64,000 bases of DNA from Pseudomonas bijieensis (GTDB taxonomy: Bacteria; Pseudomonadota; Gammaproteobacteria; Pseudomonadales; Pseudomonadaceae). Shown in pieces: positions 1-64,000 of the stretch (its first letter is position 1; the number at the start of each line of letters is the position of its first letter). The position numbers were made by a program, and so were the translations under genes. Where the stretch lies: NCBI RefSeq assembly GCF_013347965.1, contig NZ_CP048810.1, forward strand, positions 3,595,501-3,659,500. The letters are read 5' to 3'. A model generated the notes under the pieces. The model did no database searches and had not been told where the DNA came from. It saw nothing but the letters and a program-made list of their open reading frames with translations.

Positions 1-107
1 GCCCCTACGTCCATCCCCTCGTCAACGCTGTGTCTTTCTTAACTAACCGGCATTGGGCACACTGACGGTCTATTTCGCTCAACCCAATCTGACTGAGAGG
101 ACTGATG

Positions 108-755
108 ATGGTCTTGCGCTCGGAAATCCTGGTGAACAAAAACGTGCTCCCTACTCAAGAACAAGCCCTGCCTGGCCGTGAAACCCCAATGACCGTGCCG
201 GAAAAACACTTCGTACTCGACGCGCCGCTGCTGGGCCCGTTTGCCATGGACGTGGATTTCGCGATCTTTGGCCTGGGCTGCTTCTGGGGTGCGGAACGCA
301 AGTTCTGGCAGCGCGAAGGCGTGGTCAGCACGGCGGTGGGTTACGCCGGCGGCTTCACGCCAAACCCGACGTATGAAGAAGTCTGTTCGGGCCTTACCGG
401 CCACAGCGAGGTGGTACTGGTGGTCTATGAGCCGGCAAAAGTCAGCTACGACCAGCTTCTGAAAATGTTCTGGGAACTGCACAACCCGACCCAGGGCATG
501 CGCCAGGGCAATGACATCGGTACCCAATACCGCTCGGTGATCTATGCCACCAACCCGGCTCAACTGGCGGCGGCCAAACACAGCGAGCAAGTATTCCAGG
601 CTGAGTTGACCAAGGCAGGCAAAGGCACCATCACGACCGAAATCGAAGAAGCACCGACGTTCTACTTCGCCGAGGCCTACCACCAGCAGTATCTGGCGAA
701 AAACCCGGAAGGCTATTGCGGGATTGGCGGGACCGGCGTGACGTGCCCGATCTGA
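108..755 (+). CDS. msrA: Peptide-methionine (S)-S-oxide reductase MsrA
   Basis: Reduces methionine-S-sulfoxide in oxidised proteins and free methionine, using thioredoxin. The GCFWG motif with the catalytic Cys lies at about residues 56-60 of 215, followed by the family blocks [21 protein letters not shown] and AEAYHQQYL. The C-terminal region carries [13 protein letters not shown], which has the resolving cysteines. Two ATGs stand side by side at 105 and 108; I chose 108 because GAGAGG at 95-100 is then 7 nt away rather than 4. It appears to be a single-gene unit followed directly by a REPIN. The family call is secure. Confidence 0.96.
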
Positions 756-778
756 ACCCTCTGTCCTGAAAAAAAGCT

Positions 779-850
779 TCGCGAGCAAGCTCGGCTCCCA
801 CAGGGATTGGTGGCAGTGCGTCCACATGTGGGAGCGAGCCTGCTCGCGAT
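779..850. repeat. REPIN (GTGGGAGC family)
   Basis: Two inverted copies of the GTGGGAGCGAGCCTGCTCGC end (779-801 inverted, 828-850 direct) flank a 26-bp spacer. It sits between the convergent 3' ends of msrA and rlmJ and could also act as a transcript-end hairpin. No RAYT transposase gene is in the window. Confidence 0.85.
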
Positions 851-877
851 GGCGGCCTTCCAGACGCCATCGGTGCA

Positions 878-1717
878 TCAGCTTTCAGCGATCAACCAAT
901 CCATCTGCCACCCACCTTGGGTCTGCCCCAGTTTTTTCGACAGCCACGGCAGCAGTTCACGCAACTCCTCCTCCAACCCCCACGGCGGATTGGCAATCGC
1001 CAGGCCGGAGCCATTCAGGCTGTTGGGCGTCGCCAGTGGGTGCACCAGCAGCTCCACGCGTAACAGCTTCGGCGCCCCTGTGCCGGCCAGGTCCTGGTAG
1101 AAGCGGCGCAACATCCGCTGGTCCTTCACCGGATACCAGATCGCGGCCACTGTCTGGCGCATCCGGCCAATGGCCTCCTTGAGCGAAGCGGCGCAGCGCT
1201 GCATTTCGTCAAGCTGTTCGAAGGGCGGATCGATCAGCATCAGGGCACGCTTCTCCGCCACCGGCAGCAGTGCTCGCGACACATGCCAACCTTCACCCAG
1301 GTGTACCGCCACGCGACGGTCGCCTTTCATGTTGTCCTTGAGCAATACACCGTCTTCAGGGTGTTTCTCATTGAGCAGCACACGGTCCTGCGACCGGGTC
1401 AGGCGCCGCGCCAGCTCCGGCGAGCCCGGGTAGTAGCGCAACTGCCCGTCCGGGTTCATCTCGTGCAGCACCTTCATGTAATCGGCGGTCAATGGCGGCA
1501 GATCGCTCTCGCCCCACAACCGCGCGATGCCTTCCAGGTACTCACCGGTACGGTTGGCCTGGTCACCCTGCAAGTCGTACAACCCGATGCCCGCATGGGT
1601 ATCGAGGTAAGCGAAGGGTTGCTCCTTGCGCGACATCAAGGCGATGAGGCGGGTCAAGGTCAGGTGTTTGAACACATCGGCGTGATTGCCGGCGTGGAAG
1701 GCGTGGCGATAATTCAT
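878..1717 (-). CDS. rlmJ: 23S rRNA (adenine(2030)-N6)-methyltransferase RlmJ
   Basis: SAM-dependent enzyme that methylates N6 of A2030 in 23S rRNA. At 279 aa it matches the family length of about 280. The N-terminus MNYRHAFHAGNHADVFKH is typical of RlmJ/YhiR. DTHAGIGLYDL (about residues 39-49) is the SAM-binding region and DPPF (about residues 164-167) is the catalytic motif of N6-adenine methylases. AGGAG lies 6 nt before the ATG. The gene starts 81 bp after the DUF4123 stop on the same strand, exactly where a T6SS effector would be expected, but it is a housekeeping gene. Confidence 0.95.
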   Translation of the reverse strand: MNYRHAFHAGNHADVFKHLTLTRLIALMSRKEQPFAYLDTHAGIGLYDLQGDQANRTGEYLEGIARLWGESDLPPLTADYMKVLHEMNPDGQLRYYPGSPELARRLTRSQDRVLLNEKHPEDGVLLKDNMKGDRRVAVHLGEGWHVSRALLPVAEKRALMLIDPPFEQLDEMQRCAASLKEAIGRMRQTVAAIWYPVKDQRMLRRFYQDLAGTGAPKLLRVELLVHPLATPNSLNGSGLAIANPPWGLEEELRELLPWLSKKLGQTQGGWQMDWLIAES

Positions 1718-1798
1718 GGCGGCTCCTGCGAAGGGCGACGAGTTTACCTCGAAGCGCGTCGGACGTCAGGCGTTCGCAGCCCGGCGGACAGGCCACAA

Positions 1799-2530
1799 TC
1801 AGCCCAGCTCTCGCACCAGATACGCCAGCAATGGCGCCTTTGATGCTTCAACCGACTCCGATCGCTCAAGAAAGTGGGCAATCTTGCTGCGCAGGACGCT
1901 GTCGTCGACGCGCTCGAACAAATACGGATGCTCTTCGCCCAGCCAAGTGAGCAAGTTATCCAACAGACAGTCCGTCGGGACCTCGGCCATTGTCTCCAAC
2001 AGCGCGACGGGTACCTGCCACCATGGAAAAGCCCGGGCCGCCCGCTGGGCATTTCCCATGATCTCAAGGGATTGCCCGTTGATCAGGCAGCGCGTGATGA
2101 CTGGCAAGAGTTGCCCGGCCTCCACCTCCGTCGATTGCAGGATCGACCGCAAAAAGCGCCCATCCCAAAAACGCAGGAAGACCGGCTTGCCACCCGGCAA
2201 CAGCACCTGCGTGAGCCCCCGCAAATGTTCGGCAAGGGTCTGCTGGTTCACACACGAAACCGCCAGCCAGCCCCAATCGAGCGAGTCGGTGGCGGCTATC
2301 CAATCAAGAAATCCGCTGTCCACGCCGACAAGCCCTACATAGGGCATGACCGATTCCCACTCGGCGTATGGCGTGTCGGCCCAGATCGGACTCGCCTCCG
2401 AGCTCATCGAGCGCTTCCAGGCCGACAACACCCCGGCGCTACTGGCGTTGCTGAAGATGGCGAAAAGTTGCTCGCTGGCCTGCAGAGGATGGTCCTCAAG
2501 CCAGGCGCGGGGAGATTGACCGCAGCTCAT
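1799..2530 (-). CDS. DUF4123 domain protein (T6SS adaptor/chaperone, Tec/Tap type)
   Basis: A 243-aa DUF4123 protein. In established systems this family loads a cargo effector onto the cognate VgrG spike. Visible family features include the N-terminal LFAIFSNAS segment, a DSLDWGWLAVSC stretch and FLRFWDGRFLRSIL. The ATG at 2530 is chosen because AGGAG precedes it and it overlaps the vgrG TGA as ATGA, giving translational coupling. Normally an effector and its immunity gene follow. Here rlmJ follows after 81 bp, so the adaptor has no visible client. The family assignment is from sequence character; the client is unknown. Confidence 0.82.
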   Translation of the reverse strand: MSCGQSPRAWLEDHPLQASEQLFAIFSNASSAGVLSAWKRSMSSEASPIWADTPYAEWESVMPYVGLVGVDSGFLDWIAATDSLDWGWLAVSCVNQQTLAEHLRGLTQVLLPGGKPVFLRFWDGRFLRSILQSTEVEAGQLLPVITRCLINGQSLEIMGNAQRAARAFPWWQVPVALLETMAEVPTDCLLDNLLTWLGEEHPYLFERVDDSVLRSKIAHFLERSESVEASKAPLLAYLVRELG

Positions 2531-4581
2531 GGTCGCTCCTGGATATCGACAGGTTTGCGAAAGACCGATGGCGCTACGCAGACGCCGCTTCTGCAACGTT
2601 CACACTCCTCGCAGAACGGCGCCGAGCCCTGGAAACTGAGGATTTGCGCGAGGGAAAGCGCAGGCGCCGCAGCGACCCGCTTCTCGGCACTGCCTGGCGT
2701 ACCGGATGCCGCGCTCAAGACCGCCATCGGCGCCCCACCGACCTCGATCGGCACGCTGCTGGAGATCCCGCCGGCCCCGATGCTGATCCAATGGCCGCCG
2801 GCCTGGAGGGTCACACTGGCACCCGCTTCCAATACTACGTGTTGGCCGGCGCTGACATGAAACTGCTGGCTCGCACTCAGCACCTGGCTGGTGACACGAA
2901 TATGCCGTTCGCCACTCACCAGCAGATGATCATCCTGCCGGACTTCAGCCCGGCGCCGACCATGGGTAAGGCGCTGTTCATCGGCCTTGAGCTCGTGTCG
3001 CGCCGTACCGGTGACGACAATGCTGCGCTCATGATCGACCTGCACCCGCTGGTCATGCAGCACATGCTGGGTCCAGTTTCGCTGGGCCCGCAGGTAGATC
3101 TCCTCGGCGCCCTTGCGATCCTCGATGCGCAGTTCGTTGTAACCTCCCCCGCCAGGGCTGCTCCGGCTGCGCAACAGGCTGCGGGTCTTGTCCGCCGGCA
3201 AGTCCAGCGGCACGGGGTTGGCGCCATTGGGCAGACAACCCACCACCATCGGCTTGTCCACGTCGCCATCGATGAACCCGACCAGGACTTCCATGCCAAC
3301 CCGGGGGATCATCACCACGCCATAGTGATCGTGGGCCCAACCGGAGGCCACACGCAGCCAGCAGCTGGAATGTTCGTCGTGTTTACCGTCGCGATCCCAG
3401 ACCAACTGCACCTTGACCCGCCCGAACTCATCGCAATGGATCTCGCTGTCGACCGGCCCGGTCACCACCGCCGACTGATAACCATGGGCCCGCGGCTTTT
3501 CGTGATGCAGGGGTGGCCGAAAGAACACGTCCCATGGCGTGGCGAGAAAGGTATTTTTGTAACCCTGGAATTCATCCGGGCCGGCACTGGCGACTTCTTC
3601 CAGCACCTGCGGTTGACGACCATGATGGTCGACATGCGTCAAGAGCCAGAGATCATTGAACTGCTCACGAGGATGCTCCTTCATGCACATGAAATGTCCG
3701 CTGACGAAGGCGCTTTCATCGCTGCCGCCCTCTGCCACGCGCTGGTCGGCACCATGACGCTCAAGGGCGCGCCGGGTCAGATGCTTGCCGTCGTCACGGG
3801 CAGAGAATCCGCCGGGATAGCGATAGTCTTCCAGGGCAGGACGCTGCCGATTATCCAAATGGGTTTCCAATAACAAGCCGGGCTTGCGGAAGTCGTAATC
3901 GCGCAACGTTACGGCAGTGGTGCAGGTCTGGAGCCGCACCGCCAGGCGCTTGATCGCCGACTCGTCGGCGACCATGCCGCTGTCCGGCAGGTACAGCGTC
4001 GATTCGGGCAGGCGGGGAAACACCGTCTGGTCGTCACCGAACACCAGCAGATGGCCGTCAGGGCGGTGCCTGAAGTGATAATGGATACCGACTTCGGCGC
4101 AAATCCGCTCGATGAAGGCCAGGTCGCTTTCGCCATACTGCACACAATATTCGCGTTCGGGGTACTGCCCGCCAAGCGTGAACTGGCAGGCATCCGCCAG
4201 GATTCCGTGTTCCTTCAACACCCGGGCGACGATATCGGGCACGCTCAGGTGCTGGAAAATCCGCTGGTTGATGCGATGGCGCAAGTAGGCCAGGCGAGGC
4301 ACCAGGCTGATCTGGTAACGGGTCAGGCGTTTGCCCGAATCCCCCTGGGCCACGCTGTAGACCTGACCGTGTATGCCACCCTTCCCGCCATCGAAACCCA
4401 GAAATGCCTGGCGATGCAGGAGTTCTTCCAGTGCCAGGTCAGACCGCTCACTGACCAGCTCCAGGTCAAAACGATAGGGCTGACTGATGGCTTCCGTGCC
4501 CTTGAACTCAAGCACCTTGAGGTCATTCGGTCCGCTGTCGAGCGTCAGCGTGAAAAGCGGTGGGTTGGCAGGCGGGAACAT
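2527..4581 (-). CDS. vgrG: Type VI secretion spike protein VgrG (TssI)
   Basis: 684-aa VgrG, the trimeric tip of the T6SS tube. It has the gp27-like N-terminal part (FTLTLDSGPNDLKVLEFKG start, AEVGIHYHFRH near residue 165), the gp5-like OB fold (VTGPVDSEIHCDEFGRVKVQ, WLRVASGWAH, PRVGMEVLVGFIDGDVDKP) and the C-terminal repeat/DUF2345-like section. The extreme C-terminus is Cys-rich (FCEECERCRSGVC) and carries no recognisable toxin domain. The RBS AGAGG is 9 nt before the ATG. The downstream DUF4123 gene overlaps by 4 nt. No other T6SS structural genes lie nearby, so this is an orphan vgrG island served by a T6SS elsewhere. Confidence 0.94.
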   Translation of the reverse strand: MFPPANPPLFTLTLDSGPNDLKVLEFKGTEAISQPYRFDLELVSERSDLALEELLHRQAFLGFDGGKGGIHGQVYSVAQGDSGKRLTRYQISLVPRLAYLRHRINQRIFQHLSVPDIVARVLKEHGILADACQFTLGGQYPEREYCVQYGESDLAFIERICAEVGIHYHFRHRPDGHLLVFGDDQTVFPRLPESTLYLPDSGMVADESAIKRLAVRLQTCTTAVTLRDYDFRKPGLLLETHLDNRQRPALEDYRYPGGFSARDDGKHLTRRALERHGADQRVAEGGSDESAFVSGHFMCMKEHPREQFNDLWLLTHVDHHGRQPQVLEEVASAGPDEFQGYKNTFLATPWDVFFRPPLHHEKPRAHGYQSAVVTGPVDSEIHCDEFGRVKVQLVWDRDGKHDEHSSCWLRVASGWAHDHYGVVMIPRVGMEVLVGFIDGDVDKPMVVGCLPNGANPVPLDLPADKTRSLLRSRSSPGGGGYNELRIEDRKGAEEIYLRAQRNWTQHVLHDQRVQVDHERSIVVTGTARHELKADEQRLTHGRRRAEVRQDDHLLVSGERHIRVTSQVLSASQQFHVSAGQHVVLEAGASVTLQAGGHWISIGAGGISSSVPIEVGGAPMAVLSAASGTPGSAEKRVAAAPALSLAQILSFQGSAPFCEECERCRSGVCVAPSVFRKPVDIQERP

Positions 4582-4847
4582 CCGATGTGCCTCTGCAAAA
4601 TGGAGGTGGGCGATTGTGCATGAGCCCTACGCAAAGCTGATCGACCCTCATTAAAAACAGATTTGCCTTACACCCAAGAAGATAAAGGCATGCGGCATGC
4701 GCTGTATTTTCCGACAGACATTCCTTGCGTGACGGCAAACTGAAATCGCCGCACGAACAATCAGCAACTTCCTACAAAGTGACGGGCCTCGGGACTGCAA
4801 CTGGCCGTGCTAACGTTCTTTCGTCGCAAAAAGCAAAGGAAGCACCG

Positions 4848-5342
4848 ATGACGATCCGTTACGCAAAAATCGCAATGATCCTGGCGCTCGCCGCCTTCGC
4901 CTTCCTGACCGTGTTCAATAACATCACGGACTACAGCTCCAACTTCAATTTCGTCCATCACGTGCTAAGCATGGACACCACCTTCCCCGACAATGCCGCC
5001 CGATACCGGGCCATCGATCAGCCCTGGATGTGGCATGGCGCCTATTGGCTGATCATCGTCGGCGAAGCGCTGACAGCAGGGCTTTTGGGTTACGGCACAC
5101 TGAAACTGTGGCAGGCACGCCGGGCCGAGGCCTCGGTGTTCGCCCGCGCCAAGGGGTGGGCCGTTGCCGGTCTGACGGTGGGTTTCTTTGTCTGGTTCTT
5201 CGGTTTCATGGTCGTCGGCGGCGAGTGGTTCCTGATGTGGCAATCAGACGTCTGGAACGGCCAGGATGCCGCGTTCAGGTTCTATATGGCGATTTTGGGC
5301 GTGTTGATCTTTCTCAACCAACCTGACACCGAGGTGAAGTGA
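4848..5342 (+). CDS. DUF2165 family small inner-membrane protein
   Basis: 164 aa with four hydrophobic segments (about residues 5-25, 62-82, 100-122 and 140-155), matching the DUF2165 'predicted small integral membrane protein' family. FNNITDYSSNFNFVHHVLSMDTTF and GGEWFLMWQS are typical family blocks. The start at 4848 was preferred over an upstream in-frame ATG at 4725 because AAGGAAG sits 6 nt before it and the upstream extension is hydrophilic and unlike the family. Function is unknown. It has no operon partner; a REPIN and the putP terminator follow. Confidence 0.8.
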   Translation: MTIRYAKIAMILALAAFAFLTVFNNITDYSSNFNFVHHVLSMDTTFPDNAARYRAIDQPWMWHGAYWLIIVGEALTAGLLGYGTLKLWQARRAEASVFARAKGWAVAGLTVGFFVWFFGFMVVGGEWFLMWQSDVWNGQDAAFRFYMAILGVLIFLNQPDTEVK

Positions 5343-5365
5343 TGTGCGTCCTTTGAAGGTCCAGC

Positions 5366-5452
5366 GTGGGAGCGAGCCTGCTCGCGATAGCGGCGTACCA
5401 GCTTGCCTGGATGCTGAATGTGACACCTCATCGCGAGCAGGCTCGCTCCCAC
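5366..5452. repeat. REPIN (GTGGGAGC family)
   Basis: Inverted pair of GTGGGAGCGAGCCTGCTCGC ends at 5366-5388 and 5430-5452 with about 41 bp between. It lies between the convergent DUF2165 gene and putP. Confidence 0.85.
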
Positions 5453-5486
5453 AGGTAACAGGCGCGGTCGATAAATTCCGCGCATA

Positions 5487-5523
5487 AAAAACGGCCCGTT
5501 TCCATTGGAGACGGGCCGTTTTC
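5487..5523 (-). terminator. Rho-independent terminator of putP
   Basis: A GC-rich hairpin with stem AACGGCCCGT/ACGGGCCGTT and a short loop at 5491-5520 is flanked by A-run and T-run, so on the minus strand the stem is followed by TTTTTT. It lies about 40 nt beyond the putP stop and is well placed to end putP transcription. It could also work on the plus strand. Confidence 0.85.
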
Positions 5524-5562
5524 ATGTTCTTCAAGCGCGCCGTCAAGGCCGCGCTGAAGGTC

Positions 5563-7047
5563 TTACTGATTCAGACGGAAATCTTTCTCGGCCGCTTCGA
5601 AGCGCTGCAGCATACCGGCGGTAGGCGAGCCCATCTTGCTGACAACGTAGATGGCCAGGCTGGCGAAGATGAAGCCCGGGATGATTTCGTACAGGCCCAG
5701 CAGCTCGAAATGCTTCCAGACGATCACGGTGATCGCACCGACCAGGATGCCGGCCAGCGCGCCGTTACGGGTCATGTTCTTCCAGATCACCGAGATCAGC
5801 ACAACCGGGCCGAACGCGGCACCGAAACCGGCCCAGGCGTAGCTCACCAGGCCCAGTACGCGGTTTTCCGGGTTGGCAGCCAGGGCGATGGCGACCAAGG
5901 CCACCAGCAACACCATGGCACGGCCGACCCAGACCAGTTCCAGCTGGGAAGCGTTCTTGCGCAGGAAGGTCTTGTAGAAGTCTTCGGTCAGGGCACTGGA
6001 GCACACCAGCAACTGGCAGCTCAGGGTGCTCATTACCGCCGCCAGGATGGCCGACAGCAGGACACCGGCGATCCACGGGTTGAACAGCAGTTTCGCCAGC
6101 TCGATGAACACGCGCTCATGGTTTTCGGTCACCGGACCGGCCACTTCAGGGTGCGCCGAGAAGTAAGCGATACCGAAGAAGCCGACAGCCACGGTGCCGC
6201 CCAGGCACAGGATCATCCAGGTCATGGAGATACGACGGGCGTTGGCGATGGACTTGACCGAATCAGCCGCCATGAAGCGCGCCAGGATGTGCGGTTGACC
6301 GAAGTAGCCCAGGCCCCAGCCCATCAGCGAAATGATGCCGATGAAGGTGGTGTTTTTCAGCATGTCGAAGGACGAAGGATCTTTCGCTTCGATGGCCAGG
6401 AACGTGGTGTCCACGCCACCGGTGGCCAGCAGCACGATGATCGGCGTGAGGATCAGCGCGAAGATCATCAGGGTGGCTTGTACGGTGTCGGTCCAGCTCA
6501 CGGCCAGGAAACCACCGACGAAGGTGTAGGCGATGGTCGCGGCGGCACCGGCCCACAGCGCGGTCTCGTAGGACATGCCGAAAGTGCTTTCGAACAGACG
6601 GGCGCCGGCGACGATGCCGGAAGCGCAGTAGATGGTGAAGAACACCAGGATGACCACCGCGGAGATGATCCGCAGCAGGCCGCTGTGGTCCTCGAAACGG
6701 CTGGAGAAATAGTCTGGCAGCGTCAGCGCGTCACCGTTGTGCTCGGTCTGCACCCGCAGGCGCCCTGCCACGAACAGCCAGTTGAGGTAGGCACCGACGA
6801 TCAGGCCAATGGCGATCCAGCTTTCCGACAGGCCAGACATGTAGATGGCACCCGGCAAACCCATCAACAACCAGCCGCTCATGTCGGAAGCACCGGCGGA
6901 CAATGCCGTGACCACGCTGCCCAGGCTACGACCGCCCAGGATGTAATCGGAAAGGTTATTGGTGGAGCGGTAAGCCATCAGACCGATCAGGACCATGGCT
7001 GCGATGTAGATCACGAAAGTGATCAAGGTGGGATTACTAACACTCAT
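5563..7047 (-). CDS. putP: Sodium/proline symporter PutP
   Basis: Na+-coupled proline uptake protein of the solute:sodium symporter family, in the inner membrane. 494 aa, about 13 transmembrane segments. Family blocks: GGRSLGSVVTALSAGASDMSG (about residues 38-58), GYFGQPHILARFMA and LSAILAAVMSTLSCQLLV. It is divergent from putA across a 463-bp control region containing PutA-type boxes, the classic put arrangement in which PutA represses both genes when proline is absent. AGGG lies 8 nt before the ATG. Confidence 0.97.
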   Translation of the reverse strand: MSVSNPTLITFVIYIAAMVLIGLMAYRSTNNLSDYILGGRSLGSVVTALSAGASDMSGWLLMGLPGAIYMSGLSESWIAIGLIVGAYLNWLFVAGRLRVQTEHNGDALTLPDYFSSRFEDHSGLLRIISAVVILVFFTIYCASGIVAGARLFESTFGMSYETALWAGAAATIAYTFVGGFLAVSWTDTVQATLMIFALILTPIIVLLATGGVDTTFLAIEAKDPSSFDMLKNTTFIGIISLMGWGLGYFGQPHILARFMAADSVKSIANARRISMTWMILCLGGTVAVGFFGIAYFSAHPEVAGPVTENHERVFIELAKLLFNPWIAGVLLSAILAAVMSTLSCQLLVCSSALTEDFYKTFLRKNASQLELVWVGRAMVLLVALVAIALAANPENRVLGLVSYAWAGFGAAFGPVVLISVIWKNMTRNGALAGILVGAITVIVWKHFELLGLYEIIPGFIFASLAIYVVSKMGSPTAGMLQRFEAAEKDFRLNQ

Positions 7048-7510
7048 GAGTTACGCCCTGGCTTTGTTTTTATGTAGCGGTGGCAGTTGAAAGCGTCGAC
7101 AACGCGGACGTTGTAGCGACGATTTGCAGTCCCGCGAATTTATGACTGATGTTTCCCCAGGAAAGCCATCAGCCGATGCCCCTCGACTTTCAAGCCGGTT
7201 GCACCTTGGCCGCGAATGCTATTCAACAAATGAAATAAGGTGCAACCTGTTTCGCTCGAATAAGTTGCACCTGATCGGTTTTATCGCAGAATCTGTACTT
7301 TTTGCTCCTTTTTAGTGCAGCCCATAGCGGTCCGCTAGAAGCCAAAGCACTAAGCCGGTGCAGGATTGACGGGGCAGAATTTGCTTCCAGATGAACTGCC
7401 TGTCATTTCAAGAAAAAAAGGGTTGCACCCGGTTGCACCTCAATCATCGCGCAGCTAATCTTGCCGCCAGCTGATGCCACGCCATACGTGGTAAACATGA
7501 GGATAAAAAT
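7048..7510. promoter_or_regulatory. putP-putA divergent control region with five PutA operator-like boxes
   Basis: This 463-bp gene-free region carries five copies of GTTGCACC or its complement: 7197-7205, 7239-7247 (reverse), 7264-7271, 7421-7429 and 7431-7439. The last two are a direct tandem with 10-bp period, placed 72 bp before putA. E. coli PutA is known to bind GTTGCA-containing sites in its put region through its ribbon-helix-helix domain, and the putA product here keeps that domain. Autoregulation by these sites is therefore a strong inference. I see no other gene; a short open frame at 7124-7315 has no support. Confidence 0.8.
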
Positions 7511-10500
7511 ATGGCTACCACCACCCTTGGGGTCAAACTCGATGACCCGACCCGCGAACGCCTCAAGGCGGCCGCAACCTCGATTGATCGCACACCACAC
7601 TGGCTGATCAAGCAGGCAATTTTCAATTACCTGGAAAAACTCGAGGGTGGTGCAACCCTGACCGAGCTGAACGGTTCACCCCGCGCCGACAGCGATGATG
7701 CCGGCGATGTACAGGTCGACCACGCTCACCAATGCTTCCTCGAATTCGCCGAGAGCATCCTGCCGCAATCGGTCCTGCGTGCCTCCATCACCGCCGCTTA
7801 CCGTCGCCCCGAGCCGGAAGTGGTGCCGATGCTGATCGAGCAGGCCCGCCTGCCGGCGCAAATGGCCGAAGCCACCAACAAGCTCGCCGCCTCGATTGCT
7901 GAAAAGCTGCGCAACCAGAAAAGTGCCGGCGGCCGTGCCGGTATTGTCCAGGGCCTGCTGCAGGAGTTTTCCCTGTCATCCCAGGAAGGCGTGGCACTGA
8001 TGTGCCTGGCCGAGGCGCTGCTGCGTATCCCGGACAAAGGCACCCGCGATGCACTGATCCGCGACAAGATCAGTACCGGTAACTGGCAACCGCATTTGGG
8101 CAACAGCCCATCGCTGTTCGTCAACGCTGCCACCTGGGGCCTGCTGCTGACCGGCAAACTGGTCGCCACCCACAACGAAGCCGGCCTGACTTCCTCCCTG
8201 AGCCGCATCATCGGCAAGAGCGGCGAGCCGATGATCCGCAAGGGCGTCGACATGGCCATGCGCCTGATGGGTGAACAGTTCGTCACCGGCGAAACCATCG
8301 CCGAGGCCCTGGCCAACGCCAGCAAGTTCGAATCCAAGGGCTTCCGCTATTCCTACGACATGCTGGGTGAAGCCGCGCTCACCGAACATGACGCCCAGAA
8401 GTACCTGGCCTCGTACGAGCAAGCCATCCACTCGATCGGCAAAGCGTCCCATGGCCGTGGGATTTATGAAGGCCCGGGCATTTCCATCAAACTGTCCGCA
8501 TTGCACCCGCGCTACAGCCGCGCCCAGTACGAACGCGTCATGGACGAGCTGTACCCGCGCCTGCTGTCGCTGACCTTGCTGGCCAAGCAATACGACATCG
8601 GCCTGAACATCGACGCCGAGGAAGCCGACCGCCTCGAGTTGTCCCTGGACCTGCTGGAACGCCTGTGCTTCGAGCCGCAACTGACCGGCTGGAACGGCAT
8701 CGGCTTCGTGATCCAGGCTTACCAGAAGCGTTGCCCGTATGTGATCGACTACGTCATCGACCTGGCTCGCCGCAGCCGTCATCGCCTGATGATCCGCCTG
8801 GTGAAAGGCGCGTACTGGGACAGCGAAATCAAGCGCGCCCAGGTCGAAGGCCTGGAAGGCTATCCGGTCTATACCCGCAAGGTGTACACCGACGTGTCCT
8901 ACATCGCTTGCGCCCGCAAGTTGCTGTCGGTGCCGGAAGTCATCTACCCACAGTTCGCCACGCACAACGCCCATACCCTGTCGGCGATTTATCACATCGC
9001 CGGTCAGAACTATTACCCGGGCCAGTACGAATTCCAGTGCCTCCACGGCATGGGTGAACCGCTGTACGAACAGGTTGTAGGCAAGGTCTCCGAAGGTAAG
9101 CTGAACCGTCCGTGCCGCGTGTACGCTCCGGTAGGTACTCACGAAACCCTGCTGGCGTACCTCGTACGTCGTTTGCTGGAAAACGGCGCGAACACCTCGT
9201 TCGTCAACCGCATCGCCGACCAGTCCATTTCGATCCAGGAGCTGGTGGCCGATCCAGTGGCCAGCATCGAGCAGATGGCAACCCTGGAAGGCGGCTTCGG
9301 CCTGCCACATCCGCGCATCCCACTGCCACGCGACCTGTATGGCAGCGAGCGCGCCAACTCCAGCGGCATCGACCTGGCCAACGAGCATCGCCTGGCGTCG
9401 CTGTCCTGTGCCCTGCTGGCCACCGCTCATAACGACTGGAAAGCCACGCCGATGCTCGGTTGCGCCGCCAGCGAAGAAGCACCGGCAGCAGTGCTGAACC
9501 CGGCCGATCACCGTGACGTGGTCGGTCATGTGCAGGAAGCCACGATCAGCGACGTCGACAATGCCATCCAGTGCGCCCTCAACGCCGCGCCGATCTGGCA
9601 GGCCACGCCGCCAGCCGAACGCGCCGCGATCCTCGAGCGCGCCGCCGACCTGATGGAAGGCGAGATCCAGCCGCTGATGGGCCTGCTGGCCCGCGAAGCC
9701 GGCAAGACCTTCGCCAACGCCATCGCCGAAGTACGTGAAGCCGTGGACTTCCTGCGCTACTACGCAGTGCAGGCACGCAACGATTTCACCAATGACGCCC
9801 ACCGTCCTTTGGGTCCGGTGGTTTGCATCAGCCCGTGGAACTTCCCCCTGGCGATTTTCAGCGGCCAGGTCGCCGCCGCCCTGGCCGCCGGCAACCCGGT
9901 ACTGGCCAAGCCCGCCGAGCAGACGCCATTGGTGGCGGCCCAAGCGGTGCGCCTGATGCTCGAAGCCGGCATTCCGGAAGGCGTGCTGCAACTGCTGCCG
10001 GGCCGTGGCGAAACCGTCGGCGCCCGTCTGGTGGGTGACGAGCGGGTCAAAGGCGTGATGTTCACCGGCTCCACCGAGGTCGCGCGCCTGCTGCAACGCA
10101 ACATCGCCGGTCGCCTGGACAACCAGGGCCGTCCGATCCCACTGATCGCCGAAACCGGTGGCCAGAACGCCATGATCGTCGACTCCTCGGCGCTGACCGA
10201 ACAAGTGGTCATCGACGTAGTGTCTTCGGCCTTCGACAGCGCCGGCCAGCGTTGCTCGGCCCTGCGGGTGCTGTGCTTGCAGGAAGATTCCGCCGACCGT
10301 GTCATCGAAATGCTCAAGGGTGCCATGGCCGAATCGCGCCTCGGCAATCCTGAACGCCTGTCGGTAGACATCGGCCCGGTGATCGACGCCGAAGCCAAGG
10401 CCGGCATCGAGAAACACATCCAGGCCATGCGCGATAAAGGTCGCACCGTGTACCAGATGGCAATCGCCGACAGTGACGAGTGCAAGCGCGGCACCTTTGT

Positions 10501-11464
10501 GATGCCGACCCTGATCGAACTGGAAAGCTTCGACGAGCTGCAACGGGAGATCTTCGGACCGGTGCTGCACGTAGTGCGCTACAAGCGCAAGGAGCTGGAT
10601 CAGTTGATCAGCCAGATCAACGCTTCCGGTTATGGCCTGACCCTCGGCGTGCACACCCGTATCGACGAGACCATCGCCAAAGTGGTCGATAACGTCCATG
10701 CCGGCAACGTCTACGTGAACCGCAACATTGTCGGGGCCGTGGTCGGCGTGCAGCCGTTCGGTGGCGAAGGCCTGTCGGGCACCGGCCCCAAGGCCGGCGG
10801 TCCGCTGTACTTGTACCGCCTGCTGTCGACCCGTCCTACCGATGCAATCCAGCAATCCTTCGTGCGTGGCGATGCCCTCACTGCGCCAGACCTGCGTTTG
10901 CGTGAAGCCCTGAGCAAACCGCTGACCGCCCTGCAAGCCTGGGCCGACAGCCAGAAACTCGCCGAGCTGAGCGCCCTGTGCGTGCAGTTCGCCGCCCAGT
11001 CGCAAAGCGGTATTACCCGTCAGCTGACCGGCCCGACCGGCGAACGCAACAGCTACGCCATCCTGCCGCGCGAGCACGTGTTGTGCCTGGCGGACGTGGA
11101 AGGCGATCTGCTGACGCAACTGGCGGCGGTACTGGCTGTGGGCGGCTCGGCCGTGTGGCCGGAAACCGACACCAGCAAGGCTTTGTTCGCACGCTTGCCG
11201 AAGGAGATTCAGGCACGCATCCAACGGGTTGCCGACTGGACCAAGGACGACGTGCTGTTCGACGCCGTGCTGCATCACGGCGATTCGGACCAACTGCGCG
11301 GCGTTTGCCAGCAAGTGGCCAAGCGGGCCGGTGCTATCGTCGGGGTGCACGGTTTGTCCCAGGGCGAGACCAACATTGCGTTGGAGCGTTTGGTGATCGA
11401 GCGGGCGTTGAGCGTGAACACGGCTGCCGCGGGTGGTAACGCCAGCCTGATGACCATTGGCTAA
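7511..11464 (+). CDS. putA: Trifunctional PutA: repressor, proline dehydrogenase and P5C dehydrogenase
   Basis: Oxidises proline to glutamate in two steps and represses the put genes when not membrane-bound. 1317 aa. Residues 1-47 (TTTLGVKLDDPTRERLKAA, HWLIKQAIFNYLEK) form a ribbon-helix-helix DNA-binding domain. About residues 255-560 are the FAD proline dehydrogenase barrel (MLGEAALTEHDA, GISIKLSALHPRYSRAQ, RLVKGAYWDSEI). About residues 640-1130 are the aldehyde dehydrogenase (GPVVCISPWNFPLAIF, FTGSTEVARLL, AETGGQNAMIVD), with catalytic Cys915 in GQRCSALR. The C-terminal domain completes the substrate tunnel. GAGG lies 8 nt before the ATG. It is a single-gene unit divergent from putP. Confidence 0.98.
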   Translation: MATTTLGVKLDDPTRERLKAAATSIDRTPHWLIKQAIFNYLEKLEGGATLTELNGSPRADSDDAGDVQVDHAHQCFLEFAESILPQSVLRASITAAYRRPEPEVVPMLIEQARLPAQMAEATNKLAASIAEKLRNQKSAGGRAGIVQGLLQEFSLSSQEGVALMCLAEALLRIPDKGTRDALIRDKISTGNWQPHLGNSPSLFVNAATWGLLLTGKLVATHNEAGLTSSLSRIIGKSGEPMIRKGVDMAMRLMGEQFVTGETIAEALANASKFESKGFRYSYDMLGEAALTEHDAQKYLASYEQAIHSIGKASHGRGIYEGPGISIKLSALHPRYSRAQYERVMDELYPRLLSLTLLAKQYDIGLNIDAEEADRLELSLDLLERLCFEPQLTGWNGIGFVIQAYQKRCPYVIDYVIDLARRSRHRLMIRLVKGAYWDSEIKRAQVEGLEGYPVYTRKVYTDVSYIACARKLLSVPEVIYPQFATHNAHTLSAIYHIAGQNYYPGQYEFQCLHGMGEPLYEQVVGKVSEGKLNRPCRVYAPVGTHETLLAYLVRRLLENGANTSFVNRIADQSISIQELVADPVASIEQMATLEGGFGLPHPRIPLPRDLYGSERANSSGIDLANEHRLASLSCALLATAHNDWKATPMLGCAASEEAPAAVLNPADHRDVVGHVQEATISDVDNAIQCALNAAPIWQATPPAERAAILERAADLMEGEIQPLMGLLAREAGKTFANAIAEVREAVDFLRYYAVQARNDFTNDAHRPLGPVVCISPWNFPLAIFSGQVAAALAAGNPVLAKPAEQTPLVAAQAVRLMLEAGIPEGVLQLLPGRGETVGARLVGDERVKGVMFTGSTEVARLLQRNIAGRLDNQGRPIPLIAETGGQNAMIVDSSALTEQVVIDVVSSAFDSAGQRCSALRVLCLQEDSADRVIEMLKGAMAESRLGNPERLSVDIGPVIDAEAKAGIEKHIQAMRDKGRTVYQMAIADSDECKRGTFVMPTLIELESFDELQREIFGPVLHVVRYKRKELDQLISQINASGYGLTLGVHTRIDETIAKVVDNVHAGNVYVNRNIVGAVVGVQPFGGEGLSGTGPKAGGPLYLYRLLSTRPTDAIQQSFVRGDALTAPDLRLREALSKPLTALQAWADSQKLAELSALCVQFAAQSQSGITRQLTGPTGERNSYAILPREHVLCLADVEGDLLTQLAAVLAVGGSAVWPETDTSKALFARLPKEIQARIQRVADWTKDDVLFDAVLHHGDSDQLRGVCQQVAKRAGAIVGVHGLSQGETNIALERLVIERALSVNTAAAGGNASLMTIG

Positions 11465-11473
11465 ACCGTTGTA

Positions 11474-11502
11474 GACCAGGCACCTGCAATGGGTGCCTGG
11501 TC
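11474..11502 (+). terminator. Hairpin after putA
   Basis: A perfect 11-bp stem GACCAGGCACC/GGTGCCTGGTC with a 7-nt loop lies 10 nt after the putA stop. No clear T-run follows, so it may end transcription weakly or only stabilise the 3' end. Confidence 0.5.
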
Positions 11503-11526
11503 ATAGAAACCCTGTGTGCGAGCTTG

Positions 11527-11611
11527 GTGGGAGCAAAGCTTGCTCGCGATCCAGGCGCTGCGGTCCTCAAGAGACCGCGGCGCTTTCATCGCGGGCAAGC
11601 CTTGCTCCCAC
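11527..11611. repeat. REPIN (GTGGGAGCAAAGCTTGCTCG variant), copy 1
   Basis: An 85-bp element with inverted GTGGGAGCAAAGCTTGCTCG / CAAGCCTTGCTCCCAC ends and an internal GCGGTC...GACCGC stem. It differs at one position from the element at 27647-27731, including the normally variable middle. Confidence 0.85.
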
Positions 11612-11732
11612 AAAACTCGCTCCCATATTGGATTAGTGTCGCCCTAACCTCTGCATCACTGCCATCAATCATCCTGTTCAGCCTCTATTCCCACGCCTAG
11701 ACTCGGCCCATTCCAAAAAAAGGTAGGCCGCC

Positions 11733-13535
11733 ATGTCCGAGACGTTGCTCAGTTCCCGCAATCTGGCTTTCGAGCTGTATGAAGTCCTCGATGCCGAGGG
11801 CCTGACCCAGCGCGAGCGGTTTGCCGAGCACAATCGCGAAACCTTCGACGCAGCCCTCGCTACGGCCCGCAGCATCGCCGAGAAATTTTTCGCGCCCCAC
11901 AACCGCAAGAACGATGAAAACGAACCGCGCTACGAGAACGGCGAGGCGATTCTGATTCCCGAGGTGAAACCGGCGGTGGATGCCTTCCTCGAGGCTGGCT
12001 TTCTCAATGCCGCACGCAGCTTCGAGGCTGGCGGTATGCAACTGCCGACGTTGTTGTCCCAGGCCTGCTTCGCGCATTTCCAATCGGCCAACGCCGCTTC
12101 GACCTCTTACCCGTTCCTGACCATGGGCGCGGCGAATCTGATCGAGAGCTTCGGCAGCGAGGAGCAAAAGCAACGCTTCCTGCAACCGATGATCGACGGC
12201 CGCTTCTTCGGCACCATGGCCCTGACCGAGCCACATGCAGGTTCTTCGCTGTCGGATATTCGTACACGCGCGGAGCCGGCGTCCGACGGCACCTACCGAC
12301 TCAAGGGCAACAAGATCTTCATCTCCGGCGGCGATCATCCGCTATCGGAAAACATCGTGCACATGGTGCTGGCGAAACTGCCGGATGCACCGCCTGGCGT
12401 GAAAGGCATTTCGCTGTTTATCGTGCCCAAGTTCCTGGTCAACGACGACGGCAGCCTCGGCCCGCGCAACGATGTGCTGCTGGCGGGGCTGTTCCACAAA
12501 ATGGGCTGGCGTGGCACCACCTCTACCGCGCTGAACTTCGGCGACAACGGCGAATGTGTCGGTTACCTCGTAGGCAAACCGCACCACGGCCTGAGCTACA
12601 TGTTCCAGATGATGAACGAGGCACGGATCGGCGTCGGCATGGGCGCGGTGATGCTGGGTTACGCCGGCTACCTGTATTCACTTGAATACGCCCGCGAGCG
12701 CCCGCAGGGCCGGGTACCCGACAGCAAGGACCCGACTACGCCGCCGGTGGCGATCATCCAGCACGCCGACGTACGCCGCATGCTGCTGACCCAGAAGGCC
12801 TACGTTGAAGGTTCATTTGACCTGGGCCTGTACGCCGCGCGGCTGTTCGACGACACCACCACCCTGGAAAGCGAAGCCGAGCGCCGGCGCGCCCATGAGC
12901 TGCTGGATTTGCTGACCCCTATCGTCAAATCCTGGCCCTCGGAGTTCTGCCTGAAGGCCAACGAGCTGGCGATTCAGATTCTTGGCGGCCACGGCTACAC
13001 CCGCGAATACCCGGTGGAGCAGTATTACCGCGACAACCGCCTGAACCCGATCCATGAAGGCACCCACGGCATCCAGTCCCTGGACCTGCTGGGGCGCAAG
13101 CTGGCGCAGAACGGCGGCGCTGGCCTCAAGCAATTGATCCGGCTGGTGGCCGACACCACTGAGCGCGCCCAGGCCCACGCATCACTGACGCCATTGCGCC
13201 AACCACTGGAAGCGCTGGTAGCACGCCTGCAAACGGTTACCCTCGGCCTGCTGACGGACCTGGCCCAAGGCAAGGTCAACAGCAGTCTCGCCAACTCGGC
13301 GCTGTACCTCAAGGTGTTTGGTCACATGGTGATTGGCTGGCGCTGGCTGGAACAGGCGATTCGGGCCGAGGAAGGTTTGGCCAAGGGGAACGAGGCGGAC
13401 AGCGACTTCTATAAGGGCAAGCTGCAAGCGGCGCGGTACTTCCTGACCTGGGAAGTGCCGGGGTGTCACCATGAGCTGGAGCTGCTCGAGACGCGGGATG
13501 ATACGTGCCTGGGGATGCGGGATGAGTGGTTCTGA
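11733..13535 (+). CDS. Acyl-CoA dehydrogenase, large (about 600 aa) type
   Basis: FAD enzyme that introduces the alpha,beta double bond in an acyl-CoA. It belongs to the long subfamily of DmdC/FadE-like proteins with a C-terminal extra domain. 600 aa. FAD-binding blocks: MALTEPHAGSSLSDIRT (about residues 166-182), KGNKIFISGGDH, and QILGGHGYTREYPVEQYYRD (about residues 414-433). The likely catalytic base is Glu442 in NPIHEGTHG. The RBS is AGGTAGG. Substrate cannot be told from sequence. It is a single-gene unit between REPINs, convergent with zapA. Confidence 0.9.
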   Translation: MSETLLSSRNLAFELYEVLDAEGLTQRERFAEHNRETFDAALATARSIAEKFFAPHNRKNDENEPRYENGEAILIPEVKPAVDAFLEAGFLNAARSFEAGGMQLPTLLSQACFAHFQSANAASTSYPFLTMGAANLIESFGSEEQKQRFLQPMIDGRFFGTMALTEPHAGSSLSDIRTRAEPASDGTYRLKGNKIFISGGDHPLSENIVHMVLAKLPDAPPGVKGISLFIVPKFLVNDDGSLGPRNDVLLAGLFHKMGWRGTTSTALNFGDNGECVGYLVGKPHHGLSYMFQMMNEARIGVGMGAVMLGYAGYLYSLEYARERPQGRVPDSKDPTTPPVAIIQHADVRRMLLTQKAYVEGSFDLGLYAARLFDDTTTLESEAERRRAHELLDLLTPIVKSWPSEFCLKANELAIQILGGHGYTREYPVEQYYRDNRLNPIHEGTHGIQSLDLLGRKLAQNGGAGLKQLIRLVADTTERAQAHASLTPLRQPLEALVARLQTVTLGLLTDLAQGKVNSSLANSALYLKVFGHMVIGWRWLEQAIRAEEGLAKGNEADSDFYKGKLQAARYFLTWEVPGCHHELELLETRDDTCLGMRDEWF

Positions 13536-13563
13536 GCCTGCTCTTGTGCGGGGCTGAAAACCG

Positions 13564-13654
13564 ATCGCGAGCAGGCTCGCTCCCACAGTGGAACGGGGTG
13601 AACACAGATTTTATGTCCACTTAGCCCCTATGTGGGAGCGAGCCTGCTCGCGAT
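13564..13654. repeat. REPIN (GTGGGAGC family)
   Basis: Inverted ends at 13564-13586 and 13632-13654 lie between the convergent acyl-CoA dehydrogenase and zapA genes. Confidence 0.85.
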
Positions 13655-13697
13655 GACTCAGGTGCAGACAACACTGCTGCACAAGCCCGTCGCAGGT

Positions 13698-14000
13698 TCA
13701 GGCCTGCTGAATGGTCTTGGCAATCACCTCGACCGTGGCGCTGACTTGCTCTTGGTAACGGTCGAGTTCCGCTTGATGAGCCTTTTGCATTTCCATCTGT
13801 TGCGAACACAGGTTCATCGCCGCCAGTACCAGCAGGCGATCACCGATCAGCGTCGGGTATTTCCTCTTGGTATCGGCCAGGGCGGCCTTGAGCATGGCAG
13901 CGGCGTCCAGCAGGGCCTGCTCCTGCCCGGCCGGGGCCTTGATTGAATAGTCTTCTCCCAGGATCGAGATGACTGTCACCCCATCGGCGCCGTGCTTCAT
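13698..14000 (-). CDS. zapA: Cell division protein ZapA
   Basis: 100-aa ZapA, which crosslinks FtsZ protofilaments at the Z-ring. The N-terminal globular part begins GVTVISILGEDYSIKAPAGQEQALLDAA. A C-terminal helix (about residues 60-98) is suited to coiled-coil dimerisation. The start ATG at 14000 overlaps the stop of the preceding small coiled-coil gene (ATGA). In P. aeruginosa the same pair is followed by the 6S RNA gene and ygfA; here only a REPIN and a convergent gene follow. Confidence 0.93.
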   Translation of the reverse strand: MKHGADGVTVISILGEDYSIKAPAGQEQALLDAAAMLKAALADTKRKYPTLIGDRLLVLAAMNLCSQQMEMQKAHQAELDRYQEQVSATVEVIAKTIQQA

Positions 14001-14227
14001 GCGCTGACAGGACCGGCGCTGGCGCGCTCGATCAACGCCTGGATGCGGGCAGCGGTAGCGCCGTGCAGTTCTTCCTGTTCCATCAGGCTCAGTTGCAAGC
14101 TCTCGTTTTCATCCTTGGCCCTGGCAAGTTCCGCGCTCAGGGTTTCGTTCAGGCCGGTGAGGTGACGGTTCTGTTGCACCAGGTCGTTGACCAGTTGCTC
14201 CAGCTGGCTGAGGGATGTTTCCAACAT
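13997..14227 (-). CDS. TIGR02449/ZapB-like small coiled-coil protein
   Basis: 76 aa, almost entirely heptad-patterned helix (LSQLEQLVNDLVQQNRHL, LSAELARAKDENESLQLSL). This family sits just before zapA in pseudomonads and is thought to be a cell-division coiled-coil protein, by analogy with ZapB. The 4-nt overlap with zapA implies coupled translation. The 5' leader contains a terminator-like hairpin at 14264-14306. Confidence 0.85.
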   Translation of the reverse strand: MLETSLSQLEQLVNDLVQQNRHLTGLNETLSAELARAKDENESLQLSLMEQEELHGATAARIQALIERASAGPVSA

Positions 14228-14263
14228 ATTGATTTCCAGGCATTTTCAAGGGGCGCGTACGAT

Positions 14264-14306
14264 AAAGAAAAGTCACCGCCGATGCCACGGTTACACGGCG
14301 GCGGTG
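14264..14306 (-). terminator. Terminator-like hairpin upstream of the zapA operon
   Basis: On the minus strand CACCGCCG...CGGCGGTG forms an 8-bp GC-rich stem (14299-14306 with 14274-14281) around a 17-nt loop. It is followed by ACTTTTCTTT, 37 nt before the first operon ATG. It could be an attenuator in the leader or the end of a short upstream RNA from about 14310-14430. The rest of the gap up to the chemoreceptor gene shows nothing recognisable. Confidence 0.35.
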
Positions 14307-14485
14307 CTTCGCTCGCGAGCTGTAGAGACTGCGATTCGGGAATCTGGTTCCTACCCTTCGTCGCACGGTAGGTGTTGCCCTGCGACAAAAGCACGCGTCG
14401 GCCTCAAGACTTCAGTCGTATGACCGATAAGTCAGGGAACAGCAGTCACAGCCCCGCACGGACGCGTCTTCTTCCGGTACTTCCC

Positions 14486-16111
14486 ATGTCTCTACGTAAT
14501 ATGAACATCGCGCCGCGGGCGTTCCTGGGGTTTGCCCTGATAGGCGCCCTGATGCTGGCCCTCGGGGTGTTTGCCCTGGCCCAGATGAGCAACATCCGCA
14601 CCTCTGGCGAAAGCATCGCCCGCAACAGCGTGCCCAGCATCAAGGCCCTGGATGAGTTCACCCAGCTCACCCTGCGTCTGCGGGTGCTGTCCTATCGTTT
14701 GCTGACCAACCGCGAACCGGACATCCAGCAGAAAACCTACGATCTGTTCGAGCAACGCAACCAACAGATCCGCGCCGCCCAGACGGCCTACGAAAAACTC
14801 ATCAGCGCCCCGGAAGAACGGGCCGCCTACGATCAGTATGTGCAACTGCTGGGTCAGTACCGTCAGCTCGAAGAGCGGATGAAAACCCTGTCGCGCAATA
14901 ATCAGATCGAGGAACTGCGGGTATTGCTCAACACCGAACTGCTGAGCAACTCCGAAGCCATCAACGCAATCCTGGGCCGCCTGCTGGAAATCAATAACCA
15001 CCAGGCCGAGGCTTTCAACCAGAGCGCTGAGCAGCAATATTCAAAAGCCTTCATGCTGGTCGTCACGCTGCTGGTCATCGCCACCGGCCTGACCCTGCTG
15101 TTCGCCTGGCTGCTGACCAATAGCATTACCAAGCCGATTGCCAATGCCCTGGACGCCGCCGAGGAAATCGCCAAGGGCAACCTGACCCGGCCAATCACCG
15201 TCGATGGCACCGATGAAGCCGGTCGCCTGCTCAAAGCGATGGCGACCATGCAGGAGAAACTGCGCGACACCCTGCAGCGGATTTCTGGCTCGGCCACACA
15301 ACTTGCGTCGGCGGCCGAAGAGCTCAACGCCGTCACTGACGAAAGCGCCCGTGGCCTGACCCAGCAGAACAACGAAATCGAACAGGCCGCCACGGCAGTC
15401 AACGAAATGACCAGTGCCGTGGAAGAAGTGGCGCGCAATGCGGTCAGCACCTCCGAAGCATCGAAAGACGCCACGACTTCCGCCGGTGATGGCCGTGACC
15501 TGGTGCAGGAAACCGTCAGCGCCATCGAACGCATGAGCGCCGACGTGCAAAGCACTGCCACGCTGATTGGCAACCTGGCCAATGAGTCCCGCGATATCGG
15601 CAAGGTGCTGGACGTGATCCGTGGCCTGGCCGACCAGACCAACCTGTTGGCGCTGAACGCCGCTATCGAAGCGGCCCGTGCCGGTGAGGCCGGTCGTGGT
15701 TTTGCCGTGGTCGCCGACGAAGTCCGCGCCCTGGCTCACCGCACGCAGCAGTCAACCAGCGAGATCGAACGCATGATCGGCAGTATCCAGAACGGCACCG
15801 AACAGGCCGTGGATTCGATGCGCAACAGCACCGAACGCGCCGAGTCGACGCTGAACATCGCTCGCGGCGCCGGCATGTCCCTGGACACCATCAACACCGC
15901 CATCGTCGAGATCAACGAACGCAACCTGGTGATTGCCAGCGCCGCCGAGGAGCAGGCCCAAGTGGCCCGCGAAGTGGACCGCAACCTGGTGAACATCCGC
16001 GACCTGTCGGTGCAATCGGCCACCGGCGCCAACCAGACCAGCGCCGCCAGTGCCGAACTGTCGCGCCTGGCCGTGGACCTGAACAGCATGGTTGGACGGT
16101 TCAGCCTTTAA
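14486..16111 (+). CDS. Methyl-accepting chemotaxis protein
   Basis: 541-aa chemoreceptor. TM1 is about residues 10-32, a periplasmic four-helix-bundle ligand domain spans about 33-190, TM2 is about 191-213, and a HAMP domain ([20 protein letters not shown]) is about 214-266. The signalling domain has the hairpin tip [19 protein letters not shown] near residue 390. No C-terminal CheR pentapeptide is present. The ligand is not predictable. I placed the start at 14486 ([12 protein letters not shown]); the frame is open further upstream to 14372, but that extension is polar and lacks an RBS. Confidence 0.92.
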
Positions 16112-16158
16112 CCGCAAACCCATTGATCGCTCACAATCCATGAGCGATCAATGCTGTT

Positions 16159-16257
16159 GTGGCGAGGGAGCTTGCTCCCGCTGGGCTGCGAAGCGGCCCC
16201 AAAACTTCAAAAGCGACGACTGCTTCGCAGCCGAGCGGGAGCAAGCTCCCTCGCCAC
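16159..16257. repeat. REPIN (GTGGCGAGGGAGCTTGCTCC family), copy 1
   Basis: 99-bp element with inverted GTGGCGAGGGAGCTTGCTCC ends. It matches the element at 23929-24027 at all but about two positions, including the middle. Confidence 0.85.
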
Positions 16258-16387
16258 AATGGCTGCGCCCAGAACCCGATCCCCCAACCTTTTTTGACAG
16301 CATCACATTTCAACAGGTTAGAATCGCTGGCACGCAGACTGCATGGTCAGTCTGTGCCCGCCCTTCAGTTTTCCCGGAGTAACGCCT

Positions 16388-18130
16388 TTGACTGCGACGA
16401 CCATCAACAGCCTGTTCTTGATCGGCGCGTTGCTGGTAGGTGCGAGCATCCTGGTGAGTTCTCTTTCGTCCCGCCTGGGTATCCCGATCCTGGTGATCAT
16501 CCTGGCCGTGGGCATGGTGGCCGGTGTCGATGGCGCCGGTATTCTTTTCGATAACTACGCCACGGCCTACCTGGTCGGCAATCTCGCATTGGCTGTCATT
16601 CTGCTCGACGGCGGCTTGCGCACGCGGGTGTCGAGCTTTCGCGTGGCGCTGTGGCCGGCGTTGTCGCTGGCCACGGTCGGGGTATTGATCACCACTGGAC
16701 TGACCGGCCTGGCGGCGGCGTGGCTGTTCAACCTGAACCTGATCCAGGGCCTGCTGATCGGCGCCATCGTCGGCTCGACGGATGCGGCGGCAGTGTTTTC
16801 ACTACTGGGCGGCAAGGGCCTGAACGAGCGGGTCAGCGCCACCCTCGAGATCGAGTCCGGCAGTAACGACCCCATGGCGGTGTTCCTCACCGTCACCCTG
16901 ATCGGCATGCTCGCCAGTGGCGAAACCGGCCTGCACTGGAGCCTGCTGGGACATCTGGTGCGCGAGTTCGGCATTGGCTCGGTGCTTGGCCTGGGCGGTG
17001 GCTGGCTGATGCTGCAACTGGTCAATCGCATCAACCTGGCCAACGGCCTCTACCCGATCCTGGTCATCAGCGGCGGCCTGGCCGTGTTCGCCCTGACCAA
17101 CGCCCTGCACGGCAGTGGTTTCCTGGCGGTGTACCTGTGTGGCCTGGTGCTGGGCAACCGTCCGGTACGCAGCCGCCACGGCATCCTGCACATGCTCGAT
17201 GGCATGGCCTGGCTGGCGCAGATCGGCATGTTCCTGGTGCTGGGGCTGCTGGTCACGCCCCACGACCTGCTGCCCATTGCCCTGCCGGCCCTGGGCCTGG
17301 CGCTGTGGATGATCCTGTTCGCGCGCCCGCTGTCGGTCATGGTGGGCCTGCTGCCATTCAAGGCGTTCCATGGTCGCGAAAAAGCCTTTATTTCCTGGGT
17401 CGGCCTGCGCGGCGCAGTGCCGATCATTCTCGCCGTGTTCCCGCTGATGGCCGGCCTGCCCCACGCCCAACTCTATTTCAACCTGGCGTTCTTCATCGTG
17501 CTGGTCTCGCTGCTGGTGCAGGGCACGAGCCTGCCGTGGGTCGCCAAGTTGCTGCACGTGACCGTCCCGCCCGAGCCGCTGCCGATTTCCCGGGCGGCGC
17601 TGGAAGTGCACGTCACCAGCGAATGGGAGCTGTTCATCTATCGCCTGGGCGCGGAAAAATGGTGCATCGGCTCGCCCCTGCGGGACCTGAAAATGCCCGA
17701 AGGCACGCGCATCGCCGCACTGTTTCGCGGCCAACAACTGCTCCATCCGTCGGGTAGTACGGTGTTGGAAGTCGATGATTTGCTCTGTGTTATCGGCCAT
17801 GAACATGATTTGCCGGCCCTTGGAAAACTGTTCAGCCAAGCGCCGCAACGGGGCCTTGATTTGCGCTTTTTCGGCGACTTCGTACTCGAAGGAGACGCCC
17901 AGTTGGCCGCGGTTGCCGCCCTGTACGGATTGCAACTGGATGGCATCGATCCGGACATGTCCCTGGGGCGCTTCATTGCCCAGAAAGTCGGCGGCGCGCC
18001 GGTGGTCGGCGACCAGGTGGATTGGAACAACACCCTGTGGACCGTCGCGGCCATGGACGGGAACAAGATCGGCAAAGTGGGCGTCAGATTCCCCGAAGGA
18101 AGTCGCCCGGGTCCCGGCTTGTTCCTCTAA
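16388..18130 (+). CDS. nhaP2: K+/H+ antiporter NhaP2 (CPA1 family)
   Basis: Inner-membrane antiporter (CvrA) exporting potassium in exchange for protons. 580 aa from a TTG start at 16388, supported by CGGAG 8 nt upstream; an in-frame ATG at 16343 has no RBS. The membrane part (residues 1 to about 385) has the CPA1 signatures [26 protein letters not shown] and [14 protein letters not shown]. It is followed by a TrkA-C/RCK_C domain and a C-terminal CorC_HlyC domain ending RPGPGLFL. mscK begins 34 nt later on the same strand, so an osmotic or potassium-homeostasis operon is likely. Confidence 0.93.
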
Positions 18131-18164
18131 ACTGCTCCCACTCTCACTTGCTCGACCGGTCTCT

Positions 18165-21100
18165 ATGCCTACCCTGCGCTCCTTTTTCGCCATCGCCCTG
18201 CTGGGCTTGAGTCTCTCCGTCTGCACACTGCAAGCCGCTGATCTTCCCTCCAGTGCTTCGGTGCAGGCCAGCCTGGACAAGATCGCCGACCGCAAACTGC
18301 CGGAAGCCGACCAGAAAGCCCTGCAGGCCGTCTTGCAGAACACGCTGACCCAGCTCAGCAACAAGGCCGACTACGAACAGAAGTTGCAGGCGCTCAAACA
18401 GCAACTGGCCACCGCGCCCAAGCAGAACATCGAGAACCAGCGCGAACTGGCGCGGCTCAAGGGCACCACGGTGGTGCCGGTGGCGCAACGCTATGCCAAC
18501 CTGCCGATTCCCCAGCTTGAGCAAATGCTCTCGGATCGCTCCACCCAGCAGGGTGATCTGCAAAAAGCCCTGGCCGACGCCAACAGCCTGATCATCACCG
18601 CCCAGACCCGTCCCGAGCGTGCCCAGGCGGAAATCTCCAGCAGCCAGACCCGCATCCAGCAAATCAACACCATCCTCAAGGCCGGTCGAGACGCCGGCAA
18701 AACCCTGAGCGCCGAGCAACGCGACCAGCTCAACGCCGAGCTGGCGGCGCTCAACGCGCTGATTCCGCTACGCCGCCAGGAGCTGGCCGGCAACAGCCAA
18801 CTGCAGGATCTGGGCAACGGTCAACACGATTTGCTGATGGAAAAAATCGCCCGCACGGAGCAGGAAATCCAGGACCTGCAGAACCTGATCAACCAGAAGC
18901 GCCTGGCCCAGTCCCAGGAGACGGTGACCCAGCAATCCATCGAAGCCCAGAAGGCCGGTGGCAGCAGCTTGCTGGCGACCGAAAGCGCGGCCAACCTGAA
19001 GCTCTCCGACTACCTGCTCAAAAGCACCGACCGCCTCAACGAGGTGACCCAGCAGAACTTGCAGACCAAGCAACTGCTGGACAGCGTCACCCAGACCGAC
19101 GCCGCCCTGGACGAGCAGATCAGCGTGCTCAAGGGCAGCCTGCTGCTCTCCAAGATCCTCTACAAGCAGCGCCAGACCCTGCCGCGCCTCAAGCTGGACC
19201 AGAACCTGGCCGACCAGATCGCCGACATCCGCCTGTACCAGTTCGAAGTCAGCCAACAACGTGAGCTGCTGAACAATCCCAGTGCCTATGTCGACAACCT
19301 GCTGGCCTCCCAGCCATCGGAACAGGCCACGCCGCAACTGCGCAAGACCTTGCTGGAACTGGCACTGACCCGCGTCGACCTGCTGGAACGGCTGAACCGC
19401 GAATTGAGCGCAGTGCTCAACGAATCCATCACCCTGCAGCTCAACCAGAAGCAACTGCTCAGCACCGCCCAGAACCTGCGGGCGACGCTTGAAGAGCAGA
19501 TGTTCTGGATTCCCAGCAACAAGCCGCTGGATTTCGAATGGATGCGCGGCGTGCCGATGCGCCTGGAAAAACAGATCGATTCGCTGCCCTGGGCTTCGAG
19601 CCTCAGTGAGCTGGCCGATGGCCTGACCCAGCGTCCGCTGCTGTTCCTGCCCCTGGCGCTGCTGATTGGGGCACTGCTGTGGCGGCGCAAGAATCTTTAT
19701 GCGCGCTTGAACAAGGTTCACCAGGACGTTGGTCACTTCAAGCGCGACAGCCAGTGGCACACGCCCCAGGCGATCCTGATCAATATCCTCCTGGCAATGC
19801 CGGTGGCCCTGGCGCTGACCCTCTGCGGCTATGCCTTGCAGATCGACGCCCGCGGCCAGAACGCCAACCTCGGCGCGGCGCTGCTGCAGATCGGCCAGGC
19901 CTGGCTGGTGTTCTACACCGCCTATCGGGTGTTGGCCCCGGGCGGCGTGGCCGAATTGCATTTTCGCTGGGAGAAACCCCAGGTCGAATTCCTCCAGGGC
20001 TGGATCCGCCGGCTTGGGCTGGTGGTGCTGGCGTTGGTGGCCGTGGTGGCCGTGGCCGAGTTGCAGCCCTCGACCCTGGCCGATGACGTGCTCGGCATGC
20101 CGGTGGTACTGACCTGCTACGCGCTGATGGCGTGGTTGCTCAGCCGCCTGTTGCTGAGTAGCCCGACACACAAGAACACCTCGCTGTTCCGCAAGGCCGT
20201 CGGGGTGCTGTTCACCGCGCTGCCGATCGCGCTGTTCGTGGCGGTGTGCTTCGGCTACTACTACACCGCACTGAAGCTCAGCGACCGGTTGATCAATACC
20301 CTGTACCTGCTGATGTTCTGGCTGGTGATCGAGGCGACCTTCGTGCGCGGCCTGTCGGTGGCGGCGCGGCGCCTGGCCTACCAGCGTGCCTTGGCCAAGC
20401 GCCAGGCCGCCAAGGAAGCCGGCGACGGCGAAGCGGTGGTCGAGGAGCCGACCCTGGACATCGAGAAGGTCAACGAGCAGTCCCTGCGCCTGATCCGCCT
20501 GGCCTTGCTCGGCGGCTTCATCGCCGCGTTGTACTGGGTCTGGTCGGACCTGATCAGCGTGTTCTCGTACCTGGACAACATCACCCTCTACGAATACACC
20601 AGCGGCACCGGCGTCAACATGAGCATGGTGCCGATCAGTATCGGCGACATGCTCGGCGCGTTGATCATCATCGGCATCACCTTCGCCCTGGCACGCAACC
20701 TGCCGGGCCTGTTGGAAGTGTTCGTACTGTCGAAACTGAACCTGGCCCAGGGCAGTGCCTATGCCACCACCACGCTGCTGTCCTATGTGATCGCGGGTGT
20801 CGGCTTCGTCACCACGCTGTCCACCCTGGGCGTGAGCTGGGACAAACTGCAATGGCTGGTGGCCGCACTGTCGGTGGGCCTGGGTTTCGGCATGCAGGAG
20901 ATCTTCGCCAACTTCATCTCCGGGATCATGATCCTGTTCGAGCGTCCGGTGCGCATCGGCGACACCATCACCATCGGCAACCTGTCGGGCACCGTCAGCA
21001 AGATCCGCATCCGCGCGACCACCATCACCGACTTCGACCGCAAGGACATCATCGTCCCGAACAAGACCTTCATCACCGGGCAACTGATCAACTGGTCGTT

Positions 21101-21527
21101 GACCGACACCGTGACCCGGGTGACCCTGAAACTGGGCGTGGACTACGGCTCGGACCTGGATCGGGTGCGCGAACTGCTGCTCAAGGCCGCCCGTGAAAAC
21201 CCACGGGTACTGAAGGAGCCGGAACCGATCGTGTACTTCCTGAACTTCGGTGAAAGCACCCTGGACCATGAGCTACGCATGCACGTGCGCGACCTCGGTG
21301 ACCGCAACCCGGTACTGGACGAGATCAACCGCTTCATCAACCGAGAGTTCAAGAAGGAGCACATCAACATCTCCTTCCGGCAGATGGAAATCTATCTGAA
21401 GAACATGCAAGGCCAGGAATACAAACTGGTGCCTGCCGAGCCCGACAAAAAGACCATCGCACCCGTGCCTTCGGCTGTTGCCAGCATCAAGCCGGTACCC
21501 GAGCCGCCGCAAGAAACACTCGACTGA
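18165..21527 (+). CDS. mscK: Mechanosensitive channel MscK (KefA)
   Basis: Large MscS-family channel that opens under membrane tension; in E. coli it responds to external K+. 1120 aa, equal to the E. coli length. Signal peptide about 1-25. A long periplasmic coiled-coil region spans about 30-480, followed by about eleven membrane segments. The MscS module near residues 865-1080 has the pore helix (VAALSVGLGFGMQEIFANF) and the beta domain (GNLSGTVSKIRIRATTI, IIVPNKTFITGQLINWS). The frame is open upstream into nhaP2, but only the ATG at 18165 gives a signal peptide. Neighbours nhaP2 and selO lie on the same strand. Confidence 0.95.
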   Translation: MPTLRSFFAIALLGLSLSVCTLQAADLPSSASVQASLDKIADRKLPEADQKALQAVLQNTLTQLSNKADYEQKLQALKQQLATAPKQNIENQRELARLKGTTVVPVAQRYANLPIPQLEQMLSDRSTQQGDLQKALADANSLIITAQTRPERAQAEISSSQTRIQQINTILKAGRDAGKTLSAEQRDQLNAELAALNALIPLRRQELAGNSQLQDLGNGQHDLLMEKIARTEQEIQDLQNLINQKRLAQSQETVTQQSIEAQKAGGSSLLATESAANLKLSDYLLKSTDRLNEVTQQNLQTKQLLDSVTQTDAALDEQISVLKGSLLLSKILYKQRQTLPRLKLDQNLADQIADIRLYQFEVSQQRELLNNPSAYVDNLLASQPSEQATPQLRKTLLELALTRVDLLERLNRELSAVLNESITLQLNQKQLLSTAQNLRATLEEQMFWIPSNKPLDFEWMRGVPMRLEKQIDSLPWASSLSELADGLTQRPLLFLPLALLIGALLWRRKNLYARLNKVHQDVGHFKRDSQWHTPQAILINILLAMPVALALTLCGYALQIDARGQNANLGAALLQIGQAWLVFYTAYRVLAPGGVAELHFRWEKPQVEFLQGWIRRLGLVVLALVAVVAVAELQPSTLADDVLGMPVVLTCYALMAWLLSRLLLSSPTHKNTSLFRKAVGVLFTALPIALFVAVCFGYYYTALKLSDRLINTLYLLMFWLVIEATFVRGLSVAARRLAYQRALAKRQAAKEAGDGEAVVEEPTLDIEKVNEQSLRLIRLALLGGFIAALYWVWSDLISVFSYLDNITLYEYTSGTGVNMSMVPISIGDMLGALIIIGITFALARNLPGLLEVFVLSKLNLAQGSAYATTTLLSYVIAGVGFVTTLSTLGVSWDKLQWLVAALSVGLGFGMQEIFANFISGIMILFERPVRIGDTITIGNLSGTVSKIRIRATTITDFDRKDIIVPNKTFITGQLINWSLTDTVTRVTLKLGVDYGSDLDRVRELLLKAARENPRVLKEPEPIVYFLNFGESTLDHELRMHVRDLGDRNPVLDEINRFINREFKKEHINISFRQMEIYLKNMQGQEYKLVPAEPDKKTIAPVPSAVASIKPVPEPPQETLD

Positions 21528-23027
<1,500 letters not shown>

Positions 23028-23051
23028 CCTTCCCGCCAAACACATAACCCT

Positions 23052-23197
23052 GTGGCGAGGGGATTTATCCCCGCAGGGCTGCGCAGCAGCCCCAAGAACC
23101 AGGCAGCGCGGTGCAACAGATAAACCGCGTCAGCCGGATTACGACTGCTTCGCAGCCGAGCGGGGCGGTGCGACGTTTCGCTAAATCCCCTCGCCAC
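23052..23197. repeat. Long REPIN (GTGGCGAGGGGATTTATCCCC type), copy 1
   Basis: 146-bp element with GTGGCGAGGGGATT ends inverted as AATCCCCTCGCCAC. The middle contains GGGCTGCGCAGCAGCCC and GCTTCGCAGCCGAGC. It is near-identical to 24548-24693, with three mismatches by eye. Between it and the leader at 23434 I see only unassigned sequence. Confidence 0.85.
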
Positions 23198-23433
23198 AAG
23201 AGCACTGCAGTCACCGCGTTTATTTCGATGTAGGACCACTCAGGACCAGGCTACGCCGCCTTGCGCCATTGCCTACAACTACGCCAGAATCCGCCGGCTT
23301 GTGCGCCTTGGGGTCGGGCTCTATCGTTTCCCCGTCGCTGAAAATCAGCGATCGGGTTTAGCGATCCGACTCAACACAGACGCAACAATGCCCAGTCTCG
23401 ATTGCAGTCTTTTACATCTGCAATTTGCTTAAT

Positions 23434-23543
23434 GGTGGCTGTGCGTGGGAGACCTTCTGGTCTACCCGGGGTTTCTGTGACCCGGATCGCTAACCTGCGT
23501 ACAGCCGCCACCTTTACTTGTTTAGCGATAGGTCGTGGCGGCT
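23434..23543 (+). ncRNA. Candidate structured leader RNA of the DUF6124 gene
   Basis: GGTGGCTGT (23434-23442) can pair with ACAGCCGCCACC (23501-23512), enclosing two hairpins: GACC-TTCT-GGTC at 23451-23462 and CCGGG...CCCGG at 23466-23485. The 3' arm AGCCGCCAC (23503-23511) is also perfectly complementary over 9 nt to GTGGCGGCT at 23535-23543, just before the Shine-Dalgarno CGGAG at 23554-23558. The two pairings exclude each other, as in a translational switch. I recall similar blocks ahead of other Pseudomonas DUF6124/DUF3077 genes, but could not check. Confidence 0.5.
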
Positions 23544-23565
23544 CAACCAATCACGGAGATTCGCC

Positions 23566-23916
23566 ATGTTCAAAGCAACCCCCAACCCGCCTGATACCGA
23601 TCCAGCCCACCCAAACTCAAAAGAATTCGACGAAACGGCCGACCGCGTCCTCGACTACTACCTCAACCCAAAACCCAGCAAACCCGAGGCTGATCCCAGC
23701 CAACTGTTCACCGTCGTCAATGGCGTCGACACCGAAACCCTGCTCGCCAACCTCAGCGAAAACCTAGCCTCGGCCAACGCCATGATCAGTGACCTGGCAT
23801 TCGACCTGAAAGGTTCCAGGCGGCACGTTGCCATGGGTATTCAGCAATTGATCGAGCTGAGCAGCTTATTGGCGAACAGCGCACTGGACAGTGTCGAACC
23901 ACGCCAGTCGACATAA
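23566..23916 (+). CDS. DUF6124 family protein
   Basis: 116-aa small soluble protein of a family found mainly in Pseudomonas. It begins MFKATPNPPDTDP, the family hallmark, then ADRVLDYYLNPKPSKP and VDTETLLANLSENLASANAMISDLAFDLKGSRRHVAMGIQQLIELSSLL. Function is unknown. CGGAG is 7 nt before the ATG at 23566; an earlier in-frame start at 23518 lacks an RBS and would run into the leader RNA. The long structured leader suggests post-transcriptional control. Confidence 0.85.
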   Translation: MFKATPNPPDTDPAHPNSKEFDETADRVLDYYLNPKPSKPEADPSQLFTVVNGVDTETLLANLSENLASANAMISDLAFDLKGSRRHVAMGIQQLIELSSLLANSALDSVEPRQST

Positions 23917-23928
23917 CGCATCCCCCCT

Positions 23929-24027
23929 GTGGCGAGGGAGCTTGCTCCCGCTGGGCTGCGCAGCGGCCCCAAAACCTCAAAAGCGACGACTGCTTCGCAG
24001 CCGAGCGGGAGCAAGCTCCCTCGCCAC
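23929..24027. repeat. REPIN (GTGGCGAGGGAGCTTGCTCC family), copy 2
   Basis: 99-bp near-copy of 16159-16257, with the same inverted ends and a nearly identical interior. It lies between the convergent DUF6124 and HigA-like genes. Confidence 0.85.
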
Positions 24028-24041
24028 AGTACGCCAAGCCA

Positions 24042-24456
24042 TCAAATAAAGGTCTCAACCGATACGCCGAAGCGCTCCGCCAGCCAGCGGATCTGCCTTA
24101 AATTGAGCTGGCGCTTGCCGCTCAATATCTCCGACACCACCGACTGGGTGCCTATGCCCGGCAAATCGCTCTGGCTCAAACCGTGTTCACGCATCAGATA
24201 ACGAAGCGCCTCAACGCCAGTGGCCTTGGGGCATCGGCCGGTGTTGATGATCCCAGGCCTCGATCCATTCACCGATGATGTCCACCAGGCTCATCAGCGG
24301 ATGGGCTTCTTCTTCGCCAACCAACTCCAACAATTCATCGAGCGCTGCAGCCAACCGGTCGTAATCCTCTTCGCTCCTGGGCTTACGCAGCAGGGGCGAC
24401 ACAAACTCCCAATGGGCGGCGACTTGTTCGATCAGCGGACTCATCTTTTTACTCAT
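24042..24456 (-). pseudogene. HigA-like HTH antitoxin, split by a +1 frameshift
   Basis: Two overlapping frames together make one HigA-type protein. The N-terminal part (SPLIEQVAAHWEFVSPLL ... EWIEAWDHQHRPMP) runs from 24456 to a stop at 24211. The HTH part (ATGVEALRYLMREHGLSQSD, GTQSVVSEILSGKRQLNL, RWLAERFGVSVETFI) resumes in the next frame. Reading CCC instead of CCCC at 24228-24231 joins them as MPKATGVEAL. The span is 415 bp, one over a multiple of three, which would give 137 aa against about 138 for E. coli HigA. No HigB-like toxin gene is adjacent. Confidence 0.82.
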
Positions 24457-24495
24457 CTCATTTTGCTATGGACGAGTTAACCACGGACTTGGCTA

Positions 24496-24510
24496 ATCGC
24501 AAACTGCGAT
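24496..24510. promoter_or_regulatory. Inverted repeat, possible HigA-like operator
   Basis: ATCGCA-AAC-TGCGAT is a perfect 6-3-6 inverted repeat 40 nt upstream of the HigA-like start, where autoregulatory antitoxins usually bind. Assignment is by position only. Confidence 0.4.
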
Positions 24511-24547
24511 AATTTCGGCAAGAGTGATGAAAACAGACGAAGCTTCT

Positions 24548-24693
24548 GTGGCGAGGGGATTTATCCCCCCAGGGTTGCGCAGCAGCCCCAAGAACCAGGC
24601 AGCGCGGTGCAACAGATAAACCGCGTCAGCCGGGTTACGACTGCTTCGCAGCCGAGCGGGGCGGTGCGACGTTTCGCTAAATCCCCTCGCCAC
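24548..24693. repeat. Long REPIN (GTGGCGAGGGGATTTATCCCC type), copy 2
   Basis: 146-bp element almost identical to 23052-23197, in the same orientation and 1.35 kb downstream. It fills most of the gap between two genes. Confidence 0.85.
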
Positions 24694-24747
24694 AATGTTT
24701 CTGACTGGCTTTGAGTGGTTCATCGCCCGCCCAAACCGTCTGCCTGC

Positions 24748-25026
24748 TCATCCAACCTTATCGTTCCCCTGCTCAGGCGTCTCGATCCCCGACTCTGCCT
24801 CTTCAACCCCCTTCTCCTTGGGGTTGGCCGGTGGTTTTTCCTCGGGATAGCCGGGCATGCCGCGGGCGTCTTCAGGGGTCAGTTCATCCCGGTCGTGGCG
24901 GCGGTCGGTGGCGTAGGACGGGGCGGCGTTGGGGTCTTCATCGCGGCCGGCGGTGCCGAGGACGAAGCCGTCGTCGTTAGGGTTGTCCACTGCCTGGGGC
25001 GTGGTTGGGTCTTGAGGATGGCTCAT
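24748..25026 (-). CDS. Small hydrophilic, probably disordered protein
   Basis: 92 aa, rich in Asp, Glu, Pro, Gly and Asn, with no hydrophobic core (MSHPQDPTTPQAVDN, ELTPEDARGMPGYPEEKPPA). AGGAGG sits 5 nt before the ATG at 25026, a strong start. I do not recognise a named family; similar short proteins are common in pseudomonads. No operon partner is evident. Confidence 0.7.
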   Translation of the reverse strand: MSHPQDPTTPQAVDNPNDDGFVLGTAGRDEDPNAAPSYATDRRHDRDELTPEDARGMPGYPEEKPPANPKEKGVEEAESGIETPEQGNDKVG

Positions 25027-25160
25027 GGGACCTCCTGAGTCTGCAAACAGGTACGTGGTGTCTTTTTGAGGCCGTGACACCTTCTCAGTGCGGCGCGCCT
25101 GATGAATGGCAGCCTTGGATAACTTTGGCGAAACTCGGAAGGAAGATCAGTGAAAAGCCT

Positions 25161-25248
25161 GTGGGAGCTGAGCCTGCTCGCGATGAAGGCACCACGATCT
25201 ACCGGAAGATCGCGTTATCGTTCATCGCGAGCAAGCTTGGCTCCCACA
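25161..25248. repeat. REPIN (GTGGGAGC family)
   Basis: Inverted GTGGGAGC...CTGCTCGCGAT ends at 25161-25183 and 25226-25248, between the 92-aa gene's promoter region and the LysR gene's 3' end. Confidence 0.82.
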
Positions 25249-25276
25249 GAAGCACGCTCACTCAAGAGCGCCCGCC

Positions 25277-26185
25277 CTACGCCATATCACTGTGGCTGAA
25301 TTCCTCGGCCAGAAAATCAATCAACGTACGCACCGACGGCAGCAACCCCCGTCGCGAAGCAAAGATCGCATGGACGATGCCGCACTTGGGCGTCCAGCCC
25401 GGCACCAGCTCCACCAACCGCCCGGCTGCGATATCTTCGCGCACCACCACGGTGGGCAGGTGAGCGACGCCGATGCCGGCCAGCACGGCGTGACGCAAGG
25501 CCAGCAGGTCGTCGGTGACCATGCGCGGTTCATGACGGATCAGCGCGCGGGTGCCGTCGGGGCCGAACAATTCCCACTGGTATTCACGTTGTGCCGCCCC
25601 CCAGTGCACGCTCGGCAAGCCGTTGAGGTCCGCCGGGGAAGCCGGTGCAGACAAACGCTCCAGGAACGCCGGGCTGCCCACCAGGCATTGGGTGCTGTTG
25701 CTCAACACCTTCATGACCATGTCGGTGTTTTCCAGCGGCGGAAAGCGCACCCGCAAGGCGATGTCGAACCCTTCGTGGATCAGGTCGACCCGGCGGTTGG
25801 TGCTCTCGATGAACAACTCCACCCGTGGGTACTTGAGCATGTAGCGGGTCAGCATCGGTCCGACCCAACTGTTGAGCAGCGCCGTCGGACAACTGATGCG
25901 CACCAGCCCCTGGGGTTCGGAGCGGTTGCGCTCGATCACTTCCGCCGCGCTCTCGGCCTCGACCCGCATCGCCAGGCAGCGCTGGTAATAGGCCTGGCCG
26001 ATCTCCGTCAGCGTGCAATGGCGGCTGGTGCGGTGGAGCAGCCGCACCCCGAGTCGCTCTTCCAGTTGGGCGATACGTCGGCTGAGTTTCGACTTGGGCA
26101 TGTCCAGCGCGCGACCGGCGGCGGCGAAACCACGGTGCTCCACGACCTGGGTGAAGTAGTACAGCGTGTTGAGGTCTTCGATGAT
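25277..26185 (-). CDS. LysR-family regulator with no canonical start codon
   Basis: LysR-type regulator: winged HTH (GRALDMPKSKLSRRIAQLEERLGVRLLHRTSR) and a periplasmic-binding-like effector domain, about 302 aa. In related proteins the N-terminus reads M-IEDLNTLYYFTQVVEHRGF. Here those codons are present, but the start position reads ATC ATC GAA GAC (ATC at 26183-26185 and 26180-26182), behind GGAG at the right distance. The first usable start is GTG at 26143, which would delete the first HTH helix. So either ATC initiates weakly or the gene is impaired. It is divergent from the isochorismatase-like gene, its probable target. Confidence 0.85.
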   Translation of the reverse strand: MIEDLNTLYYFTQVVEHRGFAAAGRALDMPKSKLSRRIAQLEERLGVRLLHRTSRHCTLTEIGQAYYQRCLAMRVEAESAAEVIERNRSEPQGLVRISCPTALLNSWVGPMLTRYMLKYPRVELFIESTNRRVDLIHEGFDIALRVRFPPLENTDMVMKVLSNSTQCLVGSPAFLERLSAPASPADLNGLPSVHWGAAQREYQWELFGPDGTRALIRHEPRMVTDDLLALRHAVLAGIGVAHLPTVVVREDIAAGRLVELVPGWTPKCGIVHAIFASRRGLLPSVRTLIDFLAEEFSHSDMA

Positions 26186-26284
26186 CGTTCTCCAAATAGA
26201 ACGCTAAGGCTAATTTTCGCAGTCTAGCGCATCAAAGGTGCCAGTTTTAATCTACACCCATCGAAACGCAACACGGTTTGAAGC

Positions 26285-26363
26285 CGAAGCGCTTCGACCG
26301 GATGAGTCACCGATCAATCGCTACACCGACATTAAAAACCTTAACCACGCCGAAACCTTCGGC
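26285..26363. promoter_or_regulatory. Palindromes in the LysR/ycaC-like intergenic region
   Basis: CGAAGCGCTTCG at 26285-26296 is a perfect 12-bp palindrome. GCCGAA-ACC-TTCGGC at 26349-26363 is a 6-3-6 inverted repeat close to the hydrolase RBS (GAGGG). Either could be a regulator site or, for the second, an mRNA hairpin. Confidence 0.4.
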
Positions 26364-26389
26364 AACCAAAACTTAATGAGGGCTACGCC

Positions 26390-27016
26390 ATGACTACTTC
26401 CTACAACCGTCTCGACAAAGATAACGCCGCCGTTCTGCTGGTGGACCACCAGGCTGGCCTGCTCTCGCTGGTGCGTGACATCGACCCGGACCGTTTCAAG
26501 AACAACGTGCTGGCCCTGGCCGACCTGGCCAAATACTTCAAGCTGCCAACCATCCTCACCACCAGTTTCGAAACCGGCCCCAACGGCCCGCTGATGCCAG
26601 AACTCAAGACCCTGTTCCCGGACGCGCCGTACATCGCCCGTCCCGGCCAGATCAACGCCTGGGACAACGAAGATTTCGTCAAGGCCATCAAGGCCACCGG
26701 CAAGAAGCAACTGATCATCGCCGGCGTGGTGACTGAAGTCTGCGTGGCCTTCCCGGCACTCTCGGCCCTGGCCGAAGGTTTCGAGGTGTTCGTGGTCACC
26801 GATGCCTCAGGCACGTTCAACGAACTGACCCGTCAATCGGCCTGGGACCGCATGTCCTCCTCCGGTGCGCAACTGATGACCTGGTTCGGCCTGGCCTGTG
26901 AACTGCACCGCGACTGGCGCAATGATGTGGAAGGGCTGGCGACCTTGTTCTCCAACCACATCCCGGACTACCGCAACCTGATGACCAGCTACAACACGCT
27001 GACCAACGCCAAGTAA
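26390..27016 (+). CDS. YcaC-type isochorismatase-fold hydrolase
   Basis: 208-aa cysteine hydrolase of the isochorismatase superfamily, YcaC subgroup. The catalytic Asp lies in LLVDHQAG (about residue 19) and the nucleophile Cys in AGVVTEVCVAFPALSA (about residue 118). FVVTDASGTF and LACELHRDWRNDV follow, as in YcaC. Substrate is unknown; it cannot be assumed to be isochorismate. GAGGG precedes the ATG. It is transcribed divergently from a LysR regulator that probably controls it. Confidence 0.88.
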   Translation: MTTSYNRLDKDNAAVLLVDHQAGLLSLVRDIDPDRFKNNVLALADLAKYFKLPTILTTSFETGPNGPLMPELKTLFPDAPYIARPGQINAWDNEDFVKAIKATGKKQLIIAGVVTEVCVAFPALSALAEGFEVFVVTDASGTFNELTRQSAWDRMSSSGAQLMTWFGLACELHRDWRNDVEGLATLFSNHIPDYRNLMTSYNTLTNAK

Positions 27017-27037
27017 CAGCCACACCGATCCACCTTT

Positions 27038-27124
27038 GTGGGAGCGAGCCTGCTCGCGATGACGGCAGGACAGTCAATGATGTATTGACTGTCAGGTCGC
27101 AATCGCGAGCAGGCTCGCTCCCAC
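27038..27124. repeat. REPIN (GTGGGAGC family)
   Basis: Inverted 23-bp ends at 27038-27060 and 27102-27124, with an internal GACAGTCAAT...ATTGACTGTC stem, so the whole element is an extended palindrome. It lies between the hydrolase gene and trxC. Confidence 0.86.
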
Positions 27125-27191
27125 AAAGGTTTGCGGTGTGCTTTGCACGGTGTTCAAATCTTCGCCAATGATTTTTCTGGAGACTGCCCCG

Positions 27192-27614
27192 ATGCTGATC
27201 CCCTGCCCCCATTGCAACGGGCTCAACCGCATCCCCGCCGAACGCCTGGGCGACCAGCCCAAGTGCGGGCGCTGCAAGGCCCCAGTGCTATTGAGCAAAC
27301 CGTTCGAACTCAAGCAAGGCGACTACGCCAGCCAGATCAAGGGCGACCTGCCGTTGCTGGTGGATATCTGGGCCGATTGGTGCGGACCGTGCAAGTCCTT
27401 CGCGCCGGTGTTCGAACAGGCCGCTGCGCAACTGACGGGTAAATGTCGGTTGGCCAAGCTCGACAGCGAGGCTAATCAGCAGTTATCGGCGCAGTTGGGG
27501 ATCCGCTCGATTCCCAGCCTGATTCTGTTCAAGGACGGTCGGGAGGTGGCGCGTCAGAGTGGGGCGTTTCCCTTGCCTCAGTTGATGAGCTGGTTGCGCA
27601 GCCAGGGGATTTGA
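27192..27614 (+). CDS. trxC: Thioredoxin TrxC (thioredoxin 2)
   Basis: Cytosolic thioredoxin with an N-terminal zinc finger. 140 aa. The zinc cysteines are in CPHCN and CGRCKAP (residues 5-30), the active site WCGPC is near residue 63, and IRSIPSLILFKDG supplies the cis-Pro. GGAG lies 10 nt before the ATG at 27192; this start gives the normal zinc-finger N-terminus, whereas an earlier in-frame start at 27138 does not. It stands alone between REPINs. Confidence 0.96.
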   Translation: MLIPCPHCNGLNRIPAERLGDQPKCGRCKAPVLLSKPFELKQGDYASQIKGDLPLLVDIWADWCGPCKSFAPVFEQAAAQLTGKCRLAKLDSEANQQLSAQLGIRSIPSLILFKDGREVARQSGAFPLPQLMSWLRSQGI

Positions 27615-27646
27615 AGCCATGAGATAACTGTGGGAGCGGGCTTTTT

Positions 27647-27731
27647 GTGGGAGCAAAGCTTGCTCGCGATCCAGGCGCTGCGGTCCTCAAGAGACCGCGG
27701 CGTTTTCATCGCGGGCAAGCCTTGCTCCCAC
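27647..27731. repeat. REPIN (GTGGGAGCAAAGCTTGCTCG variant), copy 2
   Basis: 85 bp, one mismatch from 11527-11611. A partial GTGGGAGCGGG end precedes it at about 27630 and another GCTCCCAC-like end follows at about 27737-27745, so two elements may be nested. Confidence 0.85.
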
Positions 27732-27766
27732 ACAGTTGCTCCCACAGGGTTTTGCACAGGCCAGAA

Positions 27767-28537
27767 TCAGGCGCCTTCCAGCAGGCTATGCAACTCCATG
27801 AACTGCTGGGTCAGCTTGTGCCGTGGGTCCAGGTGGATCAGCGGCAAACTGGCCTGGTGGGATTCGCGCATGCGCACCGAACTGCTCAGGTACACCGGCA
27901 GTACCGGCAGGCCTTCGGCGATCAGTTCGTCGAGGATCTGCTGCGGCAGGCTGGCGCGAGCCTGGAACTGGTTGACCACGATGCCTTCGACTTCCAGGCC
28001 CTCGTTATGGTCGTCCTTGAGCTCTTCGATTTCCGCCAGCAGGCCGTACAGGGCCTGACGGGAGAAACTGTCACAGTCGAAGGGGATCAGCACTCGATCA
28101 GCAGCGATCAACGCTGAAACCGCATAGAAATTCAGCGCTGGCGGGGTATCGAGGTAAATCCGGTCGTAATCTTCCTCCAGTTCTTCAAGCAGTTTGCGCA
28201 GCTTGTTGATCTTGTGCTTGGCCTCAAGCTTGGGCTGCAGATCCGTCAGCTCCGCCGTGGCGGTGATCACGTGCAAGTTGTCGAACGGCGTTTCGTAGAT
28301 ATCCACCTTGTTCTTTTTCGAAAAGGGCCCGGATGACAGGGTTTGCTTGAAGAAATCGGCAATGCCCATGGGAATGTCATCGCCGGTCAGGCCCGTCAGG
28401 TATTGCGTGGAGTTGGCCTGGGCATCCAGATCCACCAACAGCGTGCGATAGCCTTCGCTGGCGCTGACTGCCGCCAGGTTGCAGGCGATGCTGGATTTGC
28501 CCACGCCACCTTTCTGATTGAACACCACACGCCGCAT
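27767..28537 (-). CDS. Orphan ParA-family ATPase
   Basis: 256-aa deviant Walker-A ATPase: [11 protein letters not shown] (residues 6-16), [11 protein letters not shown] and YLDTPPAL. ParA/Soj-like proteins position plasmids, chromosomes or protein complexes. There is no parB or parS-like neighbour, so the cargo is unknown. GGAGG precedes the ATG at 28537. It is divergent from the pigment cluster and shares a 340-bp intergenic region with it. A role in pigment production is not implied. Confidence 0.88.
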
Positions 28538-28877
28538 GTCAAAACCTCCGTGTATCAAAGATCCCCGAGTGTAGTAGGCCGCGACACCGCTTAGCTACCT
28601 TCTGCGTAGAAGGACTACGGCAACAGTGGCTTTTCCAACAATCGAAGCGTCAATTCGCCCGGAAAATGACAGAAAGAACCGACAGACAGGCGAGCAATGA
28701 TCGCGACAATAGTTTGCAACTGAACCAAGTCGTACATTTCGCTGGACAAAATGTAACCAGTATTTGCTACAAGCCAACCGCACCGGGATAATGCGCGCCA
28801 CTTGGGTCGCAAGGCCATGCAGGGTTGGACGCGGGTCAAACCACTGAGCCGTGACAATAAAAGCCCGCAGGGGTGGG
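28538..28877. promoter_or_regulatory. Intergenic region between parA and the aryl-polyene cluster
   Basis: 340 bp with no credible gene; it must hold the divergent promoters. The segment 28640-28790 is visibly AT-richer. TGGACA near 28742 could be a -35 element, but I see no convincing -10 or operator. No regulator gene lies in or beside the cluster, so control is probably from elsewhere. Confidence 0.4.
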
Positions 28878-29606
28878 ATGAATTTTGTGATCAATTTCAA
28901 TATCGCCCAATGGCGCGCGTGGGCCCCTGGGCTCGAAAGCGTGGACGACTGGCAGGCCTGGAGCCGACAGCCGGTCGTATTGCCGCCCAGCGATGCCTCC
29001 CCTGACGTATCGTTCCTGCCGGCCATGCAGCGTCGGCGCCTCAGCCGCCTGGCGCGGATGGCCTTCAGTGTTGGCTGGCCGCTGGCCGAGGATCGGCCGG
29101 ACCTACCGTTGGTCTTTATTTCCCGCCACGGCGAAACCCCACGCACTTTCGAGATTCTCAAGGACCTGGCAGCCGACCAGCCCTTGTCGCCGACCCAATT
29201 CAGCCTGTCGGTGCACAACGCAGTGATTGGCCTGTGGTCGATCATGCGAGGCGAAACCAGCGAAATGACTGCCCTGGCCGCTACCGGCGACGGGTTGGAG
29301 CACGGTGTGCTGGAAGCCGCCGCACTGTTGAACGAAGGCTCGCCGGCGGTGTTGCTGGTGATCACCGAGGAGCAACCCCCGCAGGTCTACGCGCCGTGGG
29401 TCAATGACGTGCCGTTTCCCTATGCCATGGGCTTGCTGCTAACCCCGGGCGACGACTGGCAACTGGACCTGTGTGCGCAAACCGGCCAATTGCCTGGCAG
29501 CGACTGGCCCCATGCCCTGGATCTGTTGCGTACCCTGCTGAACAACGAAACCACCTGCCAACATGCCTGGAAGAATCGTGTATGGACCTGGCAACGCAAC
29601 CGGTGA
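28878..29606 (+). CDS. Beta-ketoacyl synthase-like chain length factor (aryl polyene cluster)
   Basis: 242 aa, related to the N-terminal half of ketosynthases (the ketoacyl-synt_2 family) but with no catalytic TACTS motif; blocks are FISRHGETPRTFEILKDL and FSLSVHNAVIGLWSIM. In aryl-polyene type II PKSs such a truncated KS pairs with an active ketosynthase and is thought to set chain length. It is the first gene of the cluster. The start at 28878 follows GGGTGG; a GTG at 28851 would add nine residues. The next gene begins 25 nt before its stop. Confidence 0.8.
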   Translation: MNFVINFNIAQWRAWAPGLESVDDWQAWSRQPVVLPPSDASPDVSFLPAMQRRRLSRLARMAFSVGWPLAEDRPDLPLVFISRHGETPRTFEILKDLAADQPLSPTQFSLSVHNAVIGLWSIMRGETSEMTALAATGDGLEHGVLEAAALLNEGSPAVLLVITEEQPPQVYAPWVNDVPFPYAMGLLLTPGDDWQLDLCAQTGQLPGSDWPHALDLLRTLLNNETTCQHAWKNRVWTWQRNR

Positions 29607-30391
29607 CCGGTAAACATCGCGACGCCTATTACTGGCGCCTGATCGCGACCGCCGCAAGCTTCGCCCTGTTCGGGCTGGGCGGGCTGTGCCTGCGTTTGCT
29701 GGTGTTTCCGTTGCTGGCCTGGTGGCCCGGCGATGCCCAGGCCCATCGGCAACGGGCCCGTCGCACGGTCGGGCGGTTGTTCTGGTTCTTCATCCGGTTC
29801 ATGGCCCGCACCGGGGTGCTGACCTACCGGATCGACGGCGCCGAACGGCTCGGCCGCCCCGGACAAATGATCATCGCCAATCACCCGTCGCTGATCGACG
29901 TGGTGTTCCTGATCGGGCTGGTGCCCAACGCCAACTGCGTGGTCAAGCAAAGCCTGTGGGACAACCCCTTCACCCGCGGCCCGCTGCGCTCGACCCAATA
30001 CATCAGCAACGACGGCAGCATGGACATGCTTGATGCCGCCAGCGATGCCCTGCAGGATGGCCAGACCCTGATCGTCTTCCCCGAAGGCACGCGCACCCAG
30101 CCCGGCCAGGCACCGGCCTTTCATCGGGGGGCGGCGGCCATTGCCCTGCGGGGTGCGAAAATCCTCACGCCCGTCACCATCAAGGTTTGCCCCACTACTC
30201 TGACCAAGGCCGAACCCTGGTATCGCATTCCCCAGCGCCGCGTGCACTTCAGTTTTCGCGTGGGGGCCGATATAGACCCACAGGCCTTCGCCGCGCTCGG
30301 CCCACCACCCCAGGCTTCGCGCAGGCTCAACGATTTTTTGCATCACTATTTCATCAAGGAGCTCGCCGAAGATGAGCGATCTGCACCGTGA
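29582..30391 (+). CDS. 1-acyl-glycerol-3-phosphate acyltransferase-like protein (aryl polyene cluster)
   Basis: 269-aa PlsC-type acyltransferase. TM segment about 20-45; the catalytic NHPSLID (NHx4D-like, about residue 100) and the phosphate-binding FPEGTRT (about residue 168) are intact. In APE clusters such enzymes are proposed to move the polyene or a fatty chain onto the lipid anchor. The ATG lies inside the preceding gene, and the acyl carrier protein gene overlaps its end by 20 nt. Confidence 0.88.
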   Translation: MDLATQPVTGKHRDAYYWRLIATAASFALFGLGGLCLRLLVFPLLAWWPGDAQAHRQRARRTVGRLFWFFIRFMARTGVLTYRIDGAERLGRPGQMIIANHPSLIDVVFLIGLVPNANCVVKQSLWDNPFTRGPLRSTQYISNDGSMDMLDAASDALQDGQTLIVFPEGTRTQPGQAPAFHRGAAAIALRGAKILTPVTIKVCPTTLTKAEPWYRIPQRRVHFSFRVGADIDPQAFAALGPPPQASRRLNDFLHHYFIKELAEDERSAP

Positions 30392-30629
30392 CATCAAACA
30401 GCTGATCATCGATGCCCTCGGCCTGGAGGACATAAGCATCGACGATATCGGCGACCACCAGACCCTGTTCGGCGAAGGCCTGGGCCTGGACTCGGTGGAT
30501 GCCCTGGAGCTAGGCCTGGCGATCCAGAAGAAGTACGGCATCAAGATCGATGCCGACGCCAAGGACACCCGTAACCATTTCAGCAATGTGGCAAGCCTTG
30601 CGGCCTTCGTCACTGCAAAAAGCGCCTGA
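30372..30629 (+). CDS. Acyl carrier protein 1 (aryl polyene cluster)
   Basis: 85-aa ACP. The phosphopantetheine site is Ser41 in GLGLDSVDALEL, and the four-helix pattern is complete. It resembles the ApeE/ApeF type rather than the fatty-acid AcpP. It overlaps the acyltransferase gene and is followed 9 nt later by a second ACP. Confidence 0.93.
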   Translation: MSDLHRDIKQLIIDALGLEDISIDDIGDHQTLFGEGLGLDSVDALELGLAIQKKYGIKIDADAKDTRNHFSNVASLAAFVTAKSA

Positions 30630-30638
30630 GACCAGACC

Positions 30639-30893
30639 ATGCAAACTCGTGACGACATCTTCAACACCCTGCGCGATGCTCTGGTCGAGCTCTTCGAGCT
30701 GGACCCCGAGCGCGTGACGCTGGAATCGAACCTGTACCAGGACCTGGAAATCGACAGCATCGATGCGGTCGACCTGATCGACCACATCAAGCGTCAGACC
30801 GGCAAGAAAATCGCCGCCGAAGAATTCAAGTCGGTGCGCACCGTCAATGACGTGGTCGAGGCGGTCTATCGACTGGTCCAACCGGCCGCATGA
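30639..30893 (+). CDS. Acyl carrier protein 2 (aryl polyene cluster)
   Basis: 84-aa ACP with Ser40 in LEIDSIDAVDL. It clearly differs from ACP 1, so the two carriers probably do different jobs, for instance starter loading versus elongation, as proposed for the two ACPs of aryl-polyene synthases. The stop overlaps the next ATG by 4 nt. Confidence 0.93.
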   Translation: MQTRDDIFNTLRDALVELFELDPERVTLESNLYQDLEIDSIDAVDLIDHIKRQTGKKIAAEEFKSVRTVNDVVEAVYRLVQPAA

Positions 30894-31435
30894 CCCGGCT
30901 GATTGGCCTCGGCCTGCTGCTGGCGGGCCTGCTGTACCCCTTTGCGGTGTATTTCGGCATGGAGCACTTCGCCCCGTGGCAGTTCGGGTTGCTGCTCGGC
31001 AGCCTGTGGCTGGCCCGGGCATTGCTTGGCAAGGGCGGGCCCGGCAGCCGCTGGATGGCGGCCACGGCGATCGTGTTTTGCGTACTGCTGGCGCTGTTCG
31101 ACAGCCCGCTCCTGCTGCGCTGGTACCCGGTGCTGATCAGCGCGTTCATGCTCGGGCTGTTCGTCCTGAGCCTGAAATACGGCCCGCCGATGATCGAACG
31201 CCTGGCCCGCCTGCGCGAACCGCAGCTACCTGCCAAGGCGGTGGTGTATACCCGCCAGGTCACAGTGGCCTGGAGTGTGTTTTTCCTGTGTAACGGTTTG
31301 CTCGCCGCCGCCCTGACCCTCTGGGCGCCGCTGAGCTGGTGGATGTTGTACACCGGCCTGATTTCCTACGGATTGATGGGGCTGCTGTTTGCCATTGAAT
31401 GGCTCATACGACAACGGGTAAGAGGCCGCCCATGA
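30890..31435 (+). CDS. Inner-membrane protein of aryl polyene clusters (COG4648-like)
   Basis: 181 aa with about five or six hydrophobic helices (residues 3-20, 28-42, 55-72, 80-100, 118-150 and 150-170) and conserved SLKYGPPMIERLARL between them. Proteins of this kind occur in the same position in aryl-polyene clusters, but their job is not known. It is coupled to the genes on both sides (4-nt overlaps). Confidence 0.8.
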   Translation: MTRLIGLGLLLAGLLYPFAVYFGMEHFAPWQFGLLLGSLWLARALLGKGGPGSRWMAATAIVFCVLLALFDSPLLLRWYPVLISAFMLGLFVLSLKYGPPMIERLARLREPQLPAKAVVYTRQVTVAWSVFFLCNGLLAAALTLWAPLSWWMLYTGLISYGLMGLLFAIEWLIRQRVRGRP

Positions 31436-33111
31436 ATTGGATAACACTTGAGCAGATTCTGCTCAGGACTGAACCGGAACGCGCCGTCGCGCTCGATCCG
31501 GCGCTCAGTCACACGCAACTGCGGGGCGCGGCGTTGAGCCTGGCGGCCGGCCTGCAAGCCCGTGGCGTGCGGCATGTGGCGGTGCACCTGGAAGACGCCG
31601 CCGACCTGGCCATCGCCCTGCTCGGCGCCTGGCGCGCCGGAGTCCGGGTCTTGCTTCCCGCCGACCTGCAGGTGCAGACGCGCCAGCGCTGGGCGGCGGA
31701 CGTGGACCTGTGGCTGACCGACCAGCCCGGCGACACGCATCCCAACGACGTGCAACAGGCGCCGATGGACGCCGCCGAACTGGACCTCGATCACTGCTGG
31801 CTGAGCCTGTGCACCTCCGGCTCCAGCGGCGAGCCCAAGCGCATCGAGAAAACCCTGCGCCAGTTGAGTAACGAAGTCCACGCCCTGGAGCACTTGTGGG
31901 GCGCCGACCTGGGGCCGGCCTGCATGATCGGCAGCGTTGCCGCCCAGCATATCTACGGGTTGCTGTTCCGGGTGCTGTGGCCGCTGTGCGCCGGGCGCCC
32001 GTTCGTGCGTCGGCAATTGGCGTTTCCCGAGGACCTGCAACGCGCCAGCCGCGAACAACCGGCCTTCGCCTGGGTCGCCAGCCCGGCGCTGCTCAAGCGC
32101 ATGGGCGATAACCTCGATTGGCCGGCCCTGAGCAGCGTGCGCCGGGTGTTCTCCTCTGGCGGCGCCTTGCCCCCCGAGGCTGCACAAAGCTTGCAGCAAC
32201 GTCTGGGACAATGGCCGACGGAAATTTTCGGCAGTTCGGAAACTGGCGGTATCGCCTGGCGTCAGGGTGACGGATTGTGGCAGCCCTTTGCCGGCGTCGA
32301 GCTCAGCCAGGACAGCGACGGCGCCTTGCTGATCGCTTCGCCCTATCTGCCGGCCGGGCATGTGGAACACACCGCCGACGCGGCGCGAATCGCCACAGAT
32401 GGACGCTTTGAGCTGCTCGGGAGACTGGATCGCATCGTCAAGCTCGAAGAAAAACGCATCTCCCTGCCGATGCTGGAACAAGCGCTGATGGCCCACGACT
32501 GGGTCAGCGAAGCGCGGCTGGGGGTGGTGCAGGAGAAGCGCGCCTCCCTTGGCGCACTGGTGGTGCTCAGCGAAAACGGCCTGCACGCCTTGCGCAACCT
32601 GGGCCGGCGCGCCGTTACCGAAGGCCTGCGTCGGCACCTGAGCGAACATTGCGAAACCCTTGCCCTGCCCCGGCGCTGGCGCTGGCTGCGGCAGTTGCCG
32701 CTCAACGCCCAGGGCAAGTTGCCCCAGGCCGAGGTCGAGGCGTTGCTGATGGCGCCACGTCCCAAAACCCCTGACGTGCTGGAGCAAGTCGAAACCGACG
32801 GTGAGTGGAACCTGCAACTGGTCGTGCCTGCGGACCTTGCATACTTCAGCGGCCACTTCCCCACCGCGCCAGTGTTGCCAGGCGTAGTGCAGGTCGACTG
32901 GGCCTTGAGCCTGGGCCGGCAATTGATGGACCTGCCGCCCCGGTTCGTCGGCATGGAGGTGCTGAAGTTCCAGCAACTGGTTCGCCCTGGCGATGAAGTC
33001 CAACTGCACCTGCGCTTCGACCGCGAGCGCGGCAAGCTGTACTTTGCCTACCGCAATGACACGGCGGCCTGTTCCAGTGGGCGGATTGTGTTGGGGGAAA
33101 ACAATGCCTAG
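31432..33111 (+). CDS. Aryl-acid AMP-ligase fused to a FabA/FabZ-like dehydratase domain
   Basis: 559 aa, two parts. Residues 1 to about 430 are an adenylate-forming ligase: [14 protein letters not shown] (P-loop), [31 protein letters not shown] and [11 protein letters not shown] with the catalytic Lys near the end. Residues about 450-555 are a hot-dog domain with [20 protein letters not shown] (His near 475), the pattern of ApeI-type dehydratases. The ligase would load the aryl starter onto an ACP and the second domain dehydrate the growing chain. These functions are usually on separate proteins. A REPIN follows before the next gene. Confidence 0.88.
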
Positions 33112-33129
33112 GCACCTGTACAAATCACT

Positions 33130-33226
33130 GTGGCGAGGGAGCTTGCTCCCGTTGGGCTGCGAAGCAGCCCCTGGTATTTCAAGAGCGAGTGCTTCGCACT
33201 TGAGCGGGAGCAAGCTCCCTCGCCAC
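33130..33226. repeat. REPIN inside the pigment operon
   Basis: Inverted GTGGCGAGGGAGCTTGCTCC ends with an internal GCGAGTGCTTCGCACTTG hairpin. This is the only large gap in an otherwise overlapping gene run (33112-33257), so it may tune expression of the downstream genes. Confidence 0.85.
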
Positions 33227-33257
33227 AAAATGCTCCTTGGCCACCGAGACATGCCGC

Positions 33258-33992
33258 ATGCATAACCCCTGCGCCGTCATCCCGGTCTACAACCACGAAA
33301 CCGCCATCTCGGCCGTGGTCCAGGCGTTGCTCGCCAACGGCCTGCCTTGTGTGCTGGTGGATGACGCCAGCAGCCCGGCGTGCGCCGCCGTGCTGGAGCG
33401 GTTGGCCGAAGACGAGCGGGTTCATCTGGTCAGGCTGGCGATCAACCAGGGCAAGGGTGGCGCGGTGATGACCGGCCTGCGGGAAGCGGCGCGCCTGGGT
33501 TTCAGCCACGCCTTGCAGGTGGACGCCGACGGACAGCACGATCTTGGCGACGTGAAGACTTTCATCGAGCAGTCCCGCGCCCACCCGGACGCGGTGATCT
33601 GTGGTTATCCGCACTACGACGCCAGCGTGCCGAAAGGTCGTCTGTACGCGCGCTACCTGACTCACATCATGGTCTGGATCAACAGCCTGTCCCTGCAAAT
33701 CCGCGACTCCATGTGCGGCTTTCGGGTCTATCCCCTGCCACCGACCCTGGCGCTGATCGACTCGGCCAACATCGGCAAGCGCATGGATTTCGATTCGGAC
33801 ATCCTCGTGCGCCTGGCCTGGCGCAATCAACCGATGCACTGGCTGCACACCCGGGTCCATTACCCCCAGGACGGGGTCTCGCACTTTCGCCTGTTCCACG
33901 ACAACGTGCTGATTTCCAGCATGCACACCCGGTTGTTCTTCGGCATGCTGGTGCGCTTTCCCCTGATTCTCTGGCGACGGTGGCGGGCATGA
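33258..33992 (+). CDS. Family 2 glycosyltransferase (aryl polyene cluster)
   Basis: 244 aa, GT-A fold: VIPVYNHETAISAVVQALL, VLVDDASS, NQGKGGAVMTGL and the DXD-like QVDADGQHD (about residues 87-95), then MCGFRVYP. In APE systems such an enzyme is thought to attach a sugar in the lipid anchor. There is no membrane domain of the dolichyl-phosphate kind. The next gene starts within its stop (ATGA). Confidence 0.88.
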   Translation: MHNPCAVIPVYNHETAISAVVQALLANGLPCVLVDDASSPACAAVLERLAEDERVHLVRLAINQGKGGAVMTGLREAARLGFSHALQVDADGQHDLGDVKTFIEQSRAHPDAVICGYPHYDASVPKGRLYARYLTHIMVWINSLSLQIRDSMCGFRVYPLPPTLALIDSANIGKRMDFDSDILVRLAWRNQPMHWLHTRVHYPQDGVSHFRLFHDNVLISSMHTRLFFGMLVRFPLILWRRWRA

Positions 33993-34933
33993 GCCTTCAG
34001 GCAGACAAGCAACATTGGGCCGACCGCCAGGAGCGCGGCAGTTTCTGGCTGATGAAACTCACCGCAGTCGCCGCCAAGGTGCTCGGCCGGCGCTTATTGA
34101 CCCCGGTGCTGTACGGCATCGTCCTGTACTTCTTCATTTTCGGCCGCAGCGCCCGCCAGGCCGCCTGGCAATACCAGCAGCGCCTGGCCGAATGGAGCGA
34201 GCGCCCCGAACTGCGCCCGACCCACCGGCGGGTGTTCGGCCAGTTCATGGCGTTTGCCGATTCCCTGTTGGACAAGCTCGATGTCTGGAACGGCAAGCTG
34301 AGCATCGACCAGATCGAAATCGTCGACCCGGCGCTACTGCGCAATCACTTGCGTGACGCCCGCGGGCAGATGCTGGTGGGCGCGCATCTTGGCAACCTGG
34401 AAATGTGCCGGGCCCTGGCCGAGCTGGGCGAGAAGGTGACCATGAACGTGCTGGTGCACACCAAGCACGCCGAGCAGTTCAACCGCTTGCTCGGTGAAGC
34501 CGGCGCCACGCACCTGCGGCTGATCCAGGTCAGCGAGCTGGACCCGGTGATCATGTTGCAACTGAGTGAACGCCTGGAGCGTGGCGAGTGGCTGGCGATT
34601 GCCGGCGACCGCGTACCGCTGCACGGCGGACGCAGTGTGACCGTGGATTTCATGGGCCACCCGGCGGCATTCCCCCAGGGGCCCTGGTTGCTGGCTGGCC
34701 TGCTGAAATGCCCGGTCAACCTGCTGATGTGCCTCAAGCACGAGGGACGCTATCGCGTCACCCTGGAACCCTTCGCCGATGCCGTGGCGTGGAAACGCAA
34801 CGACCGCGAGCAAGTGATCGCCCACTGGGCCGGCCGCTATGCCGAGCGCCTGGCGCAGTACTGCCTCCAGGGCCCCCAACAGTGGTTCAACTTTTACCCT
34901 TTCTGGAAGACCGATGACGATGCCCACTCTTGA
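33989..34933 (+). CDS. LpxL/HtrB-like lipid acyltransferase (aryl polyene cluster)
   Basis: 314-aa member of the lipid A late-acyltransferase superfamily. TM segment about residues 30-55; catalytic HxxxxE appears as VGAHLGNLEMCRAL (His and Glu near residues 131-136), with AGDRVPLHGGRSVTVDFMG as the second family block. It is probably used to acylate the pigment's lipid or sugar anchor rather than lipid A. It overlaps the glycosyltransferase stop by 4 nt and the lyase start by 20 nt. Confidence 0.85.
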   Translation: MSLQADKQHWADRQERGSFWLMKLTAVAAKVLGRRLLTPVLYGIVLYFFIFGRSARQAAWQYQQRLAEWSERPELRPTHRRVFGQFMAFADSLLDKLDVWNGKLSIDQIEIVDPALLRNHLRDARGQMLVGAHLGNLEMCRALAELGEKVTMNVLVHTKHAEQFNRLLGEAGATHLRLIQVSELDPVIMLQLSERLERGEWLAIAGDRVPLHGGRSVTVDFMGHPAAFPQGPWLLAGLLKCPVNLLMCLKHEGRYRVTLEPFADAVAWKRNDREQVIAHWAGRYAERLAQYCLQGPQQWFNFYPFWKTDDDAHS

Positions 34934-36458
34934 GCCGGTAACCTTCGGCGAATGCCCCTTGCGCATTGAAGATGTGCTGGCCCTGGCCAACCGCCGGGCG
35001 CCGACGCAGTTGCAGGATGACCCGGCGTTCCGCCAACGGATTGCCAAGGGTGCGCAATTCCTCGATTCCCTGCTGGACAAGGAAGGCGTGATCTACGGCG
35101 TGACCACCGGTTACGGCGACTCCTGCGTGGTGGCCGTGCCGTTGCACCACGTCGAGGCCCTGCCGCGTCACCTGTACACGTTCCATGGCTGCGGCCTGGG
35201 CAAGTTGCTCGACGCCCAGGCCACCCGTGCGGTGCTGGCGGCGCGTTTGCAGTCGCTGTGCCACGGCGTGTCGGGGGTGCGGGTGGAACTGCTGGAACGC
35301 CTGCAGGCCTTCCTTGAACACGACATCCTGCCGCTGATTCCGGAAGAAGGCTCGGTGGGCGCCAGTGGCGACCTGACCCCGCTGTCCTACGTCGCCGCGA
35401 CCCTGTCCGGCGAGCGGGAAGTGATGTTCCGTGGCGAGCGGCGCCTGGCTGCGGACGTGCACCATGAACTGGGCTGGACCCCGCTGGTGCTGCGGCCCAA
35501 GGAAGCCCTGGCGCTGATGAACGGCACCGCCGTGATGACCGGCCTGGCCTGCCTGGCCTTCGCCCGCGCGGACTATCTGCTGCAACTGGCGACCCGCATC
35601 ACCGCGCTGAACGTTGTCGCCCTGCAAGGCAACCCGGAACACTTCGACGAGCGCCTGTTCGCCGCCAAGCCACACCCGGGGCAGATGCAAGTCGCCGCGT
35701 GGCTGCGCAAGGACCTGGCGATCGACGCGCCGACCGCGCCGCTGCATCGCCTGCAGGATCGCTATTCCCTGCGCTGCGCCCCTCACGTGCTCGGCGTACT
35801 GGCGGACAGCCTGGGCTGGTTGCGTTCGTTCATCGAAACCGAACTCAACAGCGCCAACGACAACCCGATCATCGACGCCGAAGCCGAGCGCGTACTGCAC
35901 GGCGGGCATTTCTACGGCGGGCATATCGCCTTCGCCATGGACAGCCTGAAGAACCTGGTGGCCAACGTCGCCGACTTGCTGGATCGCCAGCTCGCGCTGC
36001 TGGTGGACGAGCGTTACAACCACGGCCTGCCGAGCAACCTGTCCGGCGCCAGCGCCGAGCGGGCGATGCTCAACCATGGCTTCAAGGCCGTGCAGATCGG
36101 CACCAGTGCCTGGACCGCCGAAGCCCTGAAAAACACCATGCCGGCCAGCGTGTTCTCGCGCTCCACCGAATGCCACAACCAGGACAAGGTGAGCATGGGC
36201 ACCATCGCCGCCCGGGACGCGATCCGCGTGCTGGAGCTGACTGAGCAAGTGGCCGCCGCAACGCTGCTGGCCGCCAACCAGGGCGTGTGGCTACGCAGCC
36301 GCGCCGAAGACGCGCGACCGCTGCCCCCGGCCCTGGCCGCCATGCACCAGCAACTGGCCGAGGATTTCGCCCCAGTCATCGAAGACCGCGCCCTGGAAGG
36401 CGAACTGCGACTGTGCCTGCAACGCATCGCCGACCAACACTGGAGGCTGCATGCGTAA
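34914..36458 (+). CDS. Aromatic amino acid (HAL/PAL/TAL family) ammonia-lyase
   Basis: 514-aa MIO-dependent lyase that removes ammonia from His, Phe or Tyr. The MIO tripeptide Ala150-Ser151-Gly152 lies in GSVGASGDLTPLSYVA; VYGVTTGYGDS, LMNGTAVMTGL, YSLRCAPHVLG and ELNSANDNPIID are all kept. Inside a pigment cluster it most likely makes cinnamate or p-coumarate as the aryl starter, as in flexirubin-type clusters. The selectivity loop reads RHLYTFHGCG, and I cannot align it firmly enough to choose the substrate. The start is MTMPTLEP; a second ATG lies two codons later. Confidence 0.9.
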   Translation: MTMPTLEPVTFGECPLRIEDVLALANRRAPTQLQDDPAFRQRIAKGAQFLDSLLDKEGVIYGVTTGYGDSCVVAVPLHHVEALPRHLYTFHGCGLGKLLDAQATRAVLAARLQSLCHGVSGVRVELLERLQAFLEHDILPLIPEEGSVGASGDLTPLSYVAATLSGEREVMFRGERRLAADVHHELGWTPLVLRPKEALALMNGTAVMTGLACLAFARADYLLQLATRITALNVVALQGNPEHFDERLFAAKPHPGQMQVAAWLRKDLAIDAPTAPLHRLQDRYSLRCAPHVLGVLADSLGWLRSFIETELNSANDNPIIDAEAERVLHGGHFYGGHIAFAMDSLKNLVANVADLLDRQLALLVDERYNHGLPSNLSGASAERAMLNHGFKAVQIGTSAWTAEALKNTMPASVFSRSTECHNQDKVSMGTIAARDAIRVLELTEQVAAATLLAANQGVWLRSRAEDARPLPPALAAMHQQLAEDFAPVIEDRALEGELRLCLQRIADQHWRLHA

Positions 36459-36876
36459 CCAAGGTGTTTTGCACGTCGACACGCAGATCGTGGTGCCATT
36501 TTTCGATGTCGATTCGATGAACGTGGTCTGGCACGGCCACTACGTCAAATACCTGGAAGTGGCCCGCTGCGCCTTGCTCGACCTGATCGGCCACAACTAC
36601 AACGACATGCTCGAATCCGGCCATGCGTGGCCGATCATCGACCTGCAACTGCGCTACGTGCGCAGCGCCGTGTTCGGCCAGGCGCTGACCGTGCGTGCCA
36701 GCCTGGTGGAATGGGAAAACCGACTGAAGATCAACTACCTGATCAGCGACGCCACCACAGGCGAACGCTTGACCCGCGCCAGTTCGGTACAAGTGGCCGT
36801 GGACCTCGCCAGTCGCGAAATGCTGTTGGCCTCGCCTCGGGTCTTTGTCCAAGCCGTTGAAAGGAAACTGCCATGA
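36451..36876 (+). CDS. 4HBT/YbgC-type acyl thioesterase (aryl polyene cluster)
   Basis: 141-aa hot-dog thioesterase. The catalytic Asp is in PFFDVDSMNVVWHGHYVKYLEVARC (about residues 16-40), the YbgC signature. It probably releases the chain or edits stalled acyl-ACPs. It overlaps the lyase stop by 8 nt and the next gene by 4 nt. Confidence 0.9.
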   Translation: MRNQGVLHVDTQIVVPFFDVDSMNVVWHGHYVKYLEVARCALLDLIGHNYNDMLESGHAWPIIDLQLRYVRSAVFGQALTVRASLVEWENRLKINYLISDATTGERLTRASSVQVAVDLASREMLLASPRVFVQAVERKLP

Positions 36877-37466
36877 AGCGCCTGTCAGTCTGGCTGTTGC
36901 TGTGCTGCCTGGCGCCCCTGGCCCAGGCGTTCGACTTACAACAGCTGAGCGACCAACTGGCCCGCCCGGAAGTGATCCACGGGCAGTTCATCCAGGAAAA
37001 ACACCTGCGCGCCCTGCCCCAGCCACTCACCAGCAAGGGACGCTTCGTGCTGGCGAAAAAACACGGCCTGCTGTGGCTGCTGCAAACCCCGCTGCAACAG
37101 GACTACCGCATCACCCCCCAGGGCATCGCCCGGCGGGACGGCAACGCCTGGCAGATGTTGCCGAACAAGAGCGCCGGGGCCGAGCAGAACCGCTTGTTCC
37201 TGGCGGTATTGCAGGGCGACAGCAGTGGCTTGCTGCGGGACTTCGAACTGAGCCTGTCGGGCGAGCCACAACAGTGGGAACTCACCCTGACCCCACGCTC
37301 GGTGCTGCTCAAGCAGGTCTTCAACCAGATCAACATCGACGGCGGCGAACTGGTGCAGCGCATCGAACTGCTGGAAACCCAGGGCGACAGCACCGTGCTG
37401 CGCATGCAGGACAGCATCAGCACGCAACCCTTGAGCGAAGCGGAGCAACATGATTTTGCCGAGTGA
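36873..37466 (+). CDS. LolA-like periplasmic lipid carrier (aryl polyene cluster)
   Basis: 197 aa with a cleavable signal peptide (MKRLSVWLLLCCLAPLAQAF, cut near residue 19). The mature part is LolA-fold-like: GQFIQEKHLRALPQPLTSKGRF and WLLQTPLQQDYRITPQG. It is not the lipoprotein chaperone LolA itself but the paralogue found in APE clusters, presumably ferrying the lipid-linked pigment across the periplasm. It is followed by an MMPL exporter (17-nt overlap). Confidence 0.88.
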   Translation: MKRLSVWLLLCCLAPLAQAFDLQQLSDQLARPEVIHGQFIQEKHLRALPQPLTSKGRFVLAKKHGLLWLLQTPLQQDYRITPQGIARRDGNAWQMLPNKSAGAEQNRLFLAVLQGDSSGLLRDFELSLSGEPQQWELTLTPRSVLLKQVFNQINIDGGELVQRIELLETQGDSTVLRMQDSISTQPLSEAEQHDFAE

Positions 37467-39789
37467 ACGGATGCTGCCCCGGCTGTTCCTGGTCCTGCTG
37501 CTGGCAGTGCTGGCGCTCGCCGGTTGGCAATGGCGCAATGGCGCACCGCTGTCGGCCAATCTCATGGAGCTGGTGCCGGGCACGTCGCCCGATGCCCTGG
37601 AGCTGATCGCCGAGCAACGCATGCAGGAGCCGCTCAATCGTGAAGTGCTGGTGTTGGTCGGCCACACCGACCGCCAGCAAGCCATCGCCCTGGCACAGAC
37701 CCTGGGTGAGCAATGGCAGGCCAGCGGCCTGTTCGACAAGGTCCAGTGGACGTTGCAGGCCGACTTGCCGGCGCTGCGCACGCAATTGCTCAACGGGCGG
37801 TTGGCGATGCTCTCGGCGGCGGACCGCCAGCAATTGATCGAGCAGCCCCAAGCGTTTATCCAACAACGGGTGCAGGCCCTGTTCGACCCATTCAGCGGCT
37901 TCAGCCTGGTGCCGAACCAGGACGACTGGCTGGGCCTGACCGGGCGCATCCAGAACAGCCAGCCACAACGCGGCGCGATCAAATTCGATATTGGCAGCGG
38001 TGCGTTGGTCGCCGATGCCGACGGTAAGAGCTGGGTGATGCTGCGGGCTCGCGCCCAGGGCAACGCCTTCGACATGAACCTGCCGTTGCAAGTGGCCGAA
38101 CTGCTGCGGCGCAGCCGCGACCAGGCGGGCCAGGCCCAAGGGCAACTGCTGGCGGCCAGCGGCCTGCTGTACGCCGCCAGCGGCCAGCAACAGGCCTCGC
38201 GGGAAATCACCTGGGTCGGCGGCGGCGCGACGGTAGGCATCTTACTGCTGTTGTTACTGGCCTTCCGGCGTTTGCGCGTGTGGCTGGCGTTCGTGCCAGT
38301 GCTGGTGGGCATGCTGTTCGGCGCGGTGGCGTGCGTGGCCTTGTTCGGGCGCATGCATGTGATGACCCTGGTCCTGGGTTCCAGCCTGATCGGCGTCGCG
38401 GTGGACTACCCGCTGCACTACCTGTCCAAAAGCTGGAGCCTCAAGCCCTGGCGCAGCTGGCCGGCCTTGCGCCTGACTCTGCCGGGGCTGAGCCTGAGCC
38501 TGGCGACCACCTGCATCGGCTACCTGGCCCTGGCCTGGACGCCGTTCCCGGCCCTGACCCAGATCGCGATATTTTCCGCCGCCGGGCTGGTAGGCGCCTA
38601 CTTGACCGCCGTCTGCCTGCTGCCAGCGTTGCTCAAGGGTGCCGATTTGCGTCCGGCCCAGTGGCCGCTGCGGCTGTGCGAATGCCTGCTCCAGACCCGC
38701 CAGGCGCTGTTGGCGCGGGTGCCCACGCCAGTGCTGCTGGTGTTGCTGCTGAGTTTTTGCGCAGGCGGCCTCTGGCACCTGACCACCAAAAACGACATTC
38801 GCCAGTGGATCGGCACGCCCCAGCACCTTACCGACGAAGCCCGCGACATCGCGCGCATCACCGGCTTCCAGCCCACCAGCCAGTTCTTCCTGATCCGCGC
38901 CGGCGACCAGGCACAACTGCTGGAGCGCCAGACCGCCCTCAACGAACGGCTGGATCAGTTGATCGGCCTGGAGAAACTCCAGGGCTACCTGTCGCTTAAC
39001 CAACTGGTCAGCCCACCCGCCGAACAGCAGAAAGTGCGTGAGGCCCTGGCCCGCCTGCCAGCCTTCTGGCAACCGCTGCTGGACCTGGGCGTGCCGGTCG
39101 CCGCGCTGCAAACGGAGCTGGCGCAACTGCAAGCCTTGCCGGTGGAAGACATCGATGCAGCGTTGACCGGCCCCTTGGCCGAGCCCTATCGCACACTCTG
39201 GCTCGGCCCGACAGAACAAGGCGTGGCCGCCATGATCAGCCTGCAAGGCTTGAACGATGCCGCGCTGCTGCGGGTGCAGGCGGTGGATTTGCCAGGCGTG
39301 CAACTGGTGGATCGCCTGGGCGACCTGAACCGGGTCTTCGCCGCCACGCAGGTCAGCGCCGCCGAGTTGAAACTGGCCTCCTGCGTGCTGATTGTGCTGG
39401 TGCTGATCTGGCCGTTTGGCGTCGGCGGCGCCTTGCGCATCGTGGCACTGCCGCTGCTGGCTGCGCTGTGCAGCCTGGCGAGCCTCGGCTGGCTGGGGCA
39501 GCCACTGACCTTGTTCAGCCTGTTCGGCCTGTTGCTGGTGACGGCCATCGGCGTCGACTACGCGATCCTGATGCGCGAGCAGATCGGCGGTGCCGCCGTG
39601 AGCCTGCTGGGCACGTTCCTGGCGGCGGTCACCACCTGGCTGTCGTTCGGCCTGCTGGCGCTGTCCAGCACCCCGGCGGTGAGTAACTTCGGCCTGGCAG
39701 TGAGCCTGGGGCTGGCCTTCAGCTTCATGCTGGCGCCGTGGGCCGGGCATCAGGCCCACGCGGCTGCCGTCGCGGAGCCCGCCCCATGA
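37450..39789 (+). CDS. MMPL/RND-type exporter (aryl polyene cluster)
   Basis: 779 aa with two repeats of one TM, a large periplasmic loop and a bundle of five or six TMs, the MMPL layout. SSLIGVAVDYPLHYLSKSW (about residue 315) and VTAIGVDYAILMREQIGG (about residue 700) are the paired TM4-type motifs with conserved Asp. It likely extracts the pigment lipid from the inner membrane and hands it to the adjacent LolA-like carrier. It is coupled by overlaps on both sides. Confidence 0.9.
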   Translation: MILPSERMLPRLFLVLLLAVLALAGWQWRNGAPLSANLMELVPGTSPDALELIAEQRMQEPLNREVLVLVGHTDRQQAIALAQTLGEQWQASGLFDKVQWTLQADLPALRTQLLNGRLAMLSAADRQQLIEQPQAFIQQRVQALFDPFSGFSLVPNQDDWLGLTGRIQNSQPQRGAIKFDIGSGALVADADGKSWVMLRARAQGNAFDMNLPLQVAELLRRSRDQAGQAQGQLLAASGLLYAASGQQQASREITWVGGGATVGILLLLLLAFRRLRVWLAFVPVLVGMLFGAVACVALFGRMHVMTLVLGSSLIGVAVDYPLHYLSKSWSLKPWRSWPALRLTLPGLSLSLATTCIGYLALAWTPFPALTQIAIFSAAGLVGAYLTAVCLLPALLKGADLRPAQWPLRLCECLLQTRQALLARVPTPVLLVLLLSFCAGGLWHLTTKNDIRQWIGTPQHLTDEARDIARITGFQPTSQFFLIRAGDQAQLLERQTALNERLDQLIGLEKLQGYLSLNQLVSPPAEQQKVREALARLPAFWQPLLDLGVPVAALQTELAQLQALPVEDIDAALTGPLAEPYRTLWLGPTEQGVAAMISLQGLNDAALLRVQAVDLPGVQLVDRLGDLNRVFAATQVSAAELKLASCVLIVLVLIWPFGVGGALRIVALPLLAALCSLASLGWLGQPLTLFSLFGLLLVTAIGVDYAILMREQIGGAAVSLLGTFLAAVTTWLSFGLLALSSTPAVSNFGLAVSLGLAFSFMLAPWAGHQAHAAAVAEPAP

Positions 39790-40943
39790 TGACCCTGCTG
39801 TTCTGGCTCATGGCCCTGGGCTTGTTCGCTGTCGCAACCCGCATAGGCTGTCGCTTCGGGTTGATCCCGATTGTCAGCCAGTTGTTGCTGGCGACCTTCG
39901 GCCTGCCCCTGCTGATGTATTTCTGGATCGAGCCGGGCTGGCAGCTCAGCGGCGCGCAACTGGTGTCGCCGGTGTGGCTGAAGAACCTCTACAGCCTCGC
40001 GTTCGCGCTGTTGCTGGGGCACATTCTCAGCGACGTGATCGACCTGCGCCTGGATCGCCAGAGCGTGAAGATCGCCCTGCCCAGCTTCGTCGTTCCGTTT
40101 GCCTGCGGCCTGGCGACAGCGTTCTGGCTGCTGCCGCCCCAACCCTGGATCAGTTCCCTGGCGGTGGGGCTGCTGTTTGCGATCACCGCGATCCCGGTGC
40201 TGTACCTGTACCTGCGTCACATCGACTATCCGCCCGCCGCCACACGGCGATTGGTGCAAACGGCGATCCTGATCGACCTGGCCTGCTGGAGCCTGTTCGG
40301 CCTGGCCCAGGGCAGCCTCCACTTGAGCAGCCTGTTGCTGCCGCTGGCCTGCGCCGGCGTGCCGCTGCTGTTGCGCCTGCTCGGCCTGCGCCAGCCGTTG
40401 CTGTACAGCGGCGGGTTCTTTGCGCTGTTGGTGGTGGCCGAGCACTACCGGCTCAATGCACTGATCGTCGGCATCGGCTATCTGCTGTGCATGGCCGCGC
40501 TCAAAGTGCCCTTGCGGCTACCGCTCGATGCCGCCTGGATGCAGGGTTTGCAGACGTACCTGGCGATCCCGCTGATCCTCACGTTCGGCATTGTGCAGAT
40601 CAACGTCCACAGCGCCATGAACAGCCTCGACTGGGTGCAATTGACGGCGTTGCTGCTGTTGCCCATCGCCAGCAAACTGCTGGGCAACTGGCTGGGGCTG
40701 GGATGGGCCGCCGCTCCCTTCGCCGGCGCCAGTCGTTGGCGCGAAAGTGTCTTGCTGAATATTCGCGGCTTGAGTGAAATCGTCTTCCTCAATCTGCTCT
40801 TGCAACAACAGCTCATCAGCCCCGCGCTGTACTTCATGCTGATGCTGATGGGACTGATCGCGACATTGCTGCCGGCCTTGGCCGGTTTCCACCGTATTCC
40901 CTCGATTGCCGTCCCGGCCAGGAGCTCCAGTGCCAATAGTTGA
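39786..40943 (+). CDS. Kef/CPA2-like integral membrane protein in the pigment cluster
   Basis: 385 aa, about eleven or twelve hydrophobic helices. Similarity to the Na+/H+ exchanger (CPA2) fold is seen in LYSLAFALLLGHILSDVIDL, LLFAITAIPVLYLYLRH, ILIDLACWSLF and RESVLLNIRGLSEIVFLNLLL. There is no cytosolic TrkA-N or RCK domain. It is not a usual part of the E. coli-type APE cluster. The start ATGATG at 39786 overlaps the exporter stop. Transport function is only inferred. Confidence 0.75.
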   Translation: MMTLLFWLMALGLFAVATRIGCRFGLIPIVSQLLLATFGLPLLMYFWIEPGWQLSGAQLVSPVWLKNLYSLAFALLLGHILSDVIDLRLDRQSVKIALPSFVVPFACGLATAFWLLPPQPWISSLAVGLLFAITAIPVLYLYLRHIDYPPAATRRLVQTAILIDLACWSLFGLAQGSLHLSSLLLPLACAGVPLLLRLLGLRQPLLYSGGFFALLVVAEHYRLNALIVGIGYLLCMAALKVPLRLPLDAAWMQGLQTYLAIPLILTFGIVQINVHSAMNSLDWVQLTALLLLPIASKLLGNWLGLGWAAAPFAGASRWRESVLLNIRGLSEIVFLNLLLQQQLISPALYFMLMLMGLIATLLPALAGFHRIPSIAVPARSSSANS

Positions 40944-42177
40944 AATGGAACGTCGGCAGGTCGTCGTCATCGGCGCAGGCCCTTCCGGCGCTATCGCGGC
41001 GGCGCTGCTCAAGCGCAAGGGCCACGATGTGCTGGTCATCGAGCGCCAGCATTTCCCCCGGTTCTCCATCGGCGAGAGCCTGTTGTCCCATTGCCTGGAT
41101 TTCGTCGAAGAAGCCGGCATGCTCGACGCGGTGAATGCCGCTGGATTCCAGCGCAAGAACGGCGCCGCGTTCGCCTGGGGTGAGCGCTACAGCGCCTTCG
41201 ATTTCGGCGACACCTTCAGCAACGGCAAGCCCACGACCTTCCAGGTGCAACGCGCCGACTTCGACAAACTGCTGGCCGACCAGGCTGCGCTGCAAGGCGT
41301 GGAGATCCGCTACGGCCAAGCCATTGCCTGCGCCGATTTCACTCTCGCCAAGCCGCAACTGGGCGTGCAGCGCGAAGACGGCAGCGAGTACCGGGTCGAA
41401 GCCGACTTCGTGCTCGATGCCAGCGGCTATGGCCGAGTCCTGCCGCGCCTGCTGGACCTTGAGGCACCGTCGAACTTCCCGGTGCGCCAGGCCGTGTTCA
41501 CCCATATTGAAGATCGCATCGACGCGGCGACTTTCGACCGCGAAAAAATCCTCATCACCACCCATCCGAGCAAGCGCGACGTGTGGTTCTGGACCATTCC
41601 GTTCAGCGGCGGGCGTTGCTCGGTGGGCGTGGTCGCCGCCGCGGAACATTTCGCTGGCCGCACCGACGACCTCGATGCCTGCCTGCGCGGCTTCATCGAC
41701 GAAACCCCAAGCCTGGCCGGCGTGCTGCGCAACGCCGTGTGGGACACCCCGGCGCGGACCATCGGCGGCTACTCGGCCAACGTCAAGACCCTGCATGGTC
41801 CTGGCTTCGCCCTGCTGGGCAACGCCGCGGAATTCCTCGACCCGGTATTCTCCTCCGGCGTGACCATCGCCATGCGTTCGGCGAGCATGGCCGCCGACGT
41901 ACTCCACCGTCAGTTGCAAGGCCAAAGCGTGGACTGGCAAAGCGAGTTCGCCGAACCCCTCAAGCGCGGCGTCGACACCTTCCGCTGCTATGTCGAGGGC
42001 TGGTACGCCGGCACCTTCCAGGACGTGATTTTCTATACCGAAGGTTCGGACGACATCCGTCGCATGATCAGCTCGATCCTGGCCGGCTACGCCTGGGATC
42101 AGCGCAACCCGTTCGTCAGCGAACCCAAGCGGCGCCTGCGCATGCTTTCGGAAATCTGTGCGAGCCCGGCACCATGA
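40930..42177 (+). CDS. FAD-dependent halogenase-like oxidoreductase (aryl polyene cluster)
   Basis: 415-aa flavoprotein. GAGPSGAIAAALLKRKGHD is the FAD GxGxxG site. FSIGESLLSHCLDF, GFQRKNGAAFAW (Lys at the position used by PltA-type halogenases) and WFWTIPFS, a WxWxIP motif, are the three signatures of flavin-dependent halogenases. Xanthomonadins, related pigments, carry bromine, so aryl-ring halogenation is plausible. The motifs also occur in some non-halogenating relatives. The GTG start at 40930 has AGGAG 5 nt upstream; an ATG at 40945 is the alternative. Confidence 0.82.
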   Translation: MPIVEMERRQVVVIGAGPSGAIAAALLKRKGHDVLVIERQHFPRFSIGESLLSHCLDFVEEAGMLDAVNAAGFQRKNGAAFAWGERYSAFDFGDTFSNGKPTTFQVQRADFDKLLADQAALQGVEIRYGQAIACADFTLAKPQLGVQREDGSEYRVEADFVLDASGYGRVLPRLLDLEAPSNFPVRQAVFTHIEDRIDAATFDREKILITTHPSKRDVWFWTIPFSGGRCSVGVVAAAEHFAGRTDDLDACLRGFIDETPSLAGVLRNAVWDTPARTIGGYSANVKTLHGPGFALLGNAAEFLDPVFSSGVTIAMRSASMAADVLHRQLQGQSVDWQSEFAEPLKRGVDTFRCYVEGWYAGTFQDVIFYTEGSDDIRRMISSILAGYAWDQRNPFVSEPKRRLRMLSEICASPAP

Positions 42178-42187
42178 GTCAGCAACC

Positions 42188-42916
42188 ATGAGCTACCTGA
42201 GTGACAACTACGTCGAAGAAACCCGCTTCGGCTTCTGGTTCCTGCGCAGCCACACCTGGCAGCACCATGTGTTGCGCGTAGCGATCAACGACCTGCGCAG
42301 CCTGTTCAGCACCCCGCTGCCGGCCAACCCGGTGCTGCTGGATGCCGGCTGCGGCCAGGGCAAATCATTCCAGTACCTGCGTCAGGTGTTTGCGCCGCAA
42401 CGCCTGATCGGCGTGGATGCCGACCCCCACAGTCTGGATCTGAGCCGTGAGGAAGCCGCGCGCCAGGGCATCACCGTGGAGCTGATCGGCAGCGACTGCG
42501 CGACATTGACGGTGCCCGATGCCAGCGTCGACCTGCTGTTCTGCCACCAGACCTTCCATCACCTGGTGGAGCAGGAAAAGGCCCTCGCCGAGTTCTATCG
42601 CGTACTCAAGCCCGGCGGCTACTTGATGTTCGCCGAATCCACCGAAGCCTACATCGACACCTGGGTGATTCGCTGGCTGTTCCGCCATCCCATGCACGTG
42701 CAGAAAAGCGCCGCGCAATACCTGGAGATGATCCGCGAGCAGGGTTTCCAGTTCGAGGCCCGCAACGTGTCCTACCCGTACCTGTGGTGGAGCCGTGCCA
42801 AGGATTTCGGCCTGCTGGAACGCTTTGGCCTGCGTCGTCCCAAGCCATTTGGCGAGCGGGAGGAAACCCTGGTCAACGTAGTGGCTCGCAAACCTCTCGA
42901 AGGGGCTGCCGGATGA
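42188..42916 (+). CDS. Class I SAM-dependent methyltransferase (aryl polyene cluster)
   Basis: 242 aa. VLLDAGCGQGKSFQYL (motif I, about residues 50-65), GVDADPHSLDL (motif II), DLLFCHQTFHHL and FYRVLKPGGYLMFAEST (motif post-II/III). A methyltransferase acting on the aryl head or its hydroxyl is common in APE clusters. It is tightly spaced after the flavoenzyme and overlaps the next ATG by 4 nt. Confidence 0.9.
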   Translation: MSYLSDNYVEETRFGFWFLRSHTWQHHVLRVAINDLRSLFSTPLPANPVLLDAGCGQGKSFQYLRQVFAPQRLIGVDADPHSLDLSREEAARQGITVELIGSDCATLTVPDASVDLLFCHQTFHHLVEQEKALAEFYRVLKPGGYLMFAESTEAYIDTWVIRWLFRHPMHVQKSAAQYLEMIREQGFQFEARNVSYPYLWWSRAKDFGLLERFGLRRPKPFGEREETLVNVVARKPLEGAAG

Positions 42917-43395
42917 TCCGTGGCCTGCTGATCGCCTGTGTGTTGCTGCTCAGTGCCTGCGCCAGCCACGCGCCGCTGCCCGCGCGCATGCCGACCCTGG
43001 CGTTGCCGATGCAACTGCACATCGAGCGGACAATGGCCGGCCAACGCCAGGACTGGTTGCTGGTGATCCAGCGCGAAGACGCCAGCATCCGTTGGTCGAT
43101 GATGGACCCGCTGGGCATTCCAGCGGCCCGTCAGCGCCTGGTCGCTGGCCAGTGGCAGGCCGACGGTCTGCTGCCGCCCAACGCCGAGGCCCGGGAGTTG
43201 TTCGCCGCGCTGCTGTTCGCCCTGACCCCCGAAGCCGAACTGCCCGACAACTACCCGGCCGCCCGGCAACAGGCGTCGCAACGGAGCCTCGATAGTCGCT
43301 GGCTGGTGCGCTACAAGCAGCCGCTGGATTTTGAACTGAGCCTGCCCCAAGGCCCCCGCTACCGCATCACACCGTTGACCGAGAACGCCCCATGA
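42913..43395 (+). CDS. DUF3261 outer-membrane lipoprotein (aryl polyene cluster)
   Basis: 160-aa lipoprotein with lipobox LLLSAC at residues 10-15, followed by ASH, so it should be sorted to the outer membrane. The mature part (RQDWLLVIQREDASIRWSMM, LPDNYPAARQQ) matches DUF3261, a family tied to aryl-polyene clusters. It could receive the pigment lipid at the outer membrane, as LolB does for lipoproteins; that role is an inference from the neighbouring LolA-like gene. Confidence 0.84.
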   Translation: MIRGLLIACVLLLSACASHAPLPARMPTLALPMQLHIERTMAGQRQDWLLVIQREDASIRWSMMDPLGIPAARQRLVAGQWQADGLLPPNAEARELFAALLFALTPEAELPDNYPAARQQASQRSLDSRWLVRYKQPLDFELSLPQGPRYRITPLTENAP

Positions 43396-44588
43396 CCGCC
43401 TATTTGAATGCCCTCGGGGTGATCTGCGCCCTGGGCCGCGACAGACATAGCGTCGCGCGCAACCTGTTTGCCGGCGACTGCTCGGGCGTGCGCATCGAGG
43501 ATGGCTGGGTGGCCGAACGCGCCTTGCCGGTCGCCTCGGTGCCGGGGGAACTCGCGCCCATCCCCCCTGCCCTTGCGGCGCAACGCAGCCGCAACAACCA
43601 ACTGCTGCTGGAAGCCGGGTTGCAGATTCGCGCAGAGATCGACCAGACCATCCAGGCCTATGGTCATGCCCGTATCGGCATCGTCCTGGGCACCAGCACG
43701 TCGGGCATCGATGAGGCCAGCCAGGGCATCGCCCACTACCTGCGCGAACAACGCTTCCCCGATGGCTACGACTATCAGCAACAGGAACTCAGCGCGCCGG
43801 CCAATTTTCTTTCCGACTGGCTCGGCCTGAGCGGTCCGTCCTACGTGATCTCCACGGCCTGCACCTCCAGCGCCCGCGCCTTGATGAGTGCCCGACGCCT
43901 GCTGGACCTGGGCCTGTGCGATGCCGTGCTGTGCGGTGGCGTGGACAGCCTGTGCAAACTGACCCTCAACGGTTTTTCCGCACTGGAAGCGGTATCGAGC
44001 GAACGCTGCAATCCGTTTTCGGTGAACCGCAGCGGCATCAACATCGGCGAAGCGGCGGTGCTGTTCCTGATGAGCAAGACCCCGGGAGACGGCCCCAGGA
44101 TCGCCCTGCTGGGCGACGGCGCCAGCTCCGATGCCCATCATATTTCCGCCCCCGAGCCCAGCGGTCGCGGCGCCCGCCAGGCCATGGAAAAAGCCCTGCA
44201 TTGCGCGGGCCTCGAAGCCAGCCAGATCGACTACCTGAACCTGCACGGCACCGCCACGCAGCACAACGACGCCATGGAGAGCCAGGCCGTGGCCGGGCTG
44301 TTCCCGGCGGGTGTGCCCTGCTCGTCCACCAAGCCCATGACCGGCCATACCCTCGGCGCGGCCGGGGCGCTGGAAGCGGCGTTCTGCTGGCTGGCCCTGA
44401 GCCCCCAAAACAGCGCCCAGGCCCTGCCACCGCATGTCTGGGACGGCCAGGCCGATCCTGCGTTGCCGGCGCTGGACTGGGTCACCGCCAGCACCCGCCT
44501 GAACCCGGCCATCCCGCGCCGCCTGATGAGCAATTCATTTGCCTTCGGCGGCAACAACGTCAGCCTGATTATCGGAGACGCCCCATGA
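43392..44588 (+). CDS. Beta-ketoacyl-ACP synthase (KS) A (aryl polyene cluster)
   Basis: 398-aa FabF-fold ketosynthase with intact triad: Cys157 in STACTSS, His285 in NLHGTAT and His319 in MTGHTLGAAG. C-terminal NSFAFGGNNVSLI is kept. It condenses malonyl-ACP units in polyene growth, probably partnering the chain-length-factor protein or the second KS. It is linked to its neighbours by 4-nt overlaps. Confidence 0.93.
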   Translation: MTAYLNALGVICALGRDRHSVARNLFAGDCSGVRIEDGWVAERALPVASVPGELAPIPPALAAQRSRNNQLLLEAGLQIRAEIDQTIQAYGHARIGIVLGTSTSGIDEASQGIAHYLREQRFPDGYDYQQQELSAPANFLSDWLGLSGPSYVISTACTSSARALMSARRLLDLGLCDAVLCGGVDSLCKLTLNGFSALEAVSSERCNPFSVNRSGINIGEAAVLFLMSKTPGDGPRIALLGDGASSDAHHISAPEPSGRGARQAMEKALHCAGLEASQIDYLNLHGTATQHNDAMESQAVAGLFPAGVPCSSTKPMTGHTLGAAGALEAAFCWLALSPQNSAQALPPHVWDGQADPALPALDWVTASTRLNPAIPRRLMSNSFAFGGNNVSLIIGDAP

Positions 44589-45052
44589 TTGACTGGCCGC
44601 TCGCCGAACTGCTGCCCCACGCAGGGGACATGATCCTCATCGACCGGATCCTGTCGTTCGATGACGAACAGATCCATACCCACACCACCGTCAAGCCTGG
44701 TGGTTTGTTCAACCGCGAAGACGGCGCGCTGCCGGCCTGGGTCGGCATCGAGCTGATGGCCCAGAGCGTCGCGGCGTTTGCCGGTTGCCATGCACGCCGG
44801 CGCGGCGATGCCGTGGAGCTGGGCTTTTTGCTCGGCACCCGCAAGTTCGAATGCAACGTCGACTGTTTTCCCGTCGGTGCCGAGCTGAGCATCCACGGCG
44901 TGCGCTCCCTGGAAGACGACAACGGCATGGGCGTGTTCGAATGCCACATCCACGCCCCCGGCATCCATGCCACGGCCCGGCTCAACGTTTTCCGTCCGCC
45001 CAAGGCCGCCCATTACCTTCATGAACCGTCCGCAACAGGAAACCCGTCATGA
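44585..45052 (+). CDS. Hot-dog 3-hydroxyacyl-ACP dehydratase (ApeP-like)
   Basis: 155 aa. LLPHAGDMILIDRILSFD opens the protein with the His of the hot-dog dehydratase site; WVGIELMAQSVAAFAGCHARRRG follows. This is the ApeP-type dehydratase, which with the ApeI-type domain (here fused to the ligase) removes water to form the conjugated double bonds. The stop overlaps the ketoreductase ATG by 4 nt. Confidence 0.88.
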   Translation: MIDWPLAELLPHAGDMILIDRILSFDDEQIHTHTTVKPGGLFNREDGALPAWVGIELMAQSVAAFAGCHARRRGDAVELGFLLGTRKFECNVDCFPVGAELSIHGVRSLEDDNGMGVFECHIHAPGIHATARLNVFRPPKAAHYLHEPSATGNPS

Positions 45053-45777
45053 CTGAATCCGTACTGGTCACCGGCTCCAGCCGTGGCATCGGCCGCGCCA
45101 TCGCCCTGCGCCTGGCCGAGGCCGGGCACGACATCGTGCTGCATTGCCGCAGCGGCCGCGCCGAGGCCGAAGCGGTCCAGGCAGAAATCCAGGCCCTGGG
45201 CCGCCAGGCGCGAGTACTGCAATTCGACGTGTCCGACCGCGCTGCCTGCAAAGCGACTCTCGAAGCCGACGTCGAAACCCACGGCGCCTATTACGGCGTG
45301 GTGCTCAATGCCGGCCTGACCCGCGATGGCGCCTTCCCGGCCCTGAGCGAAGACGACTGGGATGTGGTGATGCGCACCAACCTCGACGGTTTCTACAACG
45401 TGCTGCACCCGGTGATGATGCCGATGATCCGGCGTCGCGCCGCCGGGCGGATCGTCTGCATCACCTCGGTCTCCGGGCTGATCGGTAATCGCGGGCAGGT
45501 CAACTACAGTGCTTCGAAGGCCGGTTTGATCGGTGCGGCGAAGGCGTTGGCAATCGAGCTGGGCAAGCGCAAGATCACCGTCAATTGCGTCGCGCCCGGC
45601 CTGATCGACACCGCCATGCTCGATGAAAACGTACCCGTGGAAGAACTGATGAAAATGATCCCCGCCCAGCGCATGGGCACTGCGCAAGAAGTGGCGGGTG
45701 CGGTGAATTTCCTGATGTCCGCCGAAGCCGGCTACATCACCCGGCAAGTCCTGGCCGTCAACGGAGGCTTGTGCTGA
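45049..45777 (+). CDS. 3-ketoacyl-ACP reductase (FabG-like, aryl polyene cluster)
   Basis: 242-aa short-chain dehydrogenase. TGSSRGIGRAIALRLA (NADPH site), NAG at about residue 85, catalytic Ser in ITSVSGLIGNRGQ and YSASKAG (Tyr and Lys, about residues 152-156). It reduces the 3-keto group after each condensation (ApeQ-type role). A TGATG junction with the next KS gives a 1-nt overlap, and GGAGG lies within its last codons. Confidence 0.94.
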   Translation: MTESVLVTGSSRGIGRAIALRLAEAGHDIVLHCRSGRAEAEAVQAEIQALGRQARVLQFDVSDRAACKATLEADVETHGAYYGVVLNAGLTRDGAFPALSEDDWDVVMRTNLDGFYNVLHPVMMPMIRRRAAGRIVCITSVSGLIGNRGQVNYSASKAGLIGAAKALAIELGKRKITVNCVAPGLIDTAMLDENVPVEELMKMIPAQRMGTAQEVAGAVNFLMSAEAGYITRQVLAVNGGLC

Positions 45778-47003
45778 TGAAGCGCGTTGTCGTCACCGGC
45801 ATGGCCGGTATCACCTCCATAGGCAGCGACTGGGAAACCATCGCCGCCAACTTCGCCGCCAATCGCAGCGGCATCCGGCGCATGGATGAGTGGGACCGCT
45901 TCAGCGAACTGAACACGCGGCTGGCCGGCCCCATCGACGACTTCCAGGTCCCGGCCCACTGGACCCGCAAGCAATTGCGCAGCATGGGCCGCGTCTCGCG
46001 CCTGGCGGTCGCCGCGGCGGAACAGGCCCTGGCCGACGCAGGCCTGTTGGGCGAGGAGTCGATCAAGGACGGGCGCATGGGCGTGTCCTGTGGCTCGTCC
46101 ACCGGCAGCACCGACGAAATCAAGGCGTTCGGCAACATGCTGCTCAACAGCGTGGCCGAAGGGCTGAACGCCAACTCCTACGTGCGGATGATGCCGCACA
46201 CCACGGCAGCCAACATCAGCATCTTCTTTGGGCTGACCGGGCGCCTGATCCCCACCTCCAGCGCCTGCACCAGCGGCAGCCACGGCATCGGCTATGCCTA
46301 CGAGGCCATCAAGTTCGGGCGCCTGCCGCTGATGCTGGCCGGTGGTGCCGAAGAGCTGTGCCCGACCGAAGCGATGGTCTTCGATGCGCTGTACGCCACC
46401 AGCCTGAAAAACGATGCGCCGCAAACCAGCCCACGTCCCTACGACAAGGGCCGCGATGGCCTGGTGATCGGCGAAGGTGCCGGCATACTGGTACTCGAAG
46501 AACTGGAACACGCCCTGGCCCGTGGCGCAAAAATCCATGCCGAGATCGTCGGCTTTGGCAGCAACGCCGACGGCCAGCACGCCACCCGACCCGAACTGAG
46601 CACCATGCGCCGGGCCATGGAGCTGGCCCTGGAAGACGCCGGCCTCGAACCCTCGGCCATCGGCTACGTCAACGGCCACGGCACCGCGACTGAGCAGGGC
46701 GACATCGCCGAGACCCTGGCCACCAGCAGCCTGTTTGGCGAACACATGCCCATCAGCTCGCAAAAGAGCTTCCTCGGCCACACCCTGGGTGCCTGCGGGG
46801 CGCTGGAGTCCTGGTTCAGCATCGAAATGATGAATCGCGACCTGTACGTGCACACCTTCAACCTCGATGAGGTCGATCCCCAGTGCGGCAAGCTCGATTA
46901 CCTGCGCAACGAATTCCGGCCGATGAGCCACGAATACGTGATGAACAACAACTTCGCCTTTGGTGGGGTCAACACCTCGCTGATCTTCCGCCGCTGGCGC
47001 TGA
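45777..47003 (+). CDS. Beta-ketoacyl-ACP synthase (KS) B (aryl polyene cluster)
   Basis: 408-aa ketosynthase closest in style to FabF: Cys164 in SSACTSGSHG, GYVNGHGTATEQGD and SFLGHTLGACG carry the two His, and NNNFAFGGVNTSLIF closes the fold. It is one of two active KSs in the cluster and probably the main elongating enzyme (ApeO/ApeR-type). A 39-bp gap separates it from the last gene of the run. Confidence 0.93.
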   Translation: MKRVVVTGMAGITSIGSDWETIAANFAANRSGIRRMDEWDRFSELNTRLAGPIDDFQVPAHWTRKQLRSMGRVSRLAVAAAEQALADAGLLGEESIKDGRMGVSCGSSTGSTDEIKAFGNMLLNSVAEGLNANSYVRMMPHTTAANISIFFGLTGRLIPTSSACTSGSHGIGYAYEAIKFGRLPLMLAGGAEELCPTEAMVFDALYATSLKNDAPQTSPRPYDKGRDGLVIGEGAGILVLEELEHALARGAKIHAEIVGFGSNADGQHATRPELSTMRRAMELALEDAGLEPSAIGYVNGHGTATEQGDIAETLATSSLFGEHMPISSQKSFLGHTLGACGALESWFSIEMMNRDLYVHTFNLDEVDPQCGKLDYLRNEFRPMSHEYVMNNNFAFGGVNTSLIFRRWR

Positions 47004-47042
47004 ATCGGATTCAAAACCCTGTTACCCCTCGTCAAGGAGACC

Positions 47043-47492
47043 ATGATGTCGTTGAAGAAAATCGCCGTAACCGCCGCCCTGTTGCTCAGCACCCTGCCAA
47101 GCCTCAGCCAGGCCCGTGATACCGCGCTGTTCCTGCCGTTCGACAAAGTCGTCGCCGAGGCCATCCGCACCGGCAAGATCGACGGCAGCGTGAAGTTCTA
47201 CCTGGCCGGCAACAAACCGGCCGGCAACGTCACCGTGATCAGCCCAGGGGCCGTGACCAACAAGAAAACCAACGCCTTCAACAAATCCGATGAGGTGGCT
47301 TGCGAATGGGTGCTGCAATCAGCCCTGATCAGCCTGCACCAAGCCGCCAAGAACGCCGGCGCCAACGCTGTCACCAACATCGTCAGCTTCTACAAGAGCA
47401 ACGAACGCAAGGACCCGACCACCTATGAATGCCACGCTGGCGCGATCATGGCGGGCGTTGCGTTGAAAGGGGATCTGGCGAAGGTGCAATAA
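47043..47492 (+). CDS. Periplasmic protein of unknown function (often mis-named 'excinuclease')
   Basis: 149 aa. Signal peptide about residues 1-24 (LLLSTLPSLSQAR). The mature part has VKFYLAGNKPAGNV, TNKKTNAFNKSDEVACEW, NAGANAVTNIVSFY and YECHAGAIMAGVALKGDL. I recall similar secreted proteins labelled excinuclease ATPase subunit, but this one has no ATPase motif. The position, 39 nt after the last ketosynthase with AAGGAGA upstream, suggests it belongs to the pigment operon. Its role is unknown. Confidence 0.75.
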   Translation: MMSLKKIAVTAALLLSTLPSLSQARDTALFLPFDKVVAEAIRTGKIDGSVKFYLAGNKPAGNVTVISPGAVTNKKTNAFNKSDEVACEWVLQSALISLHQAAKNAGANAVTNIVSFYKSNERKDPTTYECHAGAIMAGVALKGDLAKVQ

Positions 47493-47508
47493 ACCCGGAT
47501 CCGCCGCA

Positions 47509-47597
47509 ATCGCGAGCAGGCTCGCTCCCACAGTGGATCCAGGGTGTACGCAATCTGGTATGCCACCAAATCCTGTGGGAGCGAGCCTGCTCGCGAT
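47509..47597. repeat. REPIN (GTGGGAGC family)
   Basis: Inverted 23-bp ends at 47509-47531 and 47575-47597, between the pigment operon's last gene and the convergent PAAR gene. Confidence 0.86.
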
Positions 47598-47647
47598 TGC
47601 AGTGGGTCAGCACCGATGATGTTGGCTGGGCTACCGTCATCACCTCT

Positions 47648-47923
47648 TCATTTGTAGGTAGCCCAGAGCACCGAAGGGATCAGTCGCGCTTTGCAGGGGC
47701 AGGTACTGTGGCTATCCAGCGTGCCGGCCATATGCCTGCCATGACTGACCATATGCGTGATGCCGCCGCTGATCTGATAGGTTTTTCCATCCCGGCCACA
47801 CGAGACGCGATCACCTTCGCGGGCATGCAGCAGGCCAAACATGTTGCCCCTGCTATCGCCTTCCAGCACTTTCCCACCACAAGTGGTCTTGTCACCCAAG
47901 CCGATGAAGTACCCCTCTCTCAT
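47648..47923 (-). CDS. PAAR-domain protein (T6SS spike tip), short
   Basis: 91 aa, essentially only a PAAR domain: GLGDKTTCGGKVLEGDS, EGDRVSCG, YQISGGI and AGTLDSHSTCPCKARLIPS. It would cap a VgrG trimer. Relatives I recall carry on past ATY with a linker and a toxic C-terminal domain. This one stops right there (WATYK), about 50 bp before a REPIN, so it may be truncated or a bare tip. It overlaps the gene before it by 4 nt. Confidence 0.82.
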   Translation of the reverse strand: MREGYFIGLGDKTTCGGKVLEGDSRGNMFGLLHAREGDRVSCGRDGKTYQISGGITHMVSHGRHMAGTLDSHSTCPCKARLIPSVLWATYK

Positions 47924-48453
47924 TGGATGTTCTCCTTCACCCCATTCGAGTGCAGGTAATGAACATCCGCCAGTTTGAGAGCGGGCAAAAAGTCATCTGC
48001 CATCGGCACGCCTTCACGCACGATGATCAGAAAACGTCGCTGAAGCGTATTGATGATCTCGTCGCCATTGCTCAAGCGGCTGCCCACCAGGGCGATGTTG
48101 CTATTGGCTGCCCCGGCGGCGGTTACGATCCGCGCGGTGCTGCCATCGGCATACACGACCTGGTCGCCTTTCTGCGCGGCGCGTACTTTCCAGCCATTGT
48201 CCAAGGTGAACGTCAACGACGCTGACACCTGCTGGATCGTTCCGCCGTAACGCGTCTGGCTACCCTCGGTGGCCACCCGGTAAATAGCGATTGGGGGATG
48301 AGCCATGACGAAAGCTTTTTGTTGATTAAGAAATGTGATGACTTTTTCGTCAAAACCATCAAGCAGCTGTTGCTCCAAGTACAAATCGTCCAAATGACGG
48401 AGATATTCACGAGAGACTTCGTTGGTGTATGGGGTGTAGGAAGATGAGTGCAT
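47920..48453 (-). CDS. PAAR-like/unknown protein coupled to the PAAR gene
   Basis: 177 aa. The N-terminal third is helical (REYLRHLDDLYLEQQLLDGF). The rest is beta-rich with a PAAR-like rhythm (AAQKGDQVVYADGSTARIV, GSRLSNGDEIINTLQ). I do not recognise a named family. The ATGA overlap with the PAAR gene suggests a shared role at the T6SS spike. ATG at 48453 chosen; a TTG two codons upstream is possible. Confidence 0.62.
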   Translation of the reverse strand: MHSSSYTPYTNEVSREYLRHLDDLYLEQQLLDGFDEKVITFLNQQKAFVMAHPPIAIYRVATEGSQTRYGGTIQQVSASLTFTLDNGWKVRAAQKGDQVVYADGSTARIVTAAGAANSNIALVGSRLSNGDEIINTLQRRFLIIVREGVPMADDFLPALKLADVHYLHSNGVKENIQ

Positions 48454-48459
48454 TTCCAA

Positions 48460-49032
48460 GGGCCTTATTCACGGGCTTTGGGCTACTTCCCTTTCCGCCG
48501 GGAAGGAGCATTGGGCCAGACAATTCGGAATGATGAATAAGACGTTGCTACGCTGGTGAATCGCAAGCCCAACAGCGTGGACATCTGGAGCGAATAGGAA
48601 ACATCGCAACTAGGAAAGCGTATTTTCCTACAGTCAACAGGAGCTCTATGCAGGGCGCTCGTGGTTTGTACGGGGGGCTCCAGCATGTTCTCTTCCTGAA
48701 AGTTTTCGGAAGAAATAACCTATCGAAGACGCGCGAAGAGGGGGCGATATATAGATACCGCATGAGGCGGTGTCAGGCGGTGTACAGGTGTTGTGGATAC
48801 ATAATCCGTGTGGGGACGTACTAGCTCGTGATGAACCCTGGCGGTAATTGGGGGCCTCGCATCATGCTGGCCGGTTCAGGTACTGGCATGCAGTCAGTCC
48901 CAACGCTTTGACAATTTTTTGTTCAATGGTCCTGGAAAATTCAGACAACGCATTGATCACCATCAGGCTAACCCCATAGAAAAGGGCGCTTTTCAGCGCC
49001 CTCTCAAACAGCACGGATCAGAGACAGTCGAG
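48460..49032. other. Gene-free region, 573 bp
   Basis: No credible ORF on either strand. It includes a tandem 10-bp repeat AGGCGGTGTC/AGGCGGTGTA at 48765-48784, AT-rich tracts near 48700-48760, and a terminator near its right end. It probably holds the promoter of the minus-strand PAAR pair. Confidence 0.6.
48979..49004 (-). terminator. Rho-independent terminator of the DUF2846 gene
   Basis: AGGGCGCT...AGCGCCCT stem (48983-48990 with 48995-49002), followed on the minus strand by TTTTCT. It lies about 30 nt after the lipoprotein gene's stop. Confidence 0.82.
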
Positions 49033-49476
49033 TCACTCAGCTTGAATCAACTTGCTTTCCACTACCCCGGCACGGCCGGTTTTTTCATCGACAACCTGCA
49101 GGTTGTTACGAGCCTTGATGAAACCCACTTTCACTTCCTGCCAGACAAAATAGTTCTTGCCCGCTTCTGTACTGAGCTTGAGTTCTGAATCGTTTTCCGC
49201 AGACGACACCAGCGTCTGCTGGCCAGCCGGTACCGATAGCATCAGATACGACTTGGCAACGGTCTGCCCGACAGCTTTACCGTTGAGCGTTACCGGCATT
49301 TTCACCCCGGCGCCCATGCTTTCGTTGCGATAAACGTAGATGTTCGCTTTGTCATGAACGGTCTGGAAGGTTTTCGCCTGAGCATCCTGGGTGTCATCCG
49401 CCATTTTTACCGAAGCACACCCCGTGGTCAGCGCGGCGACTGCCAGCAAGGCAGTAAAGGTCAACTGCTTGAACAT
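49033..49476 (-). CDS. DUF2846 lipoprotein
   Basis: 147-aa predicted lipoprotein: signal MFKQLTFTALLAVAAL and lipobox LTTGC with Cys near residue 20. The mature part (NIYVYRNESMGAGVKMPVTLNGKAVG, SYLMLSVPAGQQTLVSSAEN) matches DUF2846. The start at 49476 has GGAG 7 nt upstream; the frame is open 29 codons further but without a signal peptide. Function unknown. Single gene with its own terminator. Confidence 0.82.
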   Translation of the reverse strand: MFKQLTFTALLAVAALTTGCASVKMADDTQDAQAKTFQTVHDKANIYVYRNESMGAGVKMPVTLNGKAVGQTVAKSYLMLSVPAGQQTLVSSAENDSELKLSTEAGKNYFVWQEVKVGFIKARNNLQVVDEKTGRAGVVESKLIQAE

Positions 49477-49698
49477 CCTGTTTCTCCATGATTGGGTAGG
49501 TCGAACAATCGGATATCGGCTGAGACGGTGAAAAACTGAAGCAATGTTGGCTTGCTCGGTCACGGGTGGCGCCTGGCAACAGCAAGCCTCAAGCCCAGAC
49601 AGGTAACCTTCCGTAAAACTTGTAATCCATTTCCCAAGCTGTCATTAGGGCATTGAGTCTCTTATTCATGCGTGCTCAATTAGCCGTCAAAATAAGCA

Positions 49699-50136
49699 AT
49701 GCCATGGATAGGGATAAAAATCGTGAAAACAAAACACTCTCTTTGGTCTTACCTGATGAGCCTTTCAACCACTCTAATCATTGGCAGTTATAACTTATTC
49801 GCAAACTATACAAACAACCTCTACCCAGCCGAACATGACATTATCGCCATCCCATTCGCAGCAATGATCGGCACCCTGCTCACATTACTACTCCTGCTAC
49901 TTTTCCAGCATCCTTATCGCTTAAGAAAAGCAAATAACGCGCCCAATACCCTTCTTACCAAATCCGCGAGCGTCCTCGCCACGACCGTAACGGTGATCCT
50001 GTTGCTGGAGCACATACTCTATTGGTCAACGCCAAAACATTTGCCAACTTTCTGGATTTTCCTTACCACCCTCTGTTTTTACATTCATTACCAACTTCAA
50101 CTTTATGGTTTCATCCGCGCCGACATTAACCACTAG
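49699..50136 (+). CDS. AT-rich four-helix membrane protein, unrecognised
   Basis: Up to 145 aa with four hydrophobic segments (about residues 18-36, 50-70, 90-106 and 116-136). Base composition of the gene and its upstream region is much more AT-rich than the neighbours, and codons include many TTA, AAT and ATA. The start could be ATG at 49699 or GTG at 49723, the latter with GGGAT before it. It overlaps the convergent LysR gene by 11 bp. No family recognised; recent acquisition is possible. Confidence 0.6.
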   Translation: MPWIGIKIVKTKHSLWSYLMSLSTTLIIGSYNLFANYTNNLYPAEHDIIAIPFAAMIGTLLTLLLLLLFQHPYRLRKANNAPNTLLTKSASVLATTVTVILLLEHILYWSTPKHLPTFWIFLTTLCFYIHYQLQLYGFIRADINH

Positions 50137-51028
50137 GTAACTCCACCTCATCGGTCAACAACGCCACAAACGCCTTCGCCATCGGCGACCGCTGGTCCTT
50201 GCGCTGTACCAGCCACACCGCCGACACCGCCGCCGGGTCGAGCAGCGATCGATAGACCACGCCGTCGATACGCATGCGCTGGTATGACGCCGGCAGGACT
50301 GAGACACCCAGCCCCGCCGCGACCAGGCCGATGATGGTCATGGCTTCACCGGCCTCTTGGGCGAAGTGTGGGCTGAAGCCGGCGTCGCGGGCCAGGCTCA
50401 GGAGTTGCGCGTAGAGGCCGCTGCCGTAGCTGCGAGGGAAGAACACGAAGGGTTCCTGAGCCAGCGCCGAGAGGAACAGGCCCGCTTCGCTGCCCTGGGC
50501 CAGGGGATGCTTGGAGCTGAGCACGGCCACCAGCGGTTCGCGGCTGAGTTCGATTTCCTGCAAGGAGTCGGGCAGTGGCAGCGGACGCATGATGCCCACC
50601 TCGATCGCTTCGTCTACCAATGCATCCGCGACCTGGGTGCTGCTCATTTCCCGCAGGTTCAGGTGCACGGCCGGGAAGCGTTGGCGAAACGTGAAGATCG
50701 CTTGGGGAATGGTCGAGTTGAACGGCGCCGAGGAAGTGAAGCCGATTTTCAGCTCACCCAACTCGCCTAACTGGGCACGGCGGGCCACGTCAGCCGCCTT
50801 ATCGACCTGAGCCAGTACCCGTCGCGCCTCTTCGAGGAACAGTCGCCCGGCCTCGCTCAGTTCGACCCGACGATTGGTGCGCTCGAACAGCCGTGCACCG
50901 ATCTCCTGCTCCAGCGCCTGGATCTGCTGGCTCAAGGGCGGTTGGGAGATGCCCAGGGCCAGGGCCGCGCGGCCAAAATGCAGCTCTTCGGCCACGGCGA
51001 TGAAGTAACGCAGATGACGCAATTCCAT
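50126..51028 (-). CDS. LysR-family regulator (BenM/CatR-like)
   Basis: 300 aa. N-terminal HTH with MELRHLRYFIAVAEELHFGRAALALGISQPPLSQQIQALE, the BenM/CatM subgroup pattern; the effector-binding domain follows (LKIGFTSSAPFN, GLVAAGLGVSVLPASYQR). Divergent from the MFS gene across 119 bp that contains a repeated AGGTCG and CGTAAAACG. It likely controls that transporter. Inducer unknown. Confidence 0.92.
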   Translation of the reverse strand: MELRHLRYFIAVAEELHFGRAALALGISQPPLSQQIQALEQEIGARLFERTNRRVELSEAGRLFLEEARRVLAQVDKAADVARRAQLGELGELKIGFTSSAPFNSTIPQAIFTFRQRFPAVHLNLREMSSTQVADALVDEAIEVGIMRPLPLPDSLQEIELSREPLVAVLSSKHPLAQGSEAGLFLSALAQEPFVFFPRSYGSGLYAQLLSLARDAGFSPHFAQEAGEAMTIIGLVAAGLGVSVLPASYQRMRIDGVVYRSLLDPAAVSAVWLVQRKDQRSPMAKAFVALLTDEVELPSG

Positions 51029-51147
51029 GGGCAATCCAATAGGTCGTAAAACGTCTTAAACAGGTCGAACAATATATTGGATAGAAACATTAGCCGGCTA
51101 TATGCTTTTTTCATTGCCTGCCTGGCCGTGTTCGTTCGAGGTCCACC

Positions 51148-52572
51148 GTGAAAACTGCTGTCGCTCCACTGGCCCATGAAATCCCACCTAGTGTGCAGGA
51201 TGACGTCGTCGCCGAATTGAAGGACATCTACATCGAGAAAGGCACGCCGATGTTCATGCGCACGGTGCTGGCGCTGTTCAGCGGCGGCTTTGCGACCTTC
51301 GCCTTGCTGTACTGCGTGCAACCGATGATGCCGCTGCTGTCCAAGGAGTTCTCCATCAACGCGGCGCAGAGCAGCCTGATCCTGTCGGTGGCGACCGGCC
51401 TGCTCGCCATCGGTCTGCTGGTCACCGGCCCGATTTCCGACCGCATCGGTCGCAAGCCAGTGATGGTCGCGGCGCTGTTCGCGGCCTCGGTGTGCACGAT
51501 TGCCAGTGCCATGATGCCGACCTGGCAAGGCGTACTGGTGCTGCGCGCCTTGGTGGGTTTGTCATTGAGCGGGTTGGCAGCGGTGGCGATGACCTACTTG
51601 AGCGAAGAGATCCACCCCAAGCACATCGGCCTGGCGATGGGCCTGTACATCGCCGGCAACGCCATCGGCGGCATGTGCGGGCGCCTGATCACCGGGGTCT
51701 TGATCGACTTTGTCAGCTGGCACACCGCGATGCTGGTGATCGGTGGCCTGGCCCTGATCGCGGCGGCGGTGTTCTGGAGGATTCTGCCCGAGTCGCGCAA
51801 CTTCCGCCCGCGCTCGCTACACCCGCGCAGCCTGCTGGACGGTTTCACCATGCACTTTCGCGACGCCGGTCTGCCGCTGCTGTTTCTCGAAGCCTTCGTG
51901 TTGATGGGCGCGTTCGTGACGCTGTTCAACTACATCGGCTACCGCTTGCTGGCCGAGCCTTATCATCTGGATCAGGCGTTCGTCGGATTGTTATCGGTGG
52001 TGTACCTGTCGGGCATCTACAGCTCGGCGAAAGTCGGTGCACTGGCAGACAAACTCGGTCGGCGCAAAATGCTCTGGGCCACCATCGCCCTGATGCTGGC
52101 CGGGCTCGCGCTGACCATGGCCACGCCACTGTGGCTGGTGGTCCTGGGCATGCTGGTGTTCACCTTCGGCTTCTTCGGCGCCCACTCGGTCGCCAGCAGC
52201 TGGATCGGCCGCCGCGCCCTCAAAGCCAAGGGCCAGGCATCGTCGCTGTACCTGTTCAGCTACTACGCTGGGTCGAGTGTGGCGGGTACGGCGGGCGGCG
52301 TGGCCTGGCACCTGGGCGGGTGGAACGGTATCGGCCTGTTCATCGGTGGCTTGCTGGTGGTGGCGTTGCTGGTGGCGGTGAAACTGGCAAAGTTGCCGTT
52401 GTTGCCGGGGGAATGTGCAGGTTTAGATCCAAGGCAGGGACAGAGTAGACACTTTGTGGCGAGGGGATTTATCCCCGCTGGGCTGCGCAGCAGCCCTAAA
52501 GCAGTGAACTCAATCTTCCTGGCCCACCGAGTTGCCTGGTGTGGGGGCCGCTTCGCAACCCAGCGGGGATAA
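51148..52572 (+). CDS. MFS transporter with a REPIN-encoded C-terminal tail
   Basis: Inner-membrane major facilitator, YnfM-like, 474 aa. Twelve TMs; GPISDRIGRKPVM (A-motif, about residue 93) and GALADKLGRRKMLW repeat it in the second half. Translation does not stop after the last helix. The final 38 or so residues (from about 437, HFVARGFIPAGLRSSP...) are read from the REPIN at 52456. The GTG start at 51148 has GAGG upstream. Divergent LysR neighbour. Confidence 0.9.
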   Translation: MKTAVAPLAHEIPPSVQDDVVAELKDIYIEKGTPMFMRTVLALFSGGFATFALLYCVQPMMPLLSKEFSINAAQSSLILSVATGLLAIGLLVTGPISDRIGRKPVMVAALFAASVCTIASAMMPTWQGVLVLRALVGLSLSGLAAVAMTYLSEEIHPKHIGLAMGLYIAGNAIGGMCGRLITGVLIDFVSWHTAMLVIGGLALIAAAVFWRILPESRNFRPRSLHPRSLLDGFTMHFRDAGLPLLFLEAFVLMGAFVTLFNYIGYRLLAEPYHLDQAFVGLLSVVYLSGIYSSAKVGALADKLGRRKMLWATIALMLAGLALTMATPLWLVVLGMLVFTFGFFGAHSVASSWIGRRALKAKGQASSLYLFSYYAGSSVAGTAGGVAWHLGGWNGIGLFIGGLLVVALLVAVKLAKLPLLPGECAGLDPRQGQSRHFVARGFIPAGLRSSPKAVNSIFLAHRVAWCGGRFATQRG

Positions 52573-52585
52573 ATCCCCTCGCCAC
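52456..52585. repeat. REPIN (GTGGCGAGGGGATTTATCCCC type) overlapping the MFS gene end
   Basis: 130-bp element with inverted ends; its first 117 bp are translated as the MFS C-terminus and the stop falls inside its right arm. Confidence 0.85.
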
Positions 52586-52690
52586 AGGGCTTGTTTCTTG
52601 CTCGGCAGCGCAGCGTCGAAGACGCGGCGGCCACTCTCTCACCACAAAAAACCTCATACCCCTGGCCAAAATTGCTGTGTACTCGATCGA

Positions 52691-53137
52691 TCATTGACGT
52701 AACACCACGCGCGCCTCCAGCACACGATCACGCGCTTCCAGGGTCAACGACTGCAGTGCCGCGCCCTCCTGCTCACGTTGATCCAACCAATGAAGCAACG
52801 AATTGGCATCGCCACTGACGACGAGCCGCAACGAATCGCCGTCGACCTCCATCTCTGCAATGTCCAACCCCGCCGCGCTTGCACTGTCATTGACGCGCAC
52901 CGACAAGGGTCGTGTCGCGGTGGTCAGATCCTGGGGGGGGTCGGCGCGCTGGATTCGGGCGTGCAGCTCAGCCTGTTGGCGATACTGCCGCTCGGCAACT
53001 TCCAGCCGTTGCCGGGTCGGTTGCCAAATCGAGGTGTAGGCCACGACCACCAGCAACAGCCCGGCCAGGCCCAGCAACAATTGTTGCTCACGGCGTGACA
53101 CCCTCCCCCAGGCCTGGATCAAGCGATTGAAGTTCAT
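52691..53137 (-). CDS. gspM: Type II secretion protein GspM
   Basis: 148-aa bitopic inner-membrane protein of the T2SS platform. Cytoplasmic start, TM at about residues 20-38 (LLLGLAGLLLVVVAYTSIW), periplasmic coiled coil (RLEVAERQYRQQAELHARI), then a ferredoxin-like domain. It binds GspL. ATG at 53137 overlaps the gspL stop (TGATG). Last gene of the operon; no gspN or prepilin peptidase follows. Confidence 0.88.
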   Translation of the reverse strand: MNFNRLIQAWGRVSRREQQLLLGLAGLLLVVVAYTSIWQPTRQRLEVAERQYRQQAELHARIQRADPPQDLTTATRPLSVRVNDSASAAGLDIAEMEVDGDSLRLVVSGDANSLLHWLDQREQEGAALQSLTLEARDRVLEARVVLRQ

Positions 53138-54240
53138 CAACTGTTCTCCAGCGTGAGCGTGGCCTGCACTCGGTTGTTCTGTTTGCTGGCACTGCCCAGG
53201 GTAACTGGCAGTCCGGTTTGCTGCCCGCGTTCGCGCAGTTGCTCAAGCTCGACGAAGCTGTTGGCGGTCAGCTGGATTTTCCAACCTTCGTCCTCACGAA
53301 AATCGACGCGTTGCACTTCGACGTTGCTCGCGCCAATGACCTGCTCCGTCAGACGGACCAGGCGCGCAGCCTGGGTGTCCTGACTTTGCCCACGACGACT
53401 CTGCAACGCCTGGAACTGCGCCGCCAGGTCGACGATGCGGGTTTGCTCGGGATACAGCGACCTGAATCGCTGCTCGTCCTGGGTGTACAGATAACGAGTT
53501 TCGCCTTCAAGAAATCGTATGCGAGCCTCGCTGAACGCCCAGGTGAGCAATAACAATCCCGACGCAGCAACCGCCACGCCACGCCACGGCAAAGGCTGAC
53601 GACGTCGACGAAACTCGCCCTGCAACAGGTCGATGGGATGTCCGCCAGCGCTGAGCAGCCACTCATCGATACCTTCGCGATCGCGTCCCTCGTCCAGCCA
53701 GTGAATGTCCTCGGGCAAGTCAGGCTTGAGCGTTGCCAGGGCCCGGGGCGACAGCGACACCCGCGCCGGCAACGCCCCGCCCAACAGCCAGCGACCGAAC
53801 CAACGCACGGCAAAAGCCTTGTCATCGGGAAGCAGGTCGGCATCGACATGCATCGCACGTACATCGAAGCCTTGCGCGGCCAGCAGCGCCAGCAATGCCT
53901 GGAACCGGCTTCGCTCGGTCACCATCAGCGGGTAGCGCTGCTGACGATCCCGCGCGCCGACGCTGATGTGCAACGTCTCCAGATTTTCACTCAACTGTTC
54001 TTCGATGGCGAATGCTAGGGCCTGGGGTCGCGGCTGGCGCCGTGACGGCCACGGATCGCTGCGCAGCCAGCTGCACATTTCCATCGGCAACAGCACGTCG
54101 ACGACTCGCCCGTGCAACTCGCGGGCGGCTTCATGCAAGGGCAGGCAGCGTCGTTCGCCCGTGGGCGACCACACACAACACGGCCAGTTGGCGCAAAGCG
54201 CCTCCATACCGTCGGCCGTCAGGTAAAGCCAGGTTTTCAT
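53137..54240 (-). CDS. gspL: Type II secretion protein GspL
   Basis: 367 aa. The cytoplasmic actin-like domain (residues 1 to about 215) binds GspE. One TM (RGVAVAASGLLLLTWAF, about residue 225) is followed by a periplasmic ferredoxin-like domain. It links the ATPase to the pseudopilus platform. The start is directly at the gspK stop. Pfam-level similarity is weak in this family; order and topology carry the call. Confidence 0.88.
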   Translation of the reverse strand: MKTWLYLTADGMEALCANWPCCVWSPTGERRCLPLHEAARELHGRVVDVLLPMEMCSWLRSDPWPSRRQPRPQALAFAIEEQLSENLETLHISVGARDRQQRYPLMVTERSRFQALLALLAAQGFDVRAMHVDADLLPDDKAFAVRWFGRWLLGGALPARVSLSPRALATLKPDLPEDIHWLDEGRDREGIDEWLLSAGGHPIDLLQGEFRRRRQPLPWRGVAVAASGLLLLTWAFSEARIRFLEGETRYLYTQDEQRFRSLYPEQTRIVDLAAQFQALQSRRGQSQDTQAARLVRLTEQVIGASNVEVQRVDFREDEGWKIQLTANSFVELEQLRERGQQTGLPVTLGSASKQNNRVQATLTLENS

Positions 54241-55086
54241 CTAAGGGTGCTCGCTGAGGCTGATGGGTAAAAAACGACGCTGAGTCACCGTCCAGCGTCC
54301 GCTAACGGGATCGCGCTCAATGTCCGAGGCCAGGCGCAGACGGCTGCCGGCACGGGCCACGCTCACGGTGATTCGAAACCAGCGGCTACTCACGCCCAGG
54401 CCATGGCTGCCAATGCCCAACCCGGACAACAGCGGGTCATTGGTAAAAGCCTGCACGCTAGCGTATGGCGCGTGGCGGCGCTGGTTGATCAACGTTTTGG
54501 CCGGCCCATCCTCCATACCGTCCAGGCTCATCAACACTGGCAGCGGGGCGGTATTGATATTCAACAGGGCCTCCCTGGGTAGCAACACCACCCAAGGCTC
54601 CAGGCGCCGCAGCGTCTGGCCGTCGATGCCCGGCAACAGACGCAGTTGACTCAACTCCTGCACCGAGCCGACCTGGGGCAATGCCAGCGTGGGTAAATCC
54701 AGCAACGCCAACAATCGCGTCCAACGACCGAGCGTGACTTGATCGGTTTGACCCTGGGCCAGCAGCGCGTTGAGGTTCAGGCGCCCGGCCAGATCCTCTA
54801 TATCGATGTGAACCTCGGCGTCTTCCATTTCGAATGCAGGTTTGAGCCGGGCCCAATCCTGGCTCAGGTCTACCGGCCCGGACGAAGTGATCGCGCTATC
54901 TTCCAACACTGCCTGCGCCCAGGCTTCAGCGGCCAACCCCAACTGACGCAGCTGGACCTGCTGCAACTGCTGCGCGCTGCTCTGCAACAGCAGGCGATGA
55001 CTGCGCAACAGGCCGGCGGTGAGCAGCAGCGCCAGGCTCAGGACCAACAGCACACTGATCAGCGCCACGCCCCGTTGTCGCTTCAC
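54241..55086 (-). CDS. gspK: Minor pseudopilin GspK
   Basis: 281 aa from a GTG start that overlaps the gspJ stop. Prepilin-like N-terminus KRQRG-VALISVLLVLSLALLL. Position +5 is Ser rather than Glu, which is characteristic of GspK and fits a tip pseudopilin. IEDLAGRLNLNALL, RLLPGIDGQTLRRLEPWVV and LLNINTAPLPVLMSL are GspK signature blocks. Confidence 0.93.
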   Translation of the reverse strand: MKRQRGVALISVLLVLSLALLLTAGLLRSHRLLLQSSAQQLQQVQLRQLGLAAEAWAQAVLEDSAITSSGPVDLSQDWARLKPAFEMEDAEVHIDIEDLAGRLNLNALLAQGQTDQVTLGRWTRLLALLDLPTLALPQVGSVQELSQLRLLPGIDGQTLRRLEPWVVLLPREALLNINTAPLPVLMSLDGMEDGPAKTLINQRRHAPYASVQAFTNDPLLSGLGIGSHGLGVSSRWFRITVSVARAGSRLRLASDIERDPVSGRWTVTQRRFLPISLSEHP

Positions 55087-55616
55087 GGCAACGCCCCAGG
55101 CAACAGCAGCACGCGACGGATCTGCTGGAAACGCCCCGTGGAAATCACCAGTTCCAGCGCCAGTGGCGCGTTGCCGCGCACGGTTTCGCCGTGCCAGCCC
55201 CGCTGCGCGTCGAACACACGCCAACTCAGGCTACGTACGTCCTCGAGCAATTTCTGCTGTTGCACGCTGACCGGCCCTTCACCACGACTGTCGCGCCACA
55301 ACACCGCACCCTCGAGTCGATAGTTCACCGTTTGCCGCTCGCTACGTGGCTGGTCCAGTGGATTGGCCCAATGGCTGCGCTGCAATTGCAGGCGCCCTGA
55401 CGCGAGCCCGATGGAACCGGCAACGGCCTGCCACACATCCCGTTCGATCACCCCCACCGCACGTTGCAAGACCCTGACTTCACGCTCATGTTGACCGGTG
55501 CCCTGCTGGGTACGCACGACACTGTCGAACAGGCGCCAACTGGCCAGGCCAAGCAGGGCAAAAATGGCGATAGCGATGACCAGCTCCAACAAGGTGAAGC
55601 CCGACTGTCTATTCAT
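55083..55616 (-). CDS. gspJ: Minor pseudopilin GspJ
   Basis: 177 aa. Prepilin peptide MNRQSG-FTLLELVIAIAIF with Glu at +5, then a globular domain (RDVWQAVAGSIGLASGRLQLQRS, NYRLEGAVLWRD). The start at 55616 overlaps gspI by 8 nt. It forms the tip complex with GspI and GspK. Confidence 0.92.
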   Translation of the reverse strand: MNRQSGFTLLELVIAIAIFALLGLASWRLFDSVVRTQQGTGQHEREVRVLQRAVGVIERDVWQAVAGSIGLASGRLQLQRSHWANPLDQPRSERQTVNYRLEGAVLWRDSRGEGPVSVQQQKLLEDVRSLSWRVFDAQRGWHGETVRGNAPLALELVISTGRFQQIRRVLLLPGALP

Positions 55617-55995
55617 GACGGTTGCGGATCCATCCGGTGGTGCGGTGCACGGCAGCTGGGCTGCCGGCCCGGCTGACCTGGATCTCGACCTGGAGCAGAC
55701 GCGGGTCGCGGGCCGGGGCGACACGCTGGTGCAAGAGCCAATCGCGCTGATCCAGGCGTCGGGCCAGGCCCTGTGCGCCAAGTGGCGTAGCGCCTTGCAG
55801 ACGGAGCTCGCTGAGTTGGTTGTCCGCTAGCCAGGCGCCGAACAGACGATCCTCGAGCCCGGCGCTTTGCTTGAGCACGAACTGGCTGGCCGACAGCACC
55901 GCAGCCGCCAACGTGGCGAAAATCGCCAGCGCGACCATGATTTCCAACAGCGTGAATCCCTGGCAATCGGCGGCCAGCCTGCGAGCGTCAGCCAT
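55609..55995 (-). CDS. gspI: Minor pseudopilin GspI
   Basis: 128 aa. Prepilin site ADCQG-FTLLEIMVALAIF with Glu at +5; AWLADNQLSELRLQG is the family block. 8-nt overlaps with gspH and gspJ. Confidence 0.92.
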   Translation of the reverse strand: MADARRLAADCQGFTLLEIMVALAIFATLAAAVLSASQFVLKQSAGLEDRLFGAWLADNQLSELRLQGATPLGAQGLARRLDQRDWLLHQRVAPARDPRLLQVEIQVSRAGSPAAVHRTTGWIRNRHE

Positions 55996-56455
55996 CGATC
56001 AGCGGCTCCGCCAAGCCATCACTCACGACCTGGGAAATCGTCTGGCCGGCAACTTTGACGAACAATCTGAACGGACTGATCTCATCACTGCTGAGCATCA
56101 GCAACTGTGGCGGGCCTTGGGCATCATCGAGCGCCAGGACATGGCCGTCCTGCTCCAGTCCAAACGTCAGGCTTTCAGGCAGCCGATGCGACGCCGACAC
56201 CGCTGTCCACCCCAGGGACTCGAGGCGCAACGCCTGATAGCCGCGAGGCTGTACGCGCACCCCATACTCCAGCCCATCCAACACCGCGCGTTCGCGCAAC
56301 TGCTGCACCACACGGATGAAGTCCTGGGCTTGCTGCCGGGCCTCACGCGCCGGGCTCGGACCGAGAGCCAGACTGACCATGCCCATCACGACTCCGATCA
56401 ACACAATGACGACCATCAGTTCCAGCAAGGTGAAGCCCCGAGAATGACCGCCCAT
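55988..56455 (-). CDS. gspH: Minor pseudopilin GspH
   Basis: 155 aa. Prepilin site HSRG-FTLLELMVVIVLIGV; FIRVVQQLRERAVLDGLEYGVRV is the family helix. ATG at 56455 chosen; it lies 2 nt after the gspG stop. Confidence 0.9.
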   Translation of the reverse strand: MGGHSRGFTLLELMVVIVLIGVVMGMVSLALGPSPAREARQQAQDFIRVVQQLRERAVLDGLEYGVRVQPRGYQALRLESLGWTAVSASHRLPESLTFGLEQDGHVLALDDAQGPPQLLMLSSDEISPFRLFVKVAGQTISQVVSDGLAEPLIDG

Positions 56456-56457
56456 GT

Positions 56458-56913
56458 TCACTCGGCCCAATTGCCGATATCGGCGGCGAAGCCCTCGCCG
56501 CCCGGCGCGCCATCGGCGCCCAGCGAGTACAGGTCATAGCCGCCATCGAGTGACTTGAGGCCAGGGTTGAGAAACTGGTAGGGCGTGCCCCAGGGATCGA
56601 CCGGCAGGCTTTTCAAATAACCCTGAGGGTTCCAGTTCTTTGCCACGGGCGTACCGGCCGGACGCTTGCTCAGCGCCTCCAGGCCTTGCTGGGTCGAAGG
56701 GTAATGAGCGTTGTCGAGACGGTACATTTCCAGGGCCGTGGCTATCGCCTGGATATCGGTGCGCGCGGCGGTGACCTTGGCTTGGTCGGGCCGGCTCATG
56801 AACTGCGGCACGACGATGGCGCCGAGAATGCCGATGATGACCACCACCACCATGATTTCGATCAGGGTGAAGCCGCGCTGAGGACGTGCCGGTCGGTTGC
56901 TGTGGAGTTTCAT
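56458..56913 (-). CDS. gspG: Major pseudopilin GspG
   Basis: 151 aa. Prepilin site PQRG-FTLIEIMVVVVIIGILGA. C-terminal calcium-loop region NPGLKSLDGGYDLYSLGADG is typical of GspG. It is the main pseudopilus subunit, processed by a prepilin peptidase that must be encoded elsewhere (PilD). Confidence 0.95.
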   Translation of the reverse strand: MKLHSNRPARPQRGFTLIEIMVVVVIIGILGAIVVPQFMSRPDQAKVTAARTDIQAIATALEMYRLDNAHYPSTQQGLEALSKRPAGTPVAKNWNPQGYLKSLPVDPWGTPYQFLNPGLKSLDGGYDLYSLGADGAPGGEGFAADIGNWAE

Positions 56914-56916
56914 GGG

Positions 56917-58125
56917 TCAATTCACCAATTGGTTGAGGCTCAAGATAGGAAGCAGAATGGCCATGACGATCAGCAGCACGACGCCGCCCATCAGCACCAA
57001 CATGGCCGGTTCGAAAAGGCTCACCACCAGCGCGATGCGCGCTGCGAGGCTGGCCTCCTGTTGTTCGGCGGCGCGGGCCAACATGCTGTCGAGTTCGCCG
57101 GCACGTTCGCCGCTGGCAATCATGTGCAGCATCAGCGGCGGGATATCCCCGCCGAGCTCCAGGCCACGGGTCAGGGTCCCGCCCTCGCGCACCGAACGAG
57201 CGACGTCGGCCATGCGTGCGCGAATGGTCAGGTTGCCGATCACCTGCGCGGCGATGTGCAAGGCGTCCACCAAAGGCACCGAACTCTTGCTCAGGATCGC
57301 CAGGGTGCTGGCGAAGCGGGCCGCTTCCATCGCCCGCAGCACCTCACCCAACAACGGCAACCTGAGCAACAAGCGATGCCAACGCAGACGCCACGACGGC
57401 TGGCGCAGGCTCCAGCGCCACAGCCCGAGCAGCCCGGCCAGGGCCCCGAGCAGCAGCAGGCCGTAGCGACGCAAGCCGTCGCTCACCGCGATCAGCGCCT
57501 GGGTCAGCCAAGGCAACGGCTGGCCACTGTCGACGAAAATCTTCACCACATCCGGCACCACGTAGCCCAACAGGAACGCGACAATCGCGACACAGGCCAA
57601 CATCAGGATCAGCGGGTACACCAACGCCAGTTGAATGCGCTGGCGCGATGCCTGGCGCGCCTGGGTGTAGGTCGCCAGTTGCTCCAGCACCTGGCCCAAA
57701 TGGCCGGATTGCTCACCCGCGGCAACGGTGGCGCAAAACAGCTCGGGGAAGGCCTGGGGAAATGCCCTCAGCGCCGTCGCCAAGGCGTGGCCTTCCATCA
57801 CCCGGCTGCGCACCGCCGACAGCAAGTGGACGACTCGCCGCTTCTGGCTCTGTTGCGCCACGGCCCCCAAGGCTTCCTCAAGGGGCAGGCCGGCCTGGAT
57901 CAAGGTGGAAAGCTGCAACGTCAGCAACGCCAGGTCAGCCGGGCTCAAACGTCCCCCCGAAGGCCGGAAGCCGATGGTTCGCGACTCCCCGGCTTCACGC
58001 AACTCGCTGGGCAGCAAGCCGCGCTCGCGCAACAACTGACGGGCATGCCGGGGGCTGTCGCTTTCCACACGGCCCTTGCAGCGGCGACCCTGGGCATCTT
58101 CGGCCCGGTAGTCGAAGGTCGGCAT
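56917..58125 (-). CDS. gspF: Type II secretion inner-membrane protein GspF
   Basis: 402 aa. Two T2SSF repeats (LTLQLSTLIQAGLPLEEAL..., ARFASTLAILSKSSVPLVDAL) and three TMs. The start MPTFDYRAEDAQG at 58125 uses AGGAGG located inside the gspE end; the frame is open 12 codons upstream without an RBS. Platform protein that contacts GspE and GspL. Confidence 0.95.
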   Translation of the reverse strand: MPTFDYRAEDAQGRRCKGRVESDSPRHARQLLRERGLLPSELREAGESRTIGFRPSGGRLSPADLALLTLQLSTLIQAGLPLEEALGAVAQQSQKRRVVHLLSAVRSRVMEGHALATALRAFPQAFPELFCATVAAGEQSGHLGQVLEQLATYTQARQASRQRIQLALVYPLILMLACVAIVAFLLGYVVPDVVKIFVDSGQPLPWLTQALIAVSDGLRRYGLLLLGALAGLLGLWRWSLRQPSWRLRWHRLLLRLPLLGEVLRAMEAARFASTLAILSKSSVPLVDALHIAAQVIGNLTIRARMADVARSVREGGTLTRGLELGGDIPPLMLHMIASGERAGELDSMLARAAEQQEASLAARIALVVSLFEPAMLVLMGGVVLLIVMAILLPILSLNQLVN

Positions 58126-58129
58126 GGCG

Positions 58130-59602
58130 CTAATCCTCCTGGGTGATGCGCAGCAGTTCATCGACGCTGGTCAGGCCTTCGAGAACCCGCTGGCGCCCGT
58201 CCTGGAACAGACTGCGGGAGCTCTTGCGCGCCTCAGAGGCCAACGCCTGCTCGGTGGCCCCCTGGTGAATCAACTGCGACAACGCAGCACTGACGTTCAC
58301 CAGTTCGTAAATGCCGATGCGCCCGCGATAACCTTTCTGGCATTGATCGCAGCCCTGGGCCTTGAACAGCCGTGGCGCGGCACCGGCCTCAAGGCCCAGG
58401 CGCAGACAAGTGGCGGCGTCGGCCACATAAGGTGTCTTGCAGCATGGGCACAAGGTGCGCAACAAGCGCTGGGCGACGATGCCGGCCAGGGACGAGGCCA
58501 GCAGATAGGCATCCACCCCCATGTCCATCAGCCGCGTGACCGCGCCGACGGCGGTATTAGTGTGCAGGGTCGAGAGCACCAGGTGCCCGGTCAGGGACGC
58601 CTGGACGGCGATTTCGGCGGTCTCGCGGTCACGGATTTCACCGACCATCACCACGTCCGGATCCTGGCGCAAAATAGCCCGCAGGCCGCGAGCAAAGGTC
58701 ATGTCGACTTTCGGATTGACCGGCATCTGGCCGATGCCCGGCAGGTGATATTCGATCGGATCTTCGACGGTGAGGATGTTGCGGCTCTGGTCATTGATGC
58801 TGCTCAACGCCGCGTACAGGCTGGTGGTTTTGCCCGAGCCCGTGGGCCCGGTGACCAACACGATGCCGTGGGGTTTGCCGAGCAATTGGCGCAACCCGGC
58901 CAGGGTGTCGTCGGGCAGGCCCAGGCGTTGCAGGTCCAGGCGTCCGGCCTGCTTGTCGAGCAGACGCAACACCACGCGCTCGCCATGGGCCGACGGCAAG
59001 GTCGAGACCCGCACATCGACTTCGTGCCCGGCCAGCCGCAAGGCCATTCGCCCGTCCTGGGGCACGCGCTTTTCGGCGATATCCAAACGGGCCATGACCT
59101 TGATCCGCGACACCAGCAGGTTCGCCAGCTCCCGGCGCGGACGGAGCATTTCCTGCAACTGACCGTCGATGCGCATGCGCACCGACAGGTATTGCTCGAA
59201 CGTTTCCAGGTGCACGTCCGAGGCGTGTTCGCGGACCGCCTCGCTGAGCAGGGCATTGATCAGCCGGATGATCGGCGCATCACCTTGTTGCTCCAGCAAG
59301 TCGGTGGTCTGCGGCATCTGGTCGGCCAGGCTGAGCAGGTCCAGCTCCTCGTCCAGGCCCTGGGCCACCTGCTCGGCGGCACTCTGGCCCTGGCGATAGA
59401 CGTTGGCCAGGCGCGCGGCGAACGACGCCGGCTCCAGCACCTGGATGGGCAAATCCCGACCGCACAGGCGCCGTACTTCCCCCAAGGCGGTCAGGGGCGT
59501 GTCACCGCGCATCACCAAGGTCAAGGTCGGCCCCGTGCCTTCGAGCAGCACGCCGAAACGCCTGGCGAAGCCAAAGGGCAACGGGGCCTGTGGGTCCGTC
59601 AC
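58130..59602 (-). CDS. gspE: Type II secretion ATPase GspE
   Basis: 490-aa hexameric ATPase. Walker A GPTGSGKTTSLY (about residue 255), Asp box SDVHLE, Walker B DPDVVMVGEIRD, His box GHLVLSTLHTN and a zinc site CPCC...CDQC near residues 385-420. GTG start overlapping the gspD stop (GTGA). It powers pseudopilus assembly. Confidence 0.96.
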   Translation of the reverse strand: MTDPQAPLPFGFARRFGVLLEGTGPTLTLVMRGDTPLTALGEVRRLCGRDLPIQVLEPASFAARLANVYRQGQSAAEQVAQGLDEELDLLSLADQMPQTTDLLEQQGDAPIIRLINALLSEAVREHASDVHLETFEQYLSVRMRIDGQLQEMLRPRRELANLLVSRIKVMARLDIAEKRVPQDGRMALRLAGHEVDVRVSTLPSAHGERVVLRLLDKQAGRLDLQRLGLPDDTLAGLRQLLGKPHGIVLVTGPTGSGKTTSLYAALSSINDQSRNILTVEDPIEYHLPGIGQMPVNPKVDMTFARGLRAILRQDPDVVMVGEIRDRETAEIAVQASLTGHLVLSTLHTNTAVGAVTRLMDMGVDAYLLASSLAGIVAQRLLRTLCPCCKTPYVADAATCLRLGLEAGAAPRLFKAQGCDQCQKGYRGRIGIYELVNVSAALSQLIHQGATEQALASEARKSSRSLFQDGRQRVLEGLTSVDELLRITQED

Positions 59603-61515
59603 AGGGCCCCCGAACGCTGTTGCGGATCGGCCGTGTCCGTGGATGAGTCGAACAACTGGCGGGCATCCCGGGGCAACAACAGCGAGTTGTTTTTCCGCGA
59701 GCCCGGTTTGCTCAGGTCCCGGAGCGCGTCGTAGCGTTGGCGGCTGACCTCGGCCAGGTCTTCGTTGCTGCGCACAATGGTCGGGCGCAGGAACACCATC
59801 AGGTTGCTTTTGGTCTGGGTGTCGCGGTTCCAGCGAAACAACGCGCCCAGGTACGGAATACTGCGCAGCAAAGGAACACCGCTTTGCTGGGTGCGGACGC
59901 TGTCGCGGATCAGCCCGCCGATCACGATGATCTCACCATCGTCCGCCAGGATCGTGCTCTTCAAGGCGCGCTTGTTGGTGATCAGGTCAGAGGAATCCAC
60001 ACCGGAGACCGATGGCGCGATGTCCGAGACTTCCTGCTCCACTTCCAGGCGCAAGGTCGAGCCCTCATTGATGTAGGGCTTGACCTTGAGGCTGATGCCG
60101 ACGTCCTTGCGCTCCACGGTGGTGAACGGATTGTCCGCACCGTTGCCGCTGGTGGCGTAGGAACCCGTTTTGAACGGGACGTTCTGGCCGACGATGATTT
60201 CCGCTTCCTGGTTATCCAGGGTCAGCAGGCTGGGGGTGGACAGCAGGTTGCTGTGGGCATTGCTCGCCAGTGCCGAGACCAGCGCACTGAAGCGATCGCT
60301 GCCCAGGCGCAGGAACGCGCCTTCGGTCTTTTTATCGAGCTTATTGAGGTCCAACCCGATGATCGGGATGTCGGTTCCCGGAAAATTGATGGCCCCTGTC
60401 GCGCTGCCGCTCTCCAGCCCCCACTGCACCCCCAGCGCTTCGGAAATATCGCCGGTGACCTCGACGATGGCCGCATGAATGAGCACCTGAGCCCGGGGTT
60501 GGTCCAATTCACGGACGATGTTCTCGATGATGCGAACCTGAGCAGGTTCGGCGATCAGCACGAGGGCATTCTGGCTTTCATCGGCCTTGATCATGAACGA
60601 GCTGGCGGCGGCAGTTTCCCGCAAGCCGGTCAGTGCTGGTGTAGTTTTCTTATCCTGGCCGACAGCCTCCAGCACCTCGGCCAGTTGCTTGGCATCGCTA
60701 TGGCGCAGGCGGATAACCCGGGCGTTGTCCTGAGAGGCGGCGGCCGGGACGTCGAGGGTCCGGGCCAGATCGACCAGGCGCTGGCGCACCGCCGGCGCGC
60801 CGATGATCACCAACCGATTGCTACGGGCATCGGCGATCACCAGGCCCGCCGTATCGCCATCGCGCTTGCCGCCAGAGGTTTCCATCAACGGCGCGATATC
60901 CCCAGCCTGGGCATGCCGCAACCGCACCACCACATGATTGCGGTTGCGCCCTGAGTCCAGCTGTCGAACCACGTCGGCGATGCGCTGGACATTGGCGGCG
61001 GTGTCGGTAACCACCAAGGCATTGGACGATACCGAAGGGCCGACGTAACCATTGCCCGACACCAGGGGCCGGATCAACCCGGCGACGTCGGCGGCGATAC
61101 TCGATTGCAGGTCGAGGACCCGGGTGACGAACTGCGACGGCGTGGCGCTTTTGGCATCGGCGATTCCGGCCCGCGTCTTGGCATCGCTGACCGGGGTAAT
61201 GAGGATCCGCTCGCCTTCGTCGATCACGGTGAAGTTATGTGCATCGAGTACCGAATAGAACAACCGACGCACACCCTCGCGGTCCAGCGCCTGGCGGGAC
61301 ATGACTGTAATGCGCCCTGACACCCGGGGATCGAGCACCACGGTCTTGCCCAGGATCGCGGAGAATTCCTCGACCACGTCGCGCAGTTCCGCATTGTTCA
61401 TCGCCAGTTGCCATTGGGCCTCCTCGGCCCGCAGCGCACTGGGGAACATCAGCGGGCAGGCCGCGGCAAGGCAGAACAGGACGCATGACACACGGCCTCG
61501 GATAAAGCTGTTCAT
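59599..61515 (-). CDS. gspD: Type II secretion secretin GspD
   Basis: 638-aa outer-membrane secretin. Signal peptide about residues 1-29. N0 (WQLAMNNAELRDVVEEFSAILGKTVVLDP) and N1-N3 domains up to about residue 350; the secretin barrel has VPFKTGSYATSGNG, VGISLKVKPYINEG, LEVEQEVSDIAPS and IVIGGLIRDS. The start at 61515 gives the signal peptide; 7 nt separate it from gspC. Confidence 0.95.
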   Translation of the reverse strand: MNSFIRGRVSCVLFCLAAACPLMFPSALRAEEAQWQLAMNNAELRDVVEEFSAILGKTVVLDPRVSGRITVMSRQALDREGVRRLFYSVLDAHNFTVIDEGERILITPVSDAKTRAGIADAKSATPSQFVTRVLDLQSSIAADVAGLIRPLVSGNGYVGPSVSSNALVVTDTAANVQRIADVVRQLDSGRNRNHVVVRLRHAQAGDIAPLMETSGGKRDGDTAGLVIADARSNRLVIIGAPAVRQRLVDLARTLDVPAAASQDNARVIRLRHSDAKQLAEVLEAVGQDKKTTPALTGLRETAAASSFMIKADESQNALVLIAEPAQVRIIENIVRELDQPRAQVLIHAAIVEVTGDISEALGVQWGLESGSATGAINFPGTDIPIIGLDLNKLDKKTEGAFLRLGSDRFSALVSALASNAHSNLLSTPSLLTLDNQEAEIIVGQNVPFKTGSYATSGNGADNPFTTVERKDVGISLKVKPYINEGSTLRLEVEQEVSDIAPSVSGVDSSDLITNKRALKSTILADDGEIIVIGGLIRDSVRTQQSGVPLLRSIPYLGALFRWNRDTQTKSNLMVFLRPTIVRSNEDLAEVSRQRYDALRDLSKPGSRKNNSLLLPRDARQLFDSSTDTADPQQRSGAL

Positions 61516-61522
61516 GATTCGA

Positions 61523-62050
61523 TCACTCTGATTGCCCGGCCACCGGGCGTAGGTATTGCGAGGAATGAAGCGTGGCATGGCGCCCGTCTTCGAGATCCAG
61601 CCGGCGCAGCAAGGGCTTGACCGCTTGCTGCAAGGCCAACCGCTCTTCACGGCCGTTGCGCCACAACGTCACATGGCTGGCCTCGACCCGGCGCAGCACG
61701 CTGCCACCGGGCAAGCGCTCGCCCACCTGGTAAATGCGCGGGCCGGCGGCATCCGCCAGCAATGCCCGCGACAAGCCTTCGCCGGCGACAAAACTGGCCT
61801 GCAACGTAATCGGTTCGGCGCTTGGCGCCTGGGCACCTTCAGGCGCCAGGCCGAGCACGGTCGCCACGGCTTGGACGTTGGGCAAGTCGCGAGCCGGCGC
61901 CGCCGGCGAGTCCACCACCACTGGCACGTCACGGCCCAATGCATGGCGAAAACGCCATTCCTGCCCGGCCAGCAATACCCCGTAGAGCAGCGGCACGAGC
62001 ACCAGCACCAGCCTCGGCAGACGGCTGTCGACCCGAAACGACAGGCTCAC
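61523..62050 (-). CDS. gspC: Type II secretion protein GspC-like
   Basis: 175 aa. One TM near residue 20 (LVLVLVPLLYGVLLAGQEW) and a periplasmic HR domain (YQVGERLPGGSVLRRVEASHVTLWRNGREERLAL). No PDZ domain, so it is the short XcpP-like form. It connects the platform to GspD and contributes to substrate choice. GTG start overlapping the cytochrome gene's stop. Confidence 0.85.
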   Translation of the reverse strand: MSLSFRVDSRLPRLVLVLVPLLYGVLLAGQEWRFRHALGRDVPVVVDSPAAPARDLPNVQAVATVLGLAPEGAQAPSAEPITLQASFVAGEGLSRALLADAAGPRIYQVGERLPGGSVLRRVEASHVTLWRNGREERLALQQAVKPLLRRLDLEDGRHATLHSSQYLRPVAGQSE

Positions 62051-62592
62051 CGTTGCGCTCGCTCAAGCGTGCCCGCAGGCTTGGCAAAGGACATTCGCCG
62101 CACCACTCTGCGCCCGGAAAACTCATGCCAGAGCACCGCGCACAGGTGCAGCGCGACGAGCATCGAAAGCACCACGCAAGACAGGGTGTGGACGGTGTTG
62201 GCCAGCTCGATCAACGTCGGATCAGCCAATGGCTGGGGGAAGCGAACAAGGCCGAAGACACTGATGGCGCTTTTCATCATCAGCACGCCGGTCACCAGCA
62301 CGACGCCGATGACCAGGTAGATCAGCGCATGCACCGCCGAGGCCAGCCTCTTGCTCCCTGAAAGCGCCGTCCCGCGCGGCTCCAGTTCGTAAAAAAACAG
62401 CCAGGCCCGCCACACGAAAAACGGAATGAACAGCGTGGTCAGCGACACATTGAGTGACCCAACCCACTGTTCGGTCGAAGCTGGCACCGGATTGAACGCC
62501 ACATAAAAACCGGACGCCAACGCCCATAAGATAATGACCGCCGACAGCCAGTGCAGCAGCACCCGGCGCCTGGAGTAATGGATAGACATCAC
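62047..62592 (-). CDS. Cytochrome b561-like membrane protein
   Basis: 181 aa, four TMs (about residues 10-28, 48-66, 88-108 and 138-160). His residues in LLHWLSAVI, AVHALIYL, TVHTLSCVV and ALHLCAVLWHEF fit the two-haem b561 pattern. It overlaps gspC by 4 nt, so it is transcribed with the secretion operon. Its place between an LPMO gene and the T2SS suggests an electron-transfer role, which is an inference. Confidence 0.85.
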   Translation of the reverse strand: MMSIHYSRRRVLLHWLSAVIILWALASGFYVAFNPVPASTEQWVGSLNVSLTTLFIPFFVWRAWLFFYELEPRGTALSGSKRLASAVHALIYLVIGVVLVTGVLMMKSAISVFGLVRFPQPLADPTLIELANTVHTLSCVVLSMLVALHLCAVLWHEFSGRRVVRRMSFAKPAGTLERAQR

Positions 62593-62611
62593 TGCGCACT
62601 CGTCTGAAGGC

Positions 62612-62639
62612 CCCAGGCAACCCGTGTGGATCGCCTGGG
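62612..62639 (-). terminator. Hairpin between the LPMO gene and the T2SS operon
   Basis: CCCAGGC/GCCTGGG stem with a 14-nt loop, shortly after the LPMO stop. No T-run, so it may reduce rather than stop read-through into the cytochrome and gsp genes. Confidence 0.35.
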
Positions 62640-62656
62640 ACCATGCCTGTCAGGAC

Positions 62657-64000
62657 TTACAGCTTGTCCCAGGCGCTTTGCCAGGAGGCACCGACACCCG
62701 GTTCGAAACCGTTCGACGTCGGGCTGTACTGTTTGCAGTAGCCAGACGCAGGGAACGGCTTGCACTCGAAGACTTCGTCAGTCTTGGGCTGCAGCACTTT
62801 CGTGCCTACGGTGTAGTCGCTGATGCCTTCCGGGAACACGAAGTCGTACTCGATGCCGGCGCCTTCGCCAGTCAGGGTGACGGCTTGGGTATCCTGGCGA
62901 GTGGTGCGTCCGTCTTCGGTGGTCCCCACCAGCGTCAGGGTGTGGGCGCCGGGGGCGCTGCGCACATCCAGGTTCAGGCCGGTGCTGCCTTCACCCACAG
63001 TCTGGCTCACGGCACCGACCTGTTTGTTCTTCTCATCGAACAGCGTGGCTTCAAGGTTCATCCGGCGGTTTGCCTGCGCAGTGAACGCCATGCTGATCCG
63101 ACCTTTGTCGAGGACGTACTCTGGTTGCAGGGAGGAAATCTCCATGCTGGCGCTGGCGTCTTCCTGCATGTCCAGTTGCACTTCATAGCGATTCACACCG
63201 CTTTCTTTCTGGGCGTACAGGCTGTTGGCGCCCTTGACCGGCGTGATATTGCCCTCATCATCACGAATACCGGCACGAATCAGGGCATGGGCGTTGTTGA
63301 TGGCTTCGGCCAGTTTGAACGACCAGTTCTCAGCCTTGCCTTCCTCGGCGTTGTCGATGCTGATTTCTACGCTGTACTGGGCATTTTCGCCGGTGGCGGT
63401 GAATGCCCGGGCCTTGACCTTGTCACCCACCAGCAGCTGGGTCGATGGCGCAATGCTGCCCACCGCCGACCAGCCGCCCGGCAACGCGGCTTCGGCGAGG
63501 ATGTTTACATCGACCGGGTCGTAGAACGCGTTATCGGTGTCGCCTACTGTCCAGACGGCCAGGATGACGTGATGACCCGACTTGCTGTCAGGAATGACGC
63601 AGTTATGCGGGGCACCGCCTACCGGCACTTGATTGCCACCTTCCACCGTACAGAACGGCGCGCTGTCGAACGAGGCACGCTTGAGCGCTTCGTTCGGGTT
63701 CCAACCGTCGCGGGTAATGAAGTATTCGTGTTTGGTCGCCGGGTGCGCGGCGGAGTATTGCCATTGAAAGGTAATGTCCCGGTCCCTGATTTCAGTCAGG
63801 TGCCAGCGCGAAGCCGATTGCGCATCGAGGGCAGAGAACCGGGCAATGCCGCCACTGGCGATTTTACCGTCGATAGGGCCTTGCAGCGGCGCACCACCTG
63901 CACCATTCGGGAAGCCCTTGAAGGTTTCACCGGTACTCTGCGGTTCGTATTGCGCGCCACCGCACTGTTGGTTGACACCTTTCTGGCACAACAGCGCACG
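62657..64000 (-). CDS. Chitin-active lytic polysaccharide monooxygenase, CbpD/GbpA type (partial)
   Basis: The gene runs off the window: the reading frame is still open at 64000, and the signal peptide and N-terminal His are missing. The visible 447 residues begin within the AA10 domain (LLCQKGVNQQCGGAQYEPQS, DGKIASGG; second copper His in KSGHHVILAVW; NAFYDPVD). A GbpA-like middle region and a C-terminal CBM73-like module (FECKPFPASGYCKQYS, WQSAWDKL) follow. It oxidatively cleaves chitin. P. aeruginosa CbpD is a T2SS substrate, so the adjacent gsp operon probably secretes it. Confidence 0.9.
   Translation of the reverse strand, partial: RALLCQKGVNQQCGGAQYEPQSTGETFKGFPNGAGGAPLQGPIDGKIASGGIARFSALDAQSASRWHLTEIRDRDITFQWQYSAAHPATKHEYFITRDGWNPNEALKRASFDSAPFCTVEGGNQVPVGGAPHNCVIPDSKSGHHVILAVWTVGDTDNAFYDPVDVNILAEAALPGGWSAVGSIAPSTQLLVGDKVKARAFTATGENAQYSVEISIDNAEEGKAENWSFKLAEAINNAHALIRAGIRDDEGNITPVKGANSLYAQKESGVNRYEVQLDMQEDASASMEISSLQPEYVLDKGRISMAFTAQANRRMNLEATLFDEKNKQVGAVSQTVGEGSTGLNLDVRSAPGAHTLTLVGTTEDGRTTRQDTQAVTLTGEGAGIEYDFVFPEGISDYTVGTKVLQPKTDEVFECKPFPASGYCKQYSPTSNGFEPGVGASWQSAWDKL

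Follow-up and report, generated by a model that had tools for sequence, protein, structure and literature searches.

The region from 28878 to 47492 of the window, which is the whole stretch of 64,000 nucleotides of Pseudomonas bijieensis DNA analysed here, encodes, to judge by its protein families, a type II aryl-polyene (APE) pathway that appears complete, together with functions for lipid attachment and export. The cluster is of an already known kind and is carried by most of the sampled Pseudomonas genomes. It is very probably the standard aryl-polyene cluster of the genus, the kind reported as similar to APE Vf. An ammonia-lyase, a halogenase-like flavoenzyme and an antiporter-fold membrane protein, which had been taken for non-standard additions, are regular members of Pseudomonas APE clusters. 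Since these supposed extras are ordinary cluster parts, the find is largely an ordinary one.

Gene content and layout of the cluster

As the preliminary description had stated, the region holds 21 genes, nearly all of which overlap or touch (Table 1). All are on the plus strand, and neighbours are separated by -25 to +39 bp, the one exception being a gap of 146 bp ahead of the glycosyltransferase gene. The first plausible ATG, picked by eye, was used as start codon; the ligase-dehydratase ORF has an alternative start at 31399. The pieces used in the searches began slightly inside the final genes for the flavoenzyme (3 residues), the lyase (1-3) and the LpxL-like protein (13), and those of the family 2 glycosyltransferase, the methyltransferase and the DUF3261-like protein carried 1-10 extra residues. 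The tabulated coordinates are the corrected starts.

Table 1. Genes of the aryl-polyene cluster, with positions in the window
Feature	Position	Strand	Match or basis
ApeC-like KS2 domain protein, chain-length-factor type	28878..29606	+	PF13723 265.8 bits
ApeD-like acyltransferase	29582..30391	+	PF01553
Acyl carrier protein 1 (ApeE-like)	30372..30629	+	PF00550
Acyl carrier protein 2 (ApeF-like)	30639..30893	+	PF00550
Small membrane protein, ApeG position	30890..31435	+	weak septation protein A-like matches
Starter-unit adenylating ligase and ApeI-like dehydratase, fused (ApeH+ApeI)	31432..33111	+	PF00501, PF22818, one ORF
Family 2 glycosyltransferase	33258..33992	+	PF00535
LpxL-like acyltransferase (ApeJ-like)	33989..34933	+	PF03279
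MIO-type aromatic amino-acid (probably tyrosine) ammonia-lyase	34914..36458	+	PF00221 533 bits
4HBT thioesterase (ApeK-like)	36451..36876	+	PF13279
LolA-like carrier (ApeL-like)	36873..37466	+	PF19574; flexirubin LolA2 NF053544 match below cut-off
RND/MMPL-like exporter (ApeM-like)	37450..39789	+	weak HpnN/HAE3 matches, below cut-off; MMPL E 2.8
Na+/H+-antiporter-fold membrane protein ('Kef-type'), variably present	39786..40943	+	Foldseek to NapA
Flavin-dependent halogenase-like enzyme, closest solved relative 3nix	40945..42177	+	PF04820/PF01494
SAM methyltransferase (ApeB-like)	42188..42916	+	PF08241
DUF3261-like protein, ApeN position	42913..43395	+	PF11659 E 2.9e-4, below cut-off
Ketosynthase ApeO	43392..44588	+	NF006618 535.8 bits; 6qsp 345.8 bits
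ApeP dehydratase	44585..45052	+	PF22817 68 bits
Ketoreductase ApeQ (FabG-like)	45049..45777	+	NF004200 394.9 bits
Ketosynthase ApeR	45777..47003	+	NF006587 726.6 bits; 4ewg 572.6, 7f27 528.8 bits
Small protein with signal-like N-terminus	47043..47492	+	weak YbjQ/RcsF-like fold match

Matches to Pfam or NCBIfam models were obtained for 19 of the 21 genes, three of them weak and below cut-off (the small membrane protein at 30890, the exporter at 37450 and the DUF3261-like protein at 42913). Neither the terminal protein nor the 'Kef-type' protein matched a model in either collection. For the small membrane protein Pfam was empty at E<=1e-3, and its ApeG label is an assignment by position. Among the 21 proteins Pfam detected no regulator and no dialkylresorcinol-type domain (darA/darB), in agreement with the earlier description, and no XanB2-type chorismatase giving 3-HBA. 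Scans upstream of the cluster gave one promoter-like match at 28764-28792, against 0.3 expected, and one resembling a terminator, against 0.7 expected, and neither is informative; at the 3' end the same scans gave no match of either kind.

The full type II PKS set that had been proposed was recovered by Pfam and NCBIfam as a ketosynthase (ApeO), a KS-like chain-length factor (CLF, ApeC) and a second ketosynthase (ApeR), accompanied by ACPs, a ketoreductase, two dehydratases (ApeI and ApeP), an aryl-acid ligase and a thioesterase. The active-site cysteine can be read from the sequence of both full ketosynthases (STACTSS and SSACTSG) and was not seen in the CLF-like protein. The best PDB relatives were 6qsp and 7f28 for ApeO and 4ewg and 7f27 for ApeR; some of these structures are presumably APE ketosynthases. 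The lipid-anchor and export functions also stood, with acyltransferases and LolA-like and RND-like genes, although the exporter match is weak.

Comparison with known systems

In the passages cited here from an eLife paper of 2021 (PMC8719888), Pseudomonas APE clusters are described as similar to APE Vf (MIBiG BGC0000837), with a shared type II PKS set and with an ammonia lyase and an acyltransferase among their characteristic genes; such a lyase is present in our cluster. The likeness to APE Vf of V. fischeri is taken from papers. The ApeB to ApeR genes of E. coli CFT073 (PMC8253772, passages cited) have counterparts here by domain or position. Relative to that set, the ApeH and ApeI domains share one ORF, a counterpart of the lipoprotein ApeA was not recognised, and the lyase, the halogenase-like enzyme, the antiporter and the terminal protein are extra. 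This supports the original classification as an aryl-polyene/xanthomonadin-type cluster with more genes than E. coli has.

The arcuflavin genes of Azoarcus sp. BH72 (PMC3949708, Table 1) share ACP, ligase, KS, reductase and dehydratase with the present cluster. The same table lists a halogenase (arcA), a Na+/H+ antiporter (arcG), LolA and an exporter, the likeness of arcA and arcG to the genes here being one of listed function. Arcuflavin differs in its two unlinked predicted loci, its XanB2-type chorismatase and the presence of dar genes, and a lyase is not listed. Flexirubin of Chitinophaga pinensis and Flavobacterium (PMC3992019, passages cited) is likewise a polyene started by a tyrosine ammonia-lyase and an aryl-acid ligase but is a dialkylresorcinol ester, and the dar-type domain is absent from the 21 genes. 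Xanthomonadin is also an aryl polyene, and a halogenase gene has been reported in two Xanthomonas species; its ring, however, probably derives from 3-HBA made by XanB2 (PMC3691225 and PMC3949708, passages cited), a gene absent from the 21.

Distribution and synteny in Pseudomonas

Of 119 Pseudomonas genomes, 91 carried ApeO, 90 the ammonia-lyase, 86 the flavoenzyme and 63 the antiporter, numbers that contradict the description of the latter three as non-standard. The 91 ApeO-positive genomes comprised 89 with the lyase, 85 with the flavoenzyme, 62 with the antiporter and 57 with the terminal protein. Across the 119 genomes, the lyase, flavoenzyme and antiporter were found without ApeO only in one fragmented assembly (G076). 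The loci of 40 genomes, a chosen subset of the 91 that included all six lacking the flavoenzyme, were fetched and proved collinear in gene order in every case, so that the layout of the cluster is not due to chance. All genes from the CLF to the second ketosynthase were present in 40 of 40 loci except the lyase (39), the methyltransferase (37), the flavoenzyme (34) and the antiporter (27); the terminal gene occurred in 26. Gene content and synteny are in this way demonstrated. The lyase and the flavoenzyme occur together with APE genes in myxobacteria and in other proteobacteria as well, and tblastn against named and class-level loci found the antiporter in Pseudomonas loci only. One study, in the part cited here, detected an APE cluster in every P. 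corrugata and P. mediterranea strain that it covered.

Novelty of the three 'additions' was rejected on the precedents in PMC8719888 (passages cited) and PMC3949708 and on the counts in the 119 genomes. Because the extras are routine in Pseudomonas, the reason for calling the pathway distinct is removed.

The halogenase-like flavoenzyme

A catalytic lysine and the motif WxWxIP are signatures of flavin-dependent halogenases. All 8 aligned homologues of the flavoenzyme retain both without change, as K76, W220, W222, I224 and P225 (first-row numbering). The closest solved structure is 3nix (363.9 bits), deposited as a flavoprotein/dehydrogenase, and the next is a named halogenase (150.5 bits). 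In NCBIfam the best match was the halogenase CmlS, at 159 bits against a cut-off of 900; the QhpG monooxygenase (125 bits) and the geranylgeranyl reductase superfamily (119.8 bits) were also matched, both below cut-off. The gene is missing from six of the 91 ApeO-positive genomes and has an internal stop in one further genome (G064), and a Dollo count over the 40 chosen loci gave four losses. In the stretches fetched from class-level genomes, a distant flavoenzyme family (24-33% identical) occurred in 9 of 20, and 8 of 20 had a closer family (46-75%). No publication on the Pseudomonas flavoenzyme or antiporter was found in openly licensed full text, among the matches listed (titles and starts of abstracts).

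We see about an even chance that the enzyme is a monooxygenase or dehydrogenase which acts on the aryl head or the polyene without halogenating it. This would agree with its top structural match to the unassigned flavoprotein 3nix and with the sub-cut-off matches to QhpG and the reductase superfamily; a precedent exists in arcuflavin, a nonbrominated pigment (PMC3949708, passages cited). The complete retention of the halogenase signature residues in 8 sequences argues against it. Those same residues, and the fact that CmlS, though far under its cut-off, is the best NCBIfam match, speak for a true halogenase that puts bromine or chlorine onto the phenol ring or the polyene and so yields a halogenated aryl polyene, as do the brominated pigments of two Xanthomonas species whose xanthomonadin clusters contain a halogenase gene (PMC3691225, passages cited). 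Nevertheless we consider this possible but doubtful: 3nix is much closer than any named halogenase, the gene has been lost repeatedly, and interrupted once, in ApeO-positive genomes, and arcuflavin is nonbrominated although its predicted loci list arcA (PMC3949708, passages cited; orthology to the flavoenzyme is not implied). Given this precedent, a halogenated product does not follow here. The product had been proposed to be distinct and possibly halogenated; the first part of that proposal was given up and the second is weakened.

The antiporter-fold protein and the terminal protein

For the 'Kef-type' protein, NapA was the top Foldseek match of the predicted structure (E 4.6e-7, TMq 0.63). 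The model suggests a Na+/H+ antiporter fold of the CPA type with a membrane Asp, D164, which is invariant in 20 aligned rows; a Glu takes its place in L037, outside that alignment. Three of three homologues lacked any Pfam match, PF00999 included, up to E 10. A gene at 16343 of the window scores 199.6 bits in the PF00999 comparison. The view that the Kef-like gene is unidentifiable was abandoned, as sequence searches gave no match but the predicted fold is that of a Na+/H+ antiporter. A Dollo count with the outgroup included gave 10 losses of the gene, all clean.

The N-terminus of the terminal protein was judged signal-like by eye, and two cysteines are invariant in 22 rows. Family and PDB sequence searches with this protein gave no lead. 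Its database name is frequently 'excinuclease'.

The ammonia-lyase

The lyase has the MIO triad ASG, F-H at motif 1 and, at motif 2, a non-HAL residue as in tyrosine ammonia-lyases: a Gln at the column where HutH has Glu. That Glu is a mark of histidine lyases. Gln replaces it in 8 of 8 cluster lyases, the HutH comparator (L066) being one that scores above the HutH cut-offs. In motif 1 the cluster lyases keep the His of HutH, preceded by Phe or Tyr where HutH has Ser. No NCBIfam cut-off was reached, tyrosine-lyase models included. The BagA/FevW tyrosine lyase model scored best (409.1 bits, cut-off 1000), and two HutH models (391.9 and 379.2 bits, cut-offs 524 and 539) scored above FlxA (312.7 bits, cut-off 700). 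The Gln suggests that the lyase provides a tyrosine-derived 4-coumarate starter, its substrate being predicted from the motifs. That it is instead a histidine ammonia-lyase which joined the cluster by accident and has no role in the pigment is very improbable, since against the retained motif 1 His and the sub-cut-off HutH scores stand the Gln in all eight cluster lyases, the same pairing of a HAL-like motif 1 with a TAL/PAL-like motif 2 in FlxA, the tyrosine lyase at the start of flexirubin synthesis (PMC3992019, passages cited), and the near restriction of the gene to ApeO-positive genomes. In one relative (G094) the lyase has been lost cleanly, and it is therefore dispensable for keeping the cluster.

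Proposed pathway and its implications

Activities and product are here inferred from the named families and from published APE, flexirubin and xanthomonadin work. The ammonia-lyase would convert L-tyrosine to 4-coumarate. Alternatively the starter may be 4-hydroxybenzoate supplied by the genome's own UbiC, a chorismate lyase encoded elsewhere; 4-HBA from UbiC is the starter predicted for E. coli (PMC8253772, passages cited). The ligase domain would load the aryl acid onto an ACP, and the KS/CLF pair (43392 and 28878) and the second ketosynthase would extend the chain with malonyl units. Ketoreductase and the two dehydratases would convert every unit to a double bond, yielding an aryl polyene; the thioesterase may then free the acid and the methyltransferase modify the ring. 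Lipid attachment and transfer to the outer membrane would involve the acyltransferases, the glycosyltransferase, the RND-like exporter and the LolA-like and DUF3261-like proteins, and the outer-membrane aryl polyene would act as a protective pigment. The flavoenzyme may be an optional tailoring enzyme that oxidises or halogenates the product. The antiporter may likewise be an optional accessory; our guess is that it might help to balance ions during export.

It might further be supposed that the aryl polyene of most Pseudomonas species derives from tyrosine, is halogenated and is anchored to a lipid, and that the halogenase and the antiporter form a dispensable tailoring module with a history of repeated loss. 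We think this unlikely, but if it were true, natural variants that are close relatives, some halogenating and some not, would coexist. The clean losses that set relatives apart, 10 of the antiporter, 4 of the flavoenzyme and 1 of the lyase, constitute a natural experiment on the roles of these genes.

Gene content and surroundings of the cluster

The preliminary description had recognised a run of 21 genes. The genes proved to be real; all lie on one strand and almost all overlap or touch. Domain searches of the encoded proteins yielded an aryl polyene (APE) gene set, which is listed in the table together with features of the surrounding DNA. The low-G+C stretch downstream is possibly a foreign insert.

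Cluster members and neighbouring features, with their positions in the window
Feature	Position	Strand	Evidence or remark
Regular Na+/H+ exchanger with TrkA_C and CorC_HlyC domains	16343-18130		separate gene; contrasts with the Pfam-negative cluster antiporter
ParA/MinD-like ATPase gene (PF13614)	27770-28558		divergent from cluster start
Complete cluster	28878-47492	+	21 genes
CLF-type KS2 protein		+	domain search
Acyltransferase		+	domain search
Two ACPs		+	domain search
Small membrane protein		+	weak match
Ligase fused to ApeI-like dehydratase		+	domain search
Glycosyltransferase		+	domain search
LpxL-like acyltransferase		+	domain search
Aromatic amino-acid lyase	34914-36458	+	domain search
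Thioesterase		+	domain search
LolA-like carrier		+	domain search
RND-like exporter		+	weak match
Antiporter-like protein	39786-40943	+	
Halogenase-like flavoenzyme	40945-42177	+	domain search
Methyltransferase		+	domain search
DUF3261 protein		+	weak match
KS, then ApeP dehydratase, KR, second KS	43392-44588 (ApeO ketosynthase)	+	domain search
Small terminal protein, signal-like N-terminus	47043-47492	+	last gene of cluster
Low-G+C stretch just downstream of cluster	48001-50000		G+C 0.514 vs about 0.60-0.65 around; few ORFs
DUF2846 protein	49036-49563	-	within the low-G+C stretch
Type II secretion system genes (GspL, GspK, secretin)	53137-61650	-	

The host genome is a single contig of 6.73 Mb. 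Because the cluster flavoenzyme is 98% identical to its counterparts in Pseudomonas thivervalensis, we assign the host to the Pseudomonas species around P. corrugata/brassicacearum.

Distribution and natural losses

Searches of 119 Pseudomonas genomes recovered ApeO from 91 (E <= 1e-90) and the terminal protein from 59 (E <= 1e-8). The lyase (90 genomes, E <= 1e-200), the flavoenzyme (86, E <= 1e-60) and the antiporter (63, E <= 1e-30) are thus usual in this genus, and the idea that they are non-standard additions fails there. The 91 ApeO-positive genomes included 89 with the lyase, 85 with the flavoenzyme, 62 with the antiporter and 57 with the terminal protein, negative genomes being deduced by elimination; the remaining matches came from one genome of 650 contigs (G076) and, for the terminal protein, also from G091. 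No lyase match was obtained in two ApeO-positive genomes: the gene is in pieces at the fetched locus of G080 and missing from G094.

For 40 of the ApeO-positive genomes, deliberately including all six without the flavoenzyme and so not a random draw, 20 kb around the cluster were fetched and searched by tblastn. Gene order was collinear in 40/40 loci. The lyase was present in 39, the antiporter in 27, the flavoenzyme in 34, the methyltransferase in 37 and the terminal protein in 26, and the remaining 16 genes in all 40. Some copies appear damaged: one antiporter scored as present is a 90-residue match (L048), and the flavoenzyme carries a stop in G064 and matches partially in G022.

Where genes are absent, spacing was measured between tblastn matches to their neighbours. 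It is 50-243 bp between the ApeM-like and flavoenzyme genes in eight loci without the antiporter, and 6-135 bp between the ApeM-like and ApeB-like genes in five loci lacking antiporter and flavoenzyme. One of the eight, the G094 locus, also lacks the lyase, with 69 bp between the ApeJ-like and ApeK-like genes. A single locus (L033) retains the antiporter without flavoenzyme and methyltransferase. Dollo counting over a tree built from four cluster proteins, outgroup included, implied that the flavoenzyme was lost 4 times and the antiporter 10 times; these counts are indicative, since the method presupposes that genes are neither regained nor transferred and the 40 loci were not randomly drawn. 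The antiporter was accompanied by the flavoenzyme in 61/62 ApeO-positive genomes (Fisher p 0.012, uncorrected for relatedness).

At class level, ApeO relatives occurred in 82/369 genomes, the window's own among them, and stretches on both sides were fetched from 20 of these. They held a close lyase in 4 (62-84% identity) and a HutH-like one in 1 (30%); the flavoenzyme was close in 8 (46-75%), distant in 9 (24-33%) and missing in 3, and none held the antiporter. In those 9 genomes (L051, L069 and L084 among them) a distant flavoenzyme family replaces the 3nix-like enzyme; for the L084 copy (30% identical) the closest PDB entries are the named halogenases 8zop and 5buk.

A scan with the flavoenzyme alignment gave at least 581 relatives. 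Of the best 80, at least 72 have ApeO-, ApeP-, ApeQ- and ApeR-like genes all lying no more than about 10 kb from the match, and at least 58 have the lyase there as well, both being lower bounds because several loci are incomplete. Stutzerimonas, Comamonas, Cupriavidus, Marinobacter, Methylobacter, Herbaspirillum, Collimonas, Corallococcus and Archangium are represented. The antiporter accompanied at least 27 of the best 80, every one titled Pseudomonas; it alone of the three supposed additions therefore looks lineage-specific at the search sensitivity used.

Properties of individual proteins

Sequence searches with the antiporter gave no match in Pfam or NCBIfam and no meaningful one in the PDB. 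Its structure, predicted from a 20-sequence alignment (mean pLDDT 84.8), aligns with NapA at E 4.6e-7, TMq 0.63 and rmsd 5.5, and also resembles other Na+/H+ exchangers; sodium:proton antiporter is a frequent database name for it. All 20 aligned rows have Asp164, and a relative outside them (L037) has Glu there.

The terminal protein (149 aa) has 1981 relatives at E <= 0.001, often named 'excinuclease' and sometimes 'YbjQ (UPF0145 family)'. It matched no Pfam or NCBIfam model, which leaves the former name unsupported there. Its confident predicted model (mean pLDDT 91.1) shows a weak likeness to DUF74 proteins (E 4.5e-3 at best, with no hit at 0.001) and to 1y2i (YbjQ); likeness to RcsF is weaker. 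All 22 rows keep Cys86 and Cys129, and the gene adjoins APE genes also in betaproteobacteria and myxobacteria. An envelope-related role in pigment placement would be our guess.

The best solved relative of the flavoenzyme is 3nix, a 'flavoprotein/dehydrogenase' (363.9 bits, nearly full length), followed by a named halogenase (150.5 bits). K76, W220, W222, I224 and P225 (first-row numbering) are invariant in 8 homologues.

The lyase has the MIO ASG triad. At motif 1 the cluster lyases read F-H (Y-H in 2/8), as against S-H in L066, our histidine-lyase reference, which scores above both HutH cut-offs. Glu at one position of motif 2 marks histidine lyases; all 8 cluster lyases have Gln in this column, where L066 has Glu. 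FlxA of Chitinophaga pinensis also pairs a motif 1 of the HAL type with a motif 2 of the TAL/PAL type, and a 1010-fold preference for tyrosine over phenylalanine is reported for it (PMC3992019). Going by these motifs, the cluster lyase probably converts tyrosine to 4-coumarate. Counting against a tyrosine-lyase assignment, it falls below every NCBIfam cut-off (BagA/FevW 409.1, HutH models 391.9 and 379.2, FlxA 312.7). 4-Hydroxybenzoate is an alternative starter, since UbiC is encoded elsewhere in the genome.

Relation to known clusters

One study detected an APE cluster in every P. corrugata and P. mediterranea strain that it covered (PMC4528175), and aryl polyene clusters were found in 23/37 surveyed Pseudomonas genomes (PMC8704066). 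A halogenase and an Na+/H+ antiporter both figure in Table 1 of PMC3949708 for predicted arcuflavin loci of Azoarcus; the discussion in that paper suggests an aryl-heptaene that is nonbrominated. According to PMC3691225, a halogenase gene occurs in the xanthomonadin clusters of two Xanthomonas species and is absent from the Lysobacter cluster.

The cluster is of a known kind, in a genus where such clusters are common. The published APE scheme describes its mechanism best, probably with a tyrosine-derived starter, and halogenation by the halogenase-like flavoenzyme is possible.
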